A stretch of DNA of 64,000 bases from Bacteroides sp. (GTDB taxonomy: Bacteria; Bacteroidota; Bacteroidia; Bacteroidales; Muribaculaceae), in assembly GCA_014802335.1 (NCBI GenBank), contig JAAVCL010000027.1, forward strand, positions 62,001 through 126,000, written 5' to 3'. The notes below the pieces were generated by a model. It was not told the origin of the DNA and searched no databases. It worked only from the letters and a program-made list of their open reading frames with translations. The position numbers and the translations under genes are program-made. Positions 1 through 64,000 of the stretch are shown here, piece by piece (within the stretch, counting starts at the first letter, position 1; each line of letters starts with the position of its first letter).

Positions 1-2
1 TG

Positions 3-1076
3 ACAGGAGTTCTGACTCTTTGGATGGGTATTATGAAAATCGGCGAAAGGGGAGGAGTGATTGAATGTTTTGGTAGGCTGATAGCCCCCTTTTTCTCGCG
101 TCTTTTCCCGGGAATTCCCAAGGGGCATCCTGCAATGGGAGCGATTTTCATGAATATCTCTGCCAACATGCTCGGACTTGACAATGCGGCCACCCCAATG
201 GGGCTGCGTGCAATGCAGGAGATGCAGACCCTTAATGACAATAAAGACACTGCCACCGATGCAATGATAATGTTTCTTGTCTTAAACAGTTCGGGTCTCT
301 GTCTGCTGCCAATCAGCATAATGATGTATCGGGCGCAAGGCGGGGCCGCAAACCCAACCGATATTTTTATCCCTATCCTTGTTGCGACAGCTGTGGCCAC
401 TCTTGTTGGCTTAACCGCATTATGCATAAAACAAAAGATACGGATGGATGCCGTTCTTTTGTCTTGGCTTCTCGGCATTGCCTTGTTTGTGGGTGCGGTT
501 ACGTGGTTCTTCTCCCGTATGCCTGCCGATAAAGTTCAATTATACAGTACGTTCGGGGCAAATGTTACATTGTTTGCAGTCATTATTGCCTTTATAATAT
601 CCGGAGTAAGAAAAAAACTTAGAGTATACGACGTTTTCATTGAGGGTGCTAAAGATGGTTTCAAGACCGCGGTAATGATCATACCCTATCTTGTGGCCAT
701 TCTTGTTGCCATAGGAATGTTCCGCGCCTCGGGCGCACTCGATATTTTCACACACTGGGTGGAACAGGGAGTTGCATGGATGGGATTTGATACTCAGTGG
801 GTTGGGGCACTGCCCACAATGCTGATGAAACCGTTGAGCGGCAGCGGAAGTTGCGCCATGATGCTCGATGTGATGAAGGCTAACGGGCCGGATGCATTTG
901 TCAGTAAGCTTGCGGCTGCCGTGCGCGGTTCGACCGACACTACTTTTTATATTTTAGCCGTCTATTTTGGCTCGGTGGGTGTTTCACGAACACGTTATGC
1001 CGCCGGATATGCACTCCTGGCCGATATCACCGGGGCTGTCGCGGCCGTTGTCGTTGCCTACTTTTTCTTCACTTAG
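3..1076 (+). CDS. Spore maturation protein A/B fusion (nucleoside-recognition 'Gate' membrane protein), 5' truncated
   Basis: The reading frame is open from the first bases of the window and codes for membrane protein sequence before the first ATG (position 24), so the true start lies upstream. Two Gate-type halves are visible. The SpmA-like half has 'MGIMKIGERGG' and 'NMLGLDNAATPMGL'. The SpmB-like half, from about 540, has 'GSTDTTFYILAVYFGSVGV' near the end. Several hydrophobic segments lie between. Such fusions are widespread in non-sporulating Bacteroidota, where the name is inherited from Bacillus and the transported substrate is not established. A role as an inner-membrane transporter is inferred. 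Stop at 1076; the next 230 bases carry a repeat element, not a gene. Confidence 0.88.
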   Translation, partial: TGVLTLWMGIMKIGERGGVIECFGRLIAPFFSRLFPGIPKGHPAMGAIFMNISANMLGLDNAATPMGLRAMQEMQTLNDNKDTATDAMIMFLVLNSSGLCLLPISIMMYRAQGGAANPTDIFIPILVATAVATLVGLTALCIKQKIRMDAVLLSWLLGIALFVGAVTWFFSRMPADKVQLYSTFGANVTLFAVIIAFIISGVRKKLRVYDVFIEGAKDGFKTAVMIIPYLVAILVAIGMFRASGALDIFTHWVEQGVAWMGFDTQWVGALPTMLMKPLSGSGSCAMMLDVMKANGPDAFVSKLAAAVRGSTDTTFYILAVYFGSVGVSRTRYAAGYALLADITGAVAAVVVAYFFFT

Positions 1077-1090
1077 GCCTTTTCACGAAT

Positions 1091-1284
1091 AAGTAGCTAC
1101 GAATAATTAATGAACAGATAAAACGAAGTTGTTTTTGAGCATATTTTGCTGCGGAACGAAGGAGCATACTTTCGTATGCGACTGAATGACAAAGCAAAAT
1201 ATGCCAAAAAGAACGAGTTTTAGCGTTCAAGATATTCCTAACTACTTTGTTTAACATATATCGATTAATTATTCGTAGCTACTT
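1091..1284. repeat. 194-bp nested inverted-repeat element (MITE-like or invertible segment)
   Basis: Bases 1091-1111 and 1264-1284 are perfect 21-bp inverted copies of each other (outer end AAGTAGCTACGAATA). Inside them a second perfect inverted pair, GCATATTTTGCT near 1139 and AGCAAAATATGC near 1192, encloses a third hairpin, GCATAC-TTTC-GTATGC, near 1164. Both ends are flanked by AAT, a possible 3-bp target duplication. No transposase is present. The minus strand is open for 62 codons across it, which is probably a by-product of the repeat. The structure fits a non-autonomous mobile element; an invertible switch upstream of the serine dehydratase gene is an alternative. Confidence 0.75.
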
Positions 1285-1307
1285 AATAAAAACATTTACA
1301 TATCACC

Positions 1308-2516
1308 ATGAAATCAATCAGAGAATTATACCGTATCGGAACCGGGCCTTCATCATCACACACAATGGGCCCGCGCAAAGCTGCAGAAATGTTTTTGGCC
1401 CGGCATCCCGGTGCCAAAGGCTTTGAAGTAACTCTTTACGGCAGTCTTGCTGCAACCGGAAAGGGACACATGACGGATGTTGCTATCCATGATGTTCTGT
1501 CGAAGGCAAATGTTCCGGTTAACATAGTGTGGAAACCGGATGTGTTTCTGCCCCAGCATCCCAATGGAATGAAATTTGCCACACTCAATTCAGTAGGCTT
1601 TGTTGAAGATGAGTGGACCGTTTTCTCCGTAGGTGGTGGTGCATTGGAATATGAAGGTATGGTGCATGAGGGCAGAGGCGAGATCTACACCATGAACTCC
1701 ATGACCGAAATAATGAACTACTGTGAGCGCACGGGTCACAGCTACTGGGAATATGTGGAGCATTGTGAAGGTCCGGAAATATATGACTATCTTAAAGAAG
1801 TTTGGGAAGCCATGAAAGCATCCGTAGAACGAGGAATTAATCGCGACGGGCGTCTGCCGGGTCCGTTAAACCTCAAGCGCAAGGCCCTGAACTATTATGT
1901 CAAGGCGGGAGGTTATAGAGATAATCTGAAAAGTCGGGGACTCGTGTTTGCATACGCGCTTGCTGTCAGTGAAGAGAACGCTTCCGGTGGGGTGATTGTA
2001 ACCGCCCCGACATGCGGCTCAAGCGGTGTTGTGCCCGGGGTGCTGTATCATCTTTGGAAAAGTAGGAATTTTTCCGAACGTCAGATGCTGCATGCCCTCG
2101 CCACCGCCGGATTGGTGGGAAATATTGTTAAACACAATGCCTCCATTTCCGGTGCCGATGTCGGCTGTCAGGGAGAAGTGGGAGTCGCATGCGCTATGGC
2201 CGCTGCTGCTGCCAGCCAGCTTTTCGGCGGGAGTGCGGCCCAAATAGAATATGCTGCAGAAATGGGCCTCGAACATCATCTGGGCATGACTTGCGACCCC
2301 GTATGCGGGCTTGTGCAGATTCCTTGCATCGAGCGTAACGCCTATGCTGCCGCACGTGCTCTGGATGCCAATATTTATGCCAGTTTCACCGACGGGGTGC
2401 ATCGTGTAAGTTTCGATAAACTTGTAAAAGTTATGAAAGAAACAGGGCACGACCTCCCCTCACTTTATAAAGAAACGGGAACCGGCGGACTTGCCAAAGA
2501 TTACGAGCAAATGTAA
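1308..2516 (+). CDS. sdaA: L-serine ammonia-lyase, iron-sulfur-dependent, single chain
   Basis: Deaminates L-serine to pyruvate and ammonia in the cytoplasm. The 402-residue protein carries the beta-type domain first ('IGTGPSSSHTMGP' at about 11-23) and the catalytic alpha-type domain after about residue 190. Family-conserved cysteines are C287 (GCQGE), C329 (MTCDP) and C340 (IPCIERN), the expected [4Fe-4S] ligands; C236 and C333 are additional. The ATG at 1308 places the family N-terminus correctly. The gene stands alone between the 194-bp repeat element and a strong terminator whose stem starts inside the stop codon. No clear promoter was found upstream, so the repeat may contribute to its transcription. 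Confidence 0.95.
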   Translation: MKSIRELYRIGTGPSSSHTMGPRKAAEMFLARHPGAKGFEVTLYGSLAATGKGHMTDVAIHDVLSKANVPVNIVWKPDVFLPQHPNGMKFATLNSVGFVEDEWTVFSVGGGALEYEGMVHEGRGEIYTMNSMTEIMNYCERTGHSYWEYVEHCEGPEIYDYLKEVWEAMKASVERGINRDGRLPGPLNLKRKALNYYVKAGGYRDNLKSRGLVFAYALAVSEENASGGVIVTAPTCGSSGVVPGVLYHLWKSRNFSERQMLHALATAGLVGNIVKHNASISGADVGCQGEVGVACAMAAAAASQLFGGSAAQIEYAAEMGLEHHLGMTCDPVCGLVQIPCIERNAYAAARALDANIYASFTDGVHRVSFDKLVKVMKETGHDLPSLYKETGTGGLAKDYEQM

Positions 2517-2554
2517 CAAAATGCCCGGGGCTACTGCCCCGGGCATTTTGTTAC
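2513..2554 (+). terminator. Intrinsic terminator after sdaA
   Basis: An 18-bp perfect stem (2513-2530 with 2537-2554) has loop CTACTG and core ATGCCCGGGG. It begins within the sdaA stop codon and its right arm carries TTTTG. Confidence 0.9.
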
Positions 2555-2613
2555 ATCCTCTTTTATAGGTAAAAAATAGCCTTTTACGGGTGAAATATTC
2601 ACATTTGCCCGAT

Positions 2614-2648
2614 TTTGTTGTTGCTCATTTTATTTTCTTTTAACTTTG
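2614..2648 (+). promoter_or_regulatory. Bacteroidota-type promoter for the efflux operon
   Basis: The -7 element TAACTTTG is at 2641-2648. Candidate -33 boxes are TTTG at 2614 (spacer 23) or GTTG at 2617 (spacer 20). Transcription would begin near 2655, downstream of the TTG codon that extends the next reading frame and 30 bases before the ATG at 2687. This supports the shorter start. Confidence 0.6.
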
Positions 2649-2686
2649 TCTTGGTTTGCCGGGTTCTTATCCTTAAATTCATAATA

Positions 2687-4090
2687 ATGGCACATAATTT
2701 TAAAAGTCACAAACTATATCTTACCCTTTTTACTGTTCTGTTCGCAGGTATCAACGTTGACTTTTCAGTGGCAAAAGAAAACACGCAGGATACTATCACC
2801 ATGCGCGATGTTATCGCTCTTCCTCTTACTCCCTCAGTTCACGACTGGACTTTCGCAGAATGTGTAGATTGGGCATCGGCCAATAATGTTGATATACGTC
2901 GCAATTTACTTGACATTCTTCAGGCTGAGCAAGATGCTCTGTCGGCCGACGATGCATGGCTGCCCACAGTAGGCTTCTCGACATCTCATAATTATGCCAA
3001 TTATCCATTTCATGATAGCTCGCGGAATGGAAATACTTATTCCAGTTCATACGGTGTAAATGCCGCCTGGACAGCTTGGGAAGGAAATGTAAGAAAATAT
3101 CGGCAGGCCAATGCCCGCAGAGTGCTGCAAAGATCTCATATTGAAGGAGAGGAATTGGAACGCGCACTCAAGCTGTCTATTTTGCAAGGATATATGAATA
3201 TCCTCTATGCCCGTGAGGCAGTGGAAATTGCCAGACAGACACTCGAAGTCAGCGAATCGCAGGCCCACCGAGCTCAAAGACTCACTGAATCCGGCAGGTC
3301 CTCGCGCGTGGACTATGCGCAGATAGAAAGTCAGAAAGCCCAGGATGCTTATAATCTTGTTCAGGCTCAAAACAATCTTGAATCATCGAGGCTTGCACTG
3401 CGAAATATCCTTCAGCTTGGTTTGGGGTATGACTTTGACATATCATCTGTGAATTTCCCTGATTCGGATGTTTTGGCTGCGGTGCCTTCCAAGGAAGATA
3501 CCTATTCATTGGCAATGGCTTGGTTGCCATCGTTCAAGAGCAACGAGATTACTCGTGAAATTCTGGCTGATGAAGTGAAGATTGCCAAGGCCGGATATCT
3601 TCCTACGATAAGTGTGAACGGTGGTTTAGGCACCGGATATACAACCGGGGGTGCAAGCTGGGCATCCCAGATGGGGCGTAGTTTCGGCCCGAACATCGGA
3701 TTGTCTCTCAGTGTACCCATATTTGACGGAAATGCCACTAAAAGAGCAGTCGCAAAAGCTAAACTCTCTGAATTGGAATACGATTTGAACAAGAGAACCT
3801 TGATAGACGAACTGACTCAGATCATCGACGGTCTTTATATAGATGCCTCGAATGCACAGGCCGGTTACAAAGCGGGACTCTCAAGACTCGAAGCGGCGTC
3901 GCTTACCAACGAGCTCACCACACGTCAATTTGAACTGGGGCTTGTCAATCCGTTGGAATTGCTGACTGCTCATAATAATTATATCAATGCCAGGTTGGAG
4001 GTGCTACAATGCAAATACACGGCTATTCTGGCTTTGAAAACAATTCAGTTTTATTGCGACGGTACAATTACGATGCCTGAAGGTGGATAG
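2687..4090 (+). CDS. TolC-family outer-membrane efflux protein
   Basis: Outer-membrane exit duct of a tripartite efflux pump. The 467-residue product has an N-terminal signal peptide ('LYLTLFTVLFAG') followed by two long helical TolC repeats separated by beta segments ('NGGLGTGYTTGG', 'LSVPIFDGN'), as expected for the family. The frame is open upstream to a TTG at 2615, but the promoter sits between, and only the ATG at 2687 gives a normal signal peptide. It is followed after 47 bases by the periplasmic adaptor and then the ABC ATPase and permease, so it very likely works with them. Substrate is unknown. Confidence 0.9.
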   Translation: MAHNFKSHKLYLTLFTVLFAGINVDFSVAKENTQDTITMRDVIALPLTPSVHDWTFAECVDWASANNVDIRRNLLDILQAEQDALSADDAWLPTVGFSTSHNYANYPFHDSSRNGNTYSSSYGVNAAWTAWEGNVRKYRQANARRVLQRSHIEGEELERALKLSILQGYMNILYAREAVEIARQTLEVSESQAHRAQRLTESGRSSRVDYAQIESQKAQDAYNLVQAQNNLESSRLALRNILQLGLGYDFDISSVNFPDSDVLAAVPSKEDTYSLAMAWLPSFKSNEITREILADEVKIAKAGYLPTISVNGGLGTGYTTGGASWASQMGRSFGPNIGLSLSVPIFDGNATKRAVAKAKLSELEYDLNKRTLIDELTQIIDGLYIDASNAQAGYKAGLSRLEAASLTNELTTRQFELGLVNPLELLTAHNNYINARLEVLQCKYTAILALKTIQFYCDGTITMPEGG

Positions 4091-4137
4091 GTGTGTAAAT
4101 TAAAACTATGTGATTATGGAAAAAATCAATTGAAACT

Positions 4138-5301
4138 ATGAAAATAAAGTCTTTATATTTTGCTCCTGTATTAGTGCTTGCCCTTTCGGCCTGTTCGGAG
4201 AAAAGCAGTGTCGAACTCGAGACATATACAGTTGCGTCCACGTCAATGTCGGAGGTGGTGACAGCCACAGGCACAATGGAGTCGGTTACATCTGTTGATG
4301 TCGGTACGCAGGTGACCGGTATTATTGATAAATTATATGTTGATTATAACGATATTGTAAAAAAAGGGCAATTAATAGCCGAAATAGACAAAACTGTTTT
4401 GAACAGTGAGCTTGAAAGTGCAAATGCCTCGTTGCAGAGTGCTCAAGCCACTTATCAATATACCAAAACAAATTACGAAAGAGATAAGGCTCTTCACAAC
4501 GAGAAACTTATTTCCGACTACGAGTTTCAGACTTCGCAGAAAGATTATGAAGTTGCGAAAATGAACTTCGAAAAGATGAAAGCCGACCGCGTGAAGGCAG
4601 CCACAAATCTAAACTATGCGCAGATATATGCCCCGATAGATGGTATTGTTGTTTCGCGCGAGGTGGAAGTAGGCCAGACCGTAGTTTCGAGCATGAATGT
4701 CGCCAATCTGTATGTTATCGCCGATCTTGACCACATGCAGGTGGTGGGAAATGTTGACGAAGCCGATATAGGTCAGGTTAAAGTGGGCCAACACGTTTCG
4801 TTCACCGTTGATGCCTATCCCGAAGATACGTTTGAGGGAACCGTGCAGCAAGTGCGTATTTCTCCGACAACAACCAATAATGTCGTGACATACGAGGTGA
4901 TTGTCAGCACGCAGAATCCCGATCATAAATTGCTGCCCGGTATGACCGCCAACCTTTCAATCTATACGATTGAACTTGATAATATAATAGCTGTGCCTCT
5001 CAAAGCCCTGAAATTCAGCCCTGCCCAGGCTGAAGATGAAAAAGGTTCCCTCCCCAAGCCGCAACCTCTGAAAAATGAAGTGAAGAATTCCGTGTGGGTT
5101 CTCAGAGACAATAAGCTGGTGCAGGTGGAAGTGCAACTCGGAATGGCAAACAGTGTATATCAGCAGATTCTTTCAGGCTTGAAAACGGGAGATAAGGTAG
5201 CTCTTCAGTATAATGAAAATGCGGGAGAGAAAAATAACTCCAATACCACTGAGAATCCCTTTATGCCAAAACGACCGGGTTCCAAAAGAGAGGGGAAATA
5301 G
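4138..5301 (+). CDS. MacA-like periplasmic adaptor lipoprotein (HlyD/RND-type membrane fusion protein)
   Basis: Links the inner-membrane ABC transporter to the TolC-like channel. A lipobox (LSAC, Cys19) ends the signal peptide, so it is probably a lipid-anchored adaptor. After it come a biotinyl-lipoyl half ('VGTQVTGIIDKLYV'), a coiled-coil hairpin (about residues 90-155), the second lipoyl half ('IYAPIDGIVVSREVEVGQ') and beta-barrel domains. The C-terminal tail is Asn/Lys/Arg-rich and probably disordered. At 387 residues it matches MacA in length. Order TolC, adaptor, ATPase, permease is the standard MacAB layout in Bacteroidota. Confidence 0.92.
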   Translation: MKIKSLYFAPVLVLALSACSEKSSVELETYTVASTSMSEVVTATGTMESVTSVDVGTQVTGIIDKLYVDYNDIVKKGQLIAEIDKTVLNSELESANASLQSAQATYQYTKTNYERDKALHNEKLISDYEFQTSQKDYEVAKMNFEKMKADRVKAATNLNYAQIYAPIDGIVVSREVEVGQTVVSSMNVANLYVIADLDHMQVVGNVDEADIGQVKVGQHVSFTVDAYPEDTFEGTVQQVRISPTTTNNVVTYEVIVSTQNPDHKLLPGMTANLSIYTIELDNIIAVPLKALKFSPAQAEDEKGSLPKPQPLKNEVKNSVWVLRDNKLVQVEVQLGMANSVYQQILSGLKTGDKVALQYNENAGEKNNSNTTENPFMPKRPGSKREGK

Positions 5302-5333
5302 TAAATTCTTCCACACGCAGTCCATTAAGACAA

Positions 5334-5355
5334 TGAAGTCGTTTAAACGACTTCA
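5334..5355. repeat. Leader inverted repeat, copy A (22-bp perfect palindrome)
   Basis: A palindrome with core GAAGTCGTTTAAACGACTTC and no spacer between the arms lies 28 bases before the ABC ATPase ATG. The same arms, with spacers, occur at 43083-43166 and 53323-53371, and a degenerate pair at 47040-47098. The function is unknown. It could be an operator for a dimeric regulator, an RNA hairpin in the leader, or a collapsed REP-like element. Confidence 0.8.
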
Positions 5356-5383
5356 CGTTCTGTTCACGCAATTCTAAATTTAG

Positions 5384-6127
5384 ATGTCGAAGGAAATTAT
5401 CAAAATAGAAAACTTGAAACGCTATTTTAAAGTCGGAGAGGAAACTGTCAAAGCTCTCCGAGGCGTCTCGTTCACAATCTACGAAGGAGAATTCGTAACA
5501 ATAATGGGAACTTCGGGATCGGGAAAATCGACTCTGCTAAACACTTTGGGATGTCTTGACACACCGACCTCGGGGCAGTACTACCTTGACGGCATCCCTG
5601 TAAAGGGCATGGGTAAAAACGAGCGTGCCCGGATTCGAAACAGAAAAATAGGTTTCATTTTCCAAAATTATAATCTTCTTCCCAAAACCACAGCTCTTGA
5701 AAATGTGGAACTTCCTCTTCTGTATAACTCTTCGGTGAGTGCAAAAGAGAGAGCGGAAAGAGCGGAACGCTGCCTGCGTGAAGTGGGATTGGGTGAAAGA
5801 TTATATCACAAAAGCAACCAGATGTCGGGTGGACAGCAGCAACGTGTTGCCATTGCCCGTGCCCTTGTGAACAATCCGGTGATTATTCTCGCCGATGAAG
5901 CAACCGGAAATCTCGATACACGCACCTCTTTCTCCATTCTCACTCTTTTTCAGAGGCTTCACCGTGAAGGAAAAACAATTATATTCGTTACGCACAATCC
6001 GGAGCTTTCACTATATTCTTCAAGAAACATTACATTGCGCGATGGCCGCATAGTCAGCGATGAATATAACCATGACATTCAGTCGGCCGAGGAAGTTTAT
6101 AGAAATCTTCCCGTCGAGAATGACTGA
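5384..6127 (+). CDS. ABC transporter ATP-binding protein (MacB/LolD type)
   Basis: Energises the MacAB-TolC-like pump. The 247-residue ATPase has Walker A GTSGSGKS (42-49), the signature SGGQQ (148-152), Walker B ending D171-E172 and the switch histidine in 'VTHNPE'. It lacks the permease domain that is fused in E. coli MacB; that domain is supplied by the next gene, 100 bases downstream. The 82-base gap before it holds palindrome copy A, so this gene may be differentially expressed from the upstream adaptor gene. Confidence 0.94.
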
Positions 6128-6227
6128 TAAATAGTGCTGATAGGAAATTATAAATCGTCCTCGTGTATTGGCAAAAACACTGTGATGATTATAGATATCT
6201 CATTAGCTTATACTTTAAAAGCTGCTT

Positions 6228-7448
6228 ATGAATTTTCAAAATTTATTTAAAATAGCAATTAAGGCTCTTGGAAATAATAAGATGCGTTGTTTTCTTACGA
6301 TGCTCGGTGTTATTATTGGCGTTGGAGCCGTAATTGCGATGCTTGCAATCGGGCAAGGTTCGAAAAACTCGATTAAAGAGCAGATTTCGGAGATGGGTAG
6401 TAACATGATTATGATTATGCCCGGCGCGGAACGTCGCGGAGGTGTAAGACAAAGCAGCGAAGACATGCAGACTCTTAAACCTGCCGACTATGAAGCAATT
6501 GTTAATCAGGCTTCCGGAATCGCTTACAGTACACCCACCGTTTCATCATCCGGCCAGTGGGTGTATGGTAATAATAACTATCCTTCGCAGGCACAAGGAG
6601 TGAATACTGAATTTCTCAAGATCCGCCAGCGTAACGTGGCCGAAGGAGAAATGTTTACGGAAAACGATGTCAAGACGGCTGCCAAGGTTTGCGTATTAGG
6701 TAAAACCCTTGTTAACAATCTTTTTCCCGATGGTTCCGACCCTATCGGGAAAGTGGTAAGATTCGGGTCAATCCCTCTCACTGTGATTGGGGTGCTCGAT
6801 GAAAAGGGATACAACACAATGGGGCAGGACCAGGACGACCTTGCGCTGGTGCCTTATACAACCGTAATGAAGCGAATGTTGGCCATAGATTATCTTCAGG
6901 GCATCACTCTTTCGGCTGAGAATGAAGATCAGACAGAAATGTTGATTGATGAAATTTCCGATATTTTACGCACCAGTCATAAGCTTAGGGATGGGGAAGC
7001 AGATAATTTTTCAATACGCTCGATGAAGGAGCTTGCTGAAATGATTTCTTCCACTTCTTCAATGATGACTGTTCTTCTGGCTGCGGTGGCCGGCATTTCC
7101 CTGTTGGTCGGCGGTATCGGAATTATGAATATCATGATTGTGAGCGTCACCGAGCGCACACGCGAGATTGGCTTGAGAATGAGTATCGGTGCCACAGGTC
7201 GCGATATTATGACTCAATTCCTTATCGAAGCTATCATTATTTCCGTAACTGGGGGAATTATCGGTATTCTCTTGGGTGCGCTCGCCACGTGGATGATTAA
7301 AATCTTTGTAAACTGGCCTGTGCAGATTGACCCGGGTTCAGTTATTCTTTCGTTCGTGGTTTGCACAATTATCGGTATTATTTTTGGATTCTATCCGGCA
7401 GCAAAGGCATCAAATCTTGATCCGATTGAAGCTATAAGATATGAATAA
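6228..7448 (+). CDS. MacB-like ABC permease (FtsX family)
   Basis: Inner-membrane permease partner of the preceding ATPase. It has 406 residues in the MacB_PCD-FtsX arrangement. One N-terminal membrane helix ('MLGVIIGVGAVIAMLAIG') is followed by a large periplasmic domain (about 45-270) and three C-terminal helices starting at 'MMTVLLAAVAGISLLVGG'. The motif 'VTERTREIGLRMSIGA' is typical of MacB. Its stop overlaps the histidine kinase start by 8 bases, so transport and signalling genes are translationally linked. This suggests that the pump is controlled by, or feeds information to, the two-component pair. Confidence 0.93.
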   Translation: MNFQNLFKIAIKALGNNKMRCFLTMLGVIIGVGAVIAMLAIGQGSKNSIKEQISEMGSNMIMIMPGAERRGGVRQSSEDMQTLKPADYEAIVNQASGIAYSTPTVSSSGQWVYGNNNYPSQAQGVNTEFLKIRQRNVAEGEMFTENDVKTAAKVCVLGKTLVNNLFPDGSDPIGKVVRFGSIPLTVIGVLDEKGYNTMGQDQDDLALVPYTTVMKRMLAIDYLQGITLSAENEDQTEMLIDEISDILRTSHKLRDGEADNFSIRSMKELAEMISSTSSMMTVLLAAVAGISLLVGGIGIMNIMIVSVTERTREIGLRMSIGATGRDIMTQFLIEAIIISVTGGIIGILLGALATWMIKIFVNWPVQIDPGSVILSFVVCTIIGIIFGFYPAAKASNLDPIEAIRYE

Positions 7449-8511
7449 AAATCGATCTTCTAACAAGTCTGGAGCGGTAACAGTAATACTGTTATCGTTC
7501 CTGTTATTTTATTTCCCCTCGGTTGTCAATTTGTTTTCATATCATAAGGGGCCTCCGGGAAGAGACATTGTTAATTTGCTGCTTTCCACAGTATATACAT
7601 TGATTTTCTGTCTCAACTATTTTTTGATTATTCCCAAATCACTTTTCGGAAATGGCAAAAAATATTGGTTTTATGGGTGGAATGTTATCTTTGTAATCGC
7701 AGGTCTGCTTATTATTCCAATTTGGCTTGAAATAAGAGGAAATGTGGATCCTCATTATCCTCACCAGAAGGGTGTGAAATTTATATTCGATTCATTAGTT
7801 TTCTCAATCCGCGATGGTGTGATGATGATTCTGTCGATTGCTCTTGCCTATGCCTTGCAATTTTCGCGGGAAAGAGATAGACTTCAGAATCGTGAACTCG
7901 AGCTTAATGCAGAACGCCGTCAGATCGAACTTCGGAGTCTCAAGATGCAGTTAAACCCGCATTTCTTGTTTAATTCGCTCAATAATATTTATGCACTCAT
8001 CGGAATTTCTTCAGAAAGAGCTCAAGAAGCAGTGCATGATTTGAGCGGAATGTTACGTTATATGATATATGATGCGGCGGCTTCGGGCGTTCCTCTTCAG
8101 AAAGAAATGGAGTTTATCGAAGATTACGTGCGTCTTATGAAGCTCAGGATCTCTCCTGCAACTACATTAACTTGTAAGGTATCGCGTGAAAACACAAATG
8201 GATTGCATATTGCGCCATTGATATTCATGACTCTTGTCGAAAATGCGTTTAAGCATTTCAAACCATTTGAAGGTAAAAGTTTTATATCCATTTCTATTGG
8301 AGTCGTGAATGATAAAGTTGTGTGTGAAGTGATTAATTCTTATGATGTTACGACTGTCGAAGTTGATAAGGAAAATTCAGGGGTTGGAATAAGAAATATT
8401 CACCGACAGCTCGATTTGCTGTATCATGGCCACTCTTCGTTCAGCCTCGAAAAAGAAAACGGTGTTTTTAAAGCCCTCCTCACAATCGACAATATAGCTT
8501 TATGTAAGTAG
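7441..8511 (+). CDS. LytS/YehU-type sensor histidine kinase
   Basis: Membrane sensor kinase of the His_kinase (PF06580) class. About four hydrophobic segments occupy residues 10-145, with no obvious large periplasmic sensor. A short coiled coil ('RERDRLQNRELELNAERR') leads into the phospho-acceptor motif MQLNPHFLFNSLNN with His174. The ATPase domain shows 'LVENAFKHF' and 'GVGIRNIHRQLDLLY'. It overlaps the permease gene and precedes a LytTR regulator, its obvious partner. The signal is not known; sensing of the pump substrate or envelope state is an inference from the operon. Confidence 0.93.
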   Translation: MNKNRSSNKSGAVTVILLSFLLFYFPSVVNLFSYHKGPPGRDIVNLLLSTVYTLIFCLNYFLIIPKSLFGNGKKYWFYGWNVIFVIAGLLIIPIWLEIRGNVDPHYPHQKGVKFIFDSLVFSIRDGVMMILSIALAYALQFSRERDRLQNRELELNAERRQIELRSLKMQLNPHFLFNSLNNIYALIGISSERAQEAVHDLSGMLRYMIYDAAASGVPLQKEMEFIEDYVRLMKLRISPATTLTCKVSRENTNGLHIAPLIFMTLVENAFKHFKPFEGKSFISISIGVVNDKVVCEVINSYDVTTVEVDKENSGVGIRNIHRQLDLLYHGHSSFSLEKENGVFKALLTIDNIALCK

Positions 8512-8583
8512 GGATACCGGGTGCTTCGATTTGTAGTTTAAATAAAGCTTTGACCCCAAAAATAATTTAGAATAATTCGGTTC

Positions 8584-9336
8584 ATGCAGAAAAAAGAAGA
8601 TAGGTTGGAAATTAAATGTGCGATAATAGATGACGAGCCGTTGGCGCTCGGCCTTATAAAAGATTATGTGGAACGAACTCCGTCGCTTATCCTGACAGGC
8701 GAATTTTCTTCCGCATCCGAAGCCTTGCCTTCAATCATGAGTGGTGATTACGATCTTGTTTTTCTTGATATAAATATGCCGGGTTTGACCGGAATTGAAC
8801 TTGGCAAGATGATTCCCTCCGGCACAAGAATCATATATATTACCGCCTACGACAGATATGCCATAGACGGATACAAAGTCAATGCGCTCGATTATCTTTT
8901 AAAACCGGTGAATTATCCTGAGTTTATGGGGGCCGTCTCAAAAGCTTTTGAATGGAAACGTCTCAGTTCGGCTTTTTCTTCCGAGAGCGCCATATCTAAA
9001 AGGTCTGACTCTGCGCCGATGTCAATTATGGTGAAGTCAGACTATAGGCTTGTGCAACTTATTTTGTCAGACATTTTATATGTGGAGGTGAGAGGTGACA
9101 AACTGATTTTCAATCGCGAGGGAGATTCGCCATTAAGTACGCAGATGTCATTAAAGGAAATTGAAGATGTCTTGCCTCCCGATAAATTTATTAAAGTGCA
9201 CAGATCGTTTATCGTTAATATTGATAAAGTGAAAATTGTGGAAAGGAGCCGTATTGTTTTCGGTAAAACATACATTCCTGTATCAGACACACACAAGGTT
9301 GAATTTATGAGGCGCCTGAATATAGCATCAAAGTGA
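8584..9336 (+). CDS. LytTR-family response regulator
   Basis: Cytoplasmic DNA-binding response regulator for the adjacent LytS-like kinase. The receiver domain (about 11-125) has acidic residues DDE at 16-18, phospho-acceptor Asp62 in 'FLDINMPG' and the conserved Lys in 'YLLKPVNY'. The LytTR DNA-binding domain follows from about residue 145, with 'FIKVHRSFIVNIDKV' near the end. The kinase lies 72 bases upstream. The gene ends facing the minus-strand exporter genes. LytTR proteins usually bind paired direct repeats, and none was identified at the operon promoter. Confidence 0.93.
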   Translation: MQKKEDRLEIKCAIIDDEPLALGLIKDYVERTPSLILTGEFSSASEALPSIMSGDYDLVFLDINMPGLTGIELGKMIPSGTRIIYITAYDRYAIDGYKVNALDYLLKPVNYPEFMGAVSKAFEWKRLSSAFSSESAISKRSDSAPMSIMVKSDYRLVQLILSDILYVEVRGDKLIFNREGDSPLSTQMSLKEIEDVLPPDKFIKVHRSFIVNIDKVKIVERSRIVFGKTYIPVSDTHKVEFMRRLNIASK

Positions 9337-9400
9337 CTGTTAGACATTTCAGGCTCCAAAAAATTTTCAGGCCAGGATATATGTTCCAAGACTCCATCCA

Positions 9401-9892
9401 CTAAAGTTGACGCGTGGCCTGAAATGAGATCTTCTGCATAGCAAACATAGGAATCGTTGCCCCGATCACCATTGCAAGAAGGATAAAGAATGTGGTGAGG
9501 CCATTATTGGCAAATAGATAAAAATAGTGCAGAAAGTCATTTTCTCCACCGTAATACACGCACATCACAAGCGCGGCAAACGTTTTGTAGGCATAAATGC
9601 CTGGAATCATGGGTAACAGTGCGGGGTAGAGGCAAGTTTCCGAGGGAATCTTGGCATGGGGAGAAATCAGCACGGCTATGATTCCGATAAGCAACGCTGC
9701 GCAGAAACTTGCAATCACGATATGCACACCACACCATGTCATCAGGCTGAAACGCAGAGAATGGCCTAAGGCCGCGATTACCGCACAATAGATATAAGCA
9801 CGTTTGGGCGGATTGCTTATGGCTGCAAATCCTATGGCCGCCAAGGCAGCAAACAATCCATCCTGTATGAGTTGAATCAACATTTCGTTCAT
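9401..9892 (-). CDS. Threonine/serine exporter, small subunit (ThrE_2 / DUF3815 family)
   Basis: This 163-residue protein has about five hydrophobic helices ('LIQDGLFAALAAIGFAAIS' near the start, 'LLPMIPGIYAYKTFAAL' in the middle). It matches the C-terminal half of the Corynebacterium ThrE exporter, which in many bacteria is a separate protein. The other half is encoded immediately upstream (9941-10720, 48 bases away), so together they form a complete split exporter for L-threonine and L-serine. A sequence TAAACGGCTTCA at 9921-9932, one base off the leader-repeat arm, lies 28 bases before its start; this may be chance. Confidence 0.85.
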   Translation of the reverse strand: MNEMLIQLIQDGLFAALAAIGFAAISNPPKRAYIYCAVIAALGHSLRFSLMTWCGVHIVIASFCAALLIGIIAVLISPHAKIPSETCLYPALLPMIPGIYAYKTFAALVMCVYYGGENDFLHYFYLFANNGLTTFFILLAMVIGATIPMFAMQKISFQATRQL

Positions 9893-9940
9893 AATTCTTT
9901 GTCTTTTAAGTGGAATCTTTTAAACGGCTTCAATGTGTTC

Positions 9941-10720
9941 TCAGAACATGGACAAGTGCATTACTGCCATCCCCGCGCATAGTCCGATCGACAGGCAGCA
10001 CAGTATAATTGCAGCATGCATCAGCCGGCCGAAGGCACACAAATAATGCCCGTCCAGAAAATCACAGAACGAATTGATAAACGGGATTCCCGGCACGAGA
10101 TAGAGAACGCTTGTTGCAACCGCTATCTGTGGGGTGGAGCCGATATCAGTCATGCCGATTGCCGCCGTAATCAGTGAAGAAATAAAAGCACACGTTAACA
10201 CTGTAAGCTTAAAATTTATTCCGGCCGAACCCATAATCTGCTTCAGGCGGAATCCGACGAACGTTGCGATAAATACTGCCAGCATAGCAACCAAATCGCC
10301 CGAGAATAGGCGGCAGAACGATGCATTGGCAATTGATACCAAAATTACTAATATCCAGGGGTGAACACTGCTGCATTTATATATGCGCGGCAACACTTCG
10401 TGAGCTTCCCAGAATGATACGCGCCCGTCTGCTATCTGCCAAGACAGGCGACTTAAGTCTGTGATTCGGGAAAAGCTGATTGGCATTTCTCTGATACCCA
10501 CAACCTCTGTGCATTGTTCTGTTTCGCTCACAACCGTAATATGGATATGCCGTGGAAGAATACTGAATTCTACCTTCATCCCCATTTTCCCGGCTATTCT
10601 CTGGATATTTTTTTCAAGCCGGATACAAGTACATCCACTTCCGAAAAGTTCAACCGCATACTCCGACAGAAATTCTGCCGTCTCTTGCGCTGTCGGCCTT
10701 CTACTTTCATATATTTGCAT
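9941..10720 (-). CDS. Threonine/serine exporter, large subunit (ThrE / DUF1212 family)
   Basis: This 259-residue protein has an amphipathic N-terminal cytoplasmic part with the family-like 'AVELFGSGCTCIRLEKNIQRIA'-type segment. About five membrane helices follow, including 'VATSVLYLVPGIPFINSFCDFLDG', close to the diagnostic DUF1212 motif. It is the N-terminal portion of a classical ThrE, with the C-terminal portion in the next gene. It probably exports threonine/serine using the proton gradient. It lies 28 bases downstream of the TPR-LuxR regulator gene and is probably co-transcribed with it. Confidence 0.86.
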   Translation of the reverse strand: MQIYESRRPTAQETAEFLSEYAVELFGSGCTCIRLEKNIQRIAGKMGMKVEFSILPRHIHITVVSETEQCTEVVGIREMPISFSRITDLSRLSWQIADGRVSFWEAHEVLPRIYKCSSVHPWILVILVSIANASFCRLFSGDLVAMLAVFIATFVGFRLKQIMGSAGINFKLTVLTCAFISSLITAAIGMTDIGSTPQIAVATSVLYLVPGIPFINSFCDFLDGHYLCAFGRLMHAAIILCCLSIGLCAGMAVMHLSMF

Positions 10721-10748
10721 AGGTGTTTCAAAAGTTATTACAGTCCTT

Positions 10749-12404
10749 TTATGTTATAACATTCTTATGCCGAAAAGTTCCGTCTGTTTGCTTATTCTCT
10801 TTCAGTGTGCGCAAGATTTCCCTTATGTAACTGTCGGTACTTTCAGTAATATTGATCTTTTTACGTAAAGAATATTTTATGGCTTCTATGGTGCGGATTG
10901 AACGTTGCGTTATTTCGGCTATCTCACCGTTTGTTAGGCCGGCGGCAATAAGACAACACATATCGAGTTCTGCTTTTGTCAGATCAGGATGCCGAATACT
11001 GATAGTCTCTCTAAGCATCTTACTTTCTTTGTTTAGAAGAATATCATAACGTTTTATGCTTTTAGCCTCACGCCCCATCTCTATTAGACTCAGTCGTATG
11101 GCTGCCACTCGTTCTTCACTCGGCTTATGGGTATTGTCAATCTCTTTCTGTATCTCTCGGAGTCCGCTGTCTATCTTAGCGATACGTAGGGTCGCTTTGC
11201 ATAATTGAGTGCTGTGCGATTCAATCTGCTCTTCAAGTTCAAGGAGTTTTGCAGTGTGGCTGCTGTCGAAGCTGCTTATGTTTTCCTCCAGGTCGTTTAT
11301 TCGGTTCTGGGATTTGCGTCTGTTGCGCAGCAGCATTATGATCCATAAGCCGAGCACACTCAGGAGGGTGGCGGTCACAATGATCGTGACATGCCAGATA
11401 TCCCGGGTCTTGTCCAGGTCTTTCTCCACATTTTCAAGCTGTTCTCGATTAGCTTTCCCGGCTAATATGCCGTTCAGGTCAGAACGGTCTGATTTTGCCA
11501 CGCTGTCCGAAAGAATCATCGCATCCTGCATGTAGGCTAACGCTTCGCTTTCCTTGCCAACTCCGCGCAATGCCACCGAAAGTGTCAGGAGATAATCTTT
11601 CTGCACAGCCGGGTCATGGATGCTTTCAGCTAAGGCACGGTGCTCACCGAGGATTTTTAAGGCTCCCTTGAAGTCTCCCCGATTGTTCATTATCTCCGCT
11701 AAGTTGACCACTATGATAAGTTTGTTGGGGTTGAGTGTGTTCTGCCGGAGTCCCTCATTATATAATCTTATGGCGCTCAGTGTATCACCTGCAAGCAGAT
11801 GAAGGGCGCCCCCGTGCCCCAGCCAGATAAGTTTCACAGAGGAGGAATTGCCTGTCGTGTCGGTTTTCATCCACTCAGTCATCGCGCCGGGAATATTGTT
11901 TTGGGCTTTTTTCAGAATGGATTTGGCTCCATATAGGGCACTCCTTTTATTGTTGGCGGAGATAGGATGTACTTTCTTCCAGCGTGGATTCATGATTATC
12001 GATTCTGCCTTGTTCAGAATTTCTTCGGCATCCTCGAAGTCATTCAATGTGCAATAGATGTCGTTCAATCCTATGCAGGCGCCCACATCCCAATATAGAA
12101 GCGAATCGGCTTTCGGCAATGACAAAGCATATTTGAGGGTGGCGATTGTCTCGTCATAACGGCGCAGGGCCATCTGCGCCCGGCCTTTGAAGTCGAGGGC
12201 CATGAGTTTGTGAGATTCAGCAGCATCAGCTTTTGAGATGACTGAATCGCATGTCTTTATTAGGGATATGCAGTCTCCCCCCTCGAACAATCTGACAAAT
12301 CTCGCTCCCAGGGCCCGGGTTTCTTTATAGTCTGGATTGGAACCCAAGCAACGTAGGAGGCATAAAAAGAATATTGCAGTAGTAGCGAGAATCTTTTTCT
12401 TCAT
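10749..12404 (-). CDS. TPR-containing membrane regulator with C-terminal LuxR-type helix-turn-helix
   Basis: The 551-residue protein has a signal/anchor ('ILATTAIFFLCLLRCLG'), an exported TPR-like region (about 30-335), one membrane helix ('VTIIVTATLLSVLGLWIIMLL', about 345-365), a coiled-coil linker and a cytoplasmic HTH. The HTH contains 'LTKAELDMCCLIAAGLTNGEIAE' split by helix breaks, and 'RSIRTIEAIKYSLRKKI'. This architecture is common in Bacteroidota one-component regulators, in which periplasmic TPRs sense and the LuxR domain binds DNA. It is divergent from the large secreted protein gene at 12670, a plausible target. No ligand can be deduced. Confidence 0.85.
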   Translation of the reverse strand: MKKKILATTAIFFLCLLRCLGSNPDYKETRALGARFVRLFEGGDCISLIKTCDSVISKADAAESHKLMALDFKGRAQMALRRYDETIATLKYALSLPKADSLLYWDVGACIGLNDIYCTLNDFEDAEEILNKAESIIMNPRWKKVHPISANNKRSALYGAKSILKKAQNNIPGAMTEWMKTDTTGNSSSVKLIWLGHGGALHLLAGDTLSAIRLYNEGLRQNTLNPNKLIIVVNLAEIMNNRGDFKGALKILGEHRALAESIHDPAVQKDYLLTLSVALRGVGKESEALAYMQDAMILSDSVAKSDRSDLNGILAGKANREQLENVEKDLDKTRDIWHVTIIVTATLLSVLGLWIIMLLRNRRKSQNRINDLEENISSFDSSHTAKLLELEEQIESHSTQLCKATLRIAKIDSGLREIQKEIDNTHKPSEERVAAIRLSLIEMGREAKSIKRYDILLNKESKMLRETISIRHPDLTKAELDMCCLIAAGLTNGEIAEITQRSIRTIEAIKYSLRKKINITESTDSYIREILRTLKENKQTDGTFRHKNVIT

Positions 12405-12480
12405 GTAAATTTAACGTTATGTGAAAATCAATAGTATGGAATTCTAAGTTTGTATGCCCGGTATTACATTTTTGTATTTA

Positions 12481-12515
12481 CTTAGGTTGTAATATGTTAC
12501 ATTATCTAAGTGTGA
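12481..12515. promoter_or_regulatory. Candidate operator in the divergent intergenic region
   Basis: In the 265-base AT-rich gap between the TPR-LuxR regulator and the secreted protein gene there is a nested inverted repeat. ACTTAG near 12479 pairs with CTAAGT near 12505, enclosing TGTAA-TATG-TTACA. Its position suggests a binding site for the adjacent regulator, but the sequence alone does not establish this. Confidence 0.35.
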
Positions 12516-12669
12516 TTTAAGTGCGTAGAAATATAATTTTAGGAGCTATTTAGGTGCTTATGAAGTACGATGCTTTTTCTTATAAATTCTTAAATTTACC
12601 ACGTCGAAAATGATACAAGTGTAAAGTCAAATTCGATTACTAATATTTCTAACTTTAAAACCTTTTCGC

Positions 12670-15000
12670 ATGAGAAAATTTTTAACGATGTTGGTTGGAG
12701 TGCTGTTAGCTTCATCCCTGACTAATGCTGCTTCGTTGCAGCCTCGCAGCAATAATTTTACTTTAGGTTCAAAATTACAAAGAAAATGCATTACGAATTC
12801 AAGTAGCTTGCCTAAAAACTTTACCGATAATTTTAAAGTGACTCACCTTTCTTCCATAACCAATGAGTCAATTCCGAAATCTGACGTATCAGTTTCGAGT
12901 CTCCCAAAAGCTAACAGGATTGGTAGTGAAGACCCTTGTTTGGTCAATTTTAATGTTACCAACCTTGATGGTTATCATCTTTTAGGAATTGGTTTTGCCG
13001 CAAGTAATGCAGAATATTGGGAAGTTTTAGAAGAGGTGGATCAAGTTGAGATGTTACCGGGAGTCTACGACTTTGTGTTGATTTGTGAGGCTAATGAAGA
13101 AGGAAATCCTTTTAAAATTCTTGTAAAAGAAAATATTGAGATTTCGACTAATATCACTCTTCAGATGAATATCAATGAATGTACTGAACTGATTAAGTTT
13201 GAACCTGTTCTCCCGGATGGACGAAAGGTCGTTGGTGAGACATGTAATGCAAATCTTGAAATTATACAAGAGGGAAATGTTACTGCAAATTCATATATTT
13301 ATTCTGCTTTTGGAAATAAAAGATTAGGAACTATTTTCAGAAGTGAAACCGGATTCGGAACTATGGAAACTCCGACAGGAGCTATTGAATGGGCTCGTAA
13401 AGGAGATTTCTTTGTAAATCCCGGTGTGAGTGAAAACTATCAGTGTGGGCAAGTGAGTATAGTAATAACAAATGATAATGCACATGATCCACTTGTTATT
13501 TTTAATCAGGCTGAAACATTGACTGCTCAGACCATTTCAAACAATACGGATTATACTTATACAAGTTATGATCGGCAATTTACATCAGAGTTCTATGGTT
13601 TGGAAAGTGACTTTAAAGGCTATCGCAATTTCTTTTTGGTTAATGTTATCGAAGCCGGAATCCCGAGTTATTTCATATCAGGAAATGGACCGGAATGTTC
13701 TCATGCATCGCGGATCGGTCTTAACTCATCATCAATGGTCGACAATGGATACATGCACATTTCGATGCAATTAAACAAAGAAATAGTAGGGGAGACAGAG
13801 GTGATTGATAATGTATTTGAGTCAACCATATGCTATCAAATCAATCCCTCAATATTCGGATCTATTGACGGTAAGTTAAAGACATTCGTTATGCCTCCCT
13901 CTGAAAATCTTCAGAATATGGAAGCTTTCATTTCGTCGGATGGCCAGATTGATACCGGGCTGCTACTAAATGGGAATCCATATTTTTCTTTCTTTCAAGA
14001 CCAATCTGAGGAAGTGGCTTGTGATAATGTTCCTTTTCTATATTTCAGTGATATGTGTCAGCCGCATAACGGGTCGGAACCGGCAACATTTAGTAGCTTT
14101 TATACATGTTTAGGACGATTAGGAGAAACTCCCACGTCTTGTTCAGGCGCCGTTTATAGATTAAGCTATGATAATAATACTTATGAAGTTTCAGAGGATT
14201 TCCCGTCATTGTATACAGAACGAAAATTAAGAGAGTATTTTTCTCAACTTGATAATGCACTTGCTGATAATTATACTGGTAAGGTGAATTTCGAAATTGA
14301 GCGTAAGGGAATGATAACTATCGATGATATACCAGGTATTAGTAAAATAAATGCAGAATGGAAGTCCTTGGGTGAGAGCGATGATGTCAATGTTCCGAGT
14401 TTGACTATGCTTCAATTCCGAAATGTCAATGATATTGTAACAGATCGTTTCGAAAATGCGTCAGATGGTGTAATCATGTTTACTGTGGCTGACTTCAAAC
14501 CTGAACTAAAGATAGAATTTGACGAAGATGGGAATTTTGTTGACTTCTATCGCTATCTCAGTTACACAGGCTGTCCGCAGGTATTTGTTGAGTACGCACC
14601 TATTGGTTCAGATGATTGGACTGAGATTGAGGTTGTGGAAGATCCTGATAAATTCTATTTGCCGGGGTTTGGCGCTTATTTCAGCGGTTCGCTTTCAGGT
14701 GTTGACAAGGTATCTCCCAATGGATGGATGAAACTCCGCATTTCTCTCACAGACTCTTACGAAAATAAATTGGTGACTGAAATCGCTCCCGCTTTCCATG
14801 TATCTTCCCTCTCGGGCATAGACGAGATTAATCCCGAAAGCACCGAGCTGATTTACAGAATTGAAGGACGCTCCATCATGGCCCCCAAGGGAACGGAGGT
14901 GTATAACACTGACGGTGTGAAAGTCAATCCTGAGAATCTTACCCCAGGTATCTATATTCTACGAAACGGTGCACTTTCGGCCAAGTGCCTTCTGAAGTGA
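12670..15000 (+). CDS. Large secreted protein with C-terminal T9SS-type sorting domain; function unknown
   Basis: The 776-residue product starts with a clear signal peptide ('FLTMLVGVLLASSLTNA'). The body is beta-rich, Asn/Glu/Asp-rich and not recognisable to me. The last roughly 70 residues resemble type IX secretion C-terminal domains: 'GIDEIN' linker, 'VYNTDGVKV' and 'LTPGIYILRNG'. Export across the outer membrane and surface attachment or release are inferred from that. Hand counts give 25-33% GC in two mid-gene 60-base rows but 47-50% in two rows from 14821, so the sorting domain differs in composition from the body. A 23-bp terminator follows the stop at once. Confidence 0.75.
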   Translation: MRKFLTMLVGVLLASSLTNAASLQPRSNNFTLGSKLQRKCITNSSSLPKNFTDNFKVTHLSSITNESIPKSDVSVSSLPKANRIGSEDPCLVNFNVTNLDGYHLLGIGFAASNAEYWEVLEEVDQVEMLPGVYDFVLICEANEEGNPFKILVKENIEISTNITLQMNINECTELIKFEPVLPDGRKVVGETCNANLEIIQEGNVTANSYIYSAFGNKRLGTIFRSETGFGTMETPTGAIEWARKGDFFVNPGVSENYQCGQVSIVITNDNAHDPLVIFNQAETLTAQTISNNTDYTYTSYDRQFTSEFYGLESDFKGYRNFFLVNVIEAGIPSYFISGNGPECSHASRIGLNSSSMVDNGYMHISMQLNKEIVGETEVIDNVFESTICYQINPSIFGSIDGKLKTFVMPPSENLQNMEAFISSDGQIDTGLLLNGNPYFSFFQDQSEEVACDNVPFLYFSDMCQPHNGSEPATFSSFYTCLGRLGETPTSCSGAVYRLSYDNNTYEVSEDFPSLYTERKLREYFSQLDNALADNYTGKVNFEIERKGMITIDDIPGISKINAEWKSLGESDDVNVPSLTMLQFRNVNDIVTDRFENASDGVIMFTVADFKPELKIEFDEDGNFVDFYRYLSYTGCPQVFVEYAPIGSDDWTEIEVVEDPDKFYLPGFGAYFSGSLSGVDKVSPNGWMKLRISLTDSYENKLVTEIAPAFHVSSLSGIDEINPESTELIYRIEGRSIMAPKGTEVYNTDGVKVNPENLTPGIYILRNGALSAKCLLK

Positions 15001-15010
15001 GTTAATAAAT

Positions 15011-15063
15011 GATAATACAAAATATGGCGTGGATTGCTATTCCACGCCATATTTTGTATTATC
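15011..15063. terminator. Intrinsic terminator after the secreted protein gene
   Basis: A perfect 23-bp stem (15011-15033 with 15041-15063) has a 7-base loop TTGCTAT and stem core ATGGCGTGGA flanked by A- and T-rich ends, so it could act in both directions. Confidence 0.9.
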
Positions 15064-15125
15064 GGGTCTTACTGTCTGAGTAATTAATCTAAATCGGCAC
15101 GTTATTTGTTATAGGTAGTGAAAAA

Positions 15126-15160
15126 CACAAGATAATATTAAACCACAAGATAATATTAAT
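15126..15160 (+). repeat. 17-bp tandem duplication abutting the htpG start codon
   Basis: CACAAGATAATATTAA occurs at 15126 and again at 15144 (period 18), and the second copy ends directly before the ATG at 15161. The duplicated leader could double a ribosome-binding or regulatory site, or could be a recent slippage event. Confidence 0.8.
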
Positions 15161-17212
15161 ATGACTACAGGAAAAATAGGGGTTACTACCGAAAATATAT
15201 TCCCCGTTATCAAAAAGTTCTTATATAGCGACCATGAGATTTTTCTCCGCGAACTCGTGTCTAATGCCATTGATGCCACTCAAAAGCTCAAGACGCTCGC
15301 TTCTTTTGGCGAATTTAAGGGTGAGTTGGGAGAAATGGATGTCCGCGTAACCGTTGATAAGGAAGCCGGAACGCTCACAATCTCCGATCACGGCATTGGC
15401 ATGGATGCTGACGATATTGACAAATATATTAATCAGATTGCCTTCTCGGGGGCTGAAGAATTCCTTGAAAAATACAAGGATACTGCCAACTCAATTATTG
15501 GACATTTCGGCCTCGGTTTCTATTCGGCCTTTATGGTTTCTAAAAAGGTAGAGATCCGATCTCTGTCTTATAAGGAAGGTGCAAAGGCTGTGGAATGGGT
15601 GTGCGATGGCAGTCCGGAATATGAAATGAAGGAAATTTCTAAAGATCGTCGCGGAACAGATGTAATCCTCTACATTGACGATGATAATAAGGAATTTCTT
15701 GAACAGTCGCGCATAGATGCCCTGCTTAGAAAGTATTGTCGCTTCCTGCCGGTTCCGGTCATCTCCGGAAAAGTCCAGGAGTGGAAGGATGGTAAATATG
15801 TGGATTCTGATAAGGATAATGTGGTTAACGCCACTGAGCCTTTGTGGACAAAGAAGCCGTCTGAACTTACCGATAAAGATTATATCGAATTTTATCGTGA
15901 ATTACGCCCCGGTGAAGAAGACCCGTTGTTCTGGATTCACCTCAATGTGGATTATCCGTTCAATCTTACTGGTATTCTTTATTTCCCAAAGATAAAGAAT
16001 AACATTGATATTCGTCAGAATAGAATCCAGCTCTACTGCAATCAGGTATATGTGACAGATCAGGTGGAAGGCGTGGTGCCCGAATTTATGATGCTTATGC
16101 AGGGTGTGATAGATTCTCCCGACATTCCTCTGAATGTGAGCCGAAGCTATCTGCAGGCTGACCAGCAGGTAAAGAAGATTTCAACTTACATTTCCAAGAA
16201 GGTTGCTGAAAAACTCGACCGTATGTTCAAGGATAATCGTAAGGAATATGAAACTAAATGGAACGACATAGAAGTCTTCATAAAATATGGCATGCTTACT
16301 GATGAAAAATTCTATGATCAATCCAAGAAATTCTTCCTACTGCGCGATGTGAACGACAATTACTTCACCCTTGAAGAGTATCGGAAACTCGTTGAAGCCA
16401 ACCAGACAGATAAGGAAGGAAATATAATTTATCTGTATGCAACCGATAAGACAGAACAATATTCTTACATCAAGGGTGCCGAGGAAAAAGGCTATAATGT
16501 GCTCTTGATGGATGGCCAGCTTGACCAGCACCTCATCCACATGTTGGAAAGCAAGCTTGAGAAAACTCGCTTTGTAAGGGTCGATTCAGATATGCCCGAA
16601 CGTCTCATTGTTAAAAATGATGAGCAAAATTCAGGGTTGAATCCCTTGCAGGCCGACATTCTTACCGGAATTTTCCGCAGTGTCCTGCCTGAAATTAAAG
16701 ATACTAATTTCATCGTTGAATACACTTCCGTTCCGGGAAGTGATATTCCGGCCACTGTGACACAAAATGAAATGATGCGTCGTATGAAAGATATGGCAGC
16801 TCTCCAACCCGGTATGAACTTCTACGGTGCTATGCCGGCAATGTATGCTATTGTTGTTAATACTGAGCAGGCTGCTGTCAAGAAAGTTCTTGAGGAGGCA
16901 AATACCGCTCTCGAATCTTCGGTGATGCCCTTAAGAAACGAAATTGAATCATTGAATAATGAAATTACCGAACTTCGCAAACAGCAGAACGAGAATAAAG
17001 ATGATAATGAAAAGGAATCTTTGAAATCTCAGATTGCTGAAAAGGAATCAAAAGTTGAGGCCGACAGGGCAGAAGAACAAAAGATTATTAAAGATTATGC
17101 TTCGGAACAACCCATCCTTAAGCAAATAATTGACTTGGCTTTGCTGCAAAGCGGATTGCTTAAAGGTGAAGCTCTTTCAAACTTCATCAAACGGTCAATT
17201 TCTTTGCTTTGA
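15161..17212 (+). CDS. htpG: Molecular chaperone HtpG (Hsp90)
   Basis: ATP-dependent cytoplasmic chaperone. The 683-residue protein shows the GHKL ATPase motifs: 'ELVSNAIDAT' near residue 31, 'DHGIGM' and 'GHFGLGFYSAFMV'. Middle-domain sequence 'LNVSRSYLQAD' and the C-terminal dimerisation region ending 'SNFIKRSISLL' follow. It is longer than E. coli HtpG (624). The extra length is mainly a charged coiled-coil stretch at about 585-650 (Glu/Lys/Asn-rich, 'EIESLNNEITELRKQQNEN'), a type of insert also known in other Bacteroidota. The gene is monocistronic, with a 17-bp tandem repeat at its start and a strong terminator after it. Confidence 0.97.
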   Translation: MTTGKIGVTTENIFPVIKKFLYSDHEIFLRELVSNAIDATQKLKTLASFGEFKGELGEMDVRVTVDKEAGTLTISDHGIGMDADDIDKYINQIAFSGAEEFLEKYKDTANSIIGHFGLGFYSAFMVSKKVEIRSLSYKEGAKAVEWVCDGSPEYEMKEISKDRRGTDVILYIDDDNKEFLEQSRIDALLRKYCRFLPVPVISGKVQEWKDGKYVDSDKDNVVNATEPLWTKKPSELTDKDYIEFYRELRPGEEDPLFWIHLNVDYPFNLTGILYFPKIKNNIDIRQNRIQLYCNQVYVTDQVEGVVPEFMMLMQGVIDSPDIPLNVSRSYLQADQQVKKISTYISKKVAEKLDRMFKDNRKEYETKWNDIEVFIKYGMLTDEKFYDQSKKFFLLRDVNDNYFTLEEYRKLVEANQTDKEGNIIYLYATDKTEQYSYIKGAEEKGYNVLLMDGQLDQHLIHMLESKLEKTRFVRVDSDMPERLIVKNDEQNSGLNPLQADILTGIFRSVLPEIKDTNFIVEYTSVPGSDIPATVTQNEMMRRMKDMAALQPGMNFYGAMPAMYAIVVNTEQAAVKKVLEEANTALESSVMPLRNEIESLNNEITELRKQQNENKDDNEKESLKSQIAEKESKVEADRAEEQKIIKDYASEQPILKQIIDLALLQSGLLKGEALSNFIKRSISLL

Positions 17213-17279
17213 TTCCGATTAAGAGTTAATACTTTTAATAATAAAGAACACAGAAATACGTATAGGTTAAAAGCTAAAT

Positions 17280-17328
17280 AAAAAATGAGGGGAGAAGAAA
17301 ATCATTTTCTTCTCCCCTCATTTTTTAT
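17280..17328. terminator. Bidirectional terminator between htpG and the convergent permease gene
   Basis: A long stem pairs AAAAATGAGGGGAGAAGAAAA with its complement across loop TCA and is followed by T6. It serves htpG and, on the other strand, the gene ending at 17338. Confidence 0.9.
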
Positions 17329-17337
17329 TGCAGTTTT

Positions 17338-18585
17338 TTATTCATCTGCACGCATTGCCTCTGACGGCGATATTTGTGCCACATATCGTGATGGCAACAA
17401 CAGACACAGGTAGATGATTATAATGCTTCCGATATTCAGAGCCAGGATGCTCCATAAATTTATTTCTATCGGCACATAGTCCATATAATATGCATCGGCA
17501 TCCAATGGTATAAAATGCCATTTTTTCTGGCAAATCAGCAATGCGAGTGTAAAGACGTTTCCTATGATTATTCCCAAAAATGCCACCTTAAGGGCAAGAT
17601 ATACAAATATATTTCTTATTGAAATTGTGGAAGCTCCCAATGCCCTGACAATTCCTATCATCCTCTTCTTATCTAAAATCAGAATCAACATTCCGGAAAT
17701 CAGGGTGGCAACCGCAACTATTGTCATAAGTGCCAGAACAACTATCACATTCGTGTCAAGCAACGAGAGCCAATTAAAATAGGCTGCACCCTGATTATGC
17801 GCATTATCAATCAGGTATTCCTTATATAATAAGCCATTAGCCATGCCTTCCGTCAACTGTTTATTTAGATGGTGAGAATAGTCACTGATTAAGTCGGGAT
17901 CATCGGTTTCGATCTGGATGGCAGTGCCCTGATTGCTTCTGATTCCGGCGATTCCCTGAATCAATGGTAAAGCGCCGAACGCTATGAATTTATCGTATGA
18001 GTCGAAATGTGTGTTAAATACTCCGGCAACTTCAAGACGTCTGACCTTTACATTATCTGATATAAAGTAGGTGTCAATTTTATCACCTGCTTTTAATCCC
18101 AACTCTCGTGCTGCTATCCTTGAAATTACTATTTTATTTCTATTAGCTTCTTGTGAATAATCGGGTATCCGGCCCTCATCAAGATTATTCTTGATGAAGT
18201 CTGACAAGTGATTGCTGTTTACACTCCGCAGATAAACTCCCTTAAAGTCGGAAGGCGTTTTAAAAATTATAGGGATTGAAGCCTCAAGACTATATTCTGA
18301 AATATAATCCTGATCCTCCAGGATAGAAGCAAGTCCCGGGTTAAGTGATATTAAATTCTGATCCTCATCATATTCGTTTGGGGCAAGATATATAGATATA
18401 TGAGAATTGAATCCGGTAACTTTATCCCTGATTTCGCGCTTAAATCCCACCACAACTGCAATTGAAATAAGCATCACTGCAATTGAAAGGGCAACTGCAA
18501 TAATAGACACTTTTACAGCAGGTGAACTTTTGTGGTGGCCCGAAGCAAGTGAAAGGCGGCGGGCAAGAAACAAATTAACTTTCAT
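17338..18585 (-). CDS. LolC/LolE-type ABC permease (FtsX family)
   Basis: The 415-residue inner-membrane protein has an N-terminal helix ('VSIIAVALSIAVMLISIAVVVGF') preceded by 'LFLARRLSLASG', a typical LolC/E start. A periplasmic domain of about 200 residues and three C-terminal helices follow ('VALMTIVAVATLISGMLILIL', 'GIVRALGAS'). By family it would extract lipoproteins from the inner membrane with a LolD-like ATPase, but no ATPase gene adjoins it. A minus-strand TAATTTTG (18651-18644) gives a possible promoter with a leader of about 50 bases. Confidence 0.87.
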   Translation of the reverse strand: MKVNLFLARRLSLASGHHKSSPAVKVSIIAVALSIAVMLISIAVVVGFKREIRDKVTGFNSHISIYLAPNEYDEDQNLISLNPGLASILEDQDYISEYSLEASIPIIFKTPSDFKGVYLRSVNSNHLSDFIKNNLDEGRIPDYSQEANRNKIVISRIAARELGLKAGDKIDTYFISDNVKVRRLEVAGVFNTHFDSYDKFIAFGALPLIQGIAGIRSNQGTAIQIETDDPDLISDYSHHLNKQLTEGMANGLLYKEYLIDNAHNQGAAYFNWLSLLDTNVIVVLALMTIVAVATLISGMLILILDKKRMIGIVRALGASTISIRNIFVYLALKVAFLGIIIGNVFTLALLICQKKWHFIPLDADAYYMDYVPIEINLWSILALNIGSIIIIYLCLLLPSRYVAQISPSEAMRADE

Positions 18586-18930
18586 GAAGAATTATGTCAC
18601 TTAAGGATGATATTGAGTCTATTGTTCTTCACAATCAGATACACAAAATTACAAAAAAATAAAGAGAATAAAAACACTTCCTCCTATCGTTAAAATGATG
18701 TCTTAAAAAGGTAAACAAAATATAAAATATTAAATAAAAGTCAAATTGTTCAACCCTCTATCATCAGAAACGTTTTACTTATACAAAGCAATATGGATAG
18801 CTCGTTCAGGGATTCGTGAGAATGTCTGAACGAAAAAAGTTTAGTTAGATATAGTTTATAGTGGAATCGTGCAAGGGCGGCCGGAGGGTCGCCTTTGCTA
18901 TTTCTTGTGGGTTGGGTTCTAAATGATGTC
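18586..18930. other. 345-base gap: minus-strand promoter candidate and a GC-rich hairpin
   Basis: The gap holds the -7-like box for the LolC/E permease (minus strand, 18644-18651) without a convincing -33 box, then AT-rich sequence. At 18869-18898 is a hairpin with arms GCAAGGGCGGCC and GGTCGCCTTTGC (12 pairs, two of them G-T), perhaps the terminator of the AlkD-like gene. The minus strand is open from 19127 to 18750, overlapping the AlkD-like gene out of frame. That looks like a shadow. Confidence 0.5.
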
Positions 18931-19380
18931 TCAGCGAAGGTGGGGGAGCAGTGAGGTGTAAACAAGGTTATAGGCCGGAGAATCAGGTGCGTCTTGCTCA
19001 CTAAGTTGCCGGAGACTCTCGAGCACACGGTTACATTCCGGCAGACGCTTGAGAAGTTTGAACGACAATATATCTGCTTCTTCACGCGTGCGAACATCGC
19101 CTGCAATCTGAAGAGCTTTTTCTTCATCTATTTCCTCAATTGGAAACAGATATGGGGCCAACAGGCGGGATTCGCGCACTTCTTGGTCTTTCCATAGTGC
19201 TTCTGCAAGTGCCATGTCGGGTTTATATTCTCTGGCAATGTTTGATATTTGAGGCAAGTCGAGGCCGAATATCGTTTTATGCGGATCTCCATATCCCTTC
19301 AATGTGTCGGCAAGCAAGCCGTTCCGATATGTATAAAACAGTTTCTTTATTGATTGGATGATTGGGTGAGACATCTCCAT
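18931..19380 (-). CDS. AlkD-like HEAT-repeat protein (short DNA alkylation repair family)
   Basis: The 149-residue helical protein matches the first part of the AlkD/AlkC DNA glycosylase superfamily: 'KTIFGLDLPQISNIAREYK' and 'ALAEALWKDQEVRESRLLAPYLF'. Full AlkD enzymes have about 230 residues, and this short form ends after roughly three HEAT-like pairs. It may therefore bind DNA without the complete active site, and catalysis is uncertain. Start ATG at 19380 is assigned; ATG at 19374 is equally possible. It follows dipeptidyl-peptidase III on the same strand but is separated from it by a hairpin terminator. Confidence 0.7.
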   Translation of the reverse strand: MEMSHPIIQSIKKLFYTYRNGLLADTLKGYGDPHKTIFGLDLPQISNIAREYKPDMALAEALWKDQEVRESRLLAPYLFPIEEIDEEKALQIAGDVRTREEADILSFKLLKRLPECNRVLESLRQLSEQDAPDSPAYNLVYTSLLPHLR

Positions 19381-19398
19381 ATTGTATCGGTTTTAACT

Positions 19399-19438
19399 AA
19401 TCACCGGAGTTGGCTGCTCAGAGTCAACTCCGGTGATT
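19399..19438 (-). terminator. Hairpin terminator downstream of dipeptidyl-peptidase III gene
   Basis: A 14-bp stem (19399-19412 with 19425-19438, AATCACCGGAGTTG) with a 12-base loop lies between two minus-strand genes. The following T-run is modest. Confidence 0.7.
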
Positions 19439-19456
19439 GATATTTAATAATAGATT

Positions 19457-21502
19457 TTATTTAGTAAGGGTTGAGAAGTCGCGGCTAAGTCTCAACATCT
19501 GTTCTACATAGTTTTCAGGCCATGAAATCGTAACATCGGTGATCTCCCCTTTGTCATTAAGAATCGGGGTATAAACCGGATTGATAAATCCTCTGTAGGG
19601 GGGAATATCAAGAGTTGAGTAACGCTCTATAACTTCCTTGTGAAGTTTAGGATCAATTTTTACTGCATATTTCTGAATCAGATCATTGCCTGCCTTATAA
19701 TCGCCTTCGCTCTTGATTCGTTGAATTTCGCTGAGCAAAGTTCCAAACAGATTGCGGAGAGCCGGATAATCATTGATTTTTACAAAGGTTTTTCCACCTT
19801 TTTTCACCAGTTCAACCACATCTTTGCCCCCATGACCTTTCTTCTTACCGTTCTCGAGTGCCCATTGAGCAATGAGCTGACGGTTGCGCATGTGGGCTTC
19901 TTCTATGTTATTGCCCAATTCAATGCGGTTAAGCTGAGTCATAAGGCCATTCAGCATATATTTGTAATATTCAGCCTGATAAGCATTAGGATTATCAAGG
20001 ATTCCCAACTCCAGAAGTTTCGGATCGGCAAGATAGTAAAGCGCAAACAAGTCTGCACGCGCTTCTTCAAGAGCCGAGCCATTCTCCTTAAGAGCATCCT
20101 GATCCACTCCGGGCAGAAGTTTGCCTGAGGCATGGCCGAGACATTCATGAAGGTCTGTATGAAGCATATCTGTGATATACAGATATTTATCCATGTGATC
20201 GGATGTGGCTTCATCGATTACGAATTCTTTGTTGAATCCGTTGCCGTGGCTGGCCATATCGTAGGCCTCGGTGATGTTCTCGATGGTTACCGATTTTGAA
20301 CCGTGTTGCGCACGAATCCAATTCGAATTGGGGAGATTGATACCGATGGCAGTTGCAGGATAAGCGTCACCGGCAAGCATCGAAGCATTTATAACTTTTG
20401 CCGAAACGCCTTTTACTTTCTCTTTTTTGAAACGTTTGTCAACGGGAGAATTATCTTCAAACCACTGTGCATTGTCGGAGATGGTCTTGGTTCTTTGAGA
20501 AGAGGCGTTATTTCGGAAATTTACGTACGATTCCCAGGAACCGGTCATGCCAAGAGGATCACCATAACTTTCGATGAATCCGTTTACAAAGTCGACATCG
20601 CTTTGAGTGTCTTCAGCCCAAAGAATTGAATATTCGTCAAATTTACGAAGATCACCGGTGATATAATAATCAATCAAAGCGGTGATGTGCGCTTTCTGAG
20701 CATCGTTCTCAGCCACATCTTTAGCTTTGTCGAGCCAATAAATAATCTTGGAGATTGCAGGGGCATAGAGTCCGTTCAGACAGTAAACTTCTTCTTTGAG
20801 ACTTCCATCAGGATTCTTTACGATTTTGGAATTAAGGCCGTATGAAATCGGAGTCTCATCGTTGGGGTCTTTAAGTGCATTGTAATACTGTTCAACTTCA
20901 GCTTGTGTCACCCCTTCGCCATAAAAGTTGCCTGCCGAAGTTGCCACCACGTCCTGCGTGCCGTCTTGATTCACCCGTTTGGCCATAACCGCAGGATTAA
21001 AAATCACTTCCGTAAGCTTTTCAATCATCTGTTGGGGTGTTTCTCCGGCTTCCAGAGGAAGGCTTTCAACGGGGAGCTTGGCCACTTCTGTCTGAAAAAA
21101 TTCTTTGCTGAAGGCAGGGGTGAATTTATCGGTTGAGTAATGGTGGTGAATACCGTTGCCAAACCAAACTTGTTTCAGATAGGTTTCAAAATTCTTGAAA
21201 TCCGCGGTGTCACGGTTGCCTTGATAGTTCGTATATATTTTCTCAAGCAATTGGCGAATCTGCAGATTGTATTTCCCGTTCTGATCCCAGATTATATCGC
21301 GGCCCGACTGGGCAGCCTGTCCGAGATAATAAAGCATGATTCGCTGTTCGGGAGTCAGACGGTCGAACTCCGGCACTTCATATCTTAGTACTTCGATATC
21401 GGCAAACCTGTCAACTTTATAGTTAAAGTTGGGATCTACGGCAGCCTGAGCATGTAATCCTGCCATGGTGGTAATAATCAAAGTTGGAATAATTTTTTTC
21501 AT
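19457..21502 (-). CDS. Dipeptidyl-peptidase III (family M49 zinc peptidase), exported
   Basis: The 681-residue zinc peptidase releases N-terminal dipeptides. The M49 metal-binding motif HECLGH is at 452-457 and the second ligand motif EEARAD at 479-484. These replace the more familiar HELLGH and EECRAE. An N-terminal signal peptide ('IIPTLIITTMAGLHAQA') predicts a periplasmic location, unlike eukaryotic cytosolic DPP III but in line with many Bacteroidota members. It probably helps peptide catabolism. It is transcribed alone, with a 91-base gap from the methyltransferase gene and a hairpin after it. Confidence 0.93.
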   Translation of the reverse strand: MKKIIPTLIITTMAGLHAQAAVDPNFNYKVDRFADIEVLRYEVPEFDRLTPEQRIMLYYLGQAAQSGRDIIWDQNGKYNLQIRQLLEKIYTNYQGNRDTADFKNFETYLKQVWFGNGIHHHYSTDKFTPAFSKEFFQTEVAKLPVESLPLEAGETPQQMIEKLTEVIFNPAVMAKRVNQDGTQDVVATSAGNFYGEGVTQAEVEQYYNALKDPNDETPISYGLNSKIVKNPDGSLKEEVYCLNGLYAPAISKIIYWLDKAKDVAENDAQKAHITALIDYYITGDLRKFDEYSILWAEDTQSDVDFVNGFIESYGDPLGMTGSWESYVNFRNNASSQRTKTISDNAQWFEDNSPVDKRFKKEKVKGVSAKVINASMLAGDAYPATAIGINLPNSNWIRAQHGSKSVTIENITEAYDMASHGNGFNKEFVIDEATSDHMDKYLYITDMLHTDLHECLGHASGKLLPGVDQDALKENGSALEEARADLFALYYLADPKLLELGILDNPNAYQAEYYKYMLNGLMTQLNRIELGNNIEEAHMRNRQLIAQWALENGKKKGHGGKDVVELVKKGGKTFVKINDYPALRNLFGTLLSEIQRIKSEGDYKAGNDLIQKYAVKIDPKLHKEVIERYSTLDIPPYRGFINPVYTPILNDKGEITDVTISWPENYVEQMLRLSRDFSTLTK

Positions 21503-21593
21503 GAATGTGTGTTATTGTAGTTTGTCATTATGTCATAATTGGCTGAGACTTCCCGGGTCGTTGCCCGGTCTCGGCGCGCCGGTGCCGGATTCG

Positions 21594-22838
21594 TTATTCG
21601 ACTTCCAGCACCAATCCTTTGAGATATTCACCTTCCGGGTGCGAGATGTCTATCGGGTGGTCGGCCGGTTGGGAAAGCTGGTGTAGAATCCTGACTTTTC
21701 TTCCTGATTTGGCTGCAGCTGTGAAGACGGCCATTCGGAACATATCGCGAGTTATGGCCTGCGAACAGGAAAATGTGAAAAGTATTCCACCCGGTTTAAT
21801 CTTTTCGAAAGCTTTGCTGTTAAGTTTCCTATATCCGATCAGACCATTCTTTATGGCTCCTCTATGTTTGGCGAATGCGGGAGGGTCGAGAATTATCAAA
21901 TCATATTTGTCTTCGGGCATTTCAGCAAGGAATTTGAACGCATCCTCGGCATGGGTGGTGTGACGCTGATCGCCCGGGAAGTTTAACTGTATGTTAGCTT
22001 CGGTCAGGGCAGCCGCTTTGGCCGATGAGTCAACGGAATCTACACTTTTTGCTCCTCCGCGCATGGCATAGACCGAAAAGCCTCCCGTATAGCAGAACAT
22101 ATTCAGAACGGTGCGCCCGGCAGAAAATTTCTCGAGCAGACTGCGGTTTTCACGTTGGTCAACAAAAAAACCGGTTTTCTGTCCTTTAAGCCAGTCTATG
22201 TTGAATTGAAGACCGTTCTCCAATGCGATGTTTCCGTCATAGTTGCCGATAAGATATTCATTCTCCGGGTCGAGTGCCGCTTTATATGGAAGAGTCGTCT
22301 CACTCTTGTAATAGACATTTCTGATACGTGCGTCAGGGAGTCGGGTCAGCGCCTCTGCAATAGTGTGGCGAGCATAATGCATGCCGGGGGAGTGGGCCTG
22401 CATCACAGCTGTGTCGCCGTATATATCAACTATCAATCCGGGCAGAAAATCGCCTTCCCCATGCACAAGCCGAAAACAATTATTATTCTCGCGGATAAGA
22501 CCCAGAGACTGGCGCAGTGAAAAAGAACTTAAAAGACGGTTATAGTAAAAATCCTCGTCAAGTCCTTCCTTCCCGAATTCAAGAAGCCTGACCATTATAC
22601 TCCCAATCTGGTAATGGCCGGTGCCAAGAATTCGTCCGGATGCATCAAGAACGGTTACCAAGTCGCCCTCTTCAACATCCTCGGGAATCGTATCAATGGC
22701 TCCCGAAAATATCCAGGGGTGATGACGCAACACGGATTCCTCCTTCCCGGGAAGAAGCCTGATTATTCCCTTTTCAGGGCCTGTCTTCGGACCCCGTTGC
22801 TTTTCATTATAGTTTTGATTTTTACCTTTTCGACTCAT
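21594..22838 (-). CDS. Class I SAM-dependent 23S rRNA methyltransferase, RlmI/RlmK family
   Basis: Probable rRNA (cytosine-C5) methyltransferase acting on 23S rRNA. The 414-residue protein has a basic N-terminal tail, a PUA domain (about 25-105), the family signature 'FFVDQRENR', the SAM-binding motif 'LNMFCYTGGFSVYA' and motif IV 'LIILDPPAFAKHR'. 'TFSCSQAITRDMF' follows near the end and supplies the catalytic-type Cys. A GC-rich imperfect hairpin lies just downstream (21545-21572), before the next gene. It is followed upstream, with a 92-base gap, by rseP. Confidence 0.9.
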   Translation of the reverse strand: MSRKGKNQNYNEKQRGPKTGPEKGIIRLLPGKEESVLRHHPWIFSGAIDTIPEDVEEGDLVTVLDASGRILGTGHYQIGSIMVRLLEFGKEGLDEDFYYNRLLSSFSLRQSLGLIRENNNCFRLVHGEGDFLPGLIVDIYGDTAVMQAHSPGMHYARHTIAEALTRLPDARIRNVYYKSETTLPYKAALDPENEYLIGNYDGNIALENGLQFNIDWLKGQKTGFFVDQRENRSLLEKFSAGRTVLNMFCYTGGFSVYAMRGGAKSVDSVDSSAKAAALTEANIQLNFPGDQRHTTHAEDAFKFLAEMPEDKYDLIILDPPAFAKHRGAIKNGLIGYRKLNSKAFEKIKPGGILFTFSCSQAITRDMFRMAVFTAAAKSGRKVRILHQLSQPADHPIDISHPEGEYLKGLVLEVE

Positions 22839-22930
22839 AAATTTTGAATTGTGGTCGGGGAGATTAATTTTTTATTTAACTCTTATGTAGGTTGACAAAT
22901 AAGGGCGAAAAGTCAAGTATTAAGAATTGC

Positions 22931-24427
22931 TTACTTGAATAGCCTTACAATATCCATGCCGTTGGCATAGATCAGCAGCAAAAGCAGGATTGTCATACCC
23001 ACTATCTGAGCTCTTTCCATGAACTTTTCGCTTGGTTTGCGTCTGAAAATCACTTCATACAGGAGGAACATCACGTGTCCGCCGTCAAGAGCCGGTATTG
23101 GAAGTATATTCATAAATGCCAGTGCCACCGAAAGAAATGCGGCAATATTCCAGAAAGCTATCCAATCCCACTTCTCGGGGAAAATACTGCCTATCGAACC
23201 AAAACCGCCAATTGAGTTGGCCCCTTCCTTTGTAAAGACCATCTTCATCGATTTGGCATAGCTCACAAGGCGTTCGGTGCCTATGCTTACACCTCGAGGC
23301 ACGGATTCGAAAAGACCATATCGTTTTTCTTCATATTTAAAGTGTGACGATGGGTCTATATCAAGGCCTATGCCCATTTTGGATGTCGAGGATAGTTTTA
23401 CCGGAGTCACAATTGTATCTGTGACGCCGTTATTCTTTCTTACAAGTGTTACATTGATGGTTCCGTTATCATGTCCCGGCAAAGTCGTGAAAAATTCATA
23501 AAGGCTCGGGGTTGAAACAGAGTCAATTGCAATGATATTGTCGCCGGTTCTGATTCCGGCCTTGGCTCCTCCTTCGCCCGGAGTGACCTGCGAAACCACT
23601 ACGGGCACACGATAGTTCATGAAATTAACTGTCGCCGTGTCGCTCTTGGCTTCTTTATCTAATGCAAAAATAAATTTTTCGGGAATTTGGATTGTAACCT
23701 TCTCATTGCCATTGCGCAAAACTGTAACTTCTTTTGCCTGAATTATTTCCATTCGTGCTTCCGCCGGATTGGATAATGGTTTGCCGTCGGCAAGCAGGGG
23801 AATGTCTCCGTTATGGAAACCGATCTTCCGTGCTTCGCCCGAAAATTGCATACCCATTTTAGCCTCGTCAAGAGGCACATATTTTTCGCCTGTGGCGTAA
23901 ACAATTCCGGCATATATTACAATTGCAAGAAGAAAGTTGAAAAGAACGCCTGCAATCATAATCAAAAGGCGTTGCCACGCGGGTTTTGATCTGAATTCCC
24001 ATTCCTGAGCCGGTTGTTTCATTTGCTCCGTATCCATCGACTCATCGATCATTCCCGCTATTTTGCAATATCCCCCTAATGGCAACCAGCCTATACCATA
24101 TTCCGTATCTCCCCAGAAGGAGTTTTTCTTTTCAGTCGTTTTTTCGCTTGCCGATCCGTTGGTGGAACTCAAATCCTGATTCTTTGTAGCATCGGGGGCA
24201 ACCTCGTTGGCAGGGGCGCTTTTAAGTTTTTTGGTCTTGCCGAAAAATCCAAAATATTTTTTCGGTTTCCATTTGAAGATTTCAGTCCAAGGGTCAAAGA
24301 AAATGTAGAATTTTTCAACACGCACTCCGAAGATACGTGCAAATAAAAAATGACCGAACTCATGAATTATTACAAGTATTGCAAACGCCAGTATCAACTG
24401 GGCTGCTTTTATCAAAAAAGTCTCCAA
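22931..24427 (-). CDS. rseP: RseP-type site-2 intramembrane zinc metalloprotease (M50)
   Basis: Cleaves membrane-spanning substrates inside the bilayer, as RseP does for anti-sigma factors and remnant signal peptides. The 498-residue protein has HEFGH at 22-26 in the first helix, a PDZ domain containing 'VTPGEGGAKAGIRTGDNIIAID', and 'NILPIPALDGGH' at 440-451 with the third zinc ligand Asp448. It is longer than E. coli RseP (450), partly because of a charged Ser/Thr/Lys insertion at about 65-105. It follows dxr by 52 bases, a conserved gene order. Confidence 0.96.
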   Translation of the reverse strand: METFLIKAAQLILAFAILVIIHEFGHFLFARIFGVRVEKFYIFFDPWTEIFKWKPKKYFGFFGKTKKLKSAPANEVAPDATKNQDLSSTNGSASEKTTEKKNSFWGDTEYGIGWLPLGGYCKIAGMIDESMDTEQMKQPAQEWEFRSKPAWQRLLIMIAGVLFNFLLAIVIYAGIVYATGEKYVPLDEAKMGMQFSGEARKIGFHNGDIPLLADGKPLSNPAEARMEIIQAKEVTVLRNGNEKVTIQIPEKFIFALDKEAKSDTATVNFMNYRVPVVVSQVTPGEGGAKAGIRTGDNIIAIDSVSTPSLYEFFTTLPGHDNGTINVTLVRKNNGVTDTIVTPVKLSSTSKMGIGLDIDPSSHFKYEEKRYGLFESVPRGVSIGTERLVSYAKSMKMVFTKEGANSIGGFGSIGSIFPEKWDWIAFWNIAAFLSVALAFMNILPIPALDGGHVMFLLYEVIFRRKPSEKFMERAQIVGMTILLLLLIYANGMDIVRLFK

Positions 24428-24479
24428 TTGTTCTTAATTATTTATTATCAATTATTCTTATTCTGTAATACTAAGGTTA

Positions 24480-25688
24480 TTAACCCCGAGTTGATAATTG
24501 TTGCTTAAGTTTGTTTTTTATATCTTCAGCAATTCTCCTTGCTTCTGCGTTGGTTGCTATCAGCTCGTCGAGAGATACATTCTTTATATAAGGAGTGAGC
24601 GTCATCGTTTCGGCGGCTATGATAGGCATGTCGGTAAATTTGATTTCTGATTTGAGAAATGCTTTAACCGCCACTTCATTTGCCGCATTAAGAATACATG
24701 GCATATTGCCTCCTGATTCTATGGCGCGGAATGCCAACTGAAGTAATGGATACTTATCGAGATCCGGTTTTTCAAATGTGAGATTTGAATAGTCTGTTAA
24801 AGAGAGGGGTGGCAGTTTAGACTCCAGTCTTTCGGGATAACCCAAAGCATAACGGATCGGAAGCCTCATGTCGGGGATGCCCAATTGGGCTTTCACCGAG
24901 CCGTCACAGAATTCCACCATCGAATGAACAATCGACTGCGGGTGAACCACAATCTCAATATTTTTCGGCGGGCAATCGAAAAGCCATCTCGCCTCAATCA
25001 TCTCAAACCCTTTGTTCATCATGCTGGCAGAGTCAATTGTCACTTTGGCTCCCATATCCCAGTTGGGATGGCGCAATGCATCGGCCGGTGTTACATCCTT
25101 AAGGTTTTCCGCTTTTAAAGTTCGGAAAGGCCCACCGCTGGCCGTCAGAATTATTTTTCTCATCCACTCGCGTTTCTCGCCCACAAGGCATTGAAATATG
25201 GCGGAATGTTCGCTGTCGACCGGCACGATCTCGCTCTCGCATTCGCGGGCCAGATTCATTATGATTTCTCCTGCCACTACCAGTGTCTCCTTATTGGCAA
25301 GTGCGATGCGTTTATGAGCTTTGATTGCATTTATTGTGGGCTGGAGGCCACTGTACCCCACCATTGCAGTAACCACTGTGTCGGCTTCATCCATTGCGGC
25401 GGCTTCTGCTACCCCCACGGCTCCGCTTGCAATTTCGATTCCGGTGCCGCTAAGGGCGCTCCTTAGATTCTCAACGTAATGTTCATCAGCTATAACCACT
25501 CGTTTAGGTCGGAATTCAAGGGCTTGCTGCGCCAGAAGTTCCCAATTGCGGTTAGCTGTCAGAGCCACGCATTTGAATAGCTCGGGGTGCTCCCTGACTA
25601 TGTCGAGAGTCTGGGTGCCGATACTTCCGGTTGACCCGAGTATTGTGATTCGGCCTCGCGCCTTTGTAGTGTTTATGCATCGATTCAT
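24480..25688 (-). CDS. dxr: 1-deoxy-D-xylulose 5-phosphate reductoisomerase
   Basis: The committed step of the MEP isoprenoid pathway: DXP plus NADPH to MEP. The protein has the NADPH-binding GSTGSIG near residue 16, the catalytic metal site 'VPVDSEHSAIFQCL' and the substrate loop 'MMNKGFEMIEARWLF'. The frame continues 32 codons upstream, to 25784, but that would run into the M23-like gene ending at 25702. The ATG at 25688 gives 402 residues, matching the family, and leaves a 13-base gap, so it was chosen. It probably forms an operon with the M23-like gene and rseP. Confidence 0.96.
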   Translation of the reverse strand: MNRCINTTKARGRITILGSTGSIGTQTLDIVREHPELFKCVALTANRNWELLAQQALEFRPKRVVIADEHYVENLRSALSGTGIEIASGAVGVAEAAAMDEADTVVTAMVGYSGLQPTINAIKAHKRIALANKETLVVAGEIIMNLARECESEIVPVDSEHSAIFQCLVGEKREWMRKIILTASGGPFRTLKAENLKDVTPADALRHPNWDMGAKVTIDSASMMNKGFEMIEARWLFDCPPKNIEIVVHPQSIVHSMVEFCDGSVKAQLGIPDMRLPIRYALGYPERLESKLPPLSLTDYSNLTFEKPDLDKYPLLQLAFRAIESGGNMPCILNAANEVAVKAFLKSEIKFTDMPIIAAETMTLTPYIKNVSLDELIATNAEARRIAEDIKNKLKQQLSTRG

Positions 25689-25701
25689 AATGTTTCGTAA
25701 T

Positions 25702-26577
25702 TTATAATATACCTCGTGATGCGTCGTAGGGGAGAGGAGTGGTGTTTTCCTGGAACGGACTTCCAAGATAATCATACGGCACAAGGGAAGTGCCGTTATG
25801 CCACAGCCTGACGCTTAGTGTCCTTCTCCCTTTTGAATCCGCACCCGGTGCAAGAGCGATTGCTTGTCCTGAATTTACAACATCCCCGATCCCGACAAGG
25901 GGTGTGCCGGTATGTGTATAACTGGTTACAAAGCCACGGCCATGTTGCACCACTATGACATATCCCCGTTGCGGCGCCGAGTAATATAGTGCCACTACCG
26001 TCCCGTCAGCTCCGCATTGCACGTTGGAATCTCCTGTCATTATTACAACCCCCTCCTCTGATTTCTTTGACTCTTCTGCAAATATCCCTTCGCTGCAGAT
26101 GGGTGAGAATGTCATCCCGTCGGCTGCCAATGGGGCAAGAACGGAAATATTATATCGCTCGCGTTCTTCCATCTGCATCACAAAATTCTGTTCGGCTTTG
26201 CTCGCTGTAAGGAGTGAATCGGGATTAATCTCTCGCGACACGGCAACTAACGCCGCCGAGTCTGTAGGCTCGCGATTGACATCGGCAACTCGAAGGATAT
26301 TGTCTATATAGTTCTGATTCTGCTCATATACAACCATCACCGAGTCAAGACGCAACAGACTTTCTTCGGTCGCTGACCGTTCCGATTCTTTAAGATAGCC
26401 CGGAAGTAGAGTCCGCAAAGGACTGAATGCCACTATCAGACCTCCGATAAAGACGGTAATTATCAGCAATAAAGCAAATATTCCCACAGCCTGAGGCATT
26501 GTCACACTCCAATCGGCAATTTCGCTCAGATGAGATTCATTCTCTATTTTTATACGGTAGCGGGGCAGTGCTTTCAT
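25702..26577 (-). CDS. Membrane-anchored LytM/M23-type protein lacking zinc ligands
   Basis: The 291-residue protein has a short cytoplasmic N-terminus, one membrane helix ('AVGIFALLLIITVFIGGLIVAF'), a coiled-coil-like stretch and a C-terminal LytM fold ('GADGTVVAL', 'YVIVVQHGRGFVTSYTHTG', 'GDVVNSGQAIALA'). The usual H-x(3)-D and terminal H-x-H zinc ligands are not visible: the LHFE position reads 'LSVRLW'. It is therefore probably a non-catalytic regulator of wall hydrolases, as EnvC and NlpD are, rather than an endopeptidase. It lies 13 bases upstream of dxr and is likely first in that operon. Confidence 0.82.
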   Translation of the reverse strand: MKALPRYRIKIENESHLSEIADWSVTMPQAVGIFALLLIITVFIGGLIVAFSPLRTLLPGYLKESERSATEESLLRLDSVMVVYEQNQNYIDNILRVADVNREPTDSAALVAVSREINPDSLLTASKAEQNFVMQMEERERYNISVLAPLAADGMTFSPICSEGIFAEESKKSEEGVVIMTGDSNVQCGADGTVVALYYSAPQRGYVIVVQHGRGFVTSYTHTGTPLVGIGDVVNSGQAIALAPGADSKGRRTLSVRLWHNGTSLVPYDYLGSPFQENTTPLPYDASRGIL

Positions 26578-26986
26578 GACTGATGGGAGTTGTAATCTTT
26601 ATTCACAACGAGTTTCAAATAGCGAAATTACTAAAAAATCCGCATTTTTTCTGCTTCGATAACTAATTTTTAATAAAATATTACCAAAATATGAATTCAT
26701 ATATAAAAAAATATTCTTAAATGATTTGTAAATAAAAAATATTATGTAATTTTGCAGCCAATTGGCAGAAGATTATTAACATCTTTTTGCATTTAAAAAT
26801 CTCTATGAGATGCATTTTACTGATTTGCCCTCTCTCAAGGAGAAAAAAAGAACAACAATAACCCAATTAGACCAAAATTACATCGGCTCTCAATCTATGC
26901 TTTATTAAAAAATCTGAAATTAATAAGGCTCGCTTTTCGAATTGAATAAAAAACAACAAATAACTCCATTCTTAAACAATTACAGT
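26578..26986. other. 409-base AT-rich gap with a promoter and long leader for the first OmpA gene
   Basis: No gene is seen. It holds the promoter at 26725-26754 and then a leader of roughly 225 bases before the ATG at 26987. The leader has small hairpins such as AAGAT/ATCTT near 26770 and ATCTC-TAT-GAGAT near 26800. Confidence 0.6.
26725..26754 (+). promoter_or_regulatory. Bacteroidota-type promoter for the first OmpA-like gene
   Basis: TTTG at 26725-26728, an 18-base spacer and TAATTTTG at 26747-26754. The spacer is one base short of the usual 19-21. Confidence 0.75.
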
Positions 26987-28342
26987 ATGAAAGTAAGAAA
27001 TCTCTACTGCGCTATGGCTCTTTGCGCCGGCTCGTTTGCCTTCTCGGGTACTGCCGCCGCTCAGGATGTCTTTGTAGATGATGCAGTTTCTGTCACTGAG
27101 TTCACTTGTGACAACACCAACCACTACTTCTCAAACTGGCGTGACAACTGGTTTATCGAAATTAGTGCTGGTGCAAATCAACCTCTCGTTGAGCGCGGAT
27201 ACCTTACTAAAGGCCACTCAATGAAAGCTGTTGACGGAAAAAAATGGACAGCTGCTTACAGTGTAGGCTTCGGTCGTTGGATGAGCCCCTATATCGGTCT
27301 GCGCTTCAAAGGTATGTACGGTGCTTTGCACTGGAATTCTCCCAACACATTTGAAGAAGCGGCTACTGATGCAGGTTGGAGTCACTCCAAGCATGCAAGC
27401 CTCACCCTCGAATTCATGTGGGATATGTTCAACTCGCTGGGTGGCGTAAACCAGAATCGCGTTTTCTCTATCATACCGTTCATCGGTGTGGGTGGTGATG
27501 CCAACTGGGATTTCCTTGGCCGCGGTAAAAAAGGTGAGCCCGTTGCTTCCAACTGTCTCCACCAATATCCCGGCAACATGCAGCAATATTATGGCTCAGA
27601 CTACAAGTCGGTTCAGTGGACAATTCCTGCTGTAGCCGGTCTTCAGTTCCGTTTCCGTCTCGGAAAGTATGTTGACTTCTTCGCTGAAGCACGCGCAGCT
27701 TTCTATGCAGACAACTGGAACAATAACGTAAGTGGAAACTCAATTGATGCTCTGGTTCAGGCAATGGGTGGTTTCAACTTCAATATCGGTGGCCGTGGCT
27801 GGAACACATTCAATGAATGTAATTACGTTTCTCAGATCGCTGCTCTCAATGGTCAGGTTAACGACCTCCGTGGCCAGCTCGTTGATTGCGCTGCCACCGT
27901 CGCTGCTCTCCAGGCTCAGCTTCCTTGTCCCGAAGTTGTTGAAAAAGAATGTAACAATGCTCCTCTCATGGCTTCAGTTCAATTCACCATCAACAGCTCA
28001 AAGATTCTTCCTACAGAGGACGTAAACATCTACTCTATGGCAGAATGGCTTAAGGCTAACCCCAACGAAACTATTGACGTTGTCGGTATGGCTGACCGTA
28101 ACACCGGTAACACTGAATACAACATGGGCCTCTCTAAACGTCGTGCTATTGCCGTTGCCGATGAGCTCGTAAATAAATATGGTATCGACAAGAGCCGCCT
28201 CAGCCTCTACGCTTGTGGTTCTAACCTTCAGTTCTTCAACAATGGCGATCAGAACGACTGGAACCGTATCGTAATGTTCAAGCAGGGTGAATTCGAACCC
28301 AATGCTGTGGCTAACGGTGAAGTTGAAAAAATCGAGTATTAA
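26987..28342 (+). CDS. OmpA-family outer-membrane protein, paralogue 1
   Basis: A major outer-membrane barrel with a peptidoglycan-binding domain. The 451-residue product has a signal peptide ending 'SGTAAAQ', an N-terminal beta-barrel (about 40-285), a linker with 'ALNGQVNDLRGQL', and a C-terminal OmpA domain from about 325 ('FTINSSKILPTEDVNIYSMAEWLKANPN', 'NMGLSKRRAIAVADEL', 'NDWNRIVMF'). A TTG codon at 26942 would add 15 residues before the signal peptide, so the ATG is preferred. It is followed by a closely related paralogue. It has its own promoter and a long leader. Confidence 0.93.
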   Translation: MKVRNLYCAMALCAGSFAFSGTAAAQDVFVDDAVSVTEFTCDNTNHYFSNWRDNWFIEISAGANQPLVERGYLTKGHSMKAVDGKKWTAAYSVGFGRWMSPYIGLRFKGMYGALHWNSPNTFEEAATDAGWSHSKHASLTLEFMWDMFNSLGGVNQNRVFSIIPFIGVGGDANWDFLGRGKKGEPVASNCLHQYPGNMQQYYGSDYKSVQWTIPAVAGLQFRFRLGKYVDFFAEARAAFYADNWNNNVSGNSIDALVQAMGGFNFNIGGRGWNTFNECNYVSQIAALNGQVNDLRGQLVDCAATVAALQAQLPCPEVVEKECNNAPLMASVQFTINSSKILPTEDVNIYSMAEWLKANPNETIDVVGMADRNTGNTEYNMGLSKRRAIAVADELVNKYGIDKSRLSLYACGSNLQFFNNGDQNDWNRIVMFKQGEFEPNAVANGEVEKIEY

Positions 28343-28695
28343 TCGAATTTCTGAAGTTAAAGAATAGATAAAATGATGGGGGGGGACGAAGTTTATAATT
28401 AGATCCTCCCCATTTTTTTACTTAAAATATTAAGATTTTTATTTAAAATCATAAAAAATTTTTTCTGACAGTAAAAATTAAAGTAAAATCGGAATAAATT
28501 TTATTAAATAAAACAATATCAATAATTTAAGTAAGTCTTATATTCTTTAAAATCGAACTCGTTTCCCCTATAAAATCAAAAAAAATATGCTTTTTAAGTG
28601 ATTTTTTTCAGTTTGGCCAAAACTTATTAAAGGTTTTTAACGTTAAACTGACAAACACACAAACAAGCAAACAACAAACTAAAAAATACATTTGT
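28343..28695. other. 353-base AT-rich gap between the OmpA paralogues
   Basis: It holds a G-run/C-run hairpin terminator near its start and then very AT-rich sequence. No canonical promoter for the second gene was found. The nearest resemblance is TCAGTTTG near 28608, which has one mismatch to TAnnTTTG. Confidence 0.5.
28374..28424 (+). terminator. Probable terminator after OmpA paralogue 1
   Basis: A run ATGGGGGGGG pairs with CCTCCCCAT about 20 bases later and is followed by a T-run, giving a weak stem with a large loop. Confidence 0.6.
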
Positions 28696-29952
28696 ATGAA
28701 AGCTAAAAATCTCTACATCGCAGCTGCACTTTGTGCCGGCACTTTCGGAGTTAGCAATGTTGCTAACGCACAAGACGTCTTCGTTGATGACGCAGTATCA
28801 GTAACTGAGTTTACTTGTGACAACTCAAACCACTACTTCGCAAGCCCTCGCAACAACTGGTTCATTGAAATCGGTGCAGGTGCTGGTCAGCCCCTCGTAG
28901 AAAAGGGTGAAGAAAAAGCCGTTTACGGTAAGAAATGGACTGCTGCTTACAGCGTTGGTTTCGGCCGTTGGATGTCTCCTTACTTGGGTCTCCGCATCAA
29001 GGCTATCGGTGGTGCTCTCCACTGGAACTCTCCCGCTTGGGGAACTTCTCAGGAAGCTTACAGCTGGAGCCGTGCAAAACACGTAAATCTCCAGATGGAA
29101 CTTATGTGGGATATGTTCAACTCACTCGGAGGTGTTAACGAAAACCGCGTATTCTCAATCGTTCCTTTCGTAGGTCTTGGTGGTGATGCAATGTGGGATT
29201 ACAAAAACCACTTCGGTGAAACTCCCGCTGCTACAACTGAATATACTTATTCTAAGAAACACGGCGAACGTGCAAAATCAGTTCAATGGACTCTTCCTGT
29301 ATCAGCAGGTCTTCAGTTCCGTCTCCGTCTTTCTAAGTATGTTGACTTCTTCGCTGAAGCTCGCGCAGCATTCTACGGTGATAACTGGAACAACGTAAGC
29401 GGTGGTCACTCAGTAGACGCTTATGTTAGCGCAATGGGTGGTTTCAGCTTCAACATCGGTGGCCGTGGTTGGAACACATTCAACGAATGTAACTACGTTT
29501 CTCAGATCGCAGCCCTCAATGGTCAAGTTAATGACCTCCGTGGCCAGCTCGCAGCTTGCGGTGCTACTGTAGCTGCTCTCCAGGCTCAGCTTCCTTGCCC
29601 CGAAGTTGTTGAAAAAGACTGCAACAACGCTCCTCTTATGGCAACAGTTCGCTTCACTATCAACAGCGACAAGATCATGCCTACTGAAGAAGTGAATGTT
29701 TACTCAATGGCTGAATGGCTGAAAGCTAACCCCAACGAAAAGATCGTTATCGCTGGTTATGCTGACAAAGATACCGGTACATCTGAATACAACATGGGTC
29801 TCTCTCAGCGTCGTGCAGATGCAGTTAAGGCAGAACTCGTTAACACTTACGGCATCGATCCCAGCCGCCTCGAAACTAAGGCATTTGGTTCTGACGAACA
29901 GGAATATCCTTCACACAACGATTGGAACCGTATCGTAATCTTCAAGCAGTAA
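28696..29952 (+). CDS. OmpA-family outer-membrane protein, paralogue 2
   Basis: The 418-residue protein has the same plan as its upstream neighbour: signal peptide ending 'SNVANAQ', beta-barrel, linker and OmpA domain ('FTINSDKIMPTEEVNVYSMAEWL', 'NMGLSQRRADAVKAEL', 'DWNRIVIF'). The two proteins share long identical stretches, including 'GGRGWNTFNECNYVSQIAAL'. The barrel loops differ and this copy is shorter by 33 residues. Its codon choice is strikingly uniform (CTC, AAC, CGT), suggesting very high expression. It probably links the outer membrane to peptidoglycan and could act as a porin or adhesin. A strong terminator follows. Confidence 0.94.
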   Translation: MKAKNLYIAAALCAGTFGVSNVANAQDVFVDDAVSVTEFTCDNSNHYFASPRNNWFIEIGAGAGQPLVEKGEEKAVYGKKWTAAYSVGFGRWMSPYLGLRIKAIGGALHWNSPAWGTSQEAYSWSRAKHVNLQMELMWDMFNSLGGVNENRVFSIVPFVGLGGDAMWDYKNHFGETPAATTEYTYSKKHGERAKSVQWTLPVSAGLQFRLRLSKYVDFFAEARAAFYGDNWNNVSGGHSVDAYVSAMGGFSFNIGGRGWNTFNECNYVSQIAALNGQVNDLRGQLAACGATVAALQAQLPCPEVVEKDCNNAPLMATVRFTINSDKIMPTEEVNVYSMAEWLKANPNEKIVIAGYADKDTGTSEYNMGLSQRRADAVKAELVNTYGIDPSRLETKAFGSDEQEYPSHNDWNRIVIFKQ

Positions 29953-30020
29953 TCTTACTGCTCTGAACAGATACACAGAATTGAATTATTAAAAAATCTC
30001 CACCCTGAGTGGTAATAGTT

Positions 30021-30056
30021 AAGAATGGAGGCCTCCGATTGGAGGTCTCCATTCTT
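30021..30056 (+). terminator. Intrinsic terminator after OmpA paralogue 2
   Basis: A 16-bp stem AAGAATGGAGGCCTCC (30021-30036) pairs with 30041-30056, with one G-T pair, across a GATT loop and followed by ATTT. Confidence 0.88.
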
Positions 30057-30076
30057 ATTTATTACCACCGTCCCAA

Positions 30077-30188
30077 TACCGGGCGAGTGTAGGGACGTGG
30101 CGTGCCACGTCTGATTGTTGCGGGGTGGCGGGTACTGCGGGAACGTTTCCCCAGACGTGGCACGCCACGTCCCTACACTCGTCCGGTA
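30077..30188. repeat. 112-bp GC-rich inverted repeat with nested palindromes
   Basis: Arms at 30077-30113 and 30152-30188 are 37 bases each and complementary at 36 positions. Each arm contains a small palindrome (GACGTGGC-GT-GCCACGTC on the left). A single arm of the same family occurs at 57263-57292. There is no coding content. It has the form of a dispersed non-autonomous or REP-like element; the copy lies in the 538-base gap between ompA2 and gdhA. Confidence 0.8.
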
Positions 30189-30214
30189 ATGAATGTTGTT
30201 GACAGAATGTACGC

Positions 30215-30349
30215 ATGCCGGCTCCTCCATTCCTGGCGCCCGCTGCAATTGCCGTTGATTATTCTCCCGAGAATACTGCACCAAAATGGAGTTCAAATAT
30301 TGCTAACTATGAGGATATTATGGGTGATGTTGTCAAATTATGTTATTAA
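30215..30349 (+). other. Small 44-codon open frame of doubtful coding value
   Basis: ATG at 30215, stop at 30349. The translation ('MPAPPFLAPAAIAVDYSPEN' at the start) has a protein-like composition but no recognisable family, and a stop lies four codons upstream of the ATG. It may be a gene remnant next to the inverted repeat, or chance. The rest of the gap between the repeat and the gdhA promoter holds nothing else that I can identify. Confidence 0.2.
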
Positions 30350-30396
30350 ACATGTGGTTTAGGCTGCGATTAATATCGAAATATTTCAAAAATATT

Positions 30397-30427
30397 ATTG
30401 ATGTTTTAAATTTATTTTGTAAGTTTG
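30397..30427 (+). promoter_or_regulatory. Bacteroidota-type promoter for glutamate dehydrogenase
   Basis: ATTG (one mismatch to TTTG) at 30397-30400, a 19-base spacer and TAAGTTTG at 30420-30427. Transcription would start near 30434, inside the upstream extension of the reading frame. This favours the ATG at 30491. Confidence 0.72.
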
Positions 30428-30490
30428 CAAACAAGAAACCCGAACATTCGGGCAATAACAATTGAAACACTTAAATCTAATCCGATTATC

Positions 30491-31825
30491 ATGAATATTA
30501 ATGAAATCATGGCCAATCTTGAGGCCAAACACCCCGGTGAAAAAGAATTCCTTCAAGCTGTAAAAGAAGTTCTTCTCTGTGTTGAAGAAGTTTACAATCA
30601 GCATCCCGAATATGAAAAAGCTCGCATCATAGAGCGCATGGTTGAACCCGACCGTATCTTCACTTTCCGTGTTACTTGGGTAGACGACAAGGGCGAAGTT
30701 CAAAACAATATCGGTTATCGCGTTCAATTCAACAACGCCATCGGCCCCTACAAAGGTGGTATCCGTTTCCATGCATCTGTTACTCTTTCAGTTCTTAAAT
30801 TCCTCGGTTTCGAGCAGACTTTCAAAAATGCTCTTACCACACTCCCTATGGGCGGTGCAAAAGGTGGTTCAGACTTCAGCCCCCGCGGAAAGAGCGATGC
30901 TGAAATCATGCGTTTCTGCCAGGCATTCGTTCTTGAACTCTGGCGTAACCTCGGTCCCGACCGTGACGTTCCCGCTGGTGATATCGGCGTAGGTGGCCGC
31001 GAAGTTGGTTATATGTACGGTATGTACAAGAAACTCGCTCGCGAGAATACAGGTACATTCACCGGTAAGGGTCTCTCTTTCGGTGGTAGCCGCATTCGTC
31101 CCGAAGCAACCGGTTTTGGTGCACTTTACTTCGTTGAGCAGATGCTCAAAGACCTTAACCAGGACATCAAAGGCAAAACTATCGCAATTTCTGGTTTTGG
31201 TAATGTGGCTTGGGGTGCAGCAACAAAAGCTACAGAACTTGGTGGTAAAGTAGTTACTATTTCAGGTCCTGACGGTTATATCTACGATCCCGCAGGTCTT
31301 GATAAAGAAAAAATCGAGTACATGCTCGAACTCCGTGCATCAGGCAATGATATCGTTGCTCCCTATGCAGAAAAATTCCCCGGATCTCAGTTCTTCGCAG
31401 GTAAGAAACCTTGGGAACAGAAAGTTGACATCGCTCTTCCCTGTGCAACTCAGAACGAACTTGGTGAAGAAGATGCTAAGATGCTGATTGCCAACAATGT
31501 TCTTCTCGTGGCTGAAGTTTCTAACATGGGCTGTACTGCCGAAGCAATTGATACATTCATCAGCAACAAGACTCCCTACGCTCCCGGTAAGGCTGTAAAC
31601 GCAGGTGGTGTGGCTGTTTCCGGTCTTGAAATGACTCAGGATGCTGAACACCTCCAGTGGAGTGCTGAGAAAGTTGACGAAATGCTTCACGAAATCATGT
31701 TCAATATTCACGAAGCTTGTGTTGAACATGGTCGTGAAGAAGGTTACATCAACTACATGAAGGGTGCTAACATCGCCGGCTTCCTCAAAGTTGCCGATGC
31801 TATGATGGCTCAGGGCGTTATCTAA
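30491..31825 (+). CDS. gdhA: NADP-type hexameric glutamate dehydrogenase
   Basis: Makes glutamate from 2-oxoglutarate and ammonia, the main ammonia assimilation route in Bacteroidales. The 444-residue enzyme has the substrate-site motifs 'GPYKGGIRFH' and 'LPMGGAKGGSDF' with the catalytic lysine, 'DVPAGDIGVGGREVGYM', and the Rossmann motif 'ISGFGNVAWGAATKA'. Length and the 'RPEATGFG' segment fit the NADP-preferring hexameric class. The ATG at 30491 is chosen over an upstream in-frame ATG (30425), which overlaps the promoter. Codon use is strongly biased, as expected for an abundant enzyme. Confidence 0.96.
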   Translation: MNINEIMANLEAKHPGEKEFLQAVKEVLLCVEEVYNQHPEYEKARIIERMVEPDRIFTFRVTWVDDKGEVQNNIGYRVQFNNAIGPYKGGIRFHASVTLSVLKFLGFEQTFKNALTTLPMGGAKGGSDFSPRGKSDAEIMRFCQAFVLELWRNLGPDRDVPAGDIGVGGREVGYMYGMYKKLARENTGTFTGKGLSFGGSRIRPEATGFGALYFVEQMLKDLNQDIKGKTIAISGFGNVAWGAATKATELGGKVVTISGPDGYIYDPAGLDKEKIEYMLELRASGNDIVAPYAEKFPGSQFFAGKKPWEQKVDIALPCATQNELGEEDAKMLIANNVLLVAEVSNMGCTAEAIDTFISNKTPYAPGKAVNAGGVAVSGLEMTQDAEHLQWSAEKVDEMLHEIMFNIHEACVEHGREEGYINYMKGANIAGFLKVADAMMAQGVI

Positions 31826-31859
31826 GCTTTCCCTATCCAACACTAACTACAATAACTAT

Positions 31860-31890
31860 GGGGGCCGGCATCATGTCGGCCCCTTGTTTT
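31860..31890 (+). terminator. Intrinsic terminator after gdhA
   Basis: Stem GGGGCCG / CGGCCCC across loop GCATCATGT, followed by TTGTTTT. Confidence 0.85.
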
Positions 31891-31948
31891 ATATTGACGT
31901 TCTAAAGAAGTTTCTTAAATATCTTTAAAAATTCGATTAATAACATTG

Positions 31949-31984
31949 AAAAAAGAGACGAGGTTTGCGCCCGTCTCTTTTTTG
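31949..31984. terminator. Second hairpin terminator, overlapping the amidase promoter
   Basis: AAAAAGAGACG pairs with CGTCTCTTTTT across an 11-base loop and is followed by further T residues. The loop contains the TTTG box of the next promoter. Confidence 0.75.
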
Positions 31985-31995
31985 TTGTAACTTTG
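31964..31995 (+). promoter_or_regulatory. Bacteroidota-type promoter for the large amidase gene
   Basis: TTTG at 31964-31967, a 20-base spacer and TAACTTTG at 31988-31995, a full consensus match. The -33 box lies in the loop of the preceding hairpin. Confidence 0.8.
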
Positions 31996-32119
31996 TTGTT
32001 GGTGCCAACTGCCCATTGATGCTATTTGAATTAGAAGTAAATCAAATATCTTTTGGGTGAGGCATTTCTCAGATTATCTTCACATTTCGTTATGTTTTTG
32101 TTTTGACAATATCCTCATT

Positions 32120-35100
32120 ATGAATATAAAAAAATTTATCTATCTTTTAGTTTGCATTATTCTTTCAGTTGGTATGTTTGGCACGGAAGATGCTTATGCT
32201 AAAAAGAGCAAAGCTAAAACTTCTCAAACGGCAAAATCATCCAAGTCATCCGGTTCAAAATCGTCTACTTCCAAAAAATCTTCTAAGAAGGGGAGTGGAA
32301 CATCGAAATCCGGTTCATCGAAGAAAGGTGGTAAATCATCATCAAAGTCATCTTCTAAATCAACTTCGAAATCGGGAAAGAATTCGAAATCATCCTCGTC
32401 GAAGAATACTCGCCAATCCTCTAACAAATCTAAAAGGGCTAAAAATCGCGCTAATAGCACTCGTAAAAATGTGGCACGTTCCACATATAAGGAAGAACCC
32501 AAGGAGGTTGCTCAGAATGATTCCTTGACACTCGCTGTAAACTCCGGTCTTCTCAGCCAAATACCGGCGCACCTTAATCCAGGTGGATTAAGAGTAAACA
32601 GTGTGAATGCTGACCGCAGACTTAACGTTGCGCGCATTGGATTGAACGAGAATTTTACGTATATGCCCATTTCGCGCGAATTTATCGATACACTCACACG
32701 CATGGTTAAAAATTCTCTGCCCGATTCAATATCGAATTATAGAGTAGATTTGAATGTCGGGAAGAGAAATCTTGCCTATTATATTCATAAAGTCGACAAA
32801 CTTCCCGAAAAATATCGAAAGAATCCCGGATTTGTGGAAGAGGTTCATCCCCTCACAACTGCCGTAAAAGGAATGGATAACGATATTATAGCCCTTTGGC
32901 ACTCGCACGGTCGTTATTTTAAGGATGGCGGGTGGACATGGCAACGGCCCTTCCTGTTCGAGACCTCAGAAGATATCTACACAATGGGATATATCCTACC
33001 CTATGTTGTGCCGATGTTGGAAAATGCCGGGGCATACGTGATGTTACCACGCGAAAGAGACACCAACAAGCATGAGGTTATCGTTGATAACGACACTAAC
33101 GAAGGCGGACAAATTTTTTCTCAGCCCTATTATAAGGAAATGAGCGGAAATAATAAATGGCAAACCGGTGAGTTCGAAGGATTTATATACGATTTGCCTG
33201 ATTTCCGTGACACAGAAAATCCATTTGAAAACGGAACCTACCGTCAGGTTGCCACTCAAAAGGGAGGCACACCCTCATTGGCCGCTTGGTATGCTGATAT
33301 ACCCGAAGATGGTGAGTATGCCGTTTACGTAAGTTATAAAACACTTCCCAATTCCACTGCCGATGCACTTTATACGGTGAATTATTCGGGAGGAACAAAA
33401 GAATTTAAAGTAAACCAGACAATGGGTGGAAGCACTTGGATTTATCTTGGCACATTCCCTCTTGAGGCCGGTTATTCCGATTCGGAACCCATTGTGACCC
33501 TTTCAAATCTTACAGACGGTGCGCCCGGCACAATTGTAACGGCCGATGCTGTCAAGATAGGAGGAGGTATGGGTAACATTGCCCGCAGTCCGCGCCGCAG
33601 TGATGTGTATTATGATCCTTCCACCCCCGACCAGAATCTTTTAGCAGATAATGATGAAGATACAGGCGACGAAGAAGTTATTGATGAAGACTCTGATGAT
33701 ATAACAGATACAGCAGAGGCTAATTCTTCCGCCTCATCAACGCAACCGGCTAAAGAGACTTCAACACCTGCCAAGAAAGGGCCTGCCCCACGGTTTTCAA
33801 CTTCCGGCATGCCTCGTTTTGTGGAGGGAGCGAGATACTGGTTGCATTGGGCCGGTTTCCCGGAATATGTTTACTCTCCCTATCACGGCAGTAATGATTA
33901 TAAAGATGATTACACAAGCCGAGGCCATTGGGTGAATTATCTGGCCGGAGGCTCAAGGGTACTCCCTAAAGCTGAGGGGCTCAACATTCCGGTAGATGCT
34001 GCCTTTGCGCTTCATAGTGACGCCGGCAAGCGCGATAATGATTCATTTGTCGGCACATTGGGCATATATTTCACTCAGAACGGAGCTTCATATAACGACG
34101 GAACGCCGCGAATAAACTCACGTATGCTTACCGATATGGTGATGCAACAGATCACAAACGATATTCGCAGGGAATGGGAGCCTAATTGGACCCGTCGCTC
34201 CATGTGGGATAAATCTTACGTAGAGGCCCGCGTGCCCGAGGTGCCTACAACTCTGATTGAATTGATGAGCCATCAGAACTATGCCGATATGACACTCGGA
34301 CTCGACCCCAATTTCAGGTTTACAGTGGGTAGAGCCATTTATAAAGGTATTGCCCGGTTCATGGCTGAAAGAAAAGATCGTAAACTTGTGATTCAGCCTC
34401 TCCCCGTGCATAATTTTGCGATTAAAAGAACAAAAACCGATTATTACAGACTTTCATGGAAGCCCACTCCCGACAAACTCGAGCCAACGGCCATGCCCGA
34501 TAAATACGTCATTATGGAAAGATCGGGCGACGACCTTGGTTTCCATAAAATCGGTGAAACTAAATCAACCCACTTCGATCTGAAGGTCAACGATAAAGAT
34601 ATTCACTCTTTTTACATCATCGCCGTCAACGATGGCGGGGCTTCTTTCCCTTCAGAAACGCTTGCTCTCCGTGAGGGCGAAGGCAACAGTAAACCTGCTC
34701 TGATTGTTAACGACTTTACCCGTATCAGTGCTCCGGGACATCATAATTCGGGTGGAAACACCGGATTCGATTCAGAACTTGATTTCGGTGTACCCTATGT
34801 GAAAGATATTTCGTTCTCCGGACATCAGACAGAGTTCAGACGCTCGGCCGGTAACAACTTCGGATACAGTAACCGTAACCATGTTTCAGACGTAATTGCC
34901 GGAAATACTTTCGACTTTGCAGCTGTTCATGGTAAAGCTCTTGCAGCCGCCGGACTCGGATTTGTTTCCTCTTCTGTGGCAGCTGTTGAGGCCGGCGACG
35001 TAAAACTTTCAGACTATCATCTTGTCGATTTAATTGTCGGCAAACAGAAAAAAACACTCCTTGGGAGTGGTAAAAAAGGTATTCATTACGAGGCATTCCC

Positions 35101-35548
35101 GCCGGCTCTTCAAAAGGCTCTGCATAACTTTGTGGAAAAGGGTGGAGATCTGATTGTAAGCGGTCAATATATCGGCTCTGATTTGCTTGACATGCGTTCC
35201 ACTCAGGCCGATAGAAAGTTTGCTTCCGAGGTTCTTGGAATCAGCAGTGTGGAATCGGAATCAAGCAAATCCGGACGTATCAGAAACGTTAAGACCGGAA
35301 AGCAGATGAAATATTCCTCAACGCTCAATTCCAAACAGTATATAGTGGAACGTCCTGATGTGATATTCCCTTCAACTGATGTTCCCACTGTCGAGATCTT
35401 GTCTTTCGACAATGGGGGTAGAGCCGGGCATATAGCCAATCACGGAAAAGGACAGGTGGCGGTTATGACAATTCCAATTGAGTCATTTACCGAAGCTGCC
35501 GACAGAAATGCTTTCGTAAAACAGATTATTACTTCACTGTCGGAGTAA
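32120..35548 (+). CDS. Large exported N-acetylmuramoyl-L-alanine amidase (Amidase_3-like) with inserted carbohydrate-binding-like domain
   Basis: The 1142-residue protein has a signal peptide ('FIYLLVCIILSVGMFG'), then a roughly 115-residue Lys/Ser-rich tract. An Amidase_3-like catalytic region has H261/H263 (LWHSHG), 'LPRERDTN', H632 (ALHSDAG) and E714 (TLIEL), matching the zinc and catalytic positions of wall amidases. Between 'LPRERDTN' and H632 lies an insert of about 300 residues: a golvesin/xanthan-lyase-like beta domain ('ADIPEDGEYAVYVSYK') and an Asp/Glu-rich linker. A fibronectin-like domain and a long C-terminal region follow. It probably cleaves the peptide from the glycan. The ATG at 32120 is chosen over the one at 32057 because it begins the signal peptide. 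Confidence 0.82.
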   Translation: MNIKKFIYLLVCIILSVGMFGTEDAYAKKSKAKTSQTAKSSKSSGSKSSTSKKSSKKGSGTSKSGSSKKGGKSSSKSSSKSTSKSGKNSKSSSSKNTRQSSNKSKRAKNRANSTRKNVARSTYKEEPKEVAQNDSLTLAVNSGLLSQIPAHLNPGGLRVNSVNADRRLNVARIGLNENFTYMPISREFIDTLTRMVKNSLPDSISNYRVDLNVGKRNLAYYIHKVDKLPEKYRKNPGFVEEVHPLTTAVKGMDNDIIALWHSHGRYFKDGGWTWQRPFLFETSEDIYTMGYILPYVVPMLENAGAYVMLPRERDTNKHEVIVDNDTNEGGQIFSQPYYKEMSGNNKWQTGEFEGFIYDLPDFRDTENPFENGTYRQVATQKGGTPSLAAWYADIPEDGEYAVYVSYKTLPNSTADALYTVNYSGGTKEFKVNQTMGGSTWIYLGTFPLEAGYSDSEPIVTLSNLTDGAPGTIVTADAVKIGGGMGNIARSPRRSDVYYDPSTPDQNLLADNDEDTGDEEVIDEDSDDITDTAEANSSASSTQPAKETSTPAKKGPAPRFSTSGMPRFVEGARYWLHWAGFPEYVYSPYHGSNDYKDDYTSRGHWVNYLAGGSRVLPKAEGLNIPVDAAFALHSDAGKRDNDSFVGTLGIYFTQNGASYNDGTPRINSRMLTDMVMQQITNDIRREWEPNWTRRSMWDKSYVEARVPEVPTTLIELMSHQNYADMTLGLDPNFRFTVGRAIYKGIARFMAERKDRKLVIQPLPVHNFAIKRTKTDYYRLSWKPTPDKLEPTAMPDKYVIMERSGDDLGFHKIGETKSTHFDLKVNDKDIHSFYIIAVNDGGASFPSETLALREGEGNSKPALIVNDFTRISAPGHHNSGGNTGFDSELDFGVPYVKDISFSGHQTEFRRSAGNNFGYSNRNHVSDVIAGNTFDFAAVHGKALAAAGLGFVSSSVAAVEAGDVKLSDYHLVDLIVGKQKKTLLGSGKKGIHYEAFPPALQKALHNFVEKGGDLIVSGQYIGSDLLDMRSTQADRKFASEVLGISSVESESSKSGRIRNVKTGKQMKYSSTLNSKQYIVERPDVIFPSTDVPTVEILSFDNGGRAGHIANHGKGQVAVMTIPIESFTEAADRNAFVKQIITSLSE

Positions 35549-35765
35549 TCATAATTTATAAATTTATGAGTCTAAATTAATGCGATATTAGAATTAGTGA
35601 TATGCGCGATATTAGATTTGGTGACAGATAAGGATGAGATCGACCACCTTTCCGAAGGTAAAAGTTATCTTCCATTTAAGCGGAGCCTCTGACTATATCG
35701 CCATATATCCGACAGCAAAATATCCGATAATTAACGACAAAGACTTATCTACTGAACTATCCTGC

Positions 35766-37214
35766 ATGAACATAATTGAATTTAAAAATATTCAGGCTTT
35801 GCGCGAAGAAATTTTCAGAGCGCCCCTCGAACAGTTTGTTCTAATAAAAATCGGTCCGCGCAATGTCGAGCTTGATCCGCACTGTGTTCAGCGACTCACT
35901 GAAATGGCATCGGATGTTGATTCAACATTGACTTATTGTTACTTCCGCGACCGACTTCCCGATGGAACTGTTGTTGATCATCCCGTGAACGATTATCAAC
36001 CAGGTTCGGTGCGTGATGATTTTGATTTCGGTCCGCTCGTTCTTCTCAATGCGGCCGATGTGCTGGCTGCCTCCGAAGATCTTACTGATGAATCTGATTT
36101 ACTCGACGGTGGTTGGTATGCCTTAAGATTACGTGTCACGATGGGTAAAATGATTGCCATGGTTCCGGAATACCTTTACACTGCCGATAAACTTGATCTT
36201 CGAGCCAGTGGCAAACAACAGCATGATTATGTTGACCCGCGGAATAAGGTGTATCAGAAACAAATGGAACAGGTGCTTACTGATCACCTTCGCGAAATAG
36301 ATGCCATCGTAAATACTGCCGAGCGTGAAAAGGTGGATTATGATTCCCACGATTTCGATGTGGAAGCTTCGGTTATAATCCCGGTGAAAAACCGGGCAAA
36401 TACGATTCTTGATGCAGTGAATTCCGCTTTGTCGCAAGTCACTGCTTTCCCCATGAATGTAATTGTTGTGGATAACGACTCAACCGATGGCACACGCGAG
36501 CTTCTTGAAGCTGTGCAGGATTCCCGGCTTGTGCTTATAAAAGCATCCGAAAACGAGAGACTCGGCATTGGTGGTTGCTGGAATAAGGCCATTCTCGACC
36601 CCAGATGCGGCCGATTTGCAATCCAGCTTGATTCCGATGACTTATATAACTCTCCCGATACCGTATCAACAATTGTTGCCAAGTTCCGTGAAGGTAACTT
36701 TGCAATGGTCATCGGCTCTTATACTTTAGTCAATTTCAATGGAGAAACCATACCTCCGGGTCTGATTAATCATGACGAGTGGACAGATGAAAATGGCCCG
36801 AATAACGCTTTGCGCATAAATGGTCTGGGTGCTCCGCGAGCTTTCTTTACTCCGATTGCCCGACGTTTCTTATTCCCGAATGTGAGTTACGGGGAAGATT
36901 ATGCCATGGCTCTTCGCATTTCGCGCGATTACTCGATAGGCCGCATTTTCCATTCTTTATATCTGTGTCGGCGTTGGGAGGGAAATTCAGATGCGGCTCT
37001 CTCTATTGAGAAAGTCAACACAAATAATTCTTACAAGGATTGCGTGCGCTCTTTCGAGTTAATGGCGAGAGTCAAACAGAACTATGACAATGCCCGGGGG
37101 ACACGGCCTTTATTCCCGTTTGGAGGTGTGCCCGGATTATGGAATCCTTTTGCCAATACTGAAGACGACGATTTTGATAGCGATGATGAATATGATGAAG
37201 AACTTGACGACTGA
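35766..37214 (+). CDS. Family 2 glycosyltransferase
   Basis: Probable cytoplasmic sugar transferase. The 482-residue protein has an N-terminal extension of about 195 residues of unknown function. A GT-A domain follows ('[23 protein letters not shown]', '[17 protein letters not shown]') with the metal-binding LDSDD motif and '[19 protein letters not shown]'. No membrane segment is apparent. The tail is very acidic (Asp/Glu/Tyr). An in-frame ATG at 35634 would add 44 poorly structured residues. The ATG at 35766 starts at '[15 protein letters not shown]' and is preferred. It overlaps the DUF4922 gene, so the two are translationally coupled. The acceptor is unknown. Confidence 0.85.
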
Positions 37215-38136
37215 GGATATTAATACCTTCGTCGAGACCCAATTGGCACATTGGGAACTTGCGGCCGTGAATTTCTATAATTTGCGCAACGCCTATCGTA
37301 AAAATATGAATTTTTGCGGCCTGCGGGGGGCTGTTCAACTTAATCCGGCGCGAATCATCTCGTCAGCGGCTAATACGTCTGCAAAAGCAATCGAAGAACG
37401 CCCATGCTTCCTTTGTGAGGCTAACCGACCCGCACAACAGATCACAAATCAGTGGGTTTCGGGATGGCATCTGTTATTGAATCCATATCCCATTCTTCCT
37501 ATCCATTTCACAATAGTTAATTCTATTCACACTCCTCAGGCTGAGATTCCTCTTGAAATGGCAGCCATGGCCGAAGCTGCGCCCGACCTCGTATTCTTCT
37601 ATAATGGTGCTCGCGCCGGTGCCTCGGCTCCCGATCATCAGCATGTTCAGGCTGTCTTGAAATCAGAACTCCCTCTTGTCAGACTTGTTGAGGAAAATCA
37701 CCTGATTTCAAAATCAGGCTGGATGTTGTCGGAAGAGTATGATATTGAGCTTCCTTTCCACTTCGTAAGTGCTGTGGTCGAACCTGATAGCCGGGGGATG
37801 AAAACATTGGCTTTATGTCTCAAGGCATTCGGGATAGATTCTGAAACCGATGTGAAAGACAATGGACTTTTAAACGCATTTATGTGGATTGGAAATGAAG
37901 GTCTGCTCAGAATTGTCATAATCCCCAGAAGGAAACATAGACCTGAATGTTATTTCAAGGAAGGTGAAGATAGAATTATTATAAGCCCCGGTGCTATTGA
38001 CATGGCCGGACTCATAATTATTCCTCGTCCGTCTGATTTTGAAAAGATAACCCCTGAAATTATTAATGATATTTATTCACAAGTTGCTTTCTCTGAAAAG
38101 CTGCCGCAGGAAATAAAAGATTACTTTCTGTCTTAA
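37183..38136 (+). CDS. DUF4922 protein, HIT-like nucleotidyltransferase/phosphorylase candidate
   Basis: The 317-residue soluble protein (numbered from 37183; ATGs at 37186, 37192 and 37195 are equally possible) overlaps the glycosyltransferase gene. It has a CxxC pair (C75, C78 in [11 protein letters not shown]) and a HIT-superfamily triad H152-Q-H154-V-Q156 in '[11 protein letters not shown]'. That resembles the HxHxQ of galactose-1-phosphate uridylyltransferase, Ap4A phosphorylase and GDP-L-galactose phosphorylase. It may therefore move a nucleotide onto or off a sugar phosphate; the substrate is unknown. Neighbours (glycosyltransferase, SpoIID, AmpG-like) point to wall or glycan metabolism. 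Confidence 0.78.
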
Positions 38137-38160
38137 GTATCATCTACTATTACGGTCGCA

Positions 38161-39288
38161 ATGGATGAAAATATCAGAATAGGAATAATAACCCGCGGAG
38201 AACCGGAATTTGTTGCGGGGAGCCTGAATGGAGATAAAGGATTCTATTTAAAAAATCTTCTTATCGGGAAGGGTTTTCATTGGCAGCGGGTGTGTAAAGT
38301 TTTCCTTCCCGGCGAAATTGAGTATTTGGATGAGCCTCAGGGAGATATTCGGATTGTAAACTCCGTTCCTATTGAAAAATATATTGAATCGGTGATTTCA
38401 AGCGAAATGAATCGCAATTCACCCGTTGAGTTTCTGAAGGCTCATGCCGTGATTTCGAGAAGTTGGGCTTTGAAGAAAATTGCAGAGGCCGATTCTTGTT
38501 GCGGAGGTTCTACAACACACCAATCAAACACAATATTGGCATGGGAAGAATCAGATTCCCACCATGGGTTTGATGTATGCAGTGATGACCACTGCCAACG
38601 TTATCAAGGAATGTCTCTTGATATAAGTCGGAATGTGCGCGATGCAGTTGAACTGACACGAGGGGAAGTACTTGTGGCCGCCGATGGGAAAATAGCAGAT
38701 GCCCGTTTTTCCAAATGTTGTGGAGGGAAAACAGAGTTGTTTTCCTCCTGTTGGGATGATAGGGATTATGACTATTTACCGTCAAAAGACGACCCCGGGT
38801 GTGATTTATCCACAATGAAACCGGATGAGCGAAATTCTTTTCTTTCCGCTGTGCTTAAAGATTACGACCGGAACACACATAACTTTTACAGGTGGACCTA
38901 TGATGTAGACAAGGAAAAACTGCGCGTGGATATTCAGAAAAAGTATGGAATAGACTTGGGAAGAATTAAGAATATTGAGGTTACAAAACGTGGCCCGTCG
39001 AATCGAGCGATAATTATTCGTATAATCGGTGCCGACAAGGAATTGTCTGTTGGTAAAGAATTGGCTATTCGACGACTGTTGGCCGAGAATTGTCTTTACA
39101 GTTCGATGTTTCAAGTTGAGGACTGCGGCCATTATTTCAGACTTCACGGAGGCGGCTGGGGGCATGGTGTGGGACTCTGTCAGATCGGAGCCGCACGCAT
39201 GGCTTTCGAGGGGATGGATTATCGTTCTATTCTTGATTTCTATTACCCGGGTGCCAAAGTGGTTAAAATTGAATCGTTAAGTATCTGA
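38161..39288 (+). CDS. SpoIID/LytB-domain protein
   Basis: The 375-residue protein belongs to the SpoIID family, whose sporulation member is a lytic transglycosylase on denuded glycan strands. Visible motifs are 'PIEKYIESVISSEMNRNSPVEFLKAHAVISRSWAL' in pieces (catalytic-type Glu in 'SSEM', about residue 81), 'GGKTELFSSCWDD' and the C-terminal 'GWGHGVGLCQIGA'. No signal peptide is seen at the chosen ATG, which is unusual for a wall enzyme, so either it acts in the cytoplasm on imported fragments or export uses another route. It lies 24 bases after DUF4922 and 29 before the AmpG-like gene. Confidence 0.88.
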   Translation: MDENIRIGIITRGEPEFVAGSLNGDKGFYLKNLLIGKGFHWQRVCKVFLPGEIEYLDEPQGDIRIVNSVPIEKYIESVISSEMNRNSPVEFLKAHAVISRSWALKKIAEADSCCGGSTTHQSNTILAWEESDSHHGFDVCSDDHCQRYQGMSLDISRNVRDAVELTRGEVLVAADGKIADARFSKCCGGKTELFSSCWDDRDYDYLPSKDDPGCDLSTMKPDERNSFLSAVLKDYDRNTHNFYRWTYDVDKEKLRVDIQKKYGIDLGRIKNIEVTKRGPSNRAIIIRIIGADKELSVGKELAIRRLLAENCLYSSMFQVEDCGHYFRLHGGGWGHGVGLCQIGAARMAFEGMDYRSILDFYYPGAKVVKIESLSI

Positions 39289-39317
39289 CCGCCGCTTAAC
39301 CCCTAAAGATTAGTTAA

Positions 39318-40661
39318 ATGCGAAGATTAAATATCAAAAATTATTCCGGTTCCTTGCGTAATAGTCGTCCCTGGGCCTGGATACCGACTCTTTACATTGC
39401 TGAAGGACTTCCATATTTTGCGGTGAATGTCCTCACCGTGCTAATGTACACTAATTTAGGTATAGGGGTTAAGGAAATGGCATTTTATACCGGTTGGTTA
39501 TACTTGCCGTGGGTAATAAAACCATTTTGGAGTCCGTTTGTCGACTTATTCAAGACAAAACGTTGGTGGACGATCACAATGGAATTATTAATGGCGATTG
39601 CGTTGGCATGTATCGGATTCATCTTACCTGCATCCTGGTTCTTTTCATGGACCATTGTTTGTTTTTGGATCACGGCCTTTCTTTCGGCTACTCATGATAT
39701 TGCCGCTGATGGATATTATATGTTGGCATTGAGCAGTCATGATCAGGCCGCATTTGTAGGAGTAAGGTCAACATTCTATCGGGTGGCAAGTGTAATCGGT
39801 CAGGGGGGACTCGTTATCCTTGCTGGTTACCTTGAAAAAAGTTGTGAATCTGTGTCGCGTGCCTGGTCTGTCGTTTTCCTGATACTTTCGGCCTTCTTCC
39901 TGCTTGTAAGTATATGGCATGCTTTTTCCATGCCGCGTCCGGCTTCTGATCATCCTGTGGCCGGTGTGACAGCCCGAAATATTATTCACGATTTTTGTAT
40001 GACCTTCGTCACATTCTTTCGTAAGCCTCATGTACTGACAGCTATTCTATTTATGCTGTTTTATCGTCTTCCCGAAGCAATGTGCATCAAGCTTGTGCAA
40101 CCTTTTCTGAAAGCACCTTTAGACCAAGGCGGTTTGGCCATGTCTACAGAGGGAATTGGCTTTGTAAACGGTACTCTCGGTGTCATCGCATTGCTGGCCG
40201 GGGGGATTCTGGGAGGTTTGGTCATTTCCCGGGGAGGATTGAAAAAATGGTTATGGCCTATGGCTTTGAGCTTGACACTGCCGTGTGTGGTCTACTGTTT
40301 TCTGGCAATGTGGCAGCCTCAGAATTTTATTGTAATATGTTCGGCCATCGCGGTTGAACAATTCGGATATGGGTTTGGATTTACGGCATTTATGCTATAC
40401 TTGATTTACTTCAGTCAGGGGCCCAGTCAAACGTCACATTATGCATTTTGCACGGCCTTCATGGCGCTGGGGATGATGTTGCCCGGCATGGCCGCCGGGT
40501 GGATTCACGAAACGTTGAGCAGATTGGATTTGTGGAACACAGGTGGCCCGACAGGGTATGTTAATTTCTTTTGGTGGGTGATGTTATGTTGCATAGTTAC
40601 GTTTGCAGTGTGTGTGCCACTTAAAATAAATGCGGATTTCGGCAAAAAGAAAAATGAATAA
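39318..40661 (+). CDS. AmpG-type MFS permease (putative muropeptide transporter)
   Basis: The 447-residue inner-membrane protein has about 12 helices and sequence typical of the AmpG/PAT branch of the major facilitator superfamily: 'PTLYIAEGLPYF', 'LPWVIKPFWSPFVDLF' and 'FLSATHDIAADGYYM'. AmpG imports anhydromuropeptides from the periplasm for recycling. The same substrate class is plausible here because the gene sits between a SpoIID-family protein and an outer-membrane barrel, downstream of a wall amidase. Its last 8 bases overlap the next gene. Confidence 0.88.
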   Translation: MRRLNIKNYSGSLRNSRPWAWIPTLYIAEGLPYFAVNVLTVLMYTNLGIGVKEMAFYTGWLYLPWVIKPFWSPFVDLFKTKRWWTITMELLMAIALACIGFILPASWFFSWTIVCFWITAFLSATHDIAADGYYMLALSSHDQAAFVGVRSTFYRVASVIGQGGLVILAGYLEKSCESVSRAWSVVFLILSAFFLLVSIWHAFSMPRPASDHPVAGVTARNIIHDFCMTFVTFFRKPHVLTAILFMLFYRLPEAMCIKLVQPFLKAPLDQGGLAMSTEGIGFVNGTLGVIALLAGGILGGLVISRGGLKKWLWPMALSLTLPCVVYCFLAMWQPQNFIVICSAIAVEQFGYGFGFTAFMLYLIYFSQGPSQTSHYAFCTAFMALGMMLPGMAAGWIHETLSRLDLWNTGGPTGYVNFFWWVMLCCIVTFAVCVPLKINADFGKKKNE

Positions 40662-43002
40662 AAACTGCGTGACGACATACGTGACATGGGCTTGCTGCAT
40701 GTTGCTCGTTTTAGTTGGAGGATGTTCTCCCTCAAGGCATGTGCCACAGGGAAAATATCTTCTCGACAATGTGTCAATTCACGTTAACGACACTACCGGA
40801 ACACTTTCTTCATCTGCCATGATGAATTACGTTCGCCAACGGCCTAACAACCGATTCCTGCACATATCCCGGCTTCGACTGGGTGTATATAACATGAGTG
40901 GTGAGGACTCCACGAAATGGTGGAACAAGTGGGTCCGCAGGCTTGGGGAGGCTCCTGTAATCTATGATAACATTGCCACAGATGCTGATTCCACCCAACT
41001 TCTGCGTGCCATGAACAATGCCGGTTATCTTCATTCAAAGGTAAACGTTGTGCGTGTTCCCGATTCTTTGCATCGTAAAATAAAGTTGGATTATCAACTC
41101 ACTCCCGGTGAGCCCCACATAATCCGGAACATCGATTATCAGTTCCCTAACGATACTATCCGGGAGATTATAATGAGAGATTCATCTCGTTTCATTGTTA
41201 ATCCGGGAACTCTTCTTGACCGGAATGAATTGGAAACTCAACGGGAATGGATTTCTTCGCGCCTTCGCAACAAAGGTTATTGGGCGTTCTCGAAAGAGTT
41301 TATCACATTCAATGCCGATACGACTGCAGGGTCGCGCGATGTGAATCTCACAATGATTGTGCATCCTCCCTATCCCCAAGATAAGAGAAATGTTAATATA
41401 GATACTCATAATTCTTATCTGATAAGAGACATATATGTTGTGCCCGATTTTAAGGGAACTTCCGATTTTAATCCGTCAGATCTGAACGTAAACGATACGA
41501 TTCAATACAAGGACATTACAATCCTTTCGGGTCCTAAATCCATTCTTCGGCCTTCGGTGATATATGACAATATCTTTCTGCATAAAGGACAAATTTACCG
41601 CCAACGTGATGTGGACAATACATATTCGGCCTTTTCACGTCTTGAAATATTGAAATTCATTCAGATTCGAATGATTCCTGCCGGAAAATTAGGGAATTTC
41701 GGACTTGTGGATGCCTATATACTCCTCACTCCCGGACGGTCTCAAAATATAACCCTCGAACTTGAAGGCACCAATTCTGAAGGTGATCTCGGGGTGGCAG
41801 CCGGTATAAATTATTCTCATCGCAACGCCGGGCATGGTGGCGAAGTTTTATCTTTCAAAGTGCGGGGAAGCTATCAGGCCATCAACGGGCATCTGGAAGG
41901 ATTTGTACACAACAGATTTATGGAATATGGTGTTGAGGGAGCTTTGACATTTCCAAAGTTCAAGGCGCCATTCATTAATGATTCATTTAAAAGAAAAATA
42001 AGGGCATCCACAGAACTGCATCTTTCGCTTAACTATCAGGAAAGGCCTGAATTTACCCGTATAATTTCTACTGCCGGCTGGAGATATATCTGGAGCGAAC
42101 ATGCCTCACGCTTCCGTTATATTTTCACTCCGATCGATATTAATTATGTCTTTTTGCCTAAAAGCACAAAAGACTTTGTCGACCAGATTGCACCCGACAA
42201 TCCGCTGTTGCGCTACAGCTACGAAGATCATTTCATTATGAGGACCGGGTTCAATTTCTATTATACCAATAAAAGGCGCCCCTCTCCATTCAGTATTCAT
42301 TCGCGAAATGACATAATCACGGTCCGTACTCAGGCTGAAGTGGCCGGAAACCTTCTGTTTGCAATTTGCAGGGCCGCTTATCCTCATCGTGATTTCCACG
42401 AAAACCCATATAAGGTTTTTGGAATTCGTTTTGCACAGTACGTCCGATTAGATAGTGATTTCAGCTATCTGCACACTTTCGATCATCGCAATGCTCTGGC
42501 CTGTTATGCCGGATTCGGAATCGGGGTGCCTTATGGGAACAGTTATGTGCTGCCATTTGAGAAACGTTTTTATGGAGGCGGTGCCAATGGAGTGCGGGGT
42601 TGGGATGTCCGCACTCTCGGTCCCGGAAGATATCCCGGATCGAACTCGGTAAACGATTTCATGTATCAGTGTGGAGATATCAGGCTTAATCTCAGTGCTG
42701 AATATCGCCTTAAATTATTTTGGGTAATTGAAAGTGGACTTTTTATTGATATGGGTAATATCTGGACTATCCGTAACTATGCAACCCAGCCATACGGAAA
42801 GTTCAATTTTAATTCCTTCTATAAGGAATTGGCAGCTGCCTACGGTGTGGGAATTCGCCTTGACTTCAATTATTTTCTTGTAAGGTTAGACCTTGGAATG
42901 AAAGCACACAATCCGGCGATAAACCAAGAACCATGGCCTCTGATTCATCCTCGCTGGGGAAGGGATCACTCTTTCCATTTCTCAATTGGCTATCCATTTT
43001 GA
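40654..43002 (+). CDS. BamA/TamA-like outer-membrane protein with lipoprotein signal
   Basis: The 782-residue protein has a lipobox (LVGGC, Cys24), POTRA-like repeats (about 30-390, 'HPPYPQDKRNVNID', 'LHKGQIYRQRDVDNTYSAFSRL') and a C-terminal Omp85 barrel. The barrel carries the loop-6 type motif 'GGANGVRGWDVRTLGPG', 'MNLSAEYR'-like strands and a final aromatic 'HFSIGYPF'. A lipid anchor before POTRA domains is unusual for classical BamA but common in this Bacteroidota subgroup. It could insert or export a specific outer-membrane component. The start at 40654 is chosen so that the signal is intact; ATG 40630 adds eight basic residues. It overlaps the AmpG-like gene. Confidence 0.87.
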   Translation: MNKNCVTTYVTWACCMLLVLVGGCSPSRHVPQGKYLLDNVSIHVNDTTGTLSSSAMMNYVRQRPNNRFLHISRLRLGVYNMSGEDSTKWWNKWVRRLGEAPVIYDNIATDADSTQLLRAMNNAGYLHSKVNVVRVPDSLHRKIKLDYQLTPGEPHIIRNIDYQFPNDTIREIIMRDSSRFIVNPGTLLDRNELETQREWISSRLRNKGYWAFSKEFITFNADTTAGSRDVNLTMIVHPPYPQDKRNVNIDTHNSYLIRDIYVVPDFKGTSDFNPSDLNVNDTIQYKDITILSGPKSILRPSVIYDNIFLHKGQIYRQRDVDNTYSAFSRLEILKFIQIRMIPAGKLGNFGLVDAYILLTPGRSQNITLELEGTNSEGDLGVAAGINYSHRNAGHGGEVLSFKVRGSYQAINGHLEGFVHNRFMEYGVEGALTFPKFKAPFINDSFKRKIRASTELHLSLNYQERPEFTRIISTAGWRYIWSEHASRFRYIFTPIDINYVFLPKSTKDFVDQIAPDNPLLRYSYEDHFIMRTGFNFYYTNKRRPSPFSIHSRNDIITVRTQAEVAGNLLFAICRAAYPHRDFHENPYKVFGIRFAQYVRLDSDFSYLHTFDHRNALACYAGFGIGVPYGNSYVLPFEKRFYGGGANGVRGWDVRTLGPGRYPGSNSVNDFMYQCGDIRLNLSAEYRLKLFWVIESGLFIDMGNIWTIRNYATQPYGKFNFNSFYKELAAAYGVGIRLDFNYFLVRLDLGMKAHNPAINQEPWPLIHPRWGRDHSFHFSIGYPF

Positions 43003-43082
43003 TTGGCTGTCGCAAAACAATTTTATCGTTTGAATCCTTATATAATAAGAAAATTGAATATTCTTATAAAAATTTTTAAGAA

Positions 43083-43166
43083 TGAAGTCGTTTAATTTTT
43101 TTCAAGTCTAAGATTTATTAAGATTTTGAGCGAATTTTGATTGCGTAAAAATTTTAAACGACTTCA
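43083..43166. repeat. Leader inverted repeat, copy B (84 bp)
   Basis: Arms TGAAGTCGTTTA (43083-43094) and TAAACGACTTCA (43155-43166) are perfect 12-bp complements around a 60-base AT-rich centre. The centre contains CTAAGATTTATTAA (43108-43121), shared at 13 of 14 bases with copy C. It ends 40 bases before the HAD phosphatase ATG. Confidence 0.85.
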
Positions 43167-43206
43167 ATAGCTTATAATAGGTAAGTGATACAGAAAGTGA
43201 TGAATT

Positions 43207-43857
43207 ATGAAAAAACTTGTGATATTCGACCTTGACGGAACTCTTCTCAATACAATTGCCGATCTCGGCACTGCCACCAATTATGCCTTGAAAAAGGGAG
43301 GATATATCGAACATCCTCTATCTTCTTACAATTATATGGTGGGAAACGGTGTCCGTAGTCTGATGGAGAAAGCCGCTCCCGATGCTTCGCCTGAACAGCT
43401 TGATCAGTTACTGAAAGATTTTAAAGAATATTACGATAATCATTGCACAGACCACACCGTGCCTTATCCCGGTATTCACGACCTGTTAAAGACGCTGATG
43501 GCTCACGATGTTAAAATTGCTGTCGCCTCCAATAAATATCAGACTGCTGTCGATAAGATTGTAAAGCACTATTTTAGTGATATAGAATTTGCTGCCGTCC
43601 ATGGTGAGCGTCCTGATGTCCCCAAAAAACCGGATCCCTCAATAATTTTCAGTGTCCTTAGTGAGTGTCCCACACCAAAAGCTGAAACAATGATGGTTGG
43701 TGATTCTGCTGTCGATATGGAAACGGCGCGCAGAGCATGTATTGATTCTGTCGGTGTGACCTGGGGATTCCGACCCGTGTCGGAATTGCGCTCGGCTTTT
43801 GCTGATAATATTGCATCAGAAACGGGTGAGATTCTGAGCCTTGCACTCGCCGAATAA
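43207..43857 (+). CDS. HAD-family hydrolase, phosphoglycolate phosphatase-like
   Basis: The 216-residue cytoplasmic phosphatase has the catalytic motif DLDGTLLNT (Asp8 nucleophile, Asp10 acid), an alpha-helical cap, motif II 'VASNK', Lys in 'PKKPDPSI' and motif IV 'VGDSAVDMETARRA'. This is subfamily IA and most like Gph, which removes phosphate from 2-phosphoglycolate. A sugar-phosphate phosphatase acting with the upstream operon is possible but not shown. Copy B of the leader repeat directly precedes it. Confidence 0.88.
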   Translation: MKKLVIFDLDGTLLNTIADLGTATNYALKKGGYIEHPLSSYNYMVGNGVRSLMEKAAPDASPEQLDQLLKDFKEYYDNHCTDHTVPYPGIHDLLKTLMAHDVKIAVASNKYQTAVDKIVKHYFSDIEFAAVHGERPDVPKKPDPSIIFSVLSECPTPKAETMMVGDSAVDMETARRACIDSVGVTWGFRPVSELRSAFADNIASETGEILSLALAE

Positions 43858-43941
43858 GTCTGAAAATTTTCAAACTTCAATCTCGCTTCTCAATATAAAA
43901 CTCCTGATATAAATGTAACTCCTGATAAAAAGGTTGCATAT

Positions 43942-45036
43942 TTAATAAAGATATTCATATTCGGAAGCAATTTTTTTCCACGCATACTCAGCACGTGCGT
44001 TATCGGTTGCCGCATGGCCATCAAGGCCTTCGGAGATAATAAGTTTACGTAGACTTTCGGAATCGTTGAAGTAATATGCATTTCCGTGGGTCGTTTCCCG
44101 GTTATATATTACATCGAAAGCCAGAATCGGCATGTTAAAGAACATCGCTTCCACAAGCGATGGATTTGTACCTCCCGATCGATGACCATGCACATATCTG
44201 CGTGCGTTATTCCTGAGCGTGTACAAAACGTCAGGATCATAAATGGCGCGCAGCAGGTGGATATTCTTTTTATGCTTGTATTTCTCGTAAAGATTTCTTG
44301 AATAATCGCTATGATTCCAATTGCCGACAAATACCAATTGCGTTTCTGTTGATGAATATGCCTCCAGTGTGATGTGGCAGTTATTTTCAGGCTCTATGCG
44401 ACAGATGCTCAGATCATATTCCTGTCGTTTAATTGAGTAATAATCAAGCATGGCCTGTTGGCGTTGTTCATTAATGGGTCGAAGTGAATGATCTCCTCCG
44501 TAGGCAATCAGATGCGCGTCGCGTCCATAGTGTTCCTTTACATAATCCTGAATTCCCTTGTTGTCCGAGATAATTGCATCAGCCCAACGAATACAGCATC
44601 CTAACGAGAATTTTAAAAAGCGTTTGGCTGCCGGCTTCCATTTGTCGCGCAAATGTTCGAGTCCATCAATGTTTACAATAGTTTTGGCTTTAGATAGCAT
44701 TTTGAAAACCGGAAGAAAGATACAGCCGGAAACCCCGAGAATCAATATGGCATCATAGCCTCGTATGGCCTTGATCATAGATAGAATGTCGTAGGGCACA
44801 CTCATCACTCCGTGGGCTCTGAGTGAAATATATTTCAGTTTGCAGCCCTTGTAGCTGCTAAGTTCGCTATGGCCTGAGATGGTGTCCATATCGGGCCGGC
44901 TGCAAAATACGGTATATTCCACCCCCGGTCGGCGGTGAGTGATGATATTATCCACAAGAGTTTCAAATCCACCATATTGCGGAGGAACCCCCTGCGACCC
45001 AATTATAGCGACTCTTTTTGGATTCTCAATAGTCAT
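43942..45036 (-). CDS. Glycosyltransferase with DUF1972 domain (rhamnosyltransferase-like)
   Basis: The 364-residue GT-B enzyme begins with 'RVAIIGSQGVPPQYGGFETLVDNI', the signature of DUF1972 glycosyltransferases such as the pneumococcal Cps2T beta-1,4-rhamnosyltransferase. The C-terminal nucleotide-sugar domain includes 'HGHRSGGTNPSLVEAMFFNMPILAFDV', with the conserved Glu. With rfbA and rfbC in the same block, transfer of rhamnose to a lipid-linked repeat unit is a reasonable inference. It is the last gene of the minus-strand polysaccharide cluster. Confidence 0.88.
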   Translation of the reverse strand: MTIENPKRVAIIGSQGVPPQYGGFETLVDNIITHRRPGVEYTVFCSRPDMDTISGHSELSSYKGCKLKYISLRAHGVMSVPYDILSMIKAIRGYDAILILGVSGCIFLPVFKMLSKAKTIVNIDGLEHLRDKWKPAAKRFLKFSLGCCIRWADAIISDNKGIQDYVKEHYGRDAHLIAYGGDHSLRPINEQRQQAMLDYYSIKRQEYDLSICRIEPENNCHITLEAYSSTETQLVFVGNWNHSDYSRNLYEKYKHKKNIHLLRAIYDPDVLYTLRNNARRYVHGHRSGGTNPSLVEAMFFNMPILAFDVIYNRETTHGNAYYFNDSESLRKLIISEGLDGHAATDNARAEYAWKKIASEYEYLY

Positions 45037-45120
45037 ATCGTCTAATTTTGAACACTTACTTGTTGCCCGGACTTTTTGCTTATGAAAAATGCTATGATGA
45101 ATTATTCAGTTTGAATATTT

Positions 45121-46368
45121 CTAAAAACTTGAAGAAAGGAAGTTCCGTTTCCCATATATTGAATATTTGAACACCATTGCGAACGCCATTATCATCCAAC
45201 CGAGCTGCATGTTGTAATCGGCACTAAGTTGAACTGTCATTGCAAAAGTAACATACGACATCCAATCTCGTTTGATAATAGTTACGAAACCTATCGCAAT
45301 CCAAAATGCCAGCGAACAGATAATCCCATAGTTATACCAGATGCTGAAGATTCCGGCAAATCCACGTTCATTTACATCACATGGACGGGCCTCAAGGTCT
45401 CTTTGGTCTGCATCGACTCCATGGCCGGTGATGATTTGCATATCGGAGCCGGCAAGAGCTCTTGCGCCTCGAAGCGTAGGAACTAATCTTGCTGATGCAC
45501 TTGTGTCGGCTTTGATTATTTCCTGATCGTTCAGACTCGTAACTGCCGTTATGGTGTTGAGGACACGCTCAACGTTAGTCGGCCTTTTTAATGGAACGAG
45601 AAATGCCGTTATCAGAAGTGCGACAACCAAGATAAGGATATAGGGAATATTCTTACGCGTGATGTAAGGCAACAGACACAGCGGGCCCATGATGTAGGCA
45701 GATGCGTTGTCGGTAGTAAACAGGGTCCATAAATAAGAAATCCACAGCCAGGGGTGGAGGCGAATACTTGTCAGGAGAGTTGCTGCCGGGTTTCTATGTC
45801 TCAGTGTGCGCGTATAGAAAAATAGGAGAGTGGAAAGAATAACGGTGGTGTGCGAAGGCTCTGCGGTCAATGAATTGAGTTTCCAAGGGTTGTGATAATT
45901 TATGGCTTTTAAGGGAACAGGCAGATTCATCAATACGCACAATTGTTGAATTACCAACACCACCGCAAATGTGTAAATGATCACGCGTATTAACTTTAGA
46001 AACAGGCCGCTTCCCAACCCGGATATTTTTACCAACCGCGCAAGCATCATGAAGTAGACGCAATATGCGCATGTGAAAAGCATTGTAGATAGCCTCACGG
46101 TGTCCGGATGAAAAAAGAAAGGTGCGAACAATACCGTGATTATAACCGTACACAGTGGCAAATCAATGCGCGGAATAAATGTGCGGGCGTCTTTTATAAG
46201 TAAACCAAATGGAGAAAGACACATTCCGACGTTCAGCAAGATATTCATATTGTCGTGTCCCTGCATGAAACTCGGATTTATACACAGTAAAACAAGTCCG
46301 ACCACGGTGAGTCGGACTGTTAAGGAATTAGTGGAATCGTGTATATGTCTGTCTGTCTCTCTTTTCAC
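45121..46368 (-). CDS. Putative O-antigen/exopolysaccharide polymerase (Wzy-like)
   Basis: The 415-residue protein has about ten or more membrane helices and one larger hydrophilic loop near residues 285-345 ('RLVPTLRGARALAGSDMQIITGHGVDADQ'). This is the usual topology of Wzy/O-antigen ligase proteins, which share little sequence. The assignment rests on topology, the 'GHG' loop and position between a glycosyltransferase and dTDP-sugar genes. It would polymerise repeat units on the periplasmic face. O-antigen ligase is the main alternative. Confidence 0.7.
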   Translation of the reverse strand: MKRETDRHIHDSTNSLTVRLTVVGLVLLCINPSFMQGHDNMNILLNVGMCLSPFGLLIKDARTFIPRIDLPLCTVIITVLFAPFFFHPDTVRLSTMLFTCAYCVYFMMLARLVKISGLGSGLFLKLIRVIIYTFAVVLVIQQLCVLMNLPVPLKAINYHNPWKLNSLTAEPSHTTVILSTLLFFYTRTLRHRNPAATLLTSIRLHPWLWISYLWTLFTTDNASAYIMGPLCLLPYITRKNIPYILILVVALLITAFLVPLKRPTNVERVLNTITAVTSLNDQEIIKADTSASARLVPTLRGARALAGSDMQIITGHGVDADQRDLEARPCDVNERGFAGIFSIWYNYGIICSLAFWIAIGFVTIIKRDWMSYVTFAMTVQLSADYNMQLGWMIMAFAMVFKYSIYGKRNFLSSSF

Positions 46369-46464
46369 TATATGCTGTATTTCCTTTTTCTGATTACATA
46401 GAAAGAATCCTGTTAAATTAAGGACTCTTACATCATGCAGCAGTAAGAAAAGTTGGTGTTGACC

Positions 46465-47025
46465 TCACTTGTCGTATTCAAAAGGGGAAACGAAATCTCG
46501 GAACAGGGGGTGAAGCGTATCCTTTTCAGAAAGTGTGGCTTTATCAAGTTCAATTCCCCAGTCAATTCCCAATGATGTGTCGATGATTGAAATGCCTCCG
46601 TCATGATCGGGAGCATAATAATTATCGCACTTGTATTGAAATATTGCCGTATCGCTCAGCACCGCGAAGCCATGAGCAAACCCTCTAGGAATGAAAAATT
46701 GAAGGTGATTTTCTTCACTTAGTTCAACGGCCACGTGCTTTCCGTAGGTGGGAGAACCCTTCCGAATATCCACGGCAACATCAAGTACTTTGCCACGCAC
46801 GCATCTCACCAGTTTTGCTTGTGCAAAGGGAGGTCGTTGAAAATGAAGCCCGCGCATTACTCCGCGGCCGGAACACGATTCATTATCCTGCACGAAATCT
46901 ACCTGAGCCACCTCCGTATCGAATACTTTCTTATTGTAACTTTCAAAAAAATATCCGCGGCTGTCCTTAAAAACTTTTGGTTCGATAATGACAACTCCTT
47001 CGATATCTGTTTTTATTACGTTCAT
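46465..47025 (-). CDS. rfbC: dTDP-4-dehydrorhamnose 3,5-epimerase
   Basis: Third enzyme of dTDP-L-rhamnose synthesis. The 186-residue cupin-fold protein has 'FKDSRGYFFESYNKK', 'VQDNESCSGRGVMRGLHFQ' with the catalytic His, 'KLVRCVRGKVLDVAVDIR' and 'FIPRGFAHGFAVLSD', all typical. The downstream rfbD and rfbB genes that usually accompany it are absent from this window. A degenerate copy of the leader repeat lies 14 bases before its start. Confidence 0.95.
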   Translation of the reverse strand: MNVIKTDIEGVVIIEPKVFKDSRGYFFESYNKKVFDTEVAQVDFVQDNESCSGRGVMRGLHFQRPPFAQAKLVRCVRGKVLDVAVDIRKGSPTYGKHVAVELSEENHLQFFIPRGFAHGFAVLSDTAIFQYKCDNYYAPDHDGGISIIDTSLGIDWGIELDKATLSEKDTLHPLFRDFVSPFEYDK

Positions 47026-47039
47026 GATTAATACAGATT

Positions 47040-47098
47040 TGAATCGTTGGTGTGTAGTTATACAGTAATGTGATTGCTAAATTTTTGAGACGACTTCA
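47040..47098. repeat. Leader inverted repeat, copy D (degenerate)
   Basis: TGAATCGTT (47040-47048; one base shorter than TGAAGTCGTT) and GACGACTTCA (47089-47098) frame 40 AT-rich bases, immediately before rfbC on the minus strand. Spacing and position fit copies B and C, but the left arm is weak. The same gap also shares TAGCGTTCAAGAT (47122-47134) with the 194-bp element (1221-1233). Confidence 0.45.
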
Positions 47099-47143
47099 TT
47101 AAATAATTTTGAACTAACAGTTAGCGTTCAAGATTAGTGCATC

Positions 47144-48040
47144 TCACATATCGATTGAATTTTGAGAGCTGCTTATAACCTTCATAAGGTATTTGCCATA
47201 ATTATTCTTCATCATCGGGCGGGCAATCTCTTCTATCTTTTCTTTTGAGATCCATCCGTGTTGATAAGCAATCCCTTCAAGGCATCCTATTTTCAGGCCT
47301 TGACGTTTCTCAAGAACCTCTACGTATATCGATGCCTCGGCAAGTGAATCGTGGGTGCCGGTGTCAAGCCATGCAAAACCACGCGGAAGAACTTTTACCT
47401 TGAGTTCGCCATCTTTCAGGAACTCTTGATTGACTGTTGTAATCTCAAGCTCTCCGCGTGCGGATGGTTTGATATTTGATGCAACGTCAACAACCTTATT
47501 CGGGTAAAAGTAAAGTCCCACAACTGCATAGTTGCTTTTAGGGTTCTTTGGCTTTTCCTCTATTGAAAGACAGTTGCCGTTTTTGTCAAACTCGGCCACT
47601 CCATACCTTTCCGGATCGTCGACCCAATATCCGAACACGGTTGCTTTCTTGTTTTCCTCGGCGTCTTTCACTGCATCCACCAGAAGGGTAGAGAAGCCGG
47701 CCCCATGAAAGATATTATCACCCAATACAAGGCACACGCTGTCGTCGCCTATGAAATCTTTCCCAATAATGAAGGCCTGGGCGAGTCCGTCGGGAGATGG
47801 CTGCTCGGCATATTCCAGATTAAGACCATAGTCCGAACCGTCTCCCAGCAAGCGCTTGAACCCCGGCAAATCAGATGGTGTCGAGATAATCAGTATATCC
47901 CTTATCCCGGCGAGCATTAGAGCCGACAGGGGATAATAGACCATCGGTTTGTCATAAATTGGAAGAAGTTGTTTGCTAACTCCCTTTGTAATTGGATATA
48001 AGCGGGTGCCGGAACCGCCTGCCAAAACGATACCTTTCAT
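47144..48040 (-). CDS. rfbA: Glucose-1-phosphate thymidylyltransferase
   Basis: First enzyme of dTDP-sugar synthesis: glucose-1-phosphate plus dTTP to dTDP-glucose. The 298-residue protein has the nucleotidyltransferase motif '[20 protein letters not shown]', '[10 protein letters not shown]', 'VLGDNIFHG' and '[19 protein letters not shown]'. Length and motifs fit RmlA. Its ATG overlaps the Wzc-like gene's stop (ATGA), so it is translated as part of the export operon. Confidence 0.96.
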
Positions 48041-50538
48041 TTCTTCTTGTTTTTTGATTTCGACTTTCCGTCTTCTTCGTCATCATCACTGTAGTACTTG
48101 CTGTCTGAATGGTAGCCGTAACCATATCCATAACCATATCCGTAACCATAGCCATAACCATAGCGGTAGCCATACGAGTTTCCGGGGTCGATCGTTCCGT
48201 TCAGAACCAAAGACATGTTGGGGAAAGTCTTCTTGTCATACAGCTCATCAATCATTGGAAGCATCTGGAGGTCGAGAACTCCGGCACGCGCCACAAACAG
48301 TGTCATGTCGGAATACTTGCTGACAATTGAAGCATCCGCAACAATTTCCACCGGCGGGCAGTCAATGAAGATGTAGTCGTAGCGCTCTTTCAGATAATTG
48401 ATCAGATGACTCAGACGGTCGCTGAACAACAGCTCTGTCGGGTTGGGAGGAGTCGTACCAACAGGTATTACTGCAAGATTCTTGGTGTTTTCAACGTGCT
48501 GGGTAATAGCGTCTATGTCGTTGGTGCGGTTGGCAAGATAATCAGAAATACCATCTTTATTCTTGTCAACATACTTACTGAGTGACGATTTGCGCATGTC
48601 AAGATCGACAACAATAGATTTTTTACCCTTTATGGCAAAAGTCTTGGCAAGATTAAAGCATATAAATGTCTTTCCTGACCCCGGATTAAACGAAGTCAGC
48701 ATTATCACCTTTGTATTCGGGTCGTTGGCTATCATGAACTCAATATTGGTTCGCAGCATACGGAACGCCTCGTTAATGGAATTTCGGCTGTTCTCTTTGA
48801 CTGCCACCAGTGGCGTCGGCGACTGGTTACTCTTAAGTTTATTGAGTTTGAGTTTCTGCTTTTTGTTGTGAAGTGGCAATTCTCCGGCCAACGGAATGTG
48901 AAGATCCTTTATATCTCGGCGCCCGCGCACCACATGGACTGTCAGTTCGCGTTGATAAATAATCAAGGCCGGAATAACAAGACCAATTGCGAAAGCGATC
49001 AACATGATGTTTCGGCGATGTGGAGCAACCGGAGTCGTTACCTTTTCGGGCTCACGCACGATTCTTGTGTTGTAGGAGGTGAAGACCTGATTCAGCTGAT
49101 TCTCTTCCCGCTTCTGAAGTAGATAGAGATACAGGGTTTCCTTTACTTTCTGCTGACGCTCCACGCTGAGAAGATACTTGGCCTGTTTGGGATTGGAGGC
49201 AATCTTTGATTGGGCGGACCCGGTGAGATTTTCCTGACTGCGGATTTGCTCGTTCAGCAACACAAGTTCATTATCGATTGAGGCTATAAGAGCTCCACGC
49301 ATTGCTGTGAGGGCCGCATCCATCTCCGCGACAAGCGGATTGCTTTCGGAACTTTGCGAAACAAGACTGTTGCGTTCAAGAATCTTGCTGTTATACTGTG
49401 ATATTTGAGTCGAGAGACTCATGTTGTCAATTCCTGCATTTGTGGGCAGAAGTTTGTGATTATTGTCCGAATTGCGCAGATAGGTGCGGATATACTTCGC
49501 CATGTACTCCTGGTTTCTGAGGTCTTTGAGTGCAAGCGAAGCCTGAGATGCCTGATTCATATAGAGCGAAGCTGCGGCCTCAATGTCGGGCACCATATTG
49601 GCACTCTTGAATGTTGATATGTCGTTATCAACCGAACCCAACTCTTCTTGAAGAAGTTGAACTCGCTCATCAATAAATTTACTTGAGTTGTCGGCCAATG
49701 TGCGTTTGTCGCGCATCCAGCGGTCGTTATAACTGGAAACCAGCTGATTCAGAACGTCGGCTGCTCTTTCGGGTGAAGAATCGGTCTGAGTCATGTTCAC
49801 AAGATTCCACGAACGTTCGTCAGTGGTAACGCTCAGACCGTTATTGAATAGTTTTGCGGCAAGTTTTATTGGAAGATGCTGAACGTTTATTTCGTGGTAG
49901 ACGGTTGTCTCCAGGCCTTCTGCCGGAGAAACCACCAGCGGTCCGAAAGGAGTCTTCACCGGTGTGCCGAAACGTCCCTTTATAACTTTGTCACCATAAT
50001 TCTTTTCTTCTATTATGATATCGGACACTTCGAACTCGCCATTATCGTTGAATGAAATTTTAAACTTGATATTCGAATCTTCCGTCACTTCGGGCATATC
50101 CACCTGAATCGGCAGATTAGAGCCATAAAGCTGATAGTCGCGGAATCGTCCTTCGGCCGTGTAGACTGTCTGAAGATTAAGCTTCCTTACAACATCGCGC
50201 ATAAGGTCGGGCGATTGAATTATCTGCACCTCATCGTTAAGGCTATTGTTTGTGCTGGTTAGACCTAAATCTTCAAACATTGCATCTGTTCCCGAGACCG
50301 AACGACCCTGAGAGTCGGTTTTTATGAGGATGGATGCGGTGGTCTGATAAATAGGAGTGGTCATCTTGATTTTGATGAATCCTATGGTCAAGCATACTGC
50401 TATCGAAATCAGAAACCAATACCAATTGGCAAGACAGAGATAGAGATATTCTTGAAGACGTATGCCATACTTCTTGAGATTAGCCTGTTTCTGGGGCTGC
50501 TCTTTATTATCAGTATTATTTTCTATTATGGTAGCCAT
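48037..50538 (-). CDS. Polysaccharide co-polymerase with BY-kinase domain (Wzc-like tyrosine autokinase)
   Basis: Controls chain length and export with the Wza-like protein. The 833-residue inner-membrane protein has an N-terminal helix, a Wzz domain, a long periplasmic coiled-coil region (about 280-500), a second helix ('[18 protein letters not shown]') and a bacterial tyrosine kinase domain. The kinase has Walker A GSGKT (620-624), A' 'VVDLDMRK' and Walker B 'YIFIDCPP'. The C-terminal tail is a run of alternating Tyr-Gly (11 Tyr, coded at 48112-48174), then a Tyr pair and a charged Lys/Asp tail. The Tyr cluster is the expected autophosphorylation site but is unusually regular. Confidence 0.94.
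48112..48174 (-). repeat. Tyr-Gly dipeptide-coding repeat tract in the kinase tail
   Basis: These 63 bases encode Y-G-Y-R followed by (Y-G) units, 11 Tyr in 21 codons, written with mixed TAT/TAC and GGT/GGC/GGA codons in a loose 6- to 12-base period. Length changes by multiples of six would keep the frame. Confidence 0.85.
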
Positions 50539-50568
50539 TCTTTAAGTGTGTTAGCACGAATAGTTTTT

Positions 50569-51384
50569 TTACTTCACAATCAGCACAGCTATCGTTGTGG
50601 CAAAAGAAGCAATGGAAATCCAGAAAGTCGGAGTCAGAACAGAGTTCCCGTTGGGGGTTGACATTCGAGCCTTAGTCGAATTAGGCTCAACATAAATCAC
50701 ATCATTCTGCTTGAGATAATATACGGGCGACTGTGTTATCTTGTCTCCCGAATTGAGATCCACCTCATATACTTTCTGCATGCCGTTGTCCTCACGCAAA
50801 ACGCGCACATTATTTCTTTTGCCGTATATGGTGAGATCGCCGGCCGCACTCAGTGCTTCCAGTATTGTGAAATTATCGCTGTCAAAATTATAAAGTCCGG
50901 GGTTCGTAACTTCGCCCATCACCGAAACGCTAAGATTCAGATAATCCACGGTAACTATCGGATTCTTGGCAAGATCTCGACTTATCAGTTCACGCCTGAT
51001 ATATTCGGCCACCTCTTCACGATTCATTCCTGCAATGTGCAGCTTTCCTAATACCGGGAAATTGATGTCTCCGTGGCTGTCAATGATATAGGGGGTGATA
51101 TTGCCGGAATAGGTTGCGGTGGATTTCCCGGTTGAATCGAAATTATTAAGGCGCGTTTCAGCCACCGGAAGATTATACAACGAATTTAGTCTTGCATCCG
51201 ATGTGCTTACGATTATAGTGATTTTATCATCGGGTTGCAGCTTAATGGGAGTAAGTAAGGGCAAAACATTCTCTTTTCCCGGAGTTAAATCCTGAAAATA
51301 TGAGATATCCTTAGATGATGAGCAGCTACTTACAAGCAAACTCACGCCCGCACAAAATGCAATCAGATTTTTAATTTGTTTCAT
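50569..51384 (-). CDS. Polysaccharide export outer-membrane lipoprotein (Wza-like)
   Basis: The 271-residue protein has a lipobox (VSSC, Cys21), a polysaccharide-export domain ('LQPDDKITIIVST', 'GDINFPVLGKLHIAGMNREEVAEYI') and an SLBB domain ('VSVMGEVTNPGLYNF', 'LEALSAAGDLTIYGKRNNV'). It ends in a hydrophobic helix ('FWISIASFATTIAVLIV'). That helix may replace the Wza outer-membrane helix. With the Wzc-like protein 30 bases downstream it forms the export channel. It is first in the operon, with a promoter at 51431-51462. Confidence 0.93.
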   Translation of the reverse strand: MKQIKNLIAFCAGVSLLVSSCSSSKDISYFQDLTPGKENVLPLLTPIKLQPDDKITIIVSTSDARLNSLYNLPVAETRLNNFDSTGKSTATYSGNITPYIIDSHGDINFPVLGKLHIAGMNREEVAEYIRRELISRDLAKNPIVTVDYLNLSVSVMGEVTNPGLYNFDSDNFTILEALSAAGDLTIYGKRNNVRVLREDNGMQKVYEVDLNSGDKITQSPVYYLKQNDVIYVEPNSTKARMSTPNGNSVLTPTFWISIASFATTIAVLIVK

Positions 51385-51430
51385 GGTCAGGTGATTGTTA
51401 AATCGCTTCTGATGTTTGGATATAGAGTCA

Positions 51431-51462
51431 CAAAATTACAAATTAAAAACTATTTATGCAAT
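51431..51462 (-). promoter_or_regulatory. Minus-strand promoter for the polysaccharide operon
   Basis: Read on the minus strand: ATTG (51462-51459), a 20-base spacer and TAATTTTG (51438-51431). Transcription would start near 51424, giving a leader of about 40 bases. One mismatch in the -33 box. Confidence 0.65.
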
Positions 51463-51532
51463 TATGTGGAAGAAATTAAAGAACATAACGAATAAACATA
51501 TTTAATATAGTTATCTTTACCGGCCATAGCGT

Positions 51533-51563
51533 TTTGAACTGTCGGAGTTTTTTGCTAAATTTG
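51533..51563 (+). promoter_or_regulatory. Bacteroidota-type promoter for fumarase
   Basis: TTTG (51533-51536), a 19-base spacer and TAAATTTG (51556-51563), a full consensus match, with a predicted leader of about 24 bases before the ATG at 51594. Confidence 0.85.
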
Positions 51564-51593
51564 CCATTATTATCGAAATAAAAATCCATTCTA

Positions 51594-53237
51594 ATGGCTA
51601 CAAAACCCTTTCACTACCAGGAAATGTTTCCCCTGGGTCCGGATACCACAGAGTATCAATTGATTACAAAAGACTACGTAAAAGTTGAGAATTGGAATGG
51701 CCACGAGATGCTTGTGGTTGATCCCGAGGCTTTGACTCTGATTGCAAATGTTGCTTCCCATAATTGCTCGTTTATGTTGAGACGTGAACATAACGAGATG
51801 GTGGCGAAGATTCTTGCTGATCCCGAAGCTTCTGAAAATGATAAATTTGTAGCTCTGACAATGTTGCGTAACGCCGAGGTCGCTGCCAAGGGCGTTCTGC
51901 CGTTCTGTCAGGATACAGGCACTTCAATCTGTACCGCTTACAAGGGTCAGCAGGTGTGGACCGGATGTGATGATGAGGAGAAAATTTCTCTCGGGGTTTA
52001 TAAAACTTATACCGAAAACAATCTCCGATATTCGCAGAATGCTCCTCTAAACATGTATGAAGAGGTTAATACAGGTTGTAACCTCCCCGCCCAAATTGAA
52101 ATTCATGCCACTGAAGGTGACGAATATAAGTTCTTATTTGTTGCAAAAGGTGGTGGCTCGGCAAATAAAACTTATCTCTATCAGGAAACAAAAGCAATTC
52201 TAAACAAGAAAACTCTTGTTCCTTTCCTGATTGAGAAAATGAAGAGTCTCGGAACTGCTGCTTGTCCTCCTTATCACATCGCTTTTGTTATCGGTGGAAC
52301 TTCAGCCGAGGCTAATCTTGCCGCTGTCAAGAAAGCTTCTGTTAAATATTACGATAATCTTCCCACTGAAGGTAATGAATATGGCCATGCATTCCGCGAT
52401 ATCGAACTGGAGAAGGAACTGCTCGAGGCTGCTCAGAATCTTGGCCTTGGTGCTCAATTCGGCGGTAAATATTTCGCTCACGATGTGAGAGTGATCCGTA
52501 TGCCACGACATGGTGCTTCCTGCCCGGTGGGAATGGGTGTAAGCTGTTCGGCCGACCGCAATGTGAAAGCTAAAATCAATCGCGATGGCCTTTGGATTGA
52601 AAAACTCGATGAGTTCCCCGGTGAGCTTATCCCCGAAGAGATGAGAAACGTGGGTGAAGGCGAAGTTGTAAAAGTTGATCTTAACCGCCCCATGGAGGAA
52701 ATTCTTGCTCAGCTTGATAAATACCCGGTTTCAACTCGGCTCTCGTTGAAAGGTACTATAATTGTGGGTCGTGACATTGCTCACGCCAAGATAAAAGAAC
52801 GCCTGGATGCCGGCGAACCGATGCCTCAATATCTTAAAGATCATCCCATTTACTATGCAGGCCCGGCTAAAAAGCCCGAAGGTATGCCCTCCGGCTCTTT
52901 TGGTCCCACCACTGCCGGCCGAATGGATTCTTATGTTGACCAATTCCAGGCTGCCGGCGGATCAATGGTGATGATTGCAAAGGGTAACCGTTCTCAGCAA
53001 GTCACTGATGCCTGCCATAAACATGGCGGGTTCTATCTCGGCTCTATCGGCGGTCCGGCTGCTATTCTCGCCAAAAATTCAATTAAGAATGTGGAACTCC
53101 TTGAATATCCTGAGCTCGGAATGGAGGCTATTTGGAAAATTGAAGTTGAGGATTTCCCGGCATTTATCCTCGTTGACAACAAGGGCAATGATTTCTTCAA
53201 GCAGATCAAGCCTCGCTGTCCGATGGACTGTAAATAA
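51594..53237 (+). CDS. Class I fumarate hydratase (iron-sulfur)
   Basis: Interconverts fumarate and malate; in Bacteroidales it works in the reductive branch from oxaloacetate to succinate. The 547-residue protein has the FumA/FumB layout. The N-terminal domain has '[16 protein letters not shown]' (first Cys ligand region), '[14 protein letters not shown]' and '[20 protein letters not shown]', and the C-terminal domain has '[30 protein letters not shown]'. These cysteines are expected to hold the oxygen-sensitive [4Fe-4S] cluster. It is monocistronic, with a perfect promoter and a hairpin after the stop. Confidence 0.95.
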
Positions 53238-53273
53238 TCTCTCCCAATCTAATAATTGAGATTTTATCCCCTT

Positions 53274-53304
53274 ATTGTCCGGCCTTTTCGAAAGTCCGGA
53301 CAAT
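53274..53304 (+). terminator. Hairpin terminator after fumarase
   Basis: ATTGTCCGG (53274-53282) pairs with CCGGACAAT (53296-53304). CCCC and GGGG extend the pairing outside a TT mismatch. The T-run is short. Confidence 0.65.
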
Positions 53305-53322
53305 TTGGGGTTATTAAAGAAG

Positions 53323-53371
53323 TGAAGTCGTTCATCATTTTACTAAGATTAATTAAATGTAAACGACTTCA
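53323..53371. repeat. Leader inverted repeat, copy C (49 bp)
   Basis: Arms TGAAGTCGTTCA (53323-53334) and TAAACGACTTCA (53360-53371) match at 11 of 12 positions. The 25-base centre contains CTAAGATTAATTAA (53343-53356), nearly identical to copy B. It ends 18 bases before the lepA ATG. Confidence 0.82.
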
Positions 53372-53389
53372 TAAGGTAAAACTGTCTTA

Positions 53390-55177
53390 ATGAAAAATAT
53401 TCGAAATTTCTGTATAATCGCTCATATCGACCACGGTAAGTCCACCCTGGCCGACCGTCTTCTTGAACGTACGAATACTGTTGATGCGAAAGACATGGAG
53501 GCTCAGGTGCTTGACGATATGGACCTTGAACGTGAAAGGGGTATTACCATAAAAAGTCATGCAATTCAGATGGATTATAAACTCGGTGACGAGCATTATA
53601 CATTAAATCTTATTGACACTCCGGGTCACGTGGACTTCTCTTACGAAGTTTCACGTTCGATTGCCGCTTGTGAGGGCGCACTTCTTATTGTGGATGCCTC
53701 ACAAGGAATTCAGGCCCAGACCATCTCCAATCTTTACATGGCTATTGATAATGACCTGGAAATAATTCCGGTTATCAATAAGTGTGATCTCGACAGTGCG
53801 AAGCCCGATGAGGTGGAAGACCAGATTGTGGATCTGTTAGGGTGCGACCGTTCCGAAATAATCCGTGCTTCCGGAAAGACCGGCATGGGAGTTGACGATA
53901 TTTTGAAGGCTATCGTCGAGCGTGTCCCTGCTCCGGAAGGAGACCCCGATGCACCCCTGCAGGCGCTGATCTTTGACTCCGTGTTCAATCCTTTCCGTGG
54001 CATCATTGCCTATTATAAAATCGTAAACGGAACAATCCATAAAGACGATTTTGTAAAATTTGTTTCTACCGGCAAAGAATATCACGCTGATGAAATTGGA
54101 GTCTTAAAACTCAACATGTCGCCGCGTAAGGAACTTTCTGCCGGAAATGTGGGTTATATCATTTCCGGAATCAAAACCTCAAAGGAAGTGAAAGTCGGCG
54201 ATACGATAACCCACGTCAACCGCCCGTGTGATAAAGCGATAGAAGGCTTTGAAGAAGTGAAGCCGATGGTATTTGCCGGTGTTTATCCCATTGAAACGGA
54301 AGATTTCGAAAATCTTCGTGCTTCGCTTGAAAAGCTACAGCTTAATGACGCCTCGTTGACTTTTCAACCTGAATCATCGGCTGCGCTTGGATTCGGTTTC
54401 CGTTGCGGATTTCTCGGGCTGCTCCACATGGAAATTGTTCAGGAGCGACTCGGACGCGAATTTGGAATGGATGTTATTACAACTGTTCCAAATGTTTCAT
54501 ATATCGTTACTGATAAGAAAGGTAATAAGACCGAAGTCCATAACCCCTCCGGTCTTCCCGAGCCAACAGCAATAGATTACATTGAAGAACCCTATATCAG
54601 GGCAACAATCATTACTCAGGCCGATTTCATAGGTCCGATTATGACGCTTTGTCTTGGCAAGCGCGGCGAACTGGTGAAACAGGAATATATTTCAGGAAAC
54701 CGAATGGAACTTACTTTTGACATGCCTTTAGGTGAAATCGTGATTGATTTTTACGATAAACTTAAAAGCATTTCGAAAGGTTATGCAAGTTTTGACTATC
54801 ACATCCACGATTATCGGGAATCGAAACTTGTTAAGCTCGATATCCTTCTTAACGGCGAGAGTGTAGACGCCCTCTCAACTCTGACACACGAGGCAAATTC
54901 CGTGAGATTTGGCAGAAGAATGTGTGAAAAGCTGAAAGAACTTATTCCACGTCAGCAATTCGATATTGCAATTCAGGCCGCAATCGGCGCGAAAATCATC
55001 GCTCGTGAAACAATAAAGGCCGTCAGAAAAGATGTGACCGCCAAGTGTTATGGTGGTGACATCTCGCGTAAACGTAAGCTTCTCGAAAAGCAGAAGGCCG
55101 GTAAGAAAAGAATGAAACAGATCGGTTCGGTTGAAGTGCCTCAGAAAGCATTTCTTGCTGTTCTTAAACTTGATTGA
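53390..55177 (+). CDS. lepA: Elongation factor 4 (back-translocating GTPase LepA)
   Basis: Ribosome-associated GTPase. The 595-residue protein has G1 '[16 protein letters not shown]', G2/G3 '[11 protein letters not shown]' and '[12 protein letters not shown]', G4 'NKCDL', and the LepA-specific C-terminal domain ('[29 protein letters not shown]'-type basic region). Length equals the family norm. Its ATG lies 18 bases after leader repeat copy C, so the repeat is probably in the lepA leader RNA. A hairpin terminator follows the stop. Confidence 0.98.
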
Positions 55178-55207
55178 TGTAAACAACTTTATCTGTTTAA
55201 TTGTATA

Positions 55208-55240
55208 TAAAGGAGAGGGGAGAACCTTCTCCTTTATTTT
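55208..55240 (+). terminator. Intrinsic terminator after lepA
   Basis: TAAAGGAGA (55208-55216) pairs with TCTCCTTTA (55228-55236), followed by TTTT. It lies inside an upstream extension of the next reading frame, which supports the later start at 55261. Confidence 0.82.
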
Positions 55241-55260
55241 TCCACGTAAAATATATCGAT

Positions 55261-55758
55261 ATGGACGATCAGATAAAATTAATGGATATCGGCGATAAAT
55301 TCCCCGATGTGCTTGGCAAGGATGCCGATGGTAATGAAATAAAACTTTCCGACTTCCCCGGGAAAATGTTTATAATTTATTTCTATCCGAAAGACAATAC
55401 CCCCGGTTGCACGATGGAGGCCATAAGTTTCCGCGACAATTATCAGACTTTCCTTGATATGGGTTATCAGATAATCGGAGTGAGCAAAGATTCGGAAGCA
55501 AGCCACAAGAAGTTTGCCGAAAAAAACTGTCTCCCGTTTCCGTTAGTTGCGGATACAGATCTTGAACTCTGTAAGACAGCCGGTGTGTGGCAGCCTAAGG
55601 TAATGGCCGGCAAAGCATATATGGGCATTGTAAGAACTACGTTTGTTACAGACAGTAACGGTGTGGTCACCGACCGTATTCTTAAGGTAAAGACAAAAGT
55701 CGCGTCAGATCAACTTTTCAAAATACTCGACGACAGGTATGATCCTAATCCTGCCTGA
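55261..55758 (+). CDS. bcp: Thioredoxin-dependent peroxiredoxin, Bcp type
   Basis: Reduces hydrogen peroxide and organic hydroperoxides in the cytoplasm. The 165-residue protein has 'YPKDNTPGCT' with the peroxidatic Cys50. E. coli Bcp has a resolving Cys five residues later, but here that position is Ser. Two further cysteines occur later ('KKFAEKNCLPF', 'LELCKTAG'), so the resolving mechanism may differ or be 1-Cys. The ATG at 55261 is chosen because the longer frame from 55201 overlaps the lepA terminator. A 12-bp hairpin follows the gene. Confidence 0.92.
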   Translation: MDDQIKLMDIGDKFPDVLGKDADGNEIKLSDFPGKMFIIYFYPKDNTPGCTMEAISFRDNYQTFLDMGYQIIGVSKDSEASHKKFAEKNCLPFPLVADTDLELCKTAGVWQPKVMAGKAYMGIVRTTFVTDSNGVVTDRILKVKTKVASDQLFKILDDRYDPNPA

Positions 55759-55807
55759 CAGTCAGTATGGCTAAGGCATAAGTTTATTAAGTTAATTACG
55801 TATCTAA

Positions 55808-55835
55808 GAAACAGCTCATTCAGATGAGCTGTTTC
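55808..55835. terminator. Hairpin terminator between bcp and nhaA
   Basis: A perfect 12-bp stem GAAACAGCTCAT (55808-55819) pairs with 55824-55835 across loop TCAG. The T-run is limited. Confidence 0.75.
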
Positions 55836-55873
55836 TGTACCCGACCTACAATAAAAGTCAAATCCCTGTTTAT

Positions 55874-57229
55874 ATGGCATCAGTTCTTTACACTGCACGG
55901 AAAACACTGCGCAACTACGCCAACGGTGGTAATGTGCTTATATTTGCAACGGCATTGGCACTTATAGTGGTTAATGTTCCGTTTTTTACGGATTTCTATA
56001 ACTCGCTGTGGACTCACGAACTCGCGTTGCAGGTGGGTTCATTCAATCTGTTCAGTCATCACGGCCACCCCATGAGTATTATGGCGTTTATCAATGATGC
56101 ACTCATGGCTCTGTTTTTCTTTTCTGTCGGACTCGAAATCAAACGTGAAGTTTTGGTGGGAGAGTTGTCGTCATTCAGAAATGCACTTCTGCCGATTGTG
56201 GCCGCAATCGGAGGGATGGCAATTCCGGTTGTGATATATGTGCTTATGGCCCACAACACAAACTATGCCGACGGATGGGCAATCCCGATGGCTACCGATA
56301 TTGCCTTTTCTCTCGGTGTCCTTGCCATGCTTGGAAATCGCGTCCCGGTGGGTTTGAAAATTTTTCTTACCACGCTGGCTGTTGTCGATGACATTGGAGG
56401 TATTTTAGTCATTGCCATTTTTTATAGTGGTTCTATCGACTTTACTCTGCTGCTTTGGGCTGCCGGTTGTATACTCCTTTTGGTAATTGGCGGTTATCTT
56501 GGAATTCAATCAAAAATGTTTTATGCATTCTTTGGTACATTCGTGTGGTTCTTTTTCCTGAACGCCGGAATTCATCCAACCATCGCCGGTGTGATTGTTG
56601 CATTTACCATTCCGGCCAAACCGGTCTACGCGCCAAAAAACTATATTAAAACAATCAGAAAGAATATTGGATATTTCTCGCATGAGAACGACGAGCAACT
56701 GCAGTCGCGCACAATTCTGAGCAAAGATCAGATGAACTGGCTCAAGGAAATTGAGTCAGCTTCCGATAAGGTTATATCGCCACTTCAGGATATGGAAGAT
56801 ACCCTTCATCCTCTTGTTAATTACATTATTGTGCCTTTATTTGCTTTTGCCAATGCCGGAATTTTCTTCGGAGATATGGAAATAAGTCAATTATTTCATG
56901 GCATTGCTCCGGCAATTATCATTGCCCTTGTGCTGGGGAAATTTATCGGTATTTTCTCTTTCTCCTGGCTCACCATCAAACTCGGGCTTGCTCCGATGCC
57001 CGAAGGTGGCAACTGGCCGCGCCTCGCCTCTGTGTCCATGCTGGGCGGAATCGGGTTCACAGTTTCTTTATTCATTGCCAATCTCTCCTTTGGCACGGGC
57101 GACCCCGTCCTTTCATTGCTGCTCAATGACTCCAAACTCGGAATCTTGATTGCATCACTGCTTGCCGGTGTCCTTGGCTGGTTTATGCTCCATATAACAT
57201 TGCCGAAGGAAGGTGAGGCCGAGGAATAA
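55874..57229 (+). CDS. nhaA: Na+/H+ antiporter NhaA
   Basis: Inner-membrane antiporter that expels sodium for protons. The 451-residue protein has about 12 helices and the NhaA hallmarks 'FFFSVGLEIKREVLVGEL', 'WAIPMATDIAFSLGVLAMLG' and the essential Asp pair D172-D173 in 'AVVDDIGGILVIA'. It is longer than E. coli NhaA (388), mainly through a hydrophilic loop at about 260-300 ('RKNIGYFSHENDEQLQSRT'), as in other Bacteroidota forms. It converges on the PHP phosphatase gene, with one arm of the GC-rich repeat between them. Confidence 0.95.
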   Translation: MASVLYTARKTLRNYANGGNVLIFATALALIVVNVPFFTDFYNSLWTHELALQVGSFNLFSHHGHPMSIMAFINDALMALFFFSVGLEIKREVLVGELSSFRNALLPIVAAIGGMAIPVVIYVLMAHNTNYADGWAIPMATDIAFSLGVLAMLGNRVPVGLKIFLTTLAVVDDIGGILVIAIFYSGSIDFTLLLWAAGCILLLVIGGYLGIQSKMFYAFFGTFVWFFFLNAGIHPTIAGVIVAFTIPAKPVYAPKNYIKTIRKNIGYFSHENDEQLQSRTILSKDQMNWLKEIESASDKVISPLQDMEDTLHPLVNYIIVPLFAFANAGIFFGDMEISQLFHGIAPAIIIALVLGKFIGIFSFSWLTIKLGLAPMPEGGNWPRLASVSMLGGIGFTVSLFIANLSFGTGDPVLSLLLNDSKLGILIASLLAGVLGWFMLHITLPKEGEAEE

Positions 57230-57262
57230 AACATTACCCCCCTCCAAATAAAAAGAAATAAA

Positions 57263-57292
57263 CGCGCCACGTCCCTACACACGTCCGGTAAT
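57263..57292. repeat. Solo arm of the GC-rich dispersed repeat
   Basis: CGCCACGTCCCTACAC followed by ACGTCCGGTAAT matches the right arm of the 112-bp element at 30162-30190 with a single substitution over about 28 bases. No partner arm is seen nearby. It lies between two convergent genes. Confidence 0.75.
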
Positions 57293-57304
57293 ATACTTTA
57301 AGGA

Positions 57305-58132
57305 TTACTTGGAGGATTGAGCATTGTGCATCCTGAAAAAAGCTTCATCACGCCCAACGTTGATTAACTCAGGATCATGGCAATCTGTATTTATTGCAAT
57401 GGGAATCTTCGCGTTCTGCAATTGTTCCCACCATTTTTCGGAGGGATAAAACCTGCCTGATTTTTCAAATGCCTTGGTGTTGATTTCTACAATAACTCCT
57501 GCATCCTTCGATTTGCTGATTACGTCATCAATGAGTGCGACATACCATTTCTGATCTTCGAGCGTCGGATCTGCCTGAGAGGCATTGCCGATTATTTTGT
57601 CGAAATGGCCTAATATCTCAAAGCCTCCAAGTTCAAGCATTGTGAGAACCTGCTCGAAGTATTTTTCAACTACATATCGCAGGTCTCCGTTATAACCCGC
57701 TTTTAGATATTTTGAGAATCGCTCGAATCTTCCGTCGCAGTCAAGTAAACGCCCCTCTTGATTTGGAACAAAATGGACTGAGCCGATACGATATTCTAAT
57801 GGTAATTTATGAAAGTAATCGATGTGCGGTCCGAAGTCCCGGCCCAAAAAGTCAACCTCCATACCGCAAAGCAGTCTGATCTTATCAGCATGCTGGTCTT
57901 GCAAGGCAGATAAATTATCAATGTATCTTGCCACATCGCTTTCGAGCATATTGCATCCCGATTCTACCGGAACCGGAGAATGGGGTGTGAAACCCCACAC
58001 TCCATAGCCGGCTTCTATTGCTGCTTTGGTCATTACCGACATCGGAACACGACCATCGCAATATTCTGTGTGAGAATGTAGATTATAATCTCTTCTCTCC
58101 GATATTAAGCTTACTAATTCCTCTGCTGTCAT
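57305..58132 (-). CDS. PHP-domain phosphatase, histidinol-phosphatase type
   Basis: The 275-residue metal-dependent phosphatase has the PHP motif 'YNLHSHTEYCDG' near residue 18, 'GFTPHSPVP', 'GMEVDF' and 'NTDCHDPE', consistent with HisK-type L-histidinol-phosphate phosphatase. In an isolated position without other his genes, a different phosphomonoester substrate is possible. It overlaps the cstA gene by 4 bases (ATGA), so both are co-translated. This pairing hints at a link to peptide or amino acid use. Confidence 0.85.
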   Translation of the reverse strand: MTAEELVSLISERRDYNLHSHTEYCDGRVPMSVMTKAAIEAGYGVWGFTPHSPVPVESGCNMLESDVARYIDNLSALQDQHADKIRLLCGMEVDFLGRDFGPHIDYFHKLPLEYRIGSVHFVPNQEGRLLDCDGRFERFSKYLKAGYNGDLRYVVEKYFEQVLTMLELGGFEILGHFDKIIGNASQADPTLEDQKWYVALIDDVISKSKDAGVIVEINTKAFEKSGRFYPSEKWWEQLQNAKIPIAINTDCHDPELINVGRDEAFFRMHNAQSSK

Positions 58133-59595
58133 GATTCAATAAGTTTCGACTCTGAAGATAAGCTTCTCTGATACTTGAAAAACAGAGCTGTAAGCAGCAA
58201 AGTTATGGTCAACCCGGTGCCTACCGAAATTTCGTATGGAATTGCTGAGTTGAGCAATGTTTGAGTAATGGCCGTCAGTCCCTCGGGAGCGTAAATTATA
58301 TATGTAGTGGTGACAGCGGTCATAAACATTGCCGGGACGAGAGTGATGAAATATGCTTTCCCGTTTCGGGCAAGCCATACAGTAATTGCCCAAAGGGTGA
58401 ACACCGCCAACACCTGATTGCACCAGGCAAAATATCTCCATAATGCTTCGTATGGAATCAGCATCACGACAAAGCAGAGAACAAAGATTGGAATTGAGAC
58501 TGCAAGCCGACGTGTGATTTTCTGCTGAGGTACTTTCATGAAATCAGATGCGATGAGTCGGGCGGAACGAAGTGCAGTATCCCCCGAGGTAATAGGTGCC
58601 GCTATTACTCCTAAGATAGCAAGAATCCCTCCGGCCGCTCCGAGCCATGATTGAGATATATTGTTGACAAGTACCGCCGGACTGCTTGACCCTAATGTCT
58701 GTTGAAGTTCTCCGTAACCACCCGTAAATGCTATTGCAGCTGCGGCCCAGATAAGTGCCACAACACCTTCGGTCACCATTGCTCCGTAGAATACGGGACG
58801 CGCATGTTTCTCATTTTTGAGACAACGAGCCATCATTGGTGACTGGGTGGCATGAAATCCGGAAATTGCACCACATGCTATCGAAACAAACATCATGGGA
58901 AAGATCGGTGCTGTGTCTGCATCTATTCGCTGATTCCCCAGGTGATGCCAAAATTCCGGCATATTCTCACTGTGAACATAGAGCATCGTCATTATCCCGA
59001 CGGCCATAAAGAGCAGTGCAAATCCAAAAATAGGATAAAGTTTTCCAATCAGTTTATCGATTGGAAGCAGAGTGGCAAGCATATAGTATGCAAAAATTAC
59101 TACAATCCAGAAAGTGCGGTCAAGATGTTCGGGAGTCAGCATGCCCAGCAAGTCGGCCGGATTATAAACGAATACCGCACCGACAAGAATCATCAGAAGC
59201 AGAGAGAAAATTCGAAGAACGTTTTTTATTCCGTTGCCAAGCTGATTGCCCACTATCTCGGGAAGTGAAGCACCGTCACTCCGCAAGGATAACATGCCTG
59301 AGAGATAATCGTGCACAGCGCCTGCAAAGATTGTGCCGAACACTATCCATAAAAAGGCTGCCGGACCGAACATAACACCCATTATTGCGCCAAAAATAGG
59401 ACCCAGCCCCGCTATGTTTAGAAACTGAATCAGAAATATTTTCCATGTTGGAAGCGGAACGAAATCAACCCCGTCTGCATGAGTGTGCACAGGAGTGGGA
59501 CGATCGGGATTCTGACCGAAAACCTTGGATACTACCGTGCCATAGACGAAGTATCCTACAATAAGAACTATAAGAGCAATGGTAAAAGATATCAT
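58129..59595 (-). CDS. cstA: Carbon starvation protein CstA family (peptide/pyruvate-type transporter)
   Basis: The 488-residue inner-membrane protein has about 13 helices. Conserved segments are 'FGQNPDRPTPVHTHADGVDFVP', 'FLNIAGLGPIFGAIMGVMFGP', 'AGAVHDYLSGMLSLR' and 'SGFHATQSPMMARC'. It is shorter than E. coli CstA (701) and lacks its C-terminal extension, as usual in Bacteroidota. Family members take up peptides or pyruvate during starvation; the substrate here is not known. It lies upstream of, and is coupled to, the PHP phosphatase gene. Confidence 0.93.
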   Translation of the reverse strand: MISFTIALIVLIVGYFVYGTVVSKVFGQNPDRPTPVHTHADGVDFVPLPTWKIFLIQFLNIAGLGPIFGAIMGVMFGPAAFLWIVFGTIFAGAVHDYLSGMLSLRSDGASLPEIVGNQLGNGIKNVLRIFSLLLMILVGAVFVYNPADLLGMLTPEHLDRTFWIVVIFAYYMLATLLPIDKLIGKLYPIFGFALLFMAVGIMTMLYVHSENMPEFWHHLGNQRIDADTAPIFPMMFVSIACGAISGFHATQSPMMARCLKNEKHARPVFYGAMVTEGVVALIWAAAAIAFTGGYGELQQTLGSSSPAVLVNNISQSWLGAAGGILAILGVIAAPITSGDTALRSARLIASDFMKVPQQKITRRLAVSIPIFVLCFVVMLIPYEALWRYFAWCNQVLAVFTLWAITVWLARNGKAYFITLVPAMFMTAVTTTYIIYAPEGLTAITQTLLNSAIPYEISVGTGLTITLLLTALFFKYQRSLSSESKLIES

Positions 59596-59695
59596 TTCAA
59601 AATGTTAAAAGTTATTTGAATTATTCAGGAATTTTAAATAAAATATACGTTCTTTGGTATCGACCCCGTGTGTCGTCTCTTTAAAGTTTAAAAAC

Positions 59696-60922
59696 TCATT
59701 TAAGGGTTTTGTAAACTTCCGACAAAAGTCTTTTCACTTCCTTACGTGAAGCCTCAATTTCTGTTTCAGACTTTTTAATTGCATTGGCAAGTGTGGCAGA
59801 TGAGCTCTGATTATATTGCCTGCGCATATCGTTGAGGCTTTGTTGACTGCGTGCAAGTTCCTTATCAGCGCTTAAATAAGCCTTCATTGCTGCGCGCGAT
59901 TTTGCATCCGGCAATTCGTCATAGCGTGTGAAGATTTTCCCTCCGCTGAAATGCAATGTAAATTCTCGTTCTTTCTCAATTCCGCCCGGATTTGTAGAAT
60001 CTATAATCTCATATAACTTCTCATAGTCCGCATCTTCCGGCTGGGTTGAGGCGATGTCGCTGATTCGGGCAAGCTCCACGATGTCTTCCCTGTCGGCCGG
60101 ATAATTGTTGCGAAGCTCACGCGGAATAAAAACATAAATTGTGATCGAGTCGTCAAGCTGATTCCGGTCGGTGGCCCACCAGCCAATCCCGTTAAGCTCA
60201 TCTATGGCAAGAAGATAATCGTCATACGGTGAGTTATATGGAAATCCGAGATTGCTTGGTTGCATAAAACTTCCGTCGGAAGCATCACGGGTTGCAACCA
60301 TTATGTCATATCCACCTATTGAATTTTCACCGTTATCGGCATAATAAAGTGTAACGCCATCGGCCATCATGAATGGAAAAACGGCATCGCCTTCTTCCAC
60401 CAGGTCTTCATCAAGAGGTTGCGGATCGCTCCAGTTGCCGTCTGTCAGCAATGTTGATTCCACCAATACGTTATAATCCGTGGAATCAGAAGGCTGCGAC
60501 CATATCTTATAGTTCCCACGCTCGCTTGTGAAGACATAATCTGTTTTGGTAGTGTCGCGCAGACGGCGGGGGAGAGCCTCTGTGCCCCCCAGAATGCCTG
60601 CTGATTTTGGCAGTCGGTAGGCACGGAAGAATTCAGCTCGGTTCACATCGATGCTGTCGATTATCTCGATATTTTCAACGCGCTCCAAAAAAGATTTGGC
60701 CCTGTTCAGCTGGCTGTGATACACGTCATATTTATCCGCAAAAAACTCATCACTCTTTTTTGCTTTTGCTTTCGCTTGGGAATATAGCCGGGCAGCCTCA
60801 TCAAATTGATAGTCAAGATAGGCCCGGCGTCCCTGGGCAAGGAGATCATCGGCGCTTTGAGCCATTACACTCCCCCCACATGCCGATAAACAAGTAATAA
60901 TTAGAAATAAACACTTTCTCAT
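59696..60922 (-). CDS. Exported PD40/beta-propeller-like protein with N-terminal TPR-like helices; function unknown
   Basis: The 408-residue protein begins with a signal sequence that could be read either as a lipobox (LSAC, Cys15) or as a cleaved signal ending VMAQ. A TPR-like helical hairpin follows ('RAYLDYQFDEAARLYSQAKAKAKK'), then WD40/PD40-like propeller repeats ('DAVFPFMMADGVTLYYADNG', 'IGGYDIMVATRD') and a C-terminal coiled coil. Similar proteins with an OmpA domain exist in gliding or T9SS loci, but none is present here. Its promoter places transcription almost at the ATG, suggesting a leaderless message. Confidence 0.7.
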   Translation of the reverse strand: MRKCLFLIITCLSACGGSVMAQSADDLLAQGRRAYLDYQFDEAARLYSQAKAKAKKSDEFFADKYDVYHSQLNRAKSFLERVENIEIIDSIDVNRAEFFRAYRLPKSAGILGGTEALPRRLRDTTKTDYVFTSERGNYKIWSQPSDSTDYNVLVESTLLTDGNWSDPQPLDEDLVEEGDAVFPFMMADGVTLYYADNGENSIGGYDIMVATRDASDGSFMQPSNLGFPYNSPYDDYLLAIDELNGIGWWATDRNQLDDSITIYVFIPRELRNNYPADREDIVELARISDIASTQPEDADYEKLYEIIDSTNPGGIEKEREFTLHFSGGKIFTRYDELPDAKSRAAMKAYLSADKELARSQQSLNDMRRQYNQSSSATLANAIKKSETEIEASRKEVKRLLSEVYKTLK

Positions 60923-60926
60923 ATCT

Positions 60927-60957
60927 CAAAATTAGTCAAAAGTTCTGAATTTGCAAA
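60927..60957 (-). promoter_or_regulatory. Minus-strand promoter for the PD40-like gene
   Basis: On the minus strand, TTTG (60957-60954), a 19-base spacer and TAATTTTG (60934-60927), a full consensus match. The predicted start is near 60921, at the ATG itself. Confidence 0.75.
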
Positions 60958-60990
60958 AAAGTAAAACCAATGTTTTGCACAAAAAAAGGA

Positions 60991-61016
60991 TTTGTGAGAA
61001 ATTTTTATTATCTTTG
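60991..61016 (+). promoter_or_regulatory. Probable promoter of the etf operon
   Basis: The -7 element TATCTTTG at 61009-61016 is a good match. The nearest TTTG (60991) is only 14 bases upstream, so the -33 part is poor. Transcription would begin near 61023, leaving a leader of about 120 bases. Confidence 0.55.
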
Positions 61017-61141
61017 CAGCGTCTTATGCCCAGAAGGGTAGAGTTCGGTTCTAATTCAAAGTAATAAATCAGACATCGTCTTCGGTTTTTAAAACCGCAC
61101 TCTAAGGACTTTCCACAGAAACATAATCTAATATAAATAAA

Positions 61142-62011
61142 ATGAGTTTGAACATCATCGTATTGGCCAAGCAGGTTCCCGACACACGCAACGTCGGCAA
61201 AGATGCAATGAAGGAAGACGGAACAATCAACCGTGCAGTCCTCCCGGCAATCTTTAACCCTGAGGACCTTAACGCCCTTGAACAGGCCCTGAAATTAAAG
61301 GAAATGTATCCCGGCTCAAAAGTGACTATTCTCACAATGGGCCCGGCCCGCGCCGCTGAAATCGTGCGCGAAGGCCTTTATCGCGGTGCAGATGGAGGTA
61401 TTGTGCTTTCAGACCGCGCTTTCGCCGGTTCTGATACACTTGCAACTTCTTACGCCCTCAGTGCTGCGGTGCGTAAAATTGGTAAATATGACCTCATTAT
61501 TGGTGGTCGTCAGGCCATTGACGGTGACACTGCGCAAGTTGGTCCGCAGATCGCTGAAAAACTCGGTCTCCCTCAGGTTACCTATGCCGAGGATATCATT
61601 GAAGTGAAAGATGGCAAGGCCATTGTGAAACGTCGCATCGAAAGCGGTGTGGAGACTGTTTCAGCCCCTCTTCCTCTGGTGGTGACTGTGAACGGTTCTG
61701 CCGACGCTTGCCGTCCGCGCAATGCCAAAAATGTTCAGAAATATAAATATGCGGCAGTGCCCTCCGAAGTGGCTGCCGATGATAAGAAAAAAGCTTTCAT
61801 TGAGGCGCGTCCTTATCTCGAAATAGGCGAGTGGTCGGCTCAGGACGTGAATGCCGATCTCGCTCAATGCGGTCTCTCAGGTTCTCCGACTAAGGTTAAG
61901 CAAATTGAAAATGTAGTTTTCACAGCTAAGGATGCACGCCGCGTCGAAAATAATGACGAAGAACTCGAAACTCTTATCAAAGAACTTATTGCTAATCACA
62001 CAATCGGCTAA
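61142..62011 (+). CDS. etfB: Electron transfer flavoprotein beta subunit
   Basis: Small ETF subunit that, with EtfA, accepts electrons from the acyl-CoA dehydrogenase encoded two genes downstream. The 289-residue protein has 'IIVLAKQVPDTRNVG' at the start, 'NPEDLNALEQALKLKE', 'GRQAIDGDTAQVGPQIAEKLGLPQVTYA' and a C-terminal recognition-loop region. It binds AMP, or FAD in bifurcating types; which type this is cannot be settled by eye. etfA starts 2 bases after its stop. Confidence 0.95.
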   Translation: MSLNIIVLAKQVPDTRNVGKDAMKEDGTINRAVLPAIFNPEDLNALEQALKLKEMYPGSKVTILTMGPARAAEIVREGLYRGADGGIVLSDRAFAGSDTLATSYALSAAVRKIGKYDLIIGGRQAIDGDTAQVGPQIAEKLGLPQVTYAEDIIEVKDGKAIVKRRIESGVETVSAPLPLVVTVNGSADACRPRNAKNVQKYKYAAVPSEVAADDKKKAFIEARPYLEIGEWSAQDVNADLAQCGLSGSPTKVKQIENVVFTAKDARRVENNDEELETLIKELIANHTIG

Positions 62012-62013
62012 TC

Positions 62014-63045
62014 ATGGCAACAGACAAGCATAATTTAATAGTATATTGCGAATTCGAAGATGGCAAGGTGGCCGATGTCAGCCTCGAGCTTCTTACTAAA
62101 GGCCGTCAACTCGCAGACAAACTCGGAATCAAACTTGAGGCCGTTGTGGCCGGCGACAACCTGAAGGATGTGGAGAAGCAAATCCTTCCTTATGGTGTTG
62201 ACACTGTCTATAAATTCGAAGACAAACGCCTTTATCCATACACTTCTCTTCCCCACAGTTCTATTCTCATTAACCTCTTTAAGGAGAAAGAACCTCGCAT
62301 TGCATTTATGGGTGCGACTTCAATTGGTCGTGACTTGGGTCCCCGTGTTTCTTCAGCTCTTCACAGCGGTCTTACCGCTGACTGCACTCAGCTTGAAATT
62401 GGTGACCATAAGGATGCCCGTTCCGGCGAAGAATACAAAGACCTCCTTCTCCAGATTCGTCCCGCATTCGGTGGTAACATCGTGGCTACTATCGTTAACC
62501 CCGAATGTCGCCCCCAGATGGCAACCGTGCGCGAGGGCGTAATGAAAAAAGAGGTGCGCGATTCGAACTATCATGGTGAAGTTGTAAACCTTAAGGCTGA
62601 CGATTATACTTCTCCCGAAGATTATGTGGTTGAGGTTATCGACCGCAACGTTGAGAAATCAAAGGTTAATCTTAAAGGCAGTCCTATCGTGGTTTGCGGT
62701 GGATACGGCATGGGCAGCAAGGAAAACTTCGAAATGCTTCATGAACTTGCCGATGTGCTGGGTGGTGAAGTTGGTGCAAGCCGTGCTGCAGTTGATGCAG
62801 GCTGGGCTGACCACGACCGTCAGATCGGTCAGACCGGTGTGACTGTGCGTCCAAAATTGTATATCGCTTGCGGCATTTCCGGCCAGATTCAGCATATAGC
62901 TGGTATGCAGGAGTCTTCAATCATTATTTCTATTAATAATGACCCCAATGCTCCCATTAACGATATCGCAGACTATGTCATCACCGGCAACGTGGAGGAT
63001 GTAGTGCCTAAATTAATCAAATATTACAAAAAGAATACAAAGTAA
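62014..63045 (+). CDS. etfA: Electron transfer flavoprotein alpha subunit
   Basis: FAD-binding ETF subunit. The 343-residue protein has an N-terminal domain similar to EtfB. The C-terminal FAD domain shows 'VVCGGYGMGSKENFEMLHELA', 'GASRAAVDAGW', 'QIGQTGVTVRPKLYIACGISGQIQH' and 'IAINND'-type 'ISINNDPNAPI', all characteristic. Its TAA stop overlaps the next ATG (TAATG), tying it to the dehydrogenase. Confidence 0.96.
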   Translation: MATDKHNLIVYCEFEDGKVADVSLELLTKGRQLADKLGIKLEAVVAGDNLKDVEKQILPYGVDTVYKFEDKRLYPYTSLPHSSILINLFKEKEPRIAFMGATSIGRDLGPRVSSALHSGLTADCTQLEIGDHKDARSGEEYKDLLLQIRPAFGGNIVATIVNPECRPQMATVREGVMKKEVRDSNYHGEVVNLKADDYTSPEDYVVEVIDRNVEKSKVNLKGSPIVVCGGYGMGSKENFEMLHELADVLGGEVGASRAAVDAGWADHDRQIGQTGVTVRPKLYIACGISGQIQHIAGMQESSIIISINNDPNAPINDIADYVITGNVEDVVPKLIKYYKKNTK

Positions 63046-64000
63046 TGGCTAATTTCTATACAGATAACGAGGCACTTAAACACTATCTTTCTCACCCTAT
63101 GATGGAGAAAATAGTGGCTCTTAAAGAAAGAGATTTTGCTGATGCCGAAAAATATGATTATGCACCCCAAGATTATGCTGATGCTCAGGACAGTTACGAT
63201 AAAGTCCTTGAAATCGTCGGTGAGATTTGTGGTGATATAGTTGCCGAGAATGCTGAAGACGTGGATCACACAGGTCCCCGCGTGGAAAACAATCGTGTGA
63301 TTTATGCCGAAGGCACCCAACGCAATCTGGATGCCTGCCGCAAAGCCGGCCTTATGGGTATGGCTATGCCCCGCAGACTCGGCGGTCTTAACTTCCCGAT
63401 TACCCCCTACATCATGGCTGCCGATATCGTGAGTCGTGCCGATGCCGGATTTGAAAACCTCTGGGGACTTCAGGATTGTGCCGAAACTATATATGAATTT
63501 GCTGACGAAGAGCAAAAACAAAAATATATTCCCCGCGTATGTGCCGGTGAAACTATGTCGATGGACCTTACCGAGCCCGATGCCGGTTCCGACCTCCAGT
63601 CGGTAATGCTCAAAGCCTCTCAAAAAGAAGATGGCTCTTGGGTTCTGAATGGCGTTAAGCGTTTCATTACTAATGGTGATGCCGATATTCATCTCGTGCT
63701 TGCCCGTTCGGAAGAAGGAACTAAGGATGGTCGTGGTCTGTCAATGTTCATTTACGACAAGCGTAACGGCGGTGTGAACGTTCGTCGCATTGAAAACAAA
63801 ATGGGTATCAAGGGAAGTCCCACCTGTGAACTTACCTACAAGGATGCTCCCGCAGAACTTGTCGGCACACGCAGAATGGGTCTGATCAAATATGTGATGG
63901 CTCTTATGAATGGTGCGCGTCTCGGCATTGCCGCTCAGAGCGTCGGCCTCAGCGAAGCTGCTTATCGCGAAGCTTTGTCATACGCTAAGGAACGTCAGCA
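63045..64000 (+). CDS. Acyl-CoA dehydrogenase, 3' end beyond the window
   Basis: The frame opens at the ATG overlapping the etfA stop and stays open for 318 codons to the window edge. The product begins 'MANFYTDNEALKHYLSHPMM' and has the ACAD N-terminal domain, 'AMPRRLGGLNFP', the substrate/FAD signature 'SMDLTEPDAGSDLQS' and 'GVKRFITNGDAD'. It oxidises an acyl-CoA, passing electrons to the ETF. Whether it runs towards oxidation or reduction, and its chain-length preference, cannot be told from the visible part. The roughly 80-residue N-terminal extension is typical of longer ACADs of 560-600 residues. Confidence 0.94.
   Translation, partial: MANFYTDNEALKHYLSHPMMEKIVALKERDFADAEKYDYAPQDYADAQDSYDKVLEIVGEICGDIVAENAEDVDHTGPRVENNRVIYAEGTQRNLDACRKAGLMGMAMPRRLGGLNFPITPYIMAADIVSRADAGFENLWGLQDCAETIYEFADEEQKQKYIPRVCAGETMSMDLTEPDAGSDLQSVMLKASQKEDGSWVLNGVKRFITNGDADIHLVLARSEEGTKDGRGLSMFIYDKRNGGVNVRRIENKMGIKGSPTCELTYKDAPAELVGTRRMGLIKYVMALMNGARLGIAAQSVGLSEAAYREALSYAKERQ

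Follow-up and report, generated by a model that had tools for sequence, protein, structure and literature searches.

The inverted repeats in the window, which is the whole 64,000-nucleotide stretch of a Bacteroides sp. contig analysed here (GenBank:JAAVCL010000027.1, positions 62,001 to 126,000), very probably derive from an IS5-family MITE, some as copies of it and others as what deletions left behind. The parent element, 193 bp long and present in many copies, has GAAGTCGTTTAAAC as its terminal inverted repeats and is flanked by 3-bp target duplications. It was taken to be a transposable element because of these target duplications and the existence of cognate IS5 elements. The preliminary description had regarded the repeats as leader elements lying before unrelated start codons.

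Copies of the element in the window

The following features were located.

1091..1284, + strand: complete MITE of a second end class, 194 bp, ends AAGTAGCTACGAATAATTAAT, carrying the conserved apex hairpin
1158..1185, + strand: apex hairpin GAAGGAG-CATAC-TTTC-GTATG-CGACTGA of the 1091-1284 element, forming the apex in the RNA fold
5335..5354, no strand assigned: copy A, bare palindrome GAAGTCGTTTAAACGACTTC, a MITE scar without a matching 3-bp flank
43084..43165, + strand: copy B, 82-bp internal-deletion derivative with AAT/AAT flanks, apex hairpin deleted
47087..47098, - strand: copy D, lone degenerate half-site with 2 mismatches, status as an element not supported
53324..53370, no strand assigned: copy C, 47-bp derivative, more decayed, without a matching 3-bp flank

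Inverted repeats of TGAAGTCGTTTA had been described at 5334-5355 (copy A), 43083-43166 (copy B) and 53323-53371 (copy C), and we found them at exactly these positions, ending 28, 40 and 18 bases ahead of the ATGs at 5384, 43207 and 53390, respectively. The spacer motif CTAAGATT(T/A)ATTAA was common to copies B and C, and copies A, B and C formed a single family, both as originally proposed. A fourth copy (D), claimed for 47040-47098, turned out to consist of the right half-site only (2 mismatches), with neither an inverted repeat nor similarity to the element. The genes downstream of copies A to D encode an ABC-type ATPase, a HAD-type phosphatase, lepA and rmlC/rfbC, respectively, the best NCBIfam models for the ABC-type ATPase scoring below their cut-offs. 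When compared with a full element from the same genome, copy B matched at 93% over the first 60 nt and then skipped to the last ~25 nt (88%). Copy C, which had one mismatch in its left arm, gave no blastn match to the full element and was aligned solely by forced global alignment with large gaps.

The 1091-1284 element had a flanking repeat AAT/AAT (identified by eye), a 22-nt perfect inverted repeat at 1090-1111/1264-1285, one base of which belonged to the flank, and an RNA fold with z = -11.2; its middle part (1133-1232) was 66% similar to the 193-bp element. It was also noticed that this full, core-bearing copy had been overlooked in the preliminary description, and that its end class differs from that of copies A-C.

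Distribution in the genome and cognate IS5 elements

That the repeat is dispersed through the genome, as had been expected, was borne out by a whole-genome search, in which the half-site with at most 1 mismatch gave 172 matches vs 26 with the reversed pattern. The 2.09-Mb genome contained 71 exact half-sites and 30 near-palindromes, compared with 0 palindromes in the reversed control, and within the window 15 half-sites with at most 2 mismatches were found, where 100 shuffles gave 6.3 on average and never more than 12. No matches were obtained with a pattern that required two half-sites, both complete and exact, that did not overlap and were separated by no more than 30 bases. Searching the same genome by blastn (66 pieces, with 40 of 160 candidates scored) revealed at least 12 full-length copies (193-196 bp, at least 94% identity) and one truncated at a contig end; a plasmid search with the 195-base element gave no match. 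From the fetched stretches only, rather than the whole genome, 61 element rows were compiled, of which 9 were dropped before counting as overlapping or spurious, leaving 52 curated copies; loci C1 and C6 (L002 and L016) are near-identical duplicates and hence non-independent. The curated copies included a graded series of partial deletions of 27, 30, 47, 70-72, 82, 102 and 134 bp, and 26 of the 52 were exactly 20 bp long, in line with the earlier suggestion that family members can be reduced to nothing but the palindrome.

Of the 52 curated copies, 27 were flanked by exact 3-bp target duplications, against 5.7 on average and at most 15 after shuffling; such duplications were found at 12 of 26 bare palindromes (mean 3.2, maximum 9, in 10,000 shuffles), 6 of 11 intermediate forms and 9 of 15 full elements. 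No exact duplication was found at the other 25 copies, which counts against the MITE reading. In relatives, where the palindrome occurred at 19 places in all, target duplications were present at 11 of the 13 palindromes whose loci were analysed.

Intact cognate ISs were found in the same genus: three of them (L352, L362 and L364) were 959, 959 and 957 bp long, respectively, with ends GAAGTTGTYTAAACT, and a further one (L359) was shorter. Their ends differ from the class in the window by one or two bases in the first 14. L352 was flanked by ATC/ATC; L362, L359 and L364 had no matching 3-bp flanks, which speaks against the assignment. L362 had been found via PF13340 above the cut-off, and its transposase was matched (E = 2e-38) by a decayed transposase in the genome under study (L335:1341-1601), a relic that adjoins an element end, GAAATCGTTTAAACTTTTTT, and scored below the PF13340 cut-off. 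The genome under study, 83.6% complete, yielded no autonomous copy that was intact; the PF01609 match there was to one transposase, but its element has unrelated ends. Six related IS transposases all scored above the NCBIfam IS5 cut-off (NF033580) and above those of PF13340 and PF01609. In addition, MITE ends matching IS ends were observed for GAGTGTGTTTACTTTT (L275), GAAACTGTTTAAA (L276) and GAGAGTGTTTGAATTTAAA (L278), and 18 IS5 copies of 649-1271 bp had end repeats together with 3-bp target duplications.

Origin of the 20-bp palindromes

The bare 20-bp palindromes are most plausibly the scars of deletions that joined the two GTTTAAAC ends. The self-complementary GTTTAAAC terminates both ends, which thereby constitute an 8-bp direct repeat, so that deletion between them would leave a palindrome. 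In the mechanism proposed, the IS transposase would move the MITE in trans, the 8-bp direct repeat would lie at the base of a long hairpin, and slippage or imperfect excision would remove everything between the ends, with a perfect palindrome remaining. In nearly precise excision of Tn10, deletion between short repeats inside the inverted ends yields a palindromic remnant plus the target duplication. The palindromes here likewise keep the target duplication, but unlike the Tn10 footprints they are 20-bp MITE scars with many per genome. For a different end class, a search of 297 genomes for the predicted collapse palindrome yielded no more than 4 places, each in a genome of its own (reversed control, 0), with matching TTA flanks, judged by eye, at one of the four. 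Some palindromes were seen to retain symmetric arms, e.g. GGC/GCC. The palindromes of L145 and L044 had 22 bp in common but dissimilar flanks, and were therefore rejected as orthologues.

Alternatively, the bare palindrome could be mobile in its own right, as a minimal unit of two ends joined together that the transposase copies. The abundance of exactly 20-bp copies, 12 of them with target duplications, would fit this, as would genomes G307 and G316, in which the bare palindrome occurs at 9 and 5 places, respectively, most with their own arm sequence. However, graded partial deletions exist (27 to 134 bp), and the joint coincides exactly with the 8-bp repeat; moreover, ends without room between them should make poor transposase substrates. 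A minimal mobile unit is thus unlikely, and deletion is preferred as the origin of the palindromes.

Position relative to neighbouring genes

It had been suggested that the repeats preferentially occupy leaders and act as operators or riboregulators, which would imply that they are conserved for their effect on the downstream gene. Copies A-C do sit 18-40 bases ahead of ATGs, and the symmetric arms mentioned above could be read in the same way. Using gene calls from simple ORF scripts, however, only 16 of 33 copies in codirectional gaps were nearer the start than the stop (p = 1.0), copies were also found in divergent (9) and convergent (2) gaps, and the gap types of the copies matched the intergenic space of the window (p = 0.35), which argues against both a leader preference and a tuning to leader positions. 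Conservation at orthologous leaders, assessed for the lepA leader only, was likewise contradicted, the palindrome being present in 0 of 29 other lepA loci, and many palindromes are flanked by target duplications. There was no sign of regulation of the downstream genes, and an operator or leader RNA, being very improbable, was rejected on copy position and the lepA orthologues. The intergenic location would instead reflect selection against insertions in genes. What appears to be a regulon of palindromic operators is debris of mobile elements, and such debris is a pitfall when regulons are predicted from motifs in Bacteroidales.

Spread as REP/BIME-type repeats by a RAYT (single-strand HUH) transposase is extremely improbable: the palindromes are indeed short, mostly intergenic and in many copies, and long copies conserve a folded strand, but REP/RAYT repeats are not known to have target-site duplications, whereas 3-bp duplications were found here, and the ends are common to DDE-type IS5 elements.

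A covarying apex hairpin inside the ends

In intact copies, a ~100-nt hairpin starts just inside the end, and its apex, beginning ~63 nt from the element end, consists of tandem G·A motifs and a stem with strong covariation. Among 63 non-redundant apex sequences, 89.7% of 1,323 cells were paired, compared with 67.7% when shuffled and 38-43% when slid, and double-change cells numbered 340 vs 114. Pairs changed on both sides numbered 16, a value reached in 65 of 500 shuffles, the other measures being not or hardly reached. In the 693 outer-helix cells, G·T (89) was commoner than A·C (22), which indicates that one strand folds. Folded as DNA, the 34-nt core formed only its inner stem on either strand (-4.1 and -3.7 kcal/mol) and did not discriminate between them. 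The invariance of the G·A positions was built in by the search pattern; independent support for it came from copies selected by similarity (the exception being the inner doublet of L140) and from IS ends. Of 36 elements that had both end repeats and a target duplication, 35 had the core at a left-end offset of 61-66 nt, and 24 at 63 nt. An inverted repeat was found at 79 of 92 core sites, and in 71 of these the left-end offset of the core was 61-71 nt; the 8 with other offsets are probably inner stems or composites. At gathering score, neither the window nor 17 loci matched any Rfam 15 family, and with E up to 1 the 4 hits in 10 loci of this genome were below gathering score and none lay within an element.

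The apex was common to MITEs whose ends fall into about a dozen unrelated sequences and whose hosts were Bacteroidales and two Verrucomicrobiales MAGs. Some autonomous IS5 elements bore it too, in many cases at both ends; where an IS has two cores, each faces inward from its own end. Among the 18 IS5 copies that had end repeats and a duplication, no more than 7 carried the apex (by a core finder covering offsets 55-85 only), and it was not seen in the 130-nt ends of the cognate ISs (by eye; L352 also by script). Therefore, not every such transposase needs the apex.

We infer that the apex works in cis, with a single strand of DNA or RNA folding to the benefit of the element and not of the neighbouring gene. 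Tentatively, it may be an undescribed structured nucleic-acid motif of transposons in bacteria: a fold with sheared, tandem G·A pairs, placed 63 nt or roughly six turns of the helix inward of the ends, maintained by selection both in autonomous IS5 elements and in MITEs that have swapped their outer ends for those of many different ISs, and serving as a cis single-strand signal (DNA or RNA) that is read by a common protein and lets MITEs use changing transposases. It is also conceivable, though rather doubtful, that the apex is an RNA-level insulator, in which case transcripts entering from the core-bearing end would carry the folding hairpin and be cut, or translation or transcription would stop there. 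The inward-facing paired cores of the ISs and the excess of G·T wobbles over A·C agree with such a role, but MITEs retain the apex though they have no gene to protect, and there was no clear orientation bias relative to codirectional genes (19 same, 10 opposite, p = 0.14; 49 placed of 72 elements considered, again with genes called by simple ORF scripts). A conserved, covarying hairpin across IS5-type elements with unrelated ends offers a concrete target for the study of single-strand structure in a DDE transposon.

Relation to known elements

The elements resemble the IS5 family (NCBIfam NF033580) in their transposases scoring above the cut-off, end repeats and 3-bp target duplications. What sets them apart is that 7 of 18 copies have paired ~100-nt hairpins in a sub-terminal position, the conserved apex of each lying ~63 nt inside the end. 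No such apex was mentioned in the titles and abstract openings of the papers found on IS5 with MITEs or sub-terminal hairpins. MITEs with IS5-type ends, BrickBuilt, MITE239 and MITEPgRS/464, are known from Porphyromonas gingivalis (PMC4596501). In the parts of that article consulted, neither a covarying apex hairpin nor a collapse to bare palindromes was described, and the word hairpin occurs 0 times in the article (PMC4596501). As far as described there, the P. gingivalis MITEs are similarly multi-copy, non-autonomous Bacteroidales elements whose terminal repeats are common with IS5-family ISs, but they have other end sequences, and BrickBuilt and 464/PgRS contain internal tandem repeats (PMC4596501).

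Copies of the repeat and their length series

Copies A (5335..5354, before an ABC ATPase gene), B (43084..43165, before a HAD phosphatase gene) and C (53324..53370, before lepA) lie where the preliminary description had placed them; copy D (47087..47098, before rfbC), which it had also read as an inverted repeat, consists of a single half-site (one arm of the repeat). With up to 2 mismatches, 15 half-sites were found in the window, far above the 6.3 expected by chance. The own genome (2,092,495 bases, 30 contigs, 83.6% complete) contained 172 at up to 1 mismatch, including 71 exact ones, and the reversed pattern gave 26. The 22-base palindrome TGAAGTCGTTTAAACGACTTCA occurred at 30 places in this genome (up to 3 mismatches), the control giving 0.

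Pairing of half-sites in the fetched stretches gave a length series of 61 rows, of which 26 were exactly 20 bp (the bare palindrome), 13 were 192-194 bp and 2 were 236 bp, with other sizes scattered. The 193-bp form, GAAGTCGTTTAAAC...GTTTAAACGACTTC, folds over its full length (RNA z = -10.4) and is represented in the own genome by at least 66 blastn pieces, among them 12 full copies sharing at least 94% identity. The window copies belong to a collapse series of this parent element: 1) copy B lacks its middle, retaining the first 60 nt at 93% followed by the last ~25 nt, 2) copy A has both element ends joined at a single GTTTAAAC box, and 3) copy C, short and decayed, had no blastn match to the element and is assigned on the basis of its ends and a CTAAGATTAATTAA stretch. 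Such collapsed forms are probably scars that arose between GTTTAAAC repeats. Nine contigs (C1, C5, C9, C11, C12, C19, C20, C21 and C27) end inside copies of the element, a MITE that would have been mobilised in trans; since the repeat thus breaks the assembly, the true copy number is probably higher. It was also noticed that loci L002 (contig C1) and L016/L017 (contig C6) are a near-identical duplicated segment carrying a 258-aa gene with palindromes on either side, perhaps from two co-assembled strains.

Target duplications and position relative to genes

Insertion is accompanied by a 3-bp duplication. Among own-genome copies, such duplications were seen at 12 of the 26 bare palindromes (mean after shuffling of the right flanks, 3.2), 6 of the 11 intermediates (mean 1.2) and 9 of the 15 full copies (mean 2.3); the observed values were reached in none of 10,000 shuffles. 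In other species of the genus, the palindrome arms are mostly different (e.g., TGAAGTTG...CAACTTCA and TGAACTCG...CGAGTTCA), and 3-bp duplications were present at 11 of the 13 palindromes whose loci were examined (of 19 places). Thus, even bare palindromes mark insertion events.

Forty-six of 52 curated own-genome copies lay between genes, in gaps that were codirectional for 33, divergent for 9 and convergent for 2, with 2 at an edge. This split by gap type fits that of the window's intergenic bases (p = 0.35). The start codon was closer than the stop in 16 of the 33 codirectional copies (p = 1.0). For lepA, 36 genomes had a match and 30 loci, including our own, were fetched; within the 170 nt upstream, the leader palindrome was found in none of the 29 others. 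Single half-site-like matches occurred in 4 of these 29, none paired and 3 within the last part of the gene upstream. The same upstream-gene end was seen by eye at no fewer than 5 of the 29 loci. The proposal that the repeats are tuned to 5′ leaders therefore falls on points named by the preliminary description itself, namely even scatter between gene starts and ends and absence from orthologous leaders, the latter as judged for the lepA leader.

Cognate IS5 elements

Fifty-five PF13340 (IS5-type) loci of the family and genus were checked for element ends, and 18 had terminal repeats with target duplication by the criteria of this analysis. The ends of the ISs L275, L276 and L278 are identical to those of MITE classes, L278 having no matching flank. 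GAAGT-type ends, the class of the window, were found in 6 of the 55 loci scanned and at both ends in 4, all from the same genus (L352, L359, L362 and L364); L352 is flanked by ATC/ATC, the other three have no matching flanks, and L352, L362 and L364 contain a full-length transposase. In the own genome, a decayed transposase (L335:1341-1601), which aligned with that of L362 with an internal deletion (E = 2e-38), adjoins the end GAAATCGTTTAAACTTTTTT, which abuts a MITE copy. All six related transposases scored over the cut-off as IS5 in NCBIfam. One PF01609 transposase element of the own genome (L274) has ends CACAATGCGGTTCAAATAA, unrelated to the repeats.

MITEs with IS5 ends are already described for Porphyromonas gingivalis (PMC4596501), which makes the window repeats a new family of an established type.

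The apex hairpin

Intact elements contain a core, or apex, a conserved hairpin tip with tandem G·A motifs. Of 92 distinct core sites flanked by sufficient sequence, 79 had an inverted repeat around the core; by eye, these fall into about a dozen sequence classes. Among the 36 of these elements with target duplication, the distance from the left end to the start of the core was 61-66 nt in 35 and exactly 63 in 24, the right arm being variable; several longer elements had a second, reversed core near the opposite end. A further element of the window has the same plan:

1091-1284, complete MITE with AAGTAGCTACG-class ends, TTTC loop

A stop codon precedes it by 14 nt, and the ATG of an L-serine ammonia-lyase gene follows after 23 nt. 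The apex hairpin was also present in two or more other end classes of the own genome (AAGTAGCTCTTAGAAATTAGC and AAGTAGTTGCTAAAAATTAATG; L336-L340 on contigs C5, C7, C9 and C12). Locus L217 has a pair of MITEs with like ends (GAGCCAGTTTACTAA class), 697 bp apart in an 880-bp span with TTA on both sides, resembling a composite element.

Stem positions were left free in the search pattern. In 63 non-redundant sequences, 89.7% of 1,323 stem cells were paired, versus 67.7% shuffled and 38-43% slid, and the apex stem had 340 double changes versus 114 shuffled; 16 pairs had any double change, a count reached in 65 of 500 shuffles. A covarying R-Y pair (A-T 31, G-C 27, G-T 5, A-C 0) splits the G·A/A·G doublets, which in this set are imposed by the pattern. 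Among 693 cells of the outer helix, outside the pattern, G·T wobbles numbered 89 versus 22 for A·C, indicating that the strand with G·T is the folding strand. In the same helix, A·C opposition was frequent (31/63) at columns 6 and 73 of A1 (pair -17/50).

The core was present in 7 of 18 autonomous-type IS5 copies, in 5 of them at both ends and facing inward. For 8 of 12 IS5 cores, 68 nt separated the RGGAG box from the called end; for the other 4, whose called end takes in some flank bases, the distance was 71-73 nt. When the ends of four core-bearing ISs were folded, the 7 core-bearing ends gave imperfect hairpins of -46.5 to -67.1 kcal/mol, with the inner 2x2 G·A loop in 7/7 and a second G·A loop in 5/7, and the coreless eighth gave -19.3. 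At the two ends of one IS, the arm sequences differ and the shape is kept.

The presence of cognate ISs lacking the apex argues that it is not required by the transposase itself. The apex might act in cis, and, since MITEs keep it yet have no gene to protect, we tentatively prefer the view that it serves the mobility or persistence of the element itself over a role as an RNA insulator, which is only slightly less likely. The sub-terminal hairpin had no Rfam match in the window and loci searched, and no description of it across end classes was found in the literature, which was covered in part; its newness is not proven.

Distribution of the apex hairpin

By similarity search, with two candidates scored per genome, the element was detected in 75 of 297 family genomes (own included) and 14 of 30 genera. 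Apart from about 8 genomes with near-full matches, the matching part lay for the most part inside positions 39-123 and very often at 63-100, and not at the ends. The pattern GAAGARGGAGNNNNGCGNGCNNNNYGACYGATGA matched at least 117 stretches in genome_contigs; the 80 titles among the matches listed belong to Bacteroidales groups, apart from those of three contigs that come from two Verrucomicrobiales MAGs. A looser pattern, applied to 395 Bacteroidota genomes (389 outside the order), found only G000 and one partly paired match elsewhere, the reversed control giving 2. Of the Verrucomicrobiales hairpins (L163, L165 and L173), that of L163 has ends AGACTGTTTGCAAAA and a core 62 nt in, the usual distance, with no matching 3-bp flank. 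Two viral contigs also matched GAAGARGGAGNNNNGCGNGCNNNNYGACYGATGA. The IMG/VR viral contigs L272 and L273 carry a core-bearing MITE with identical flanks, possibly reflecting phage carriage or host DNA in the contig.
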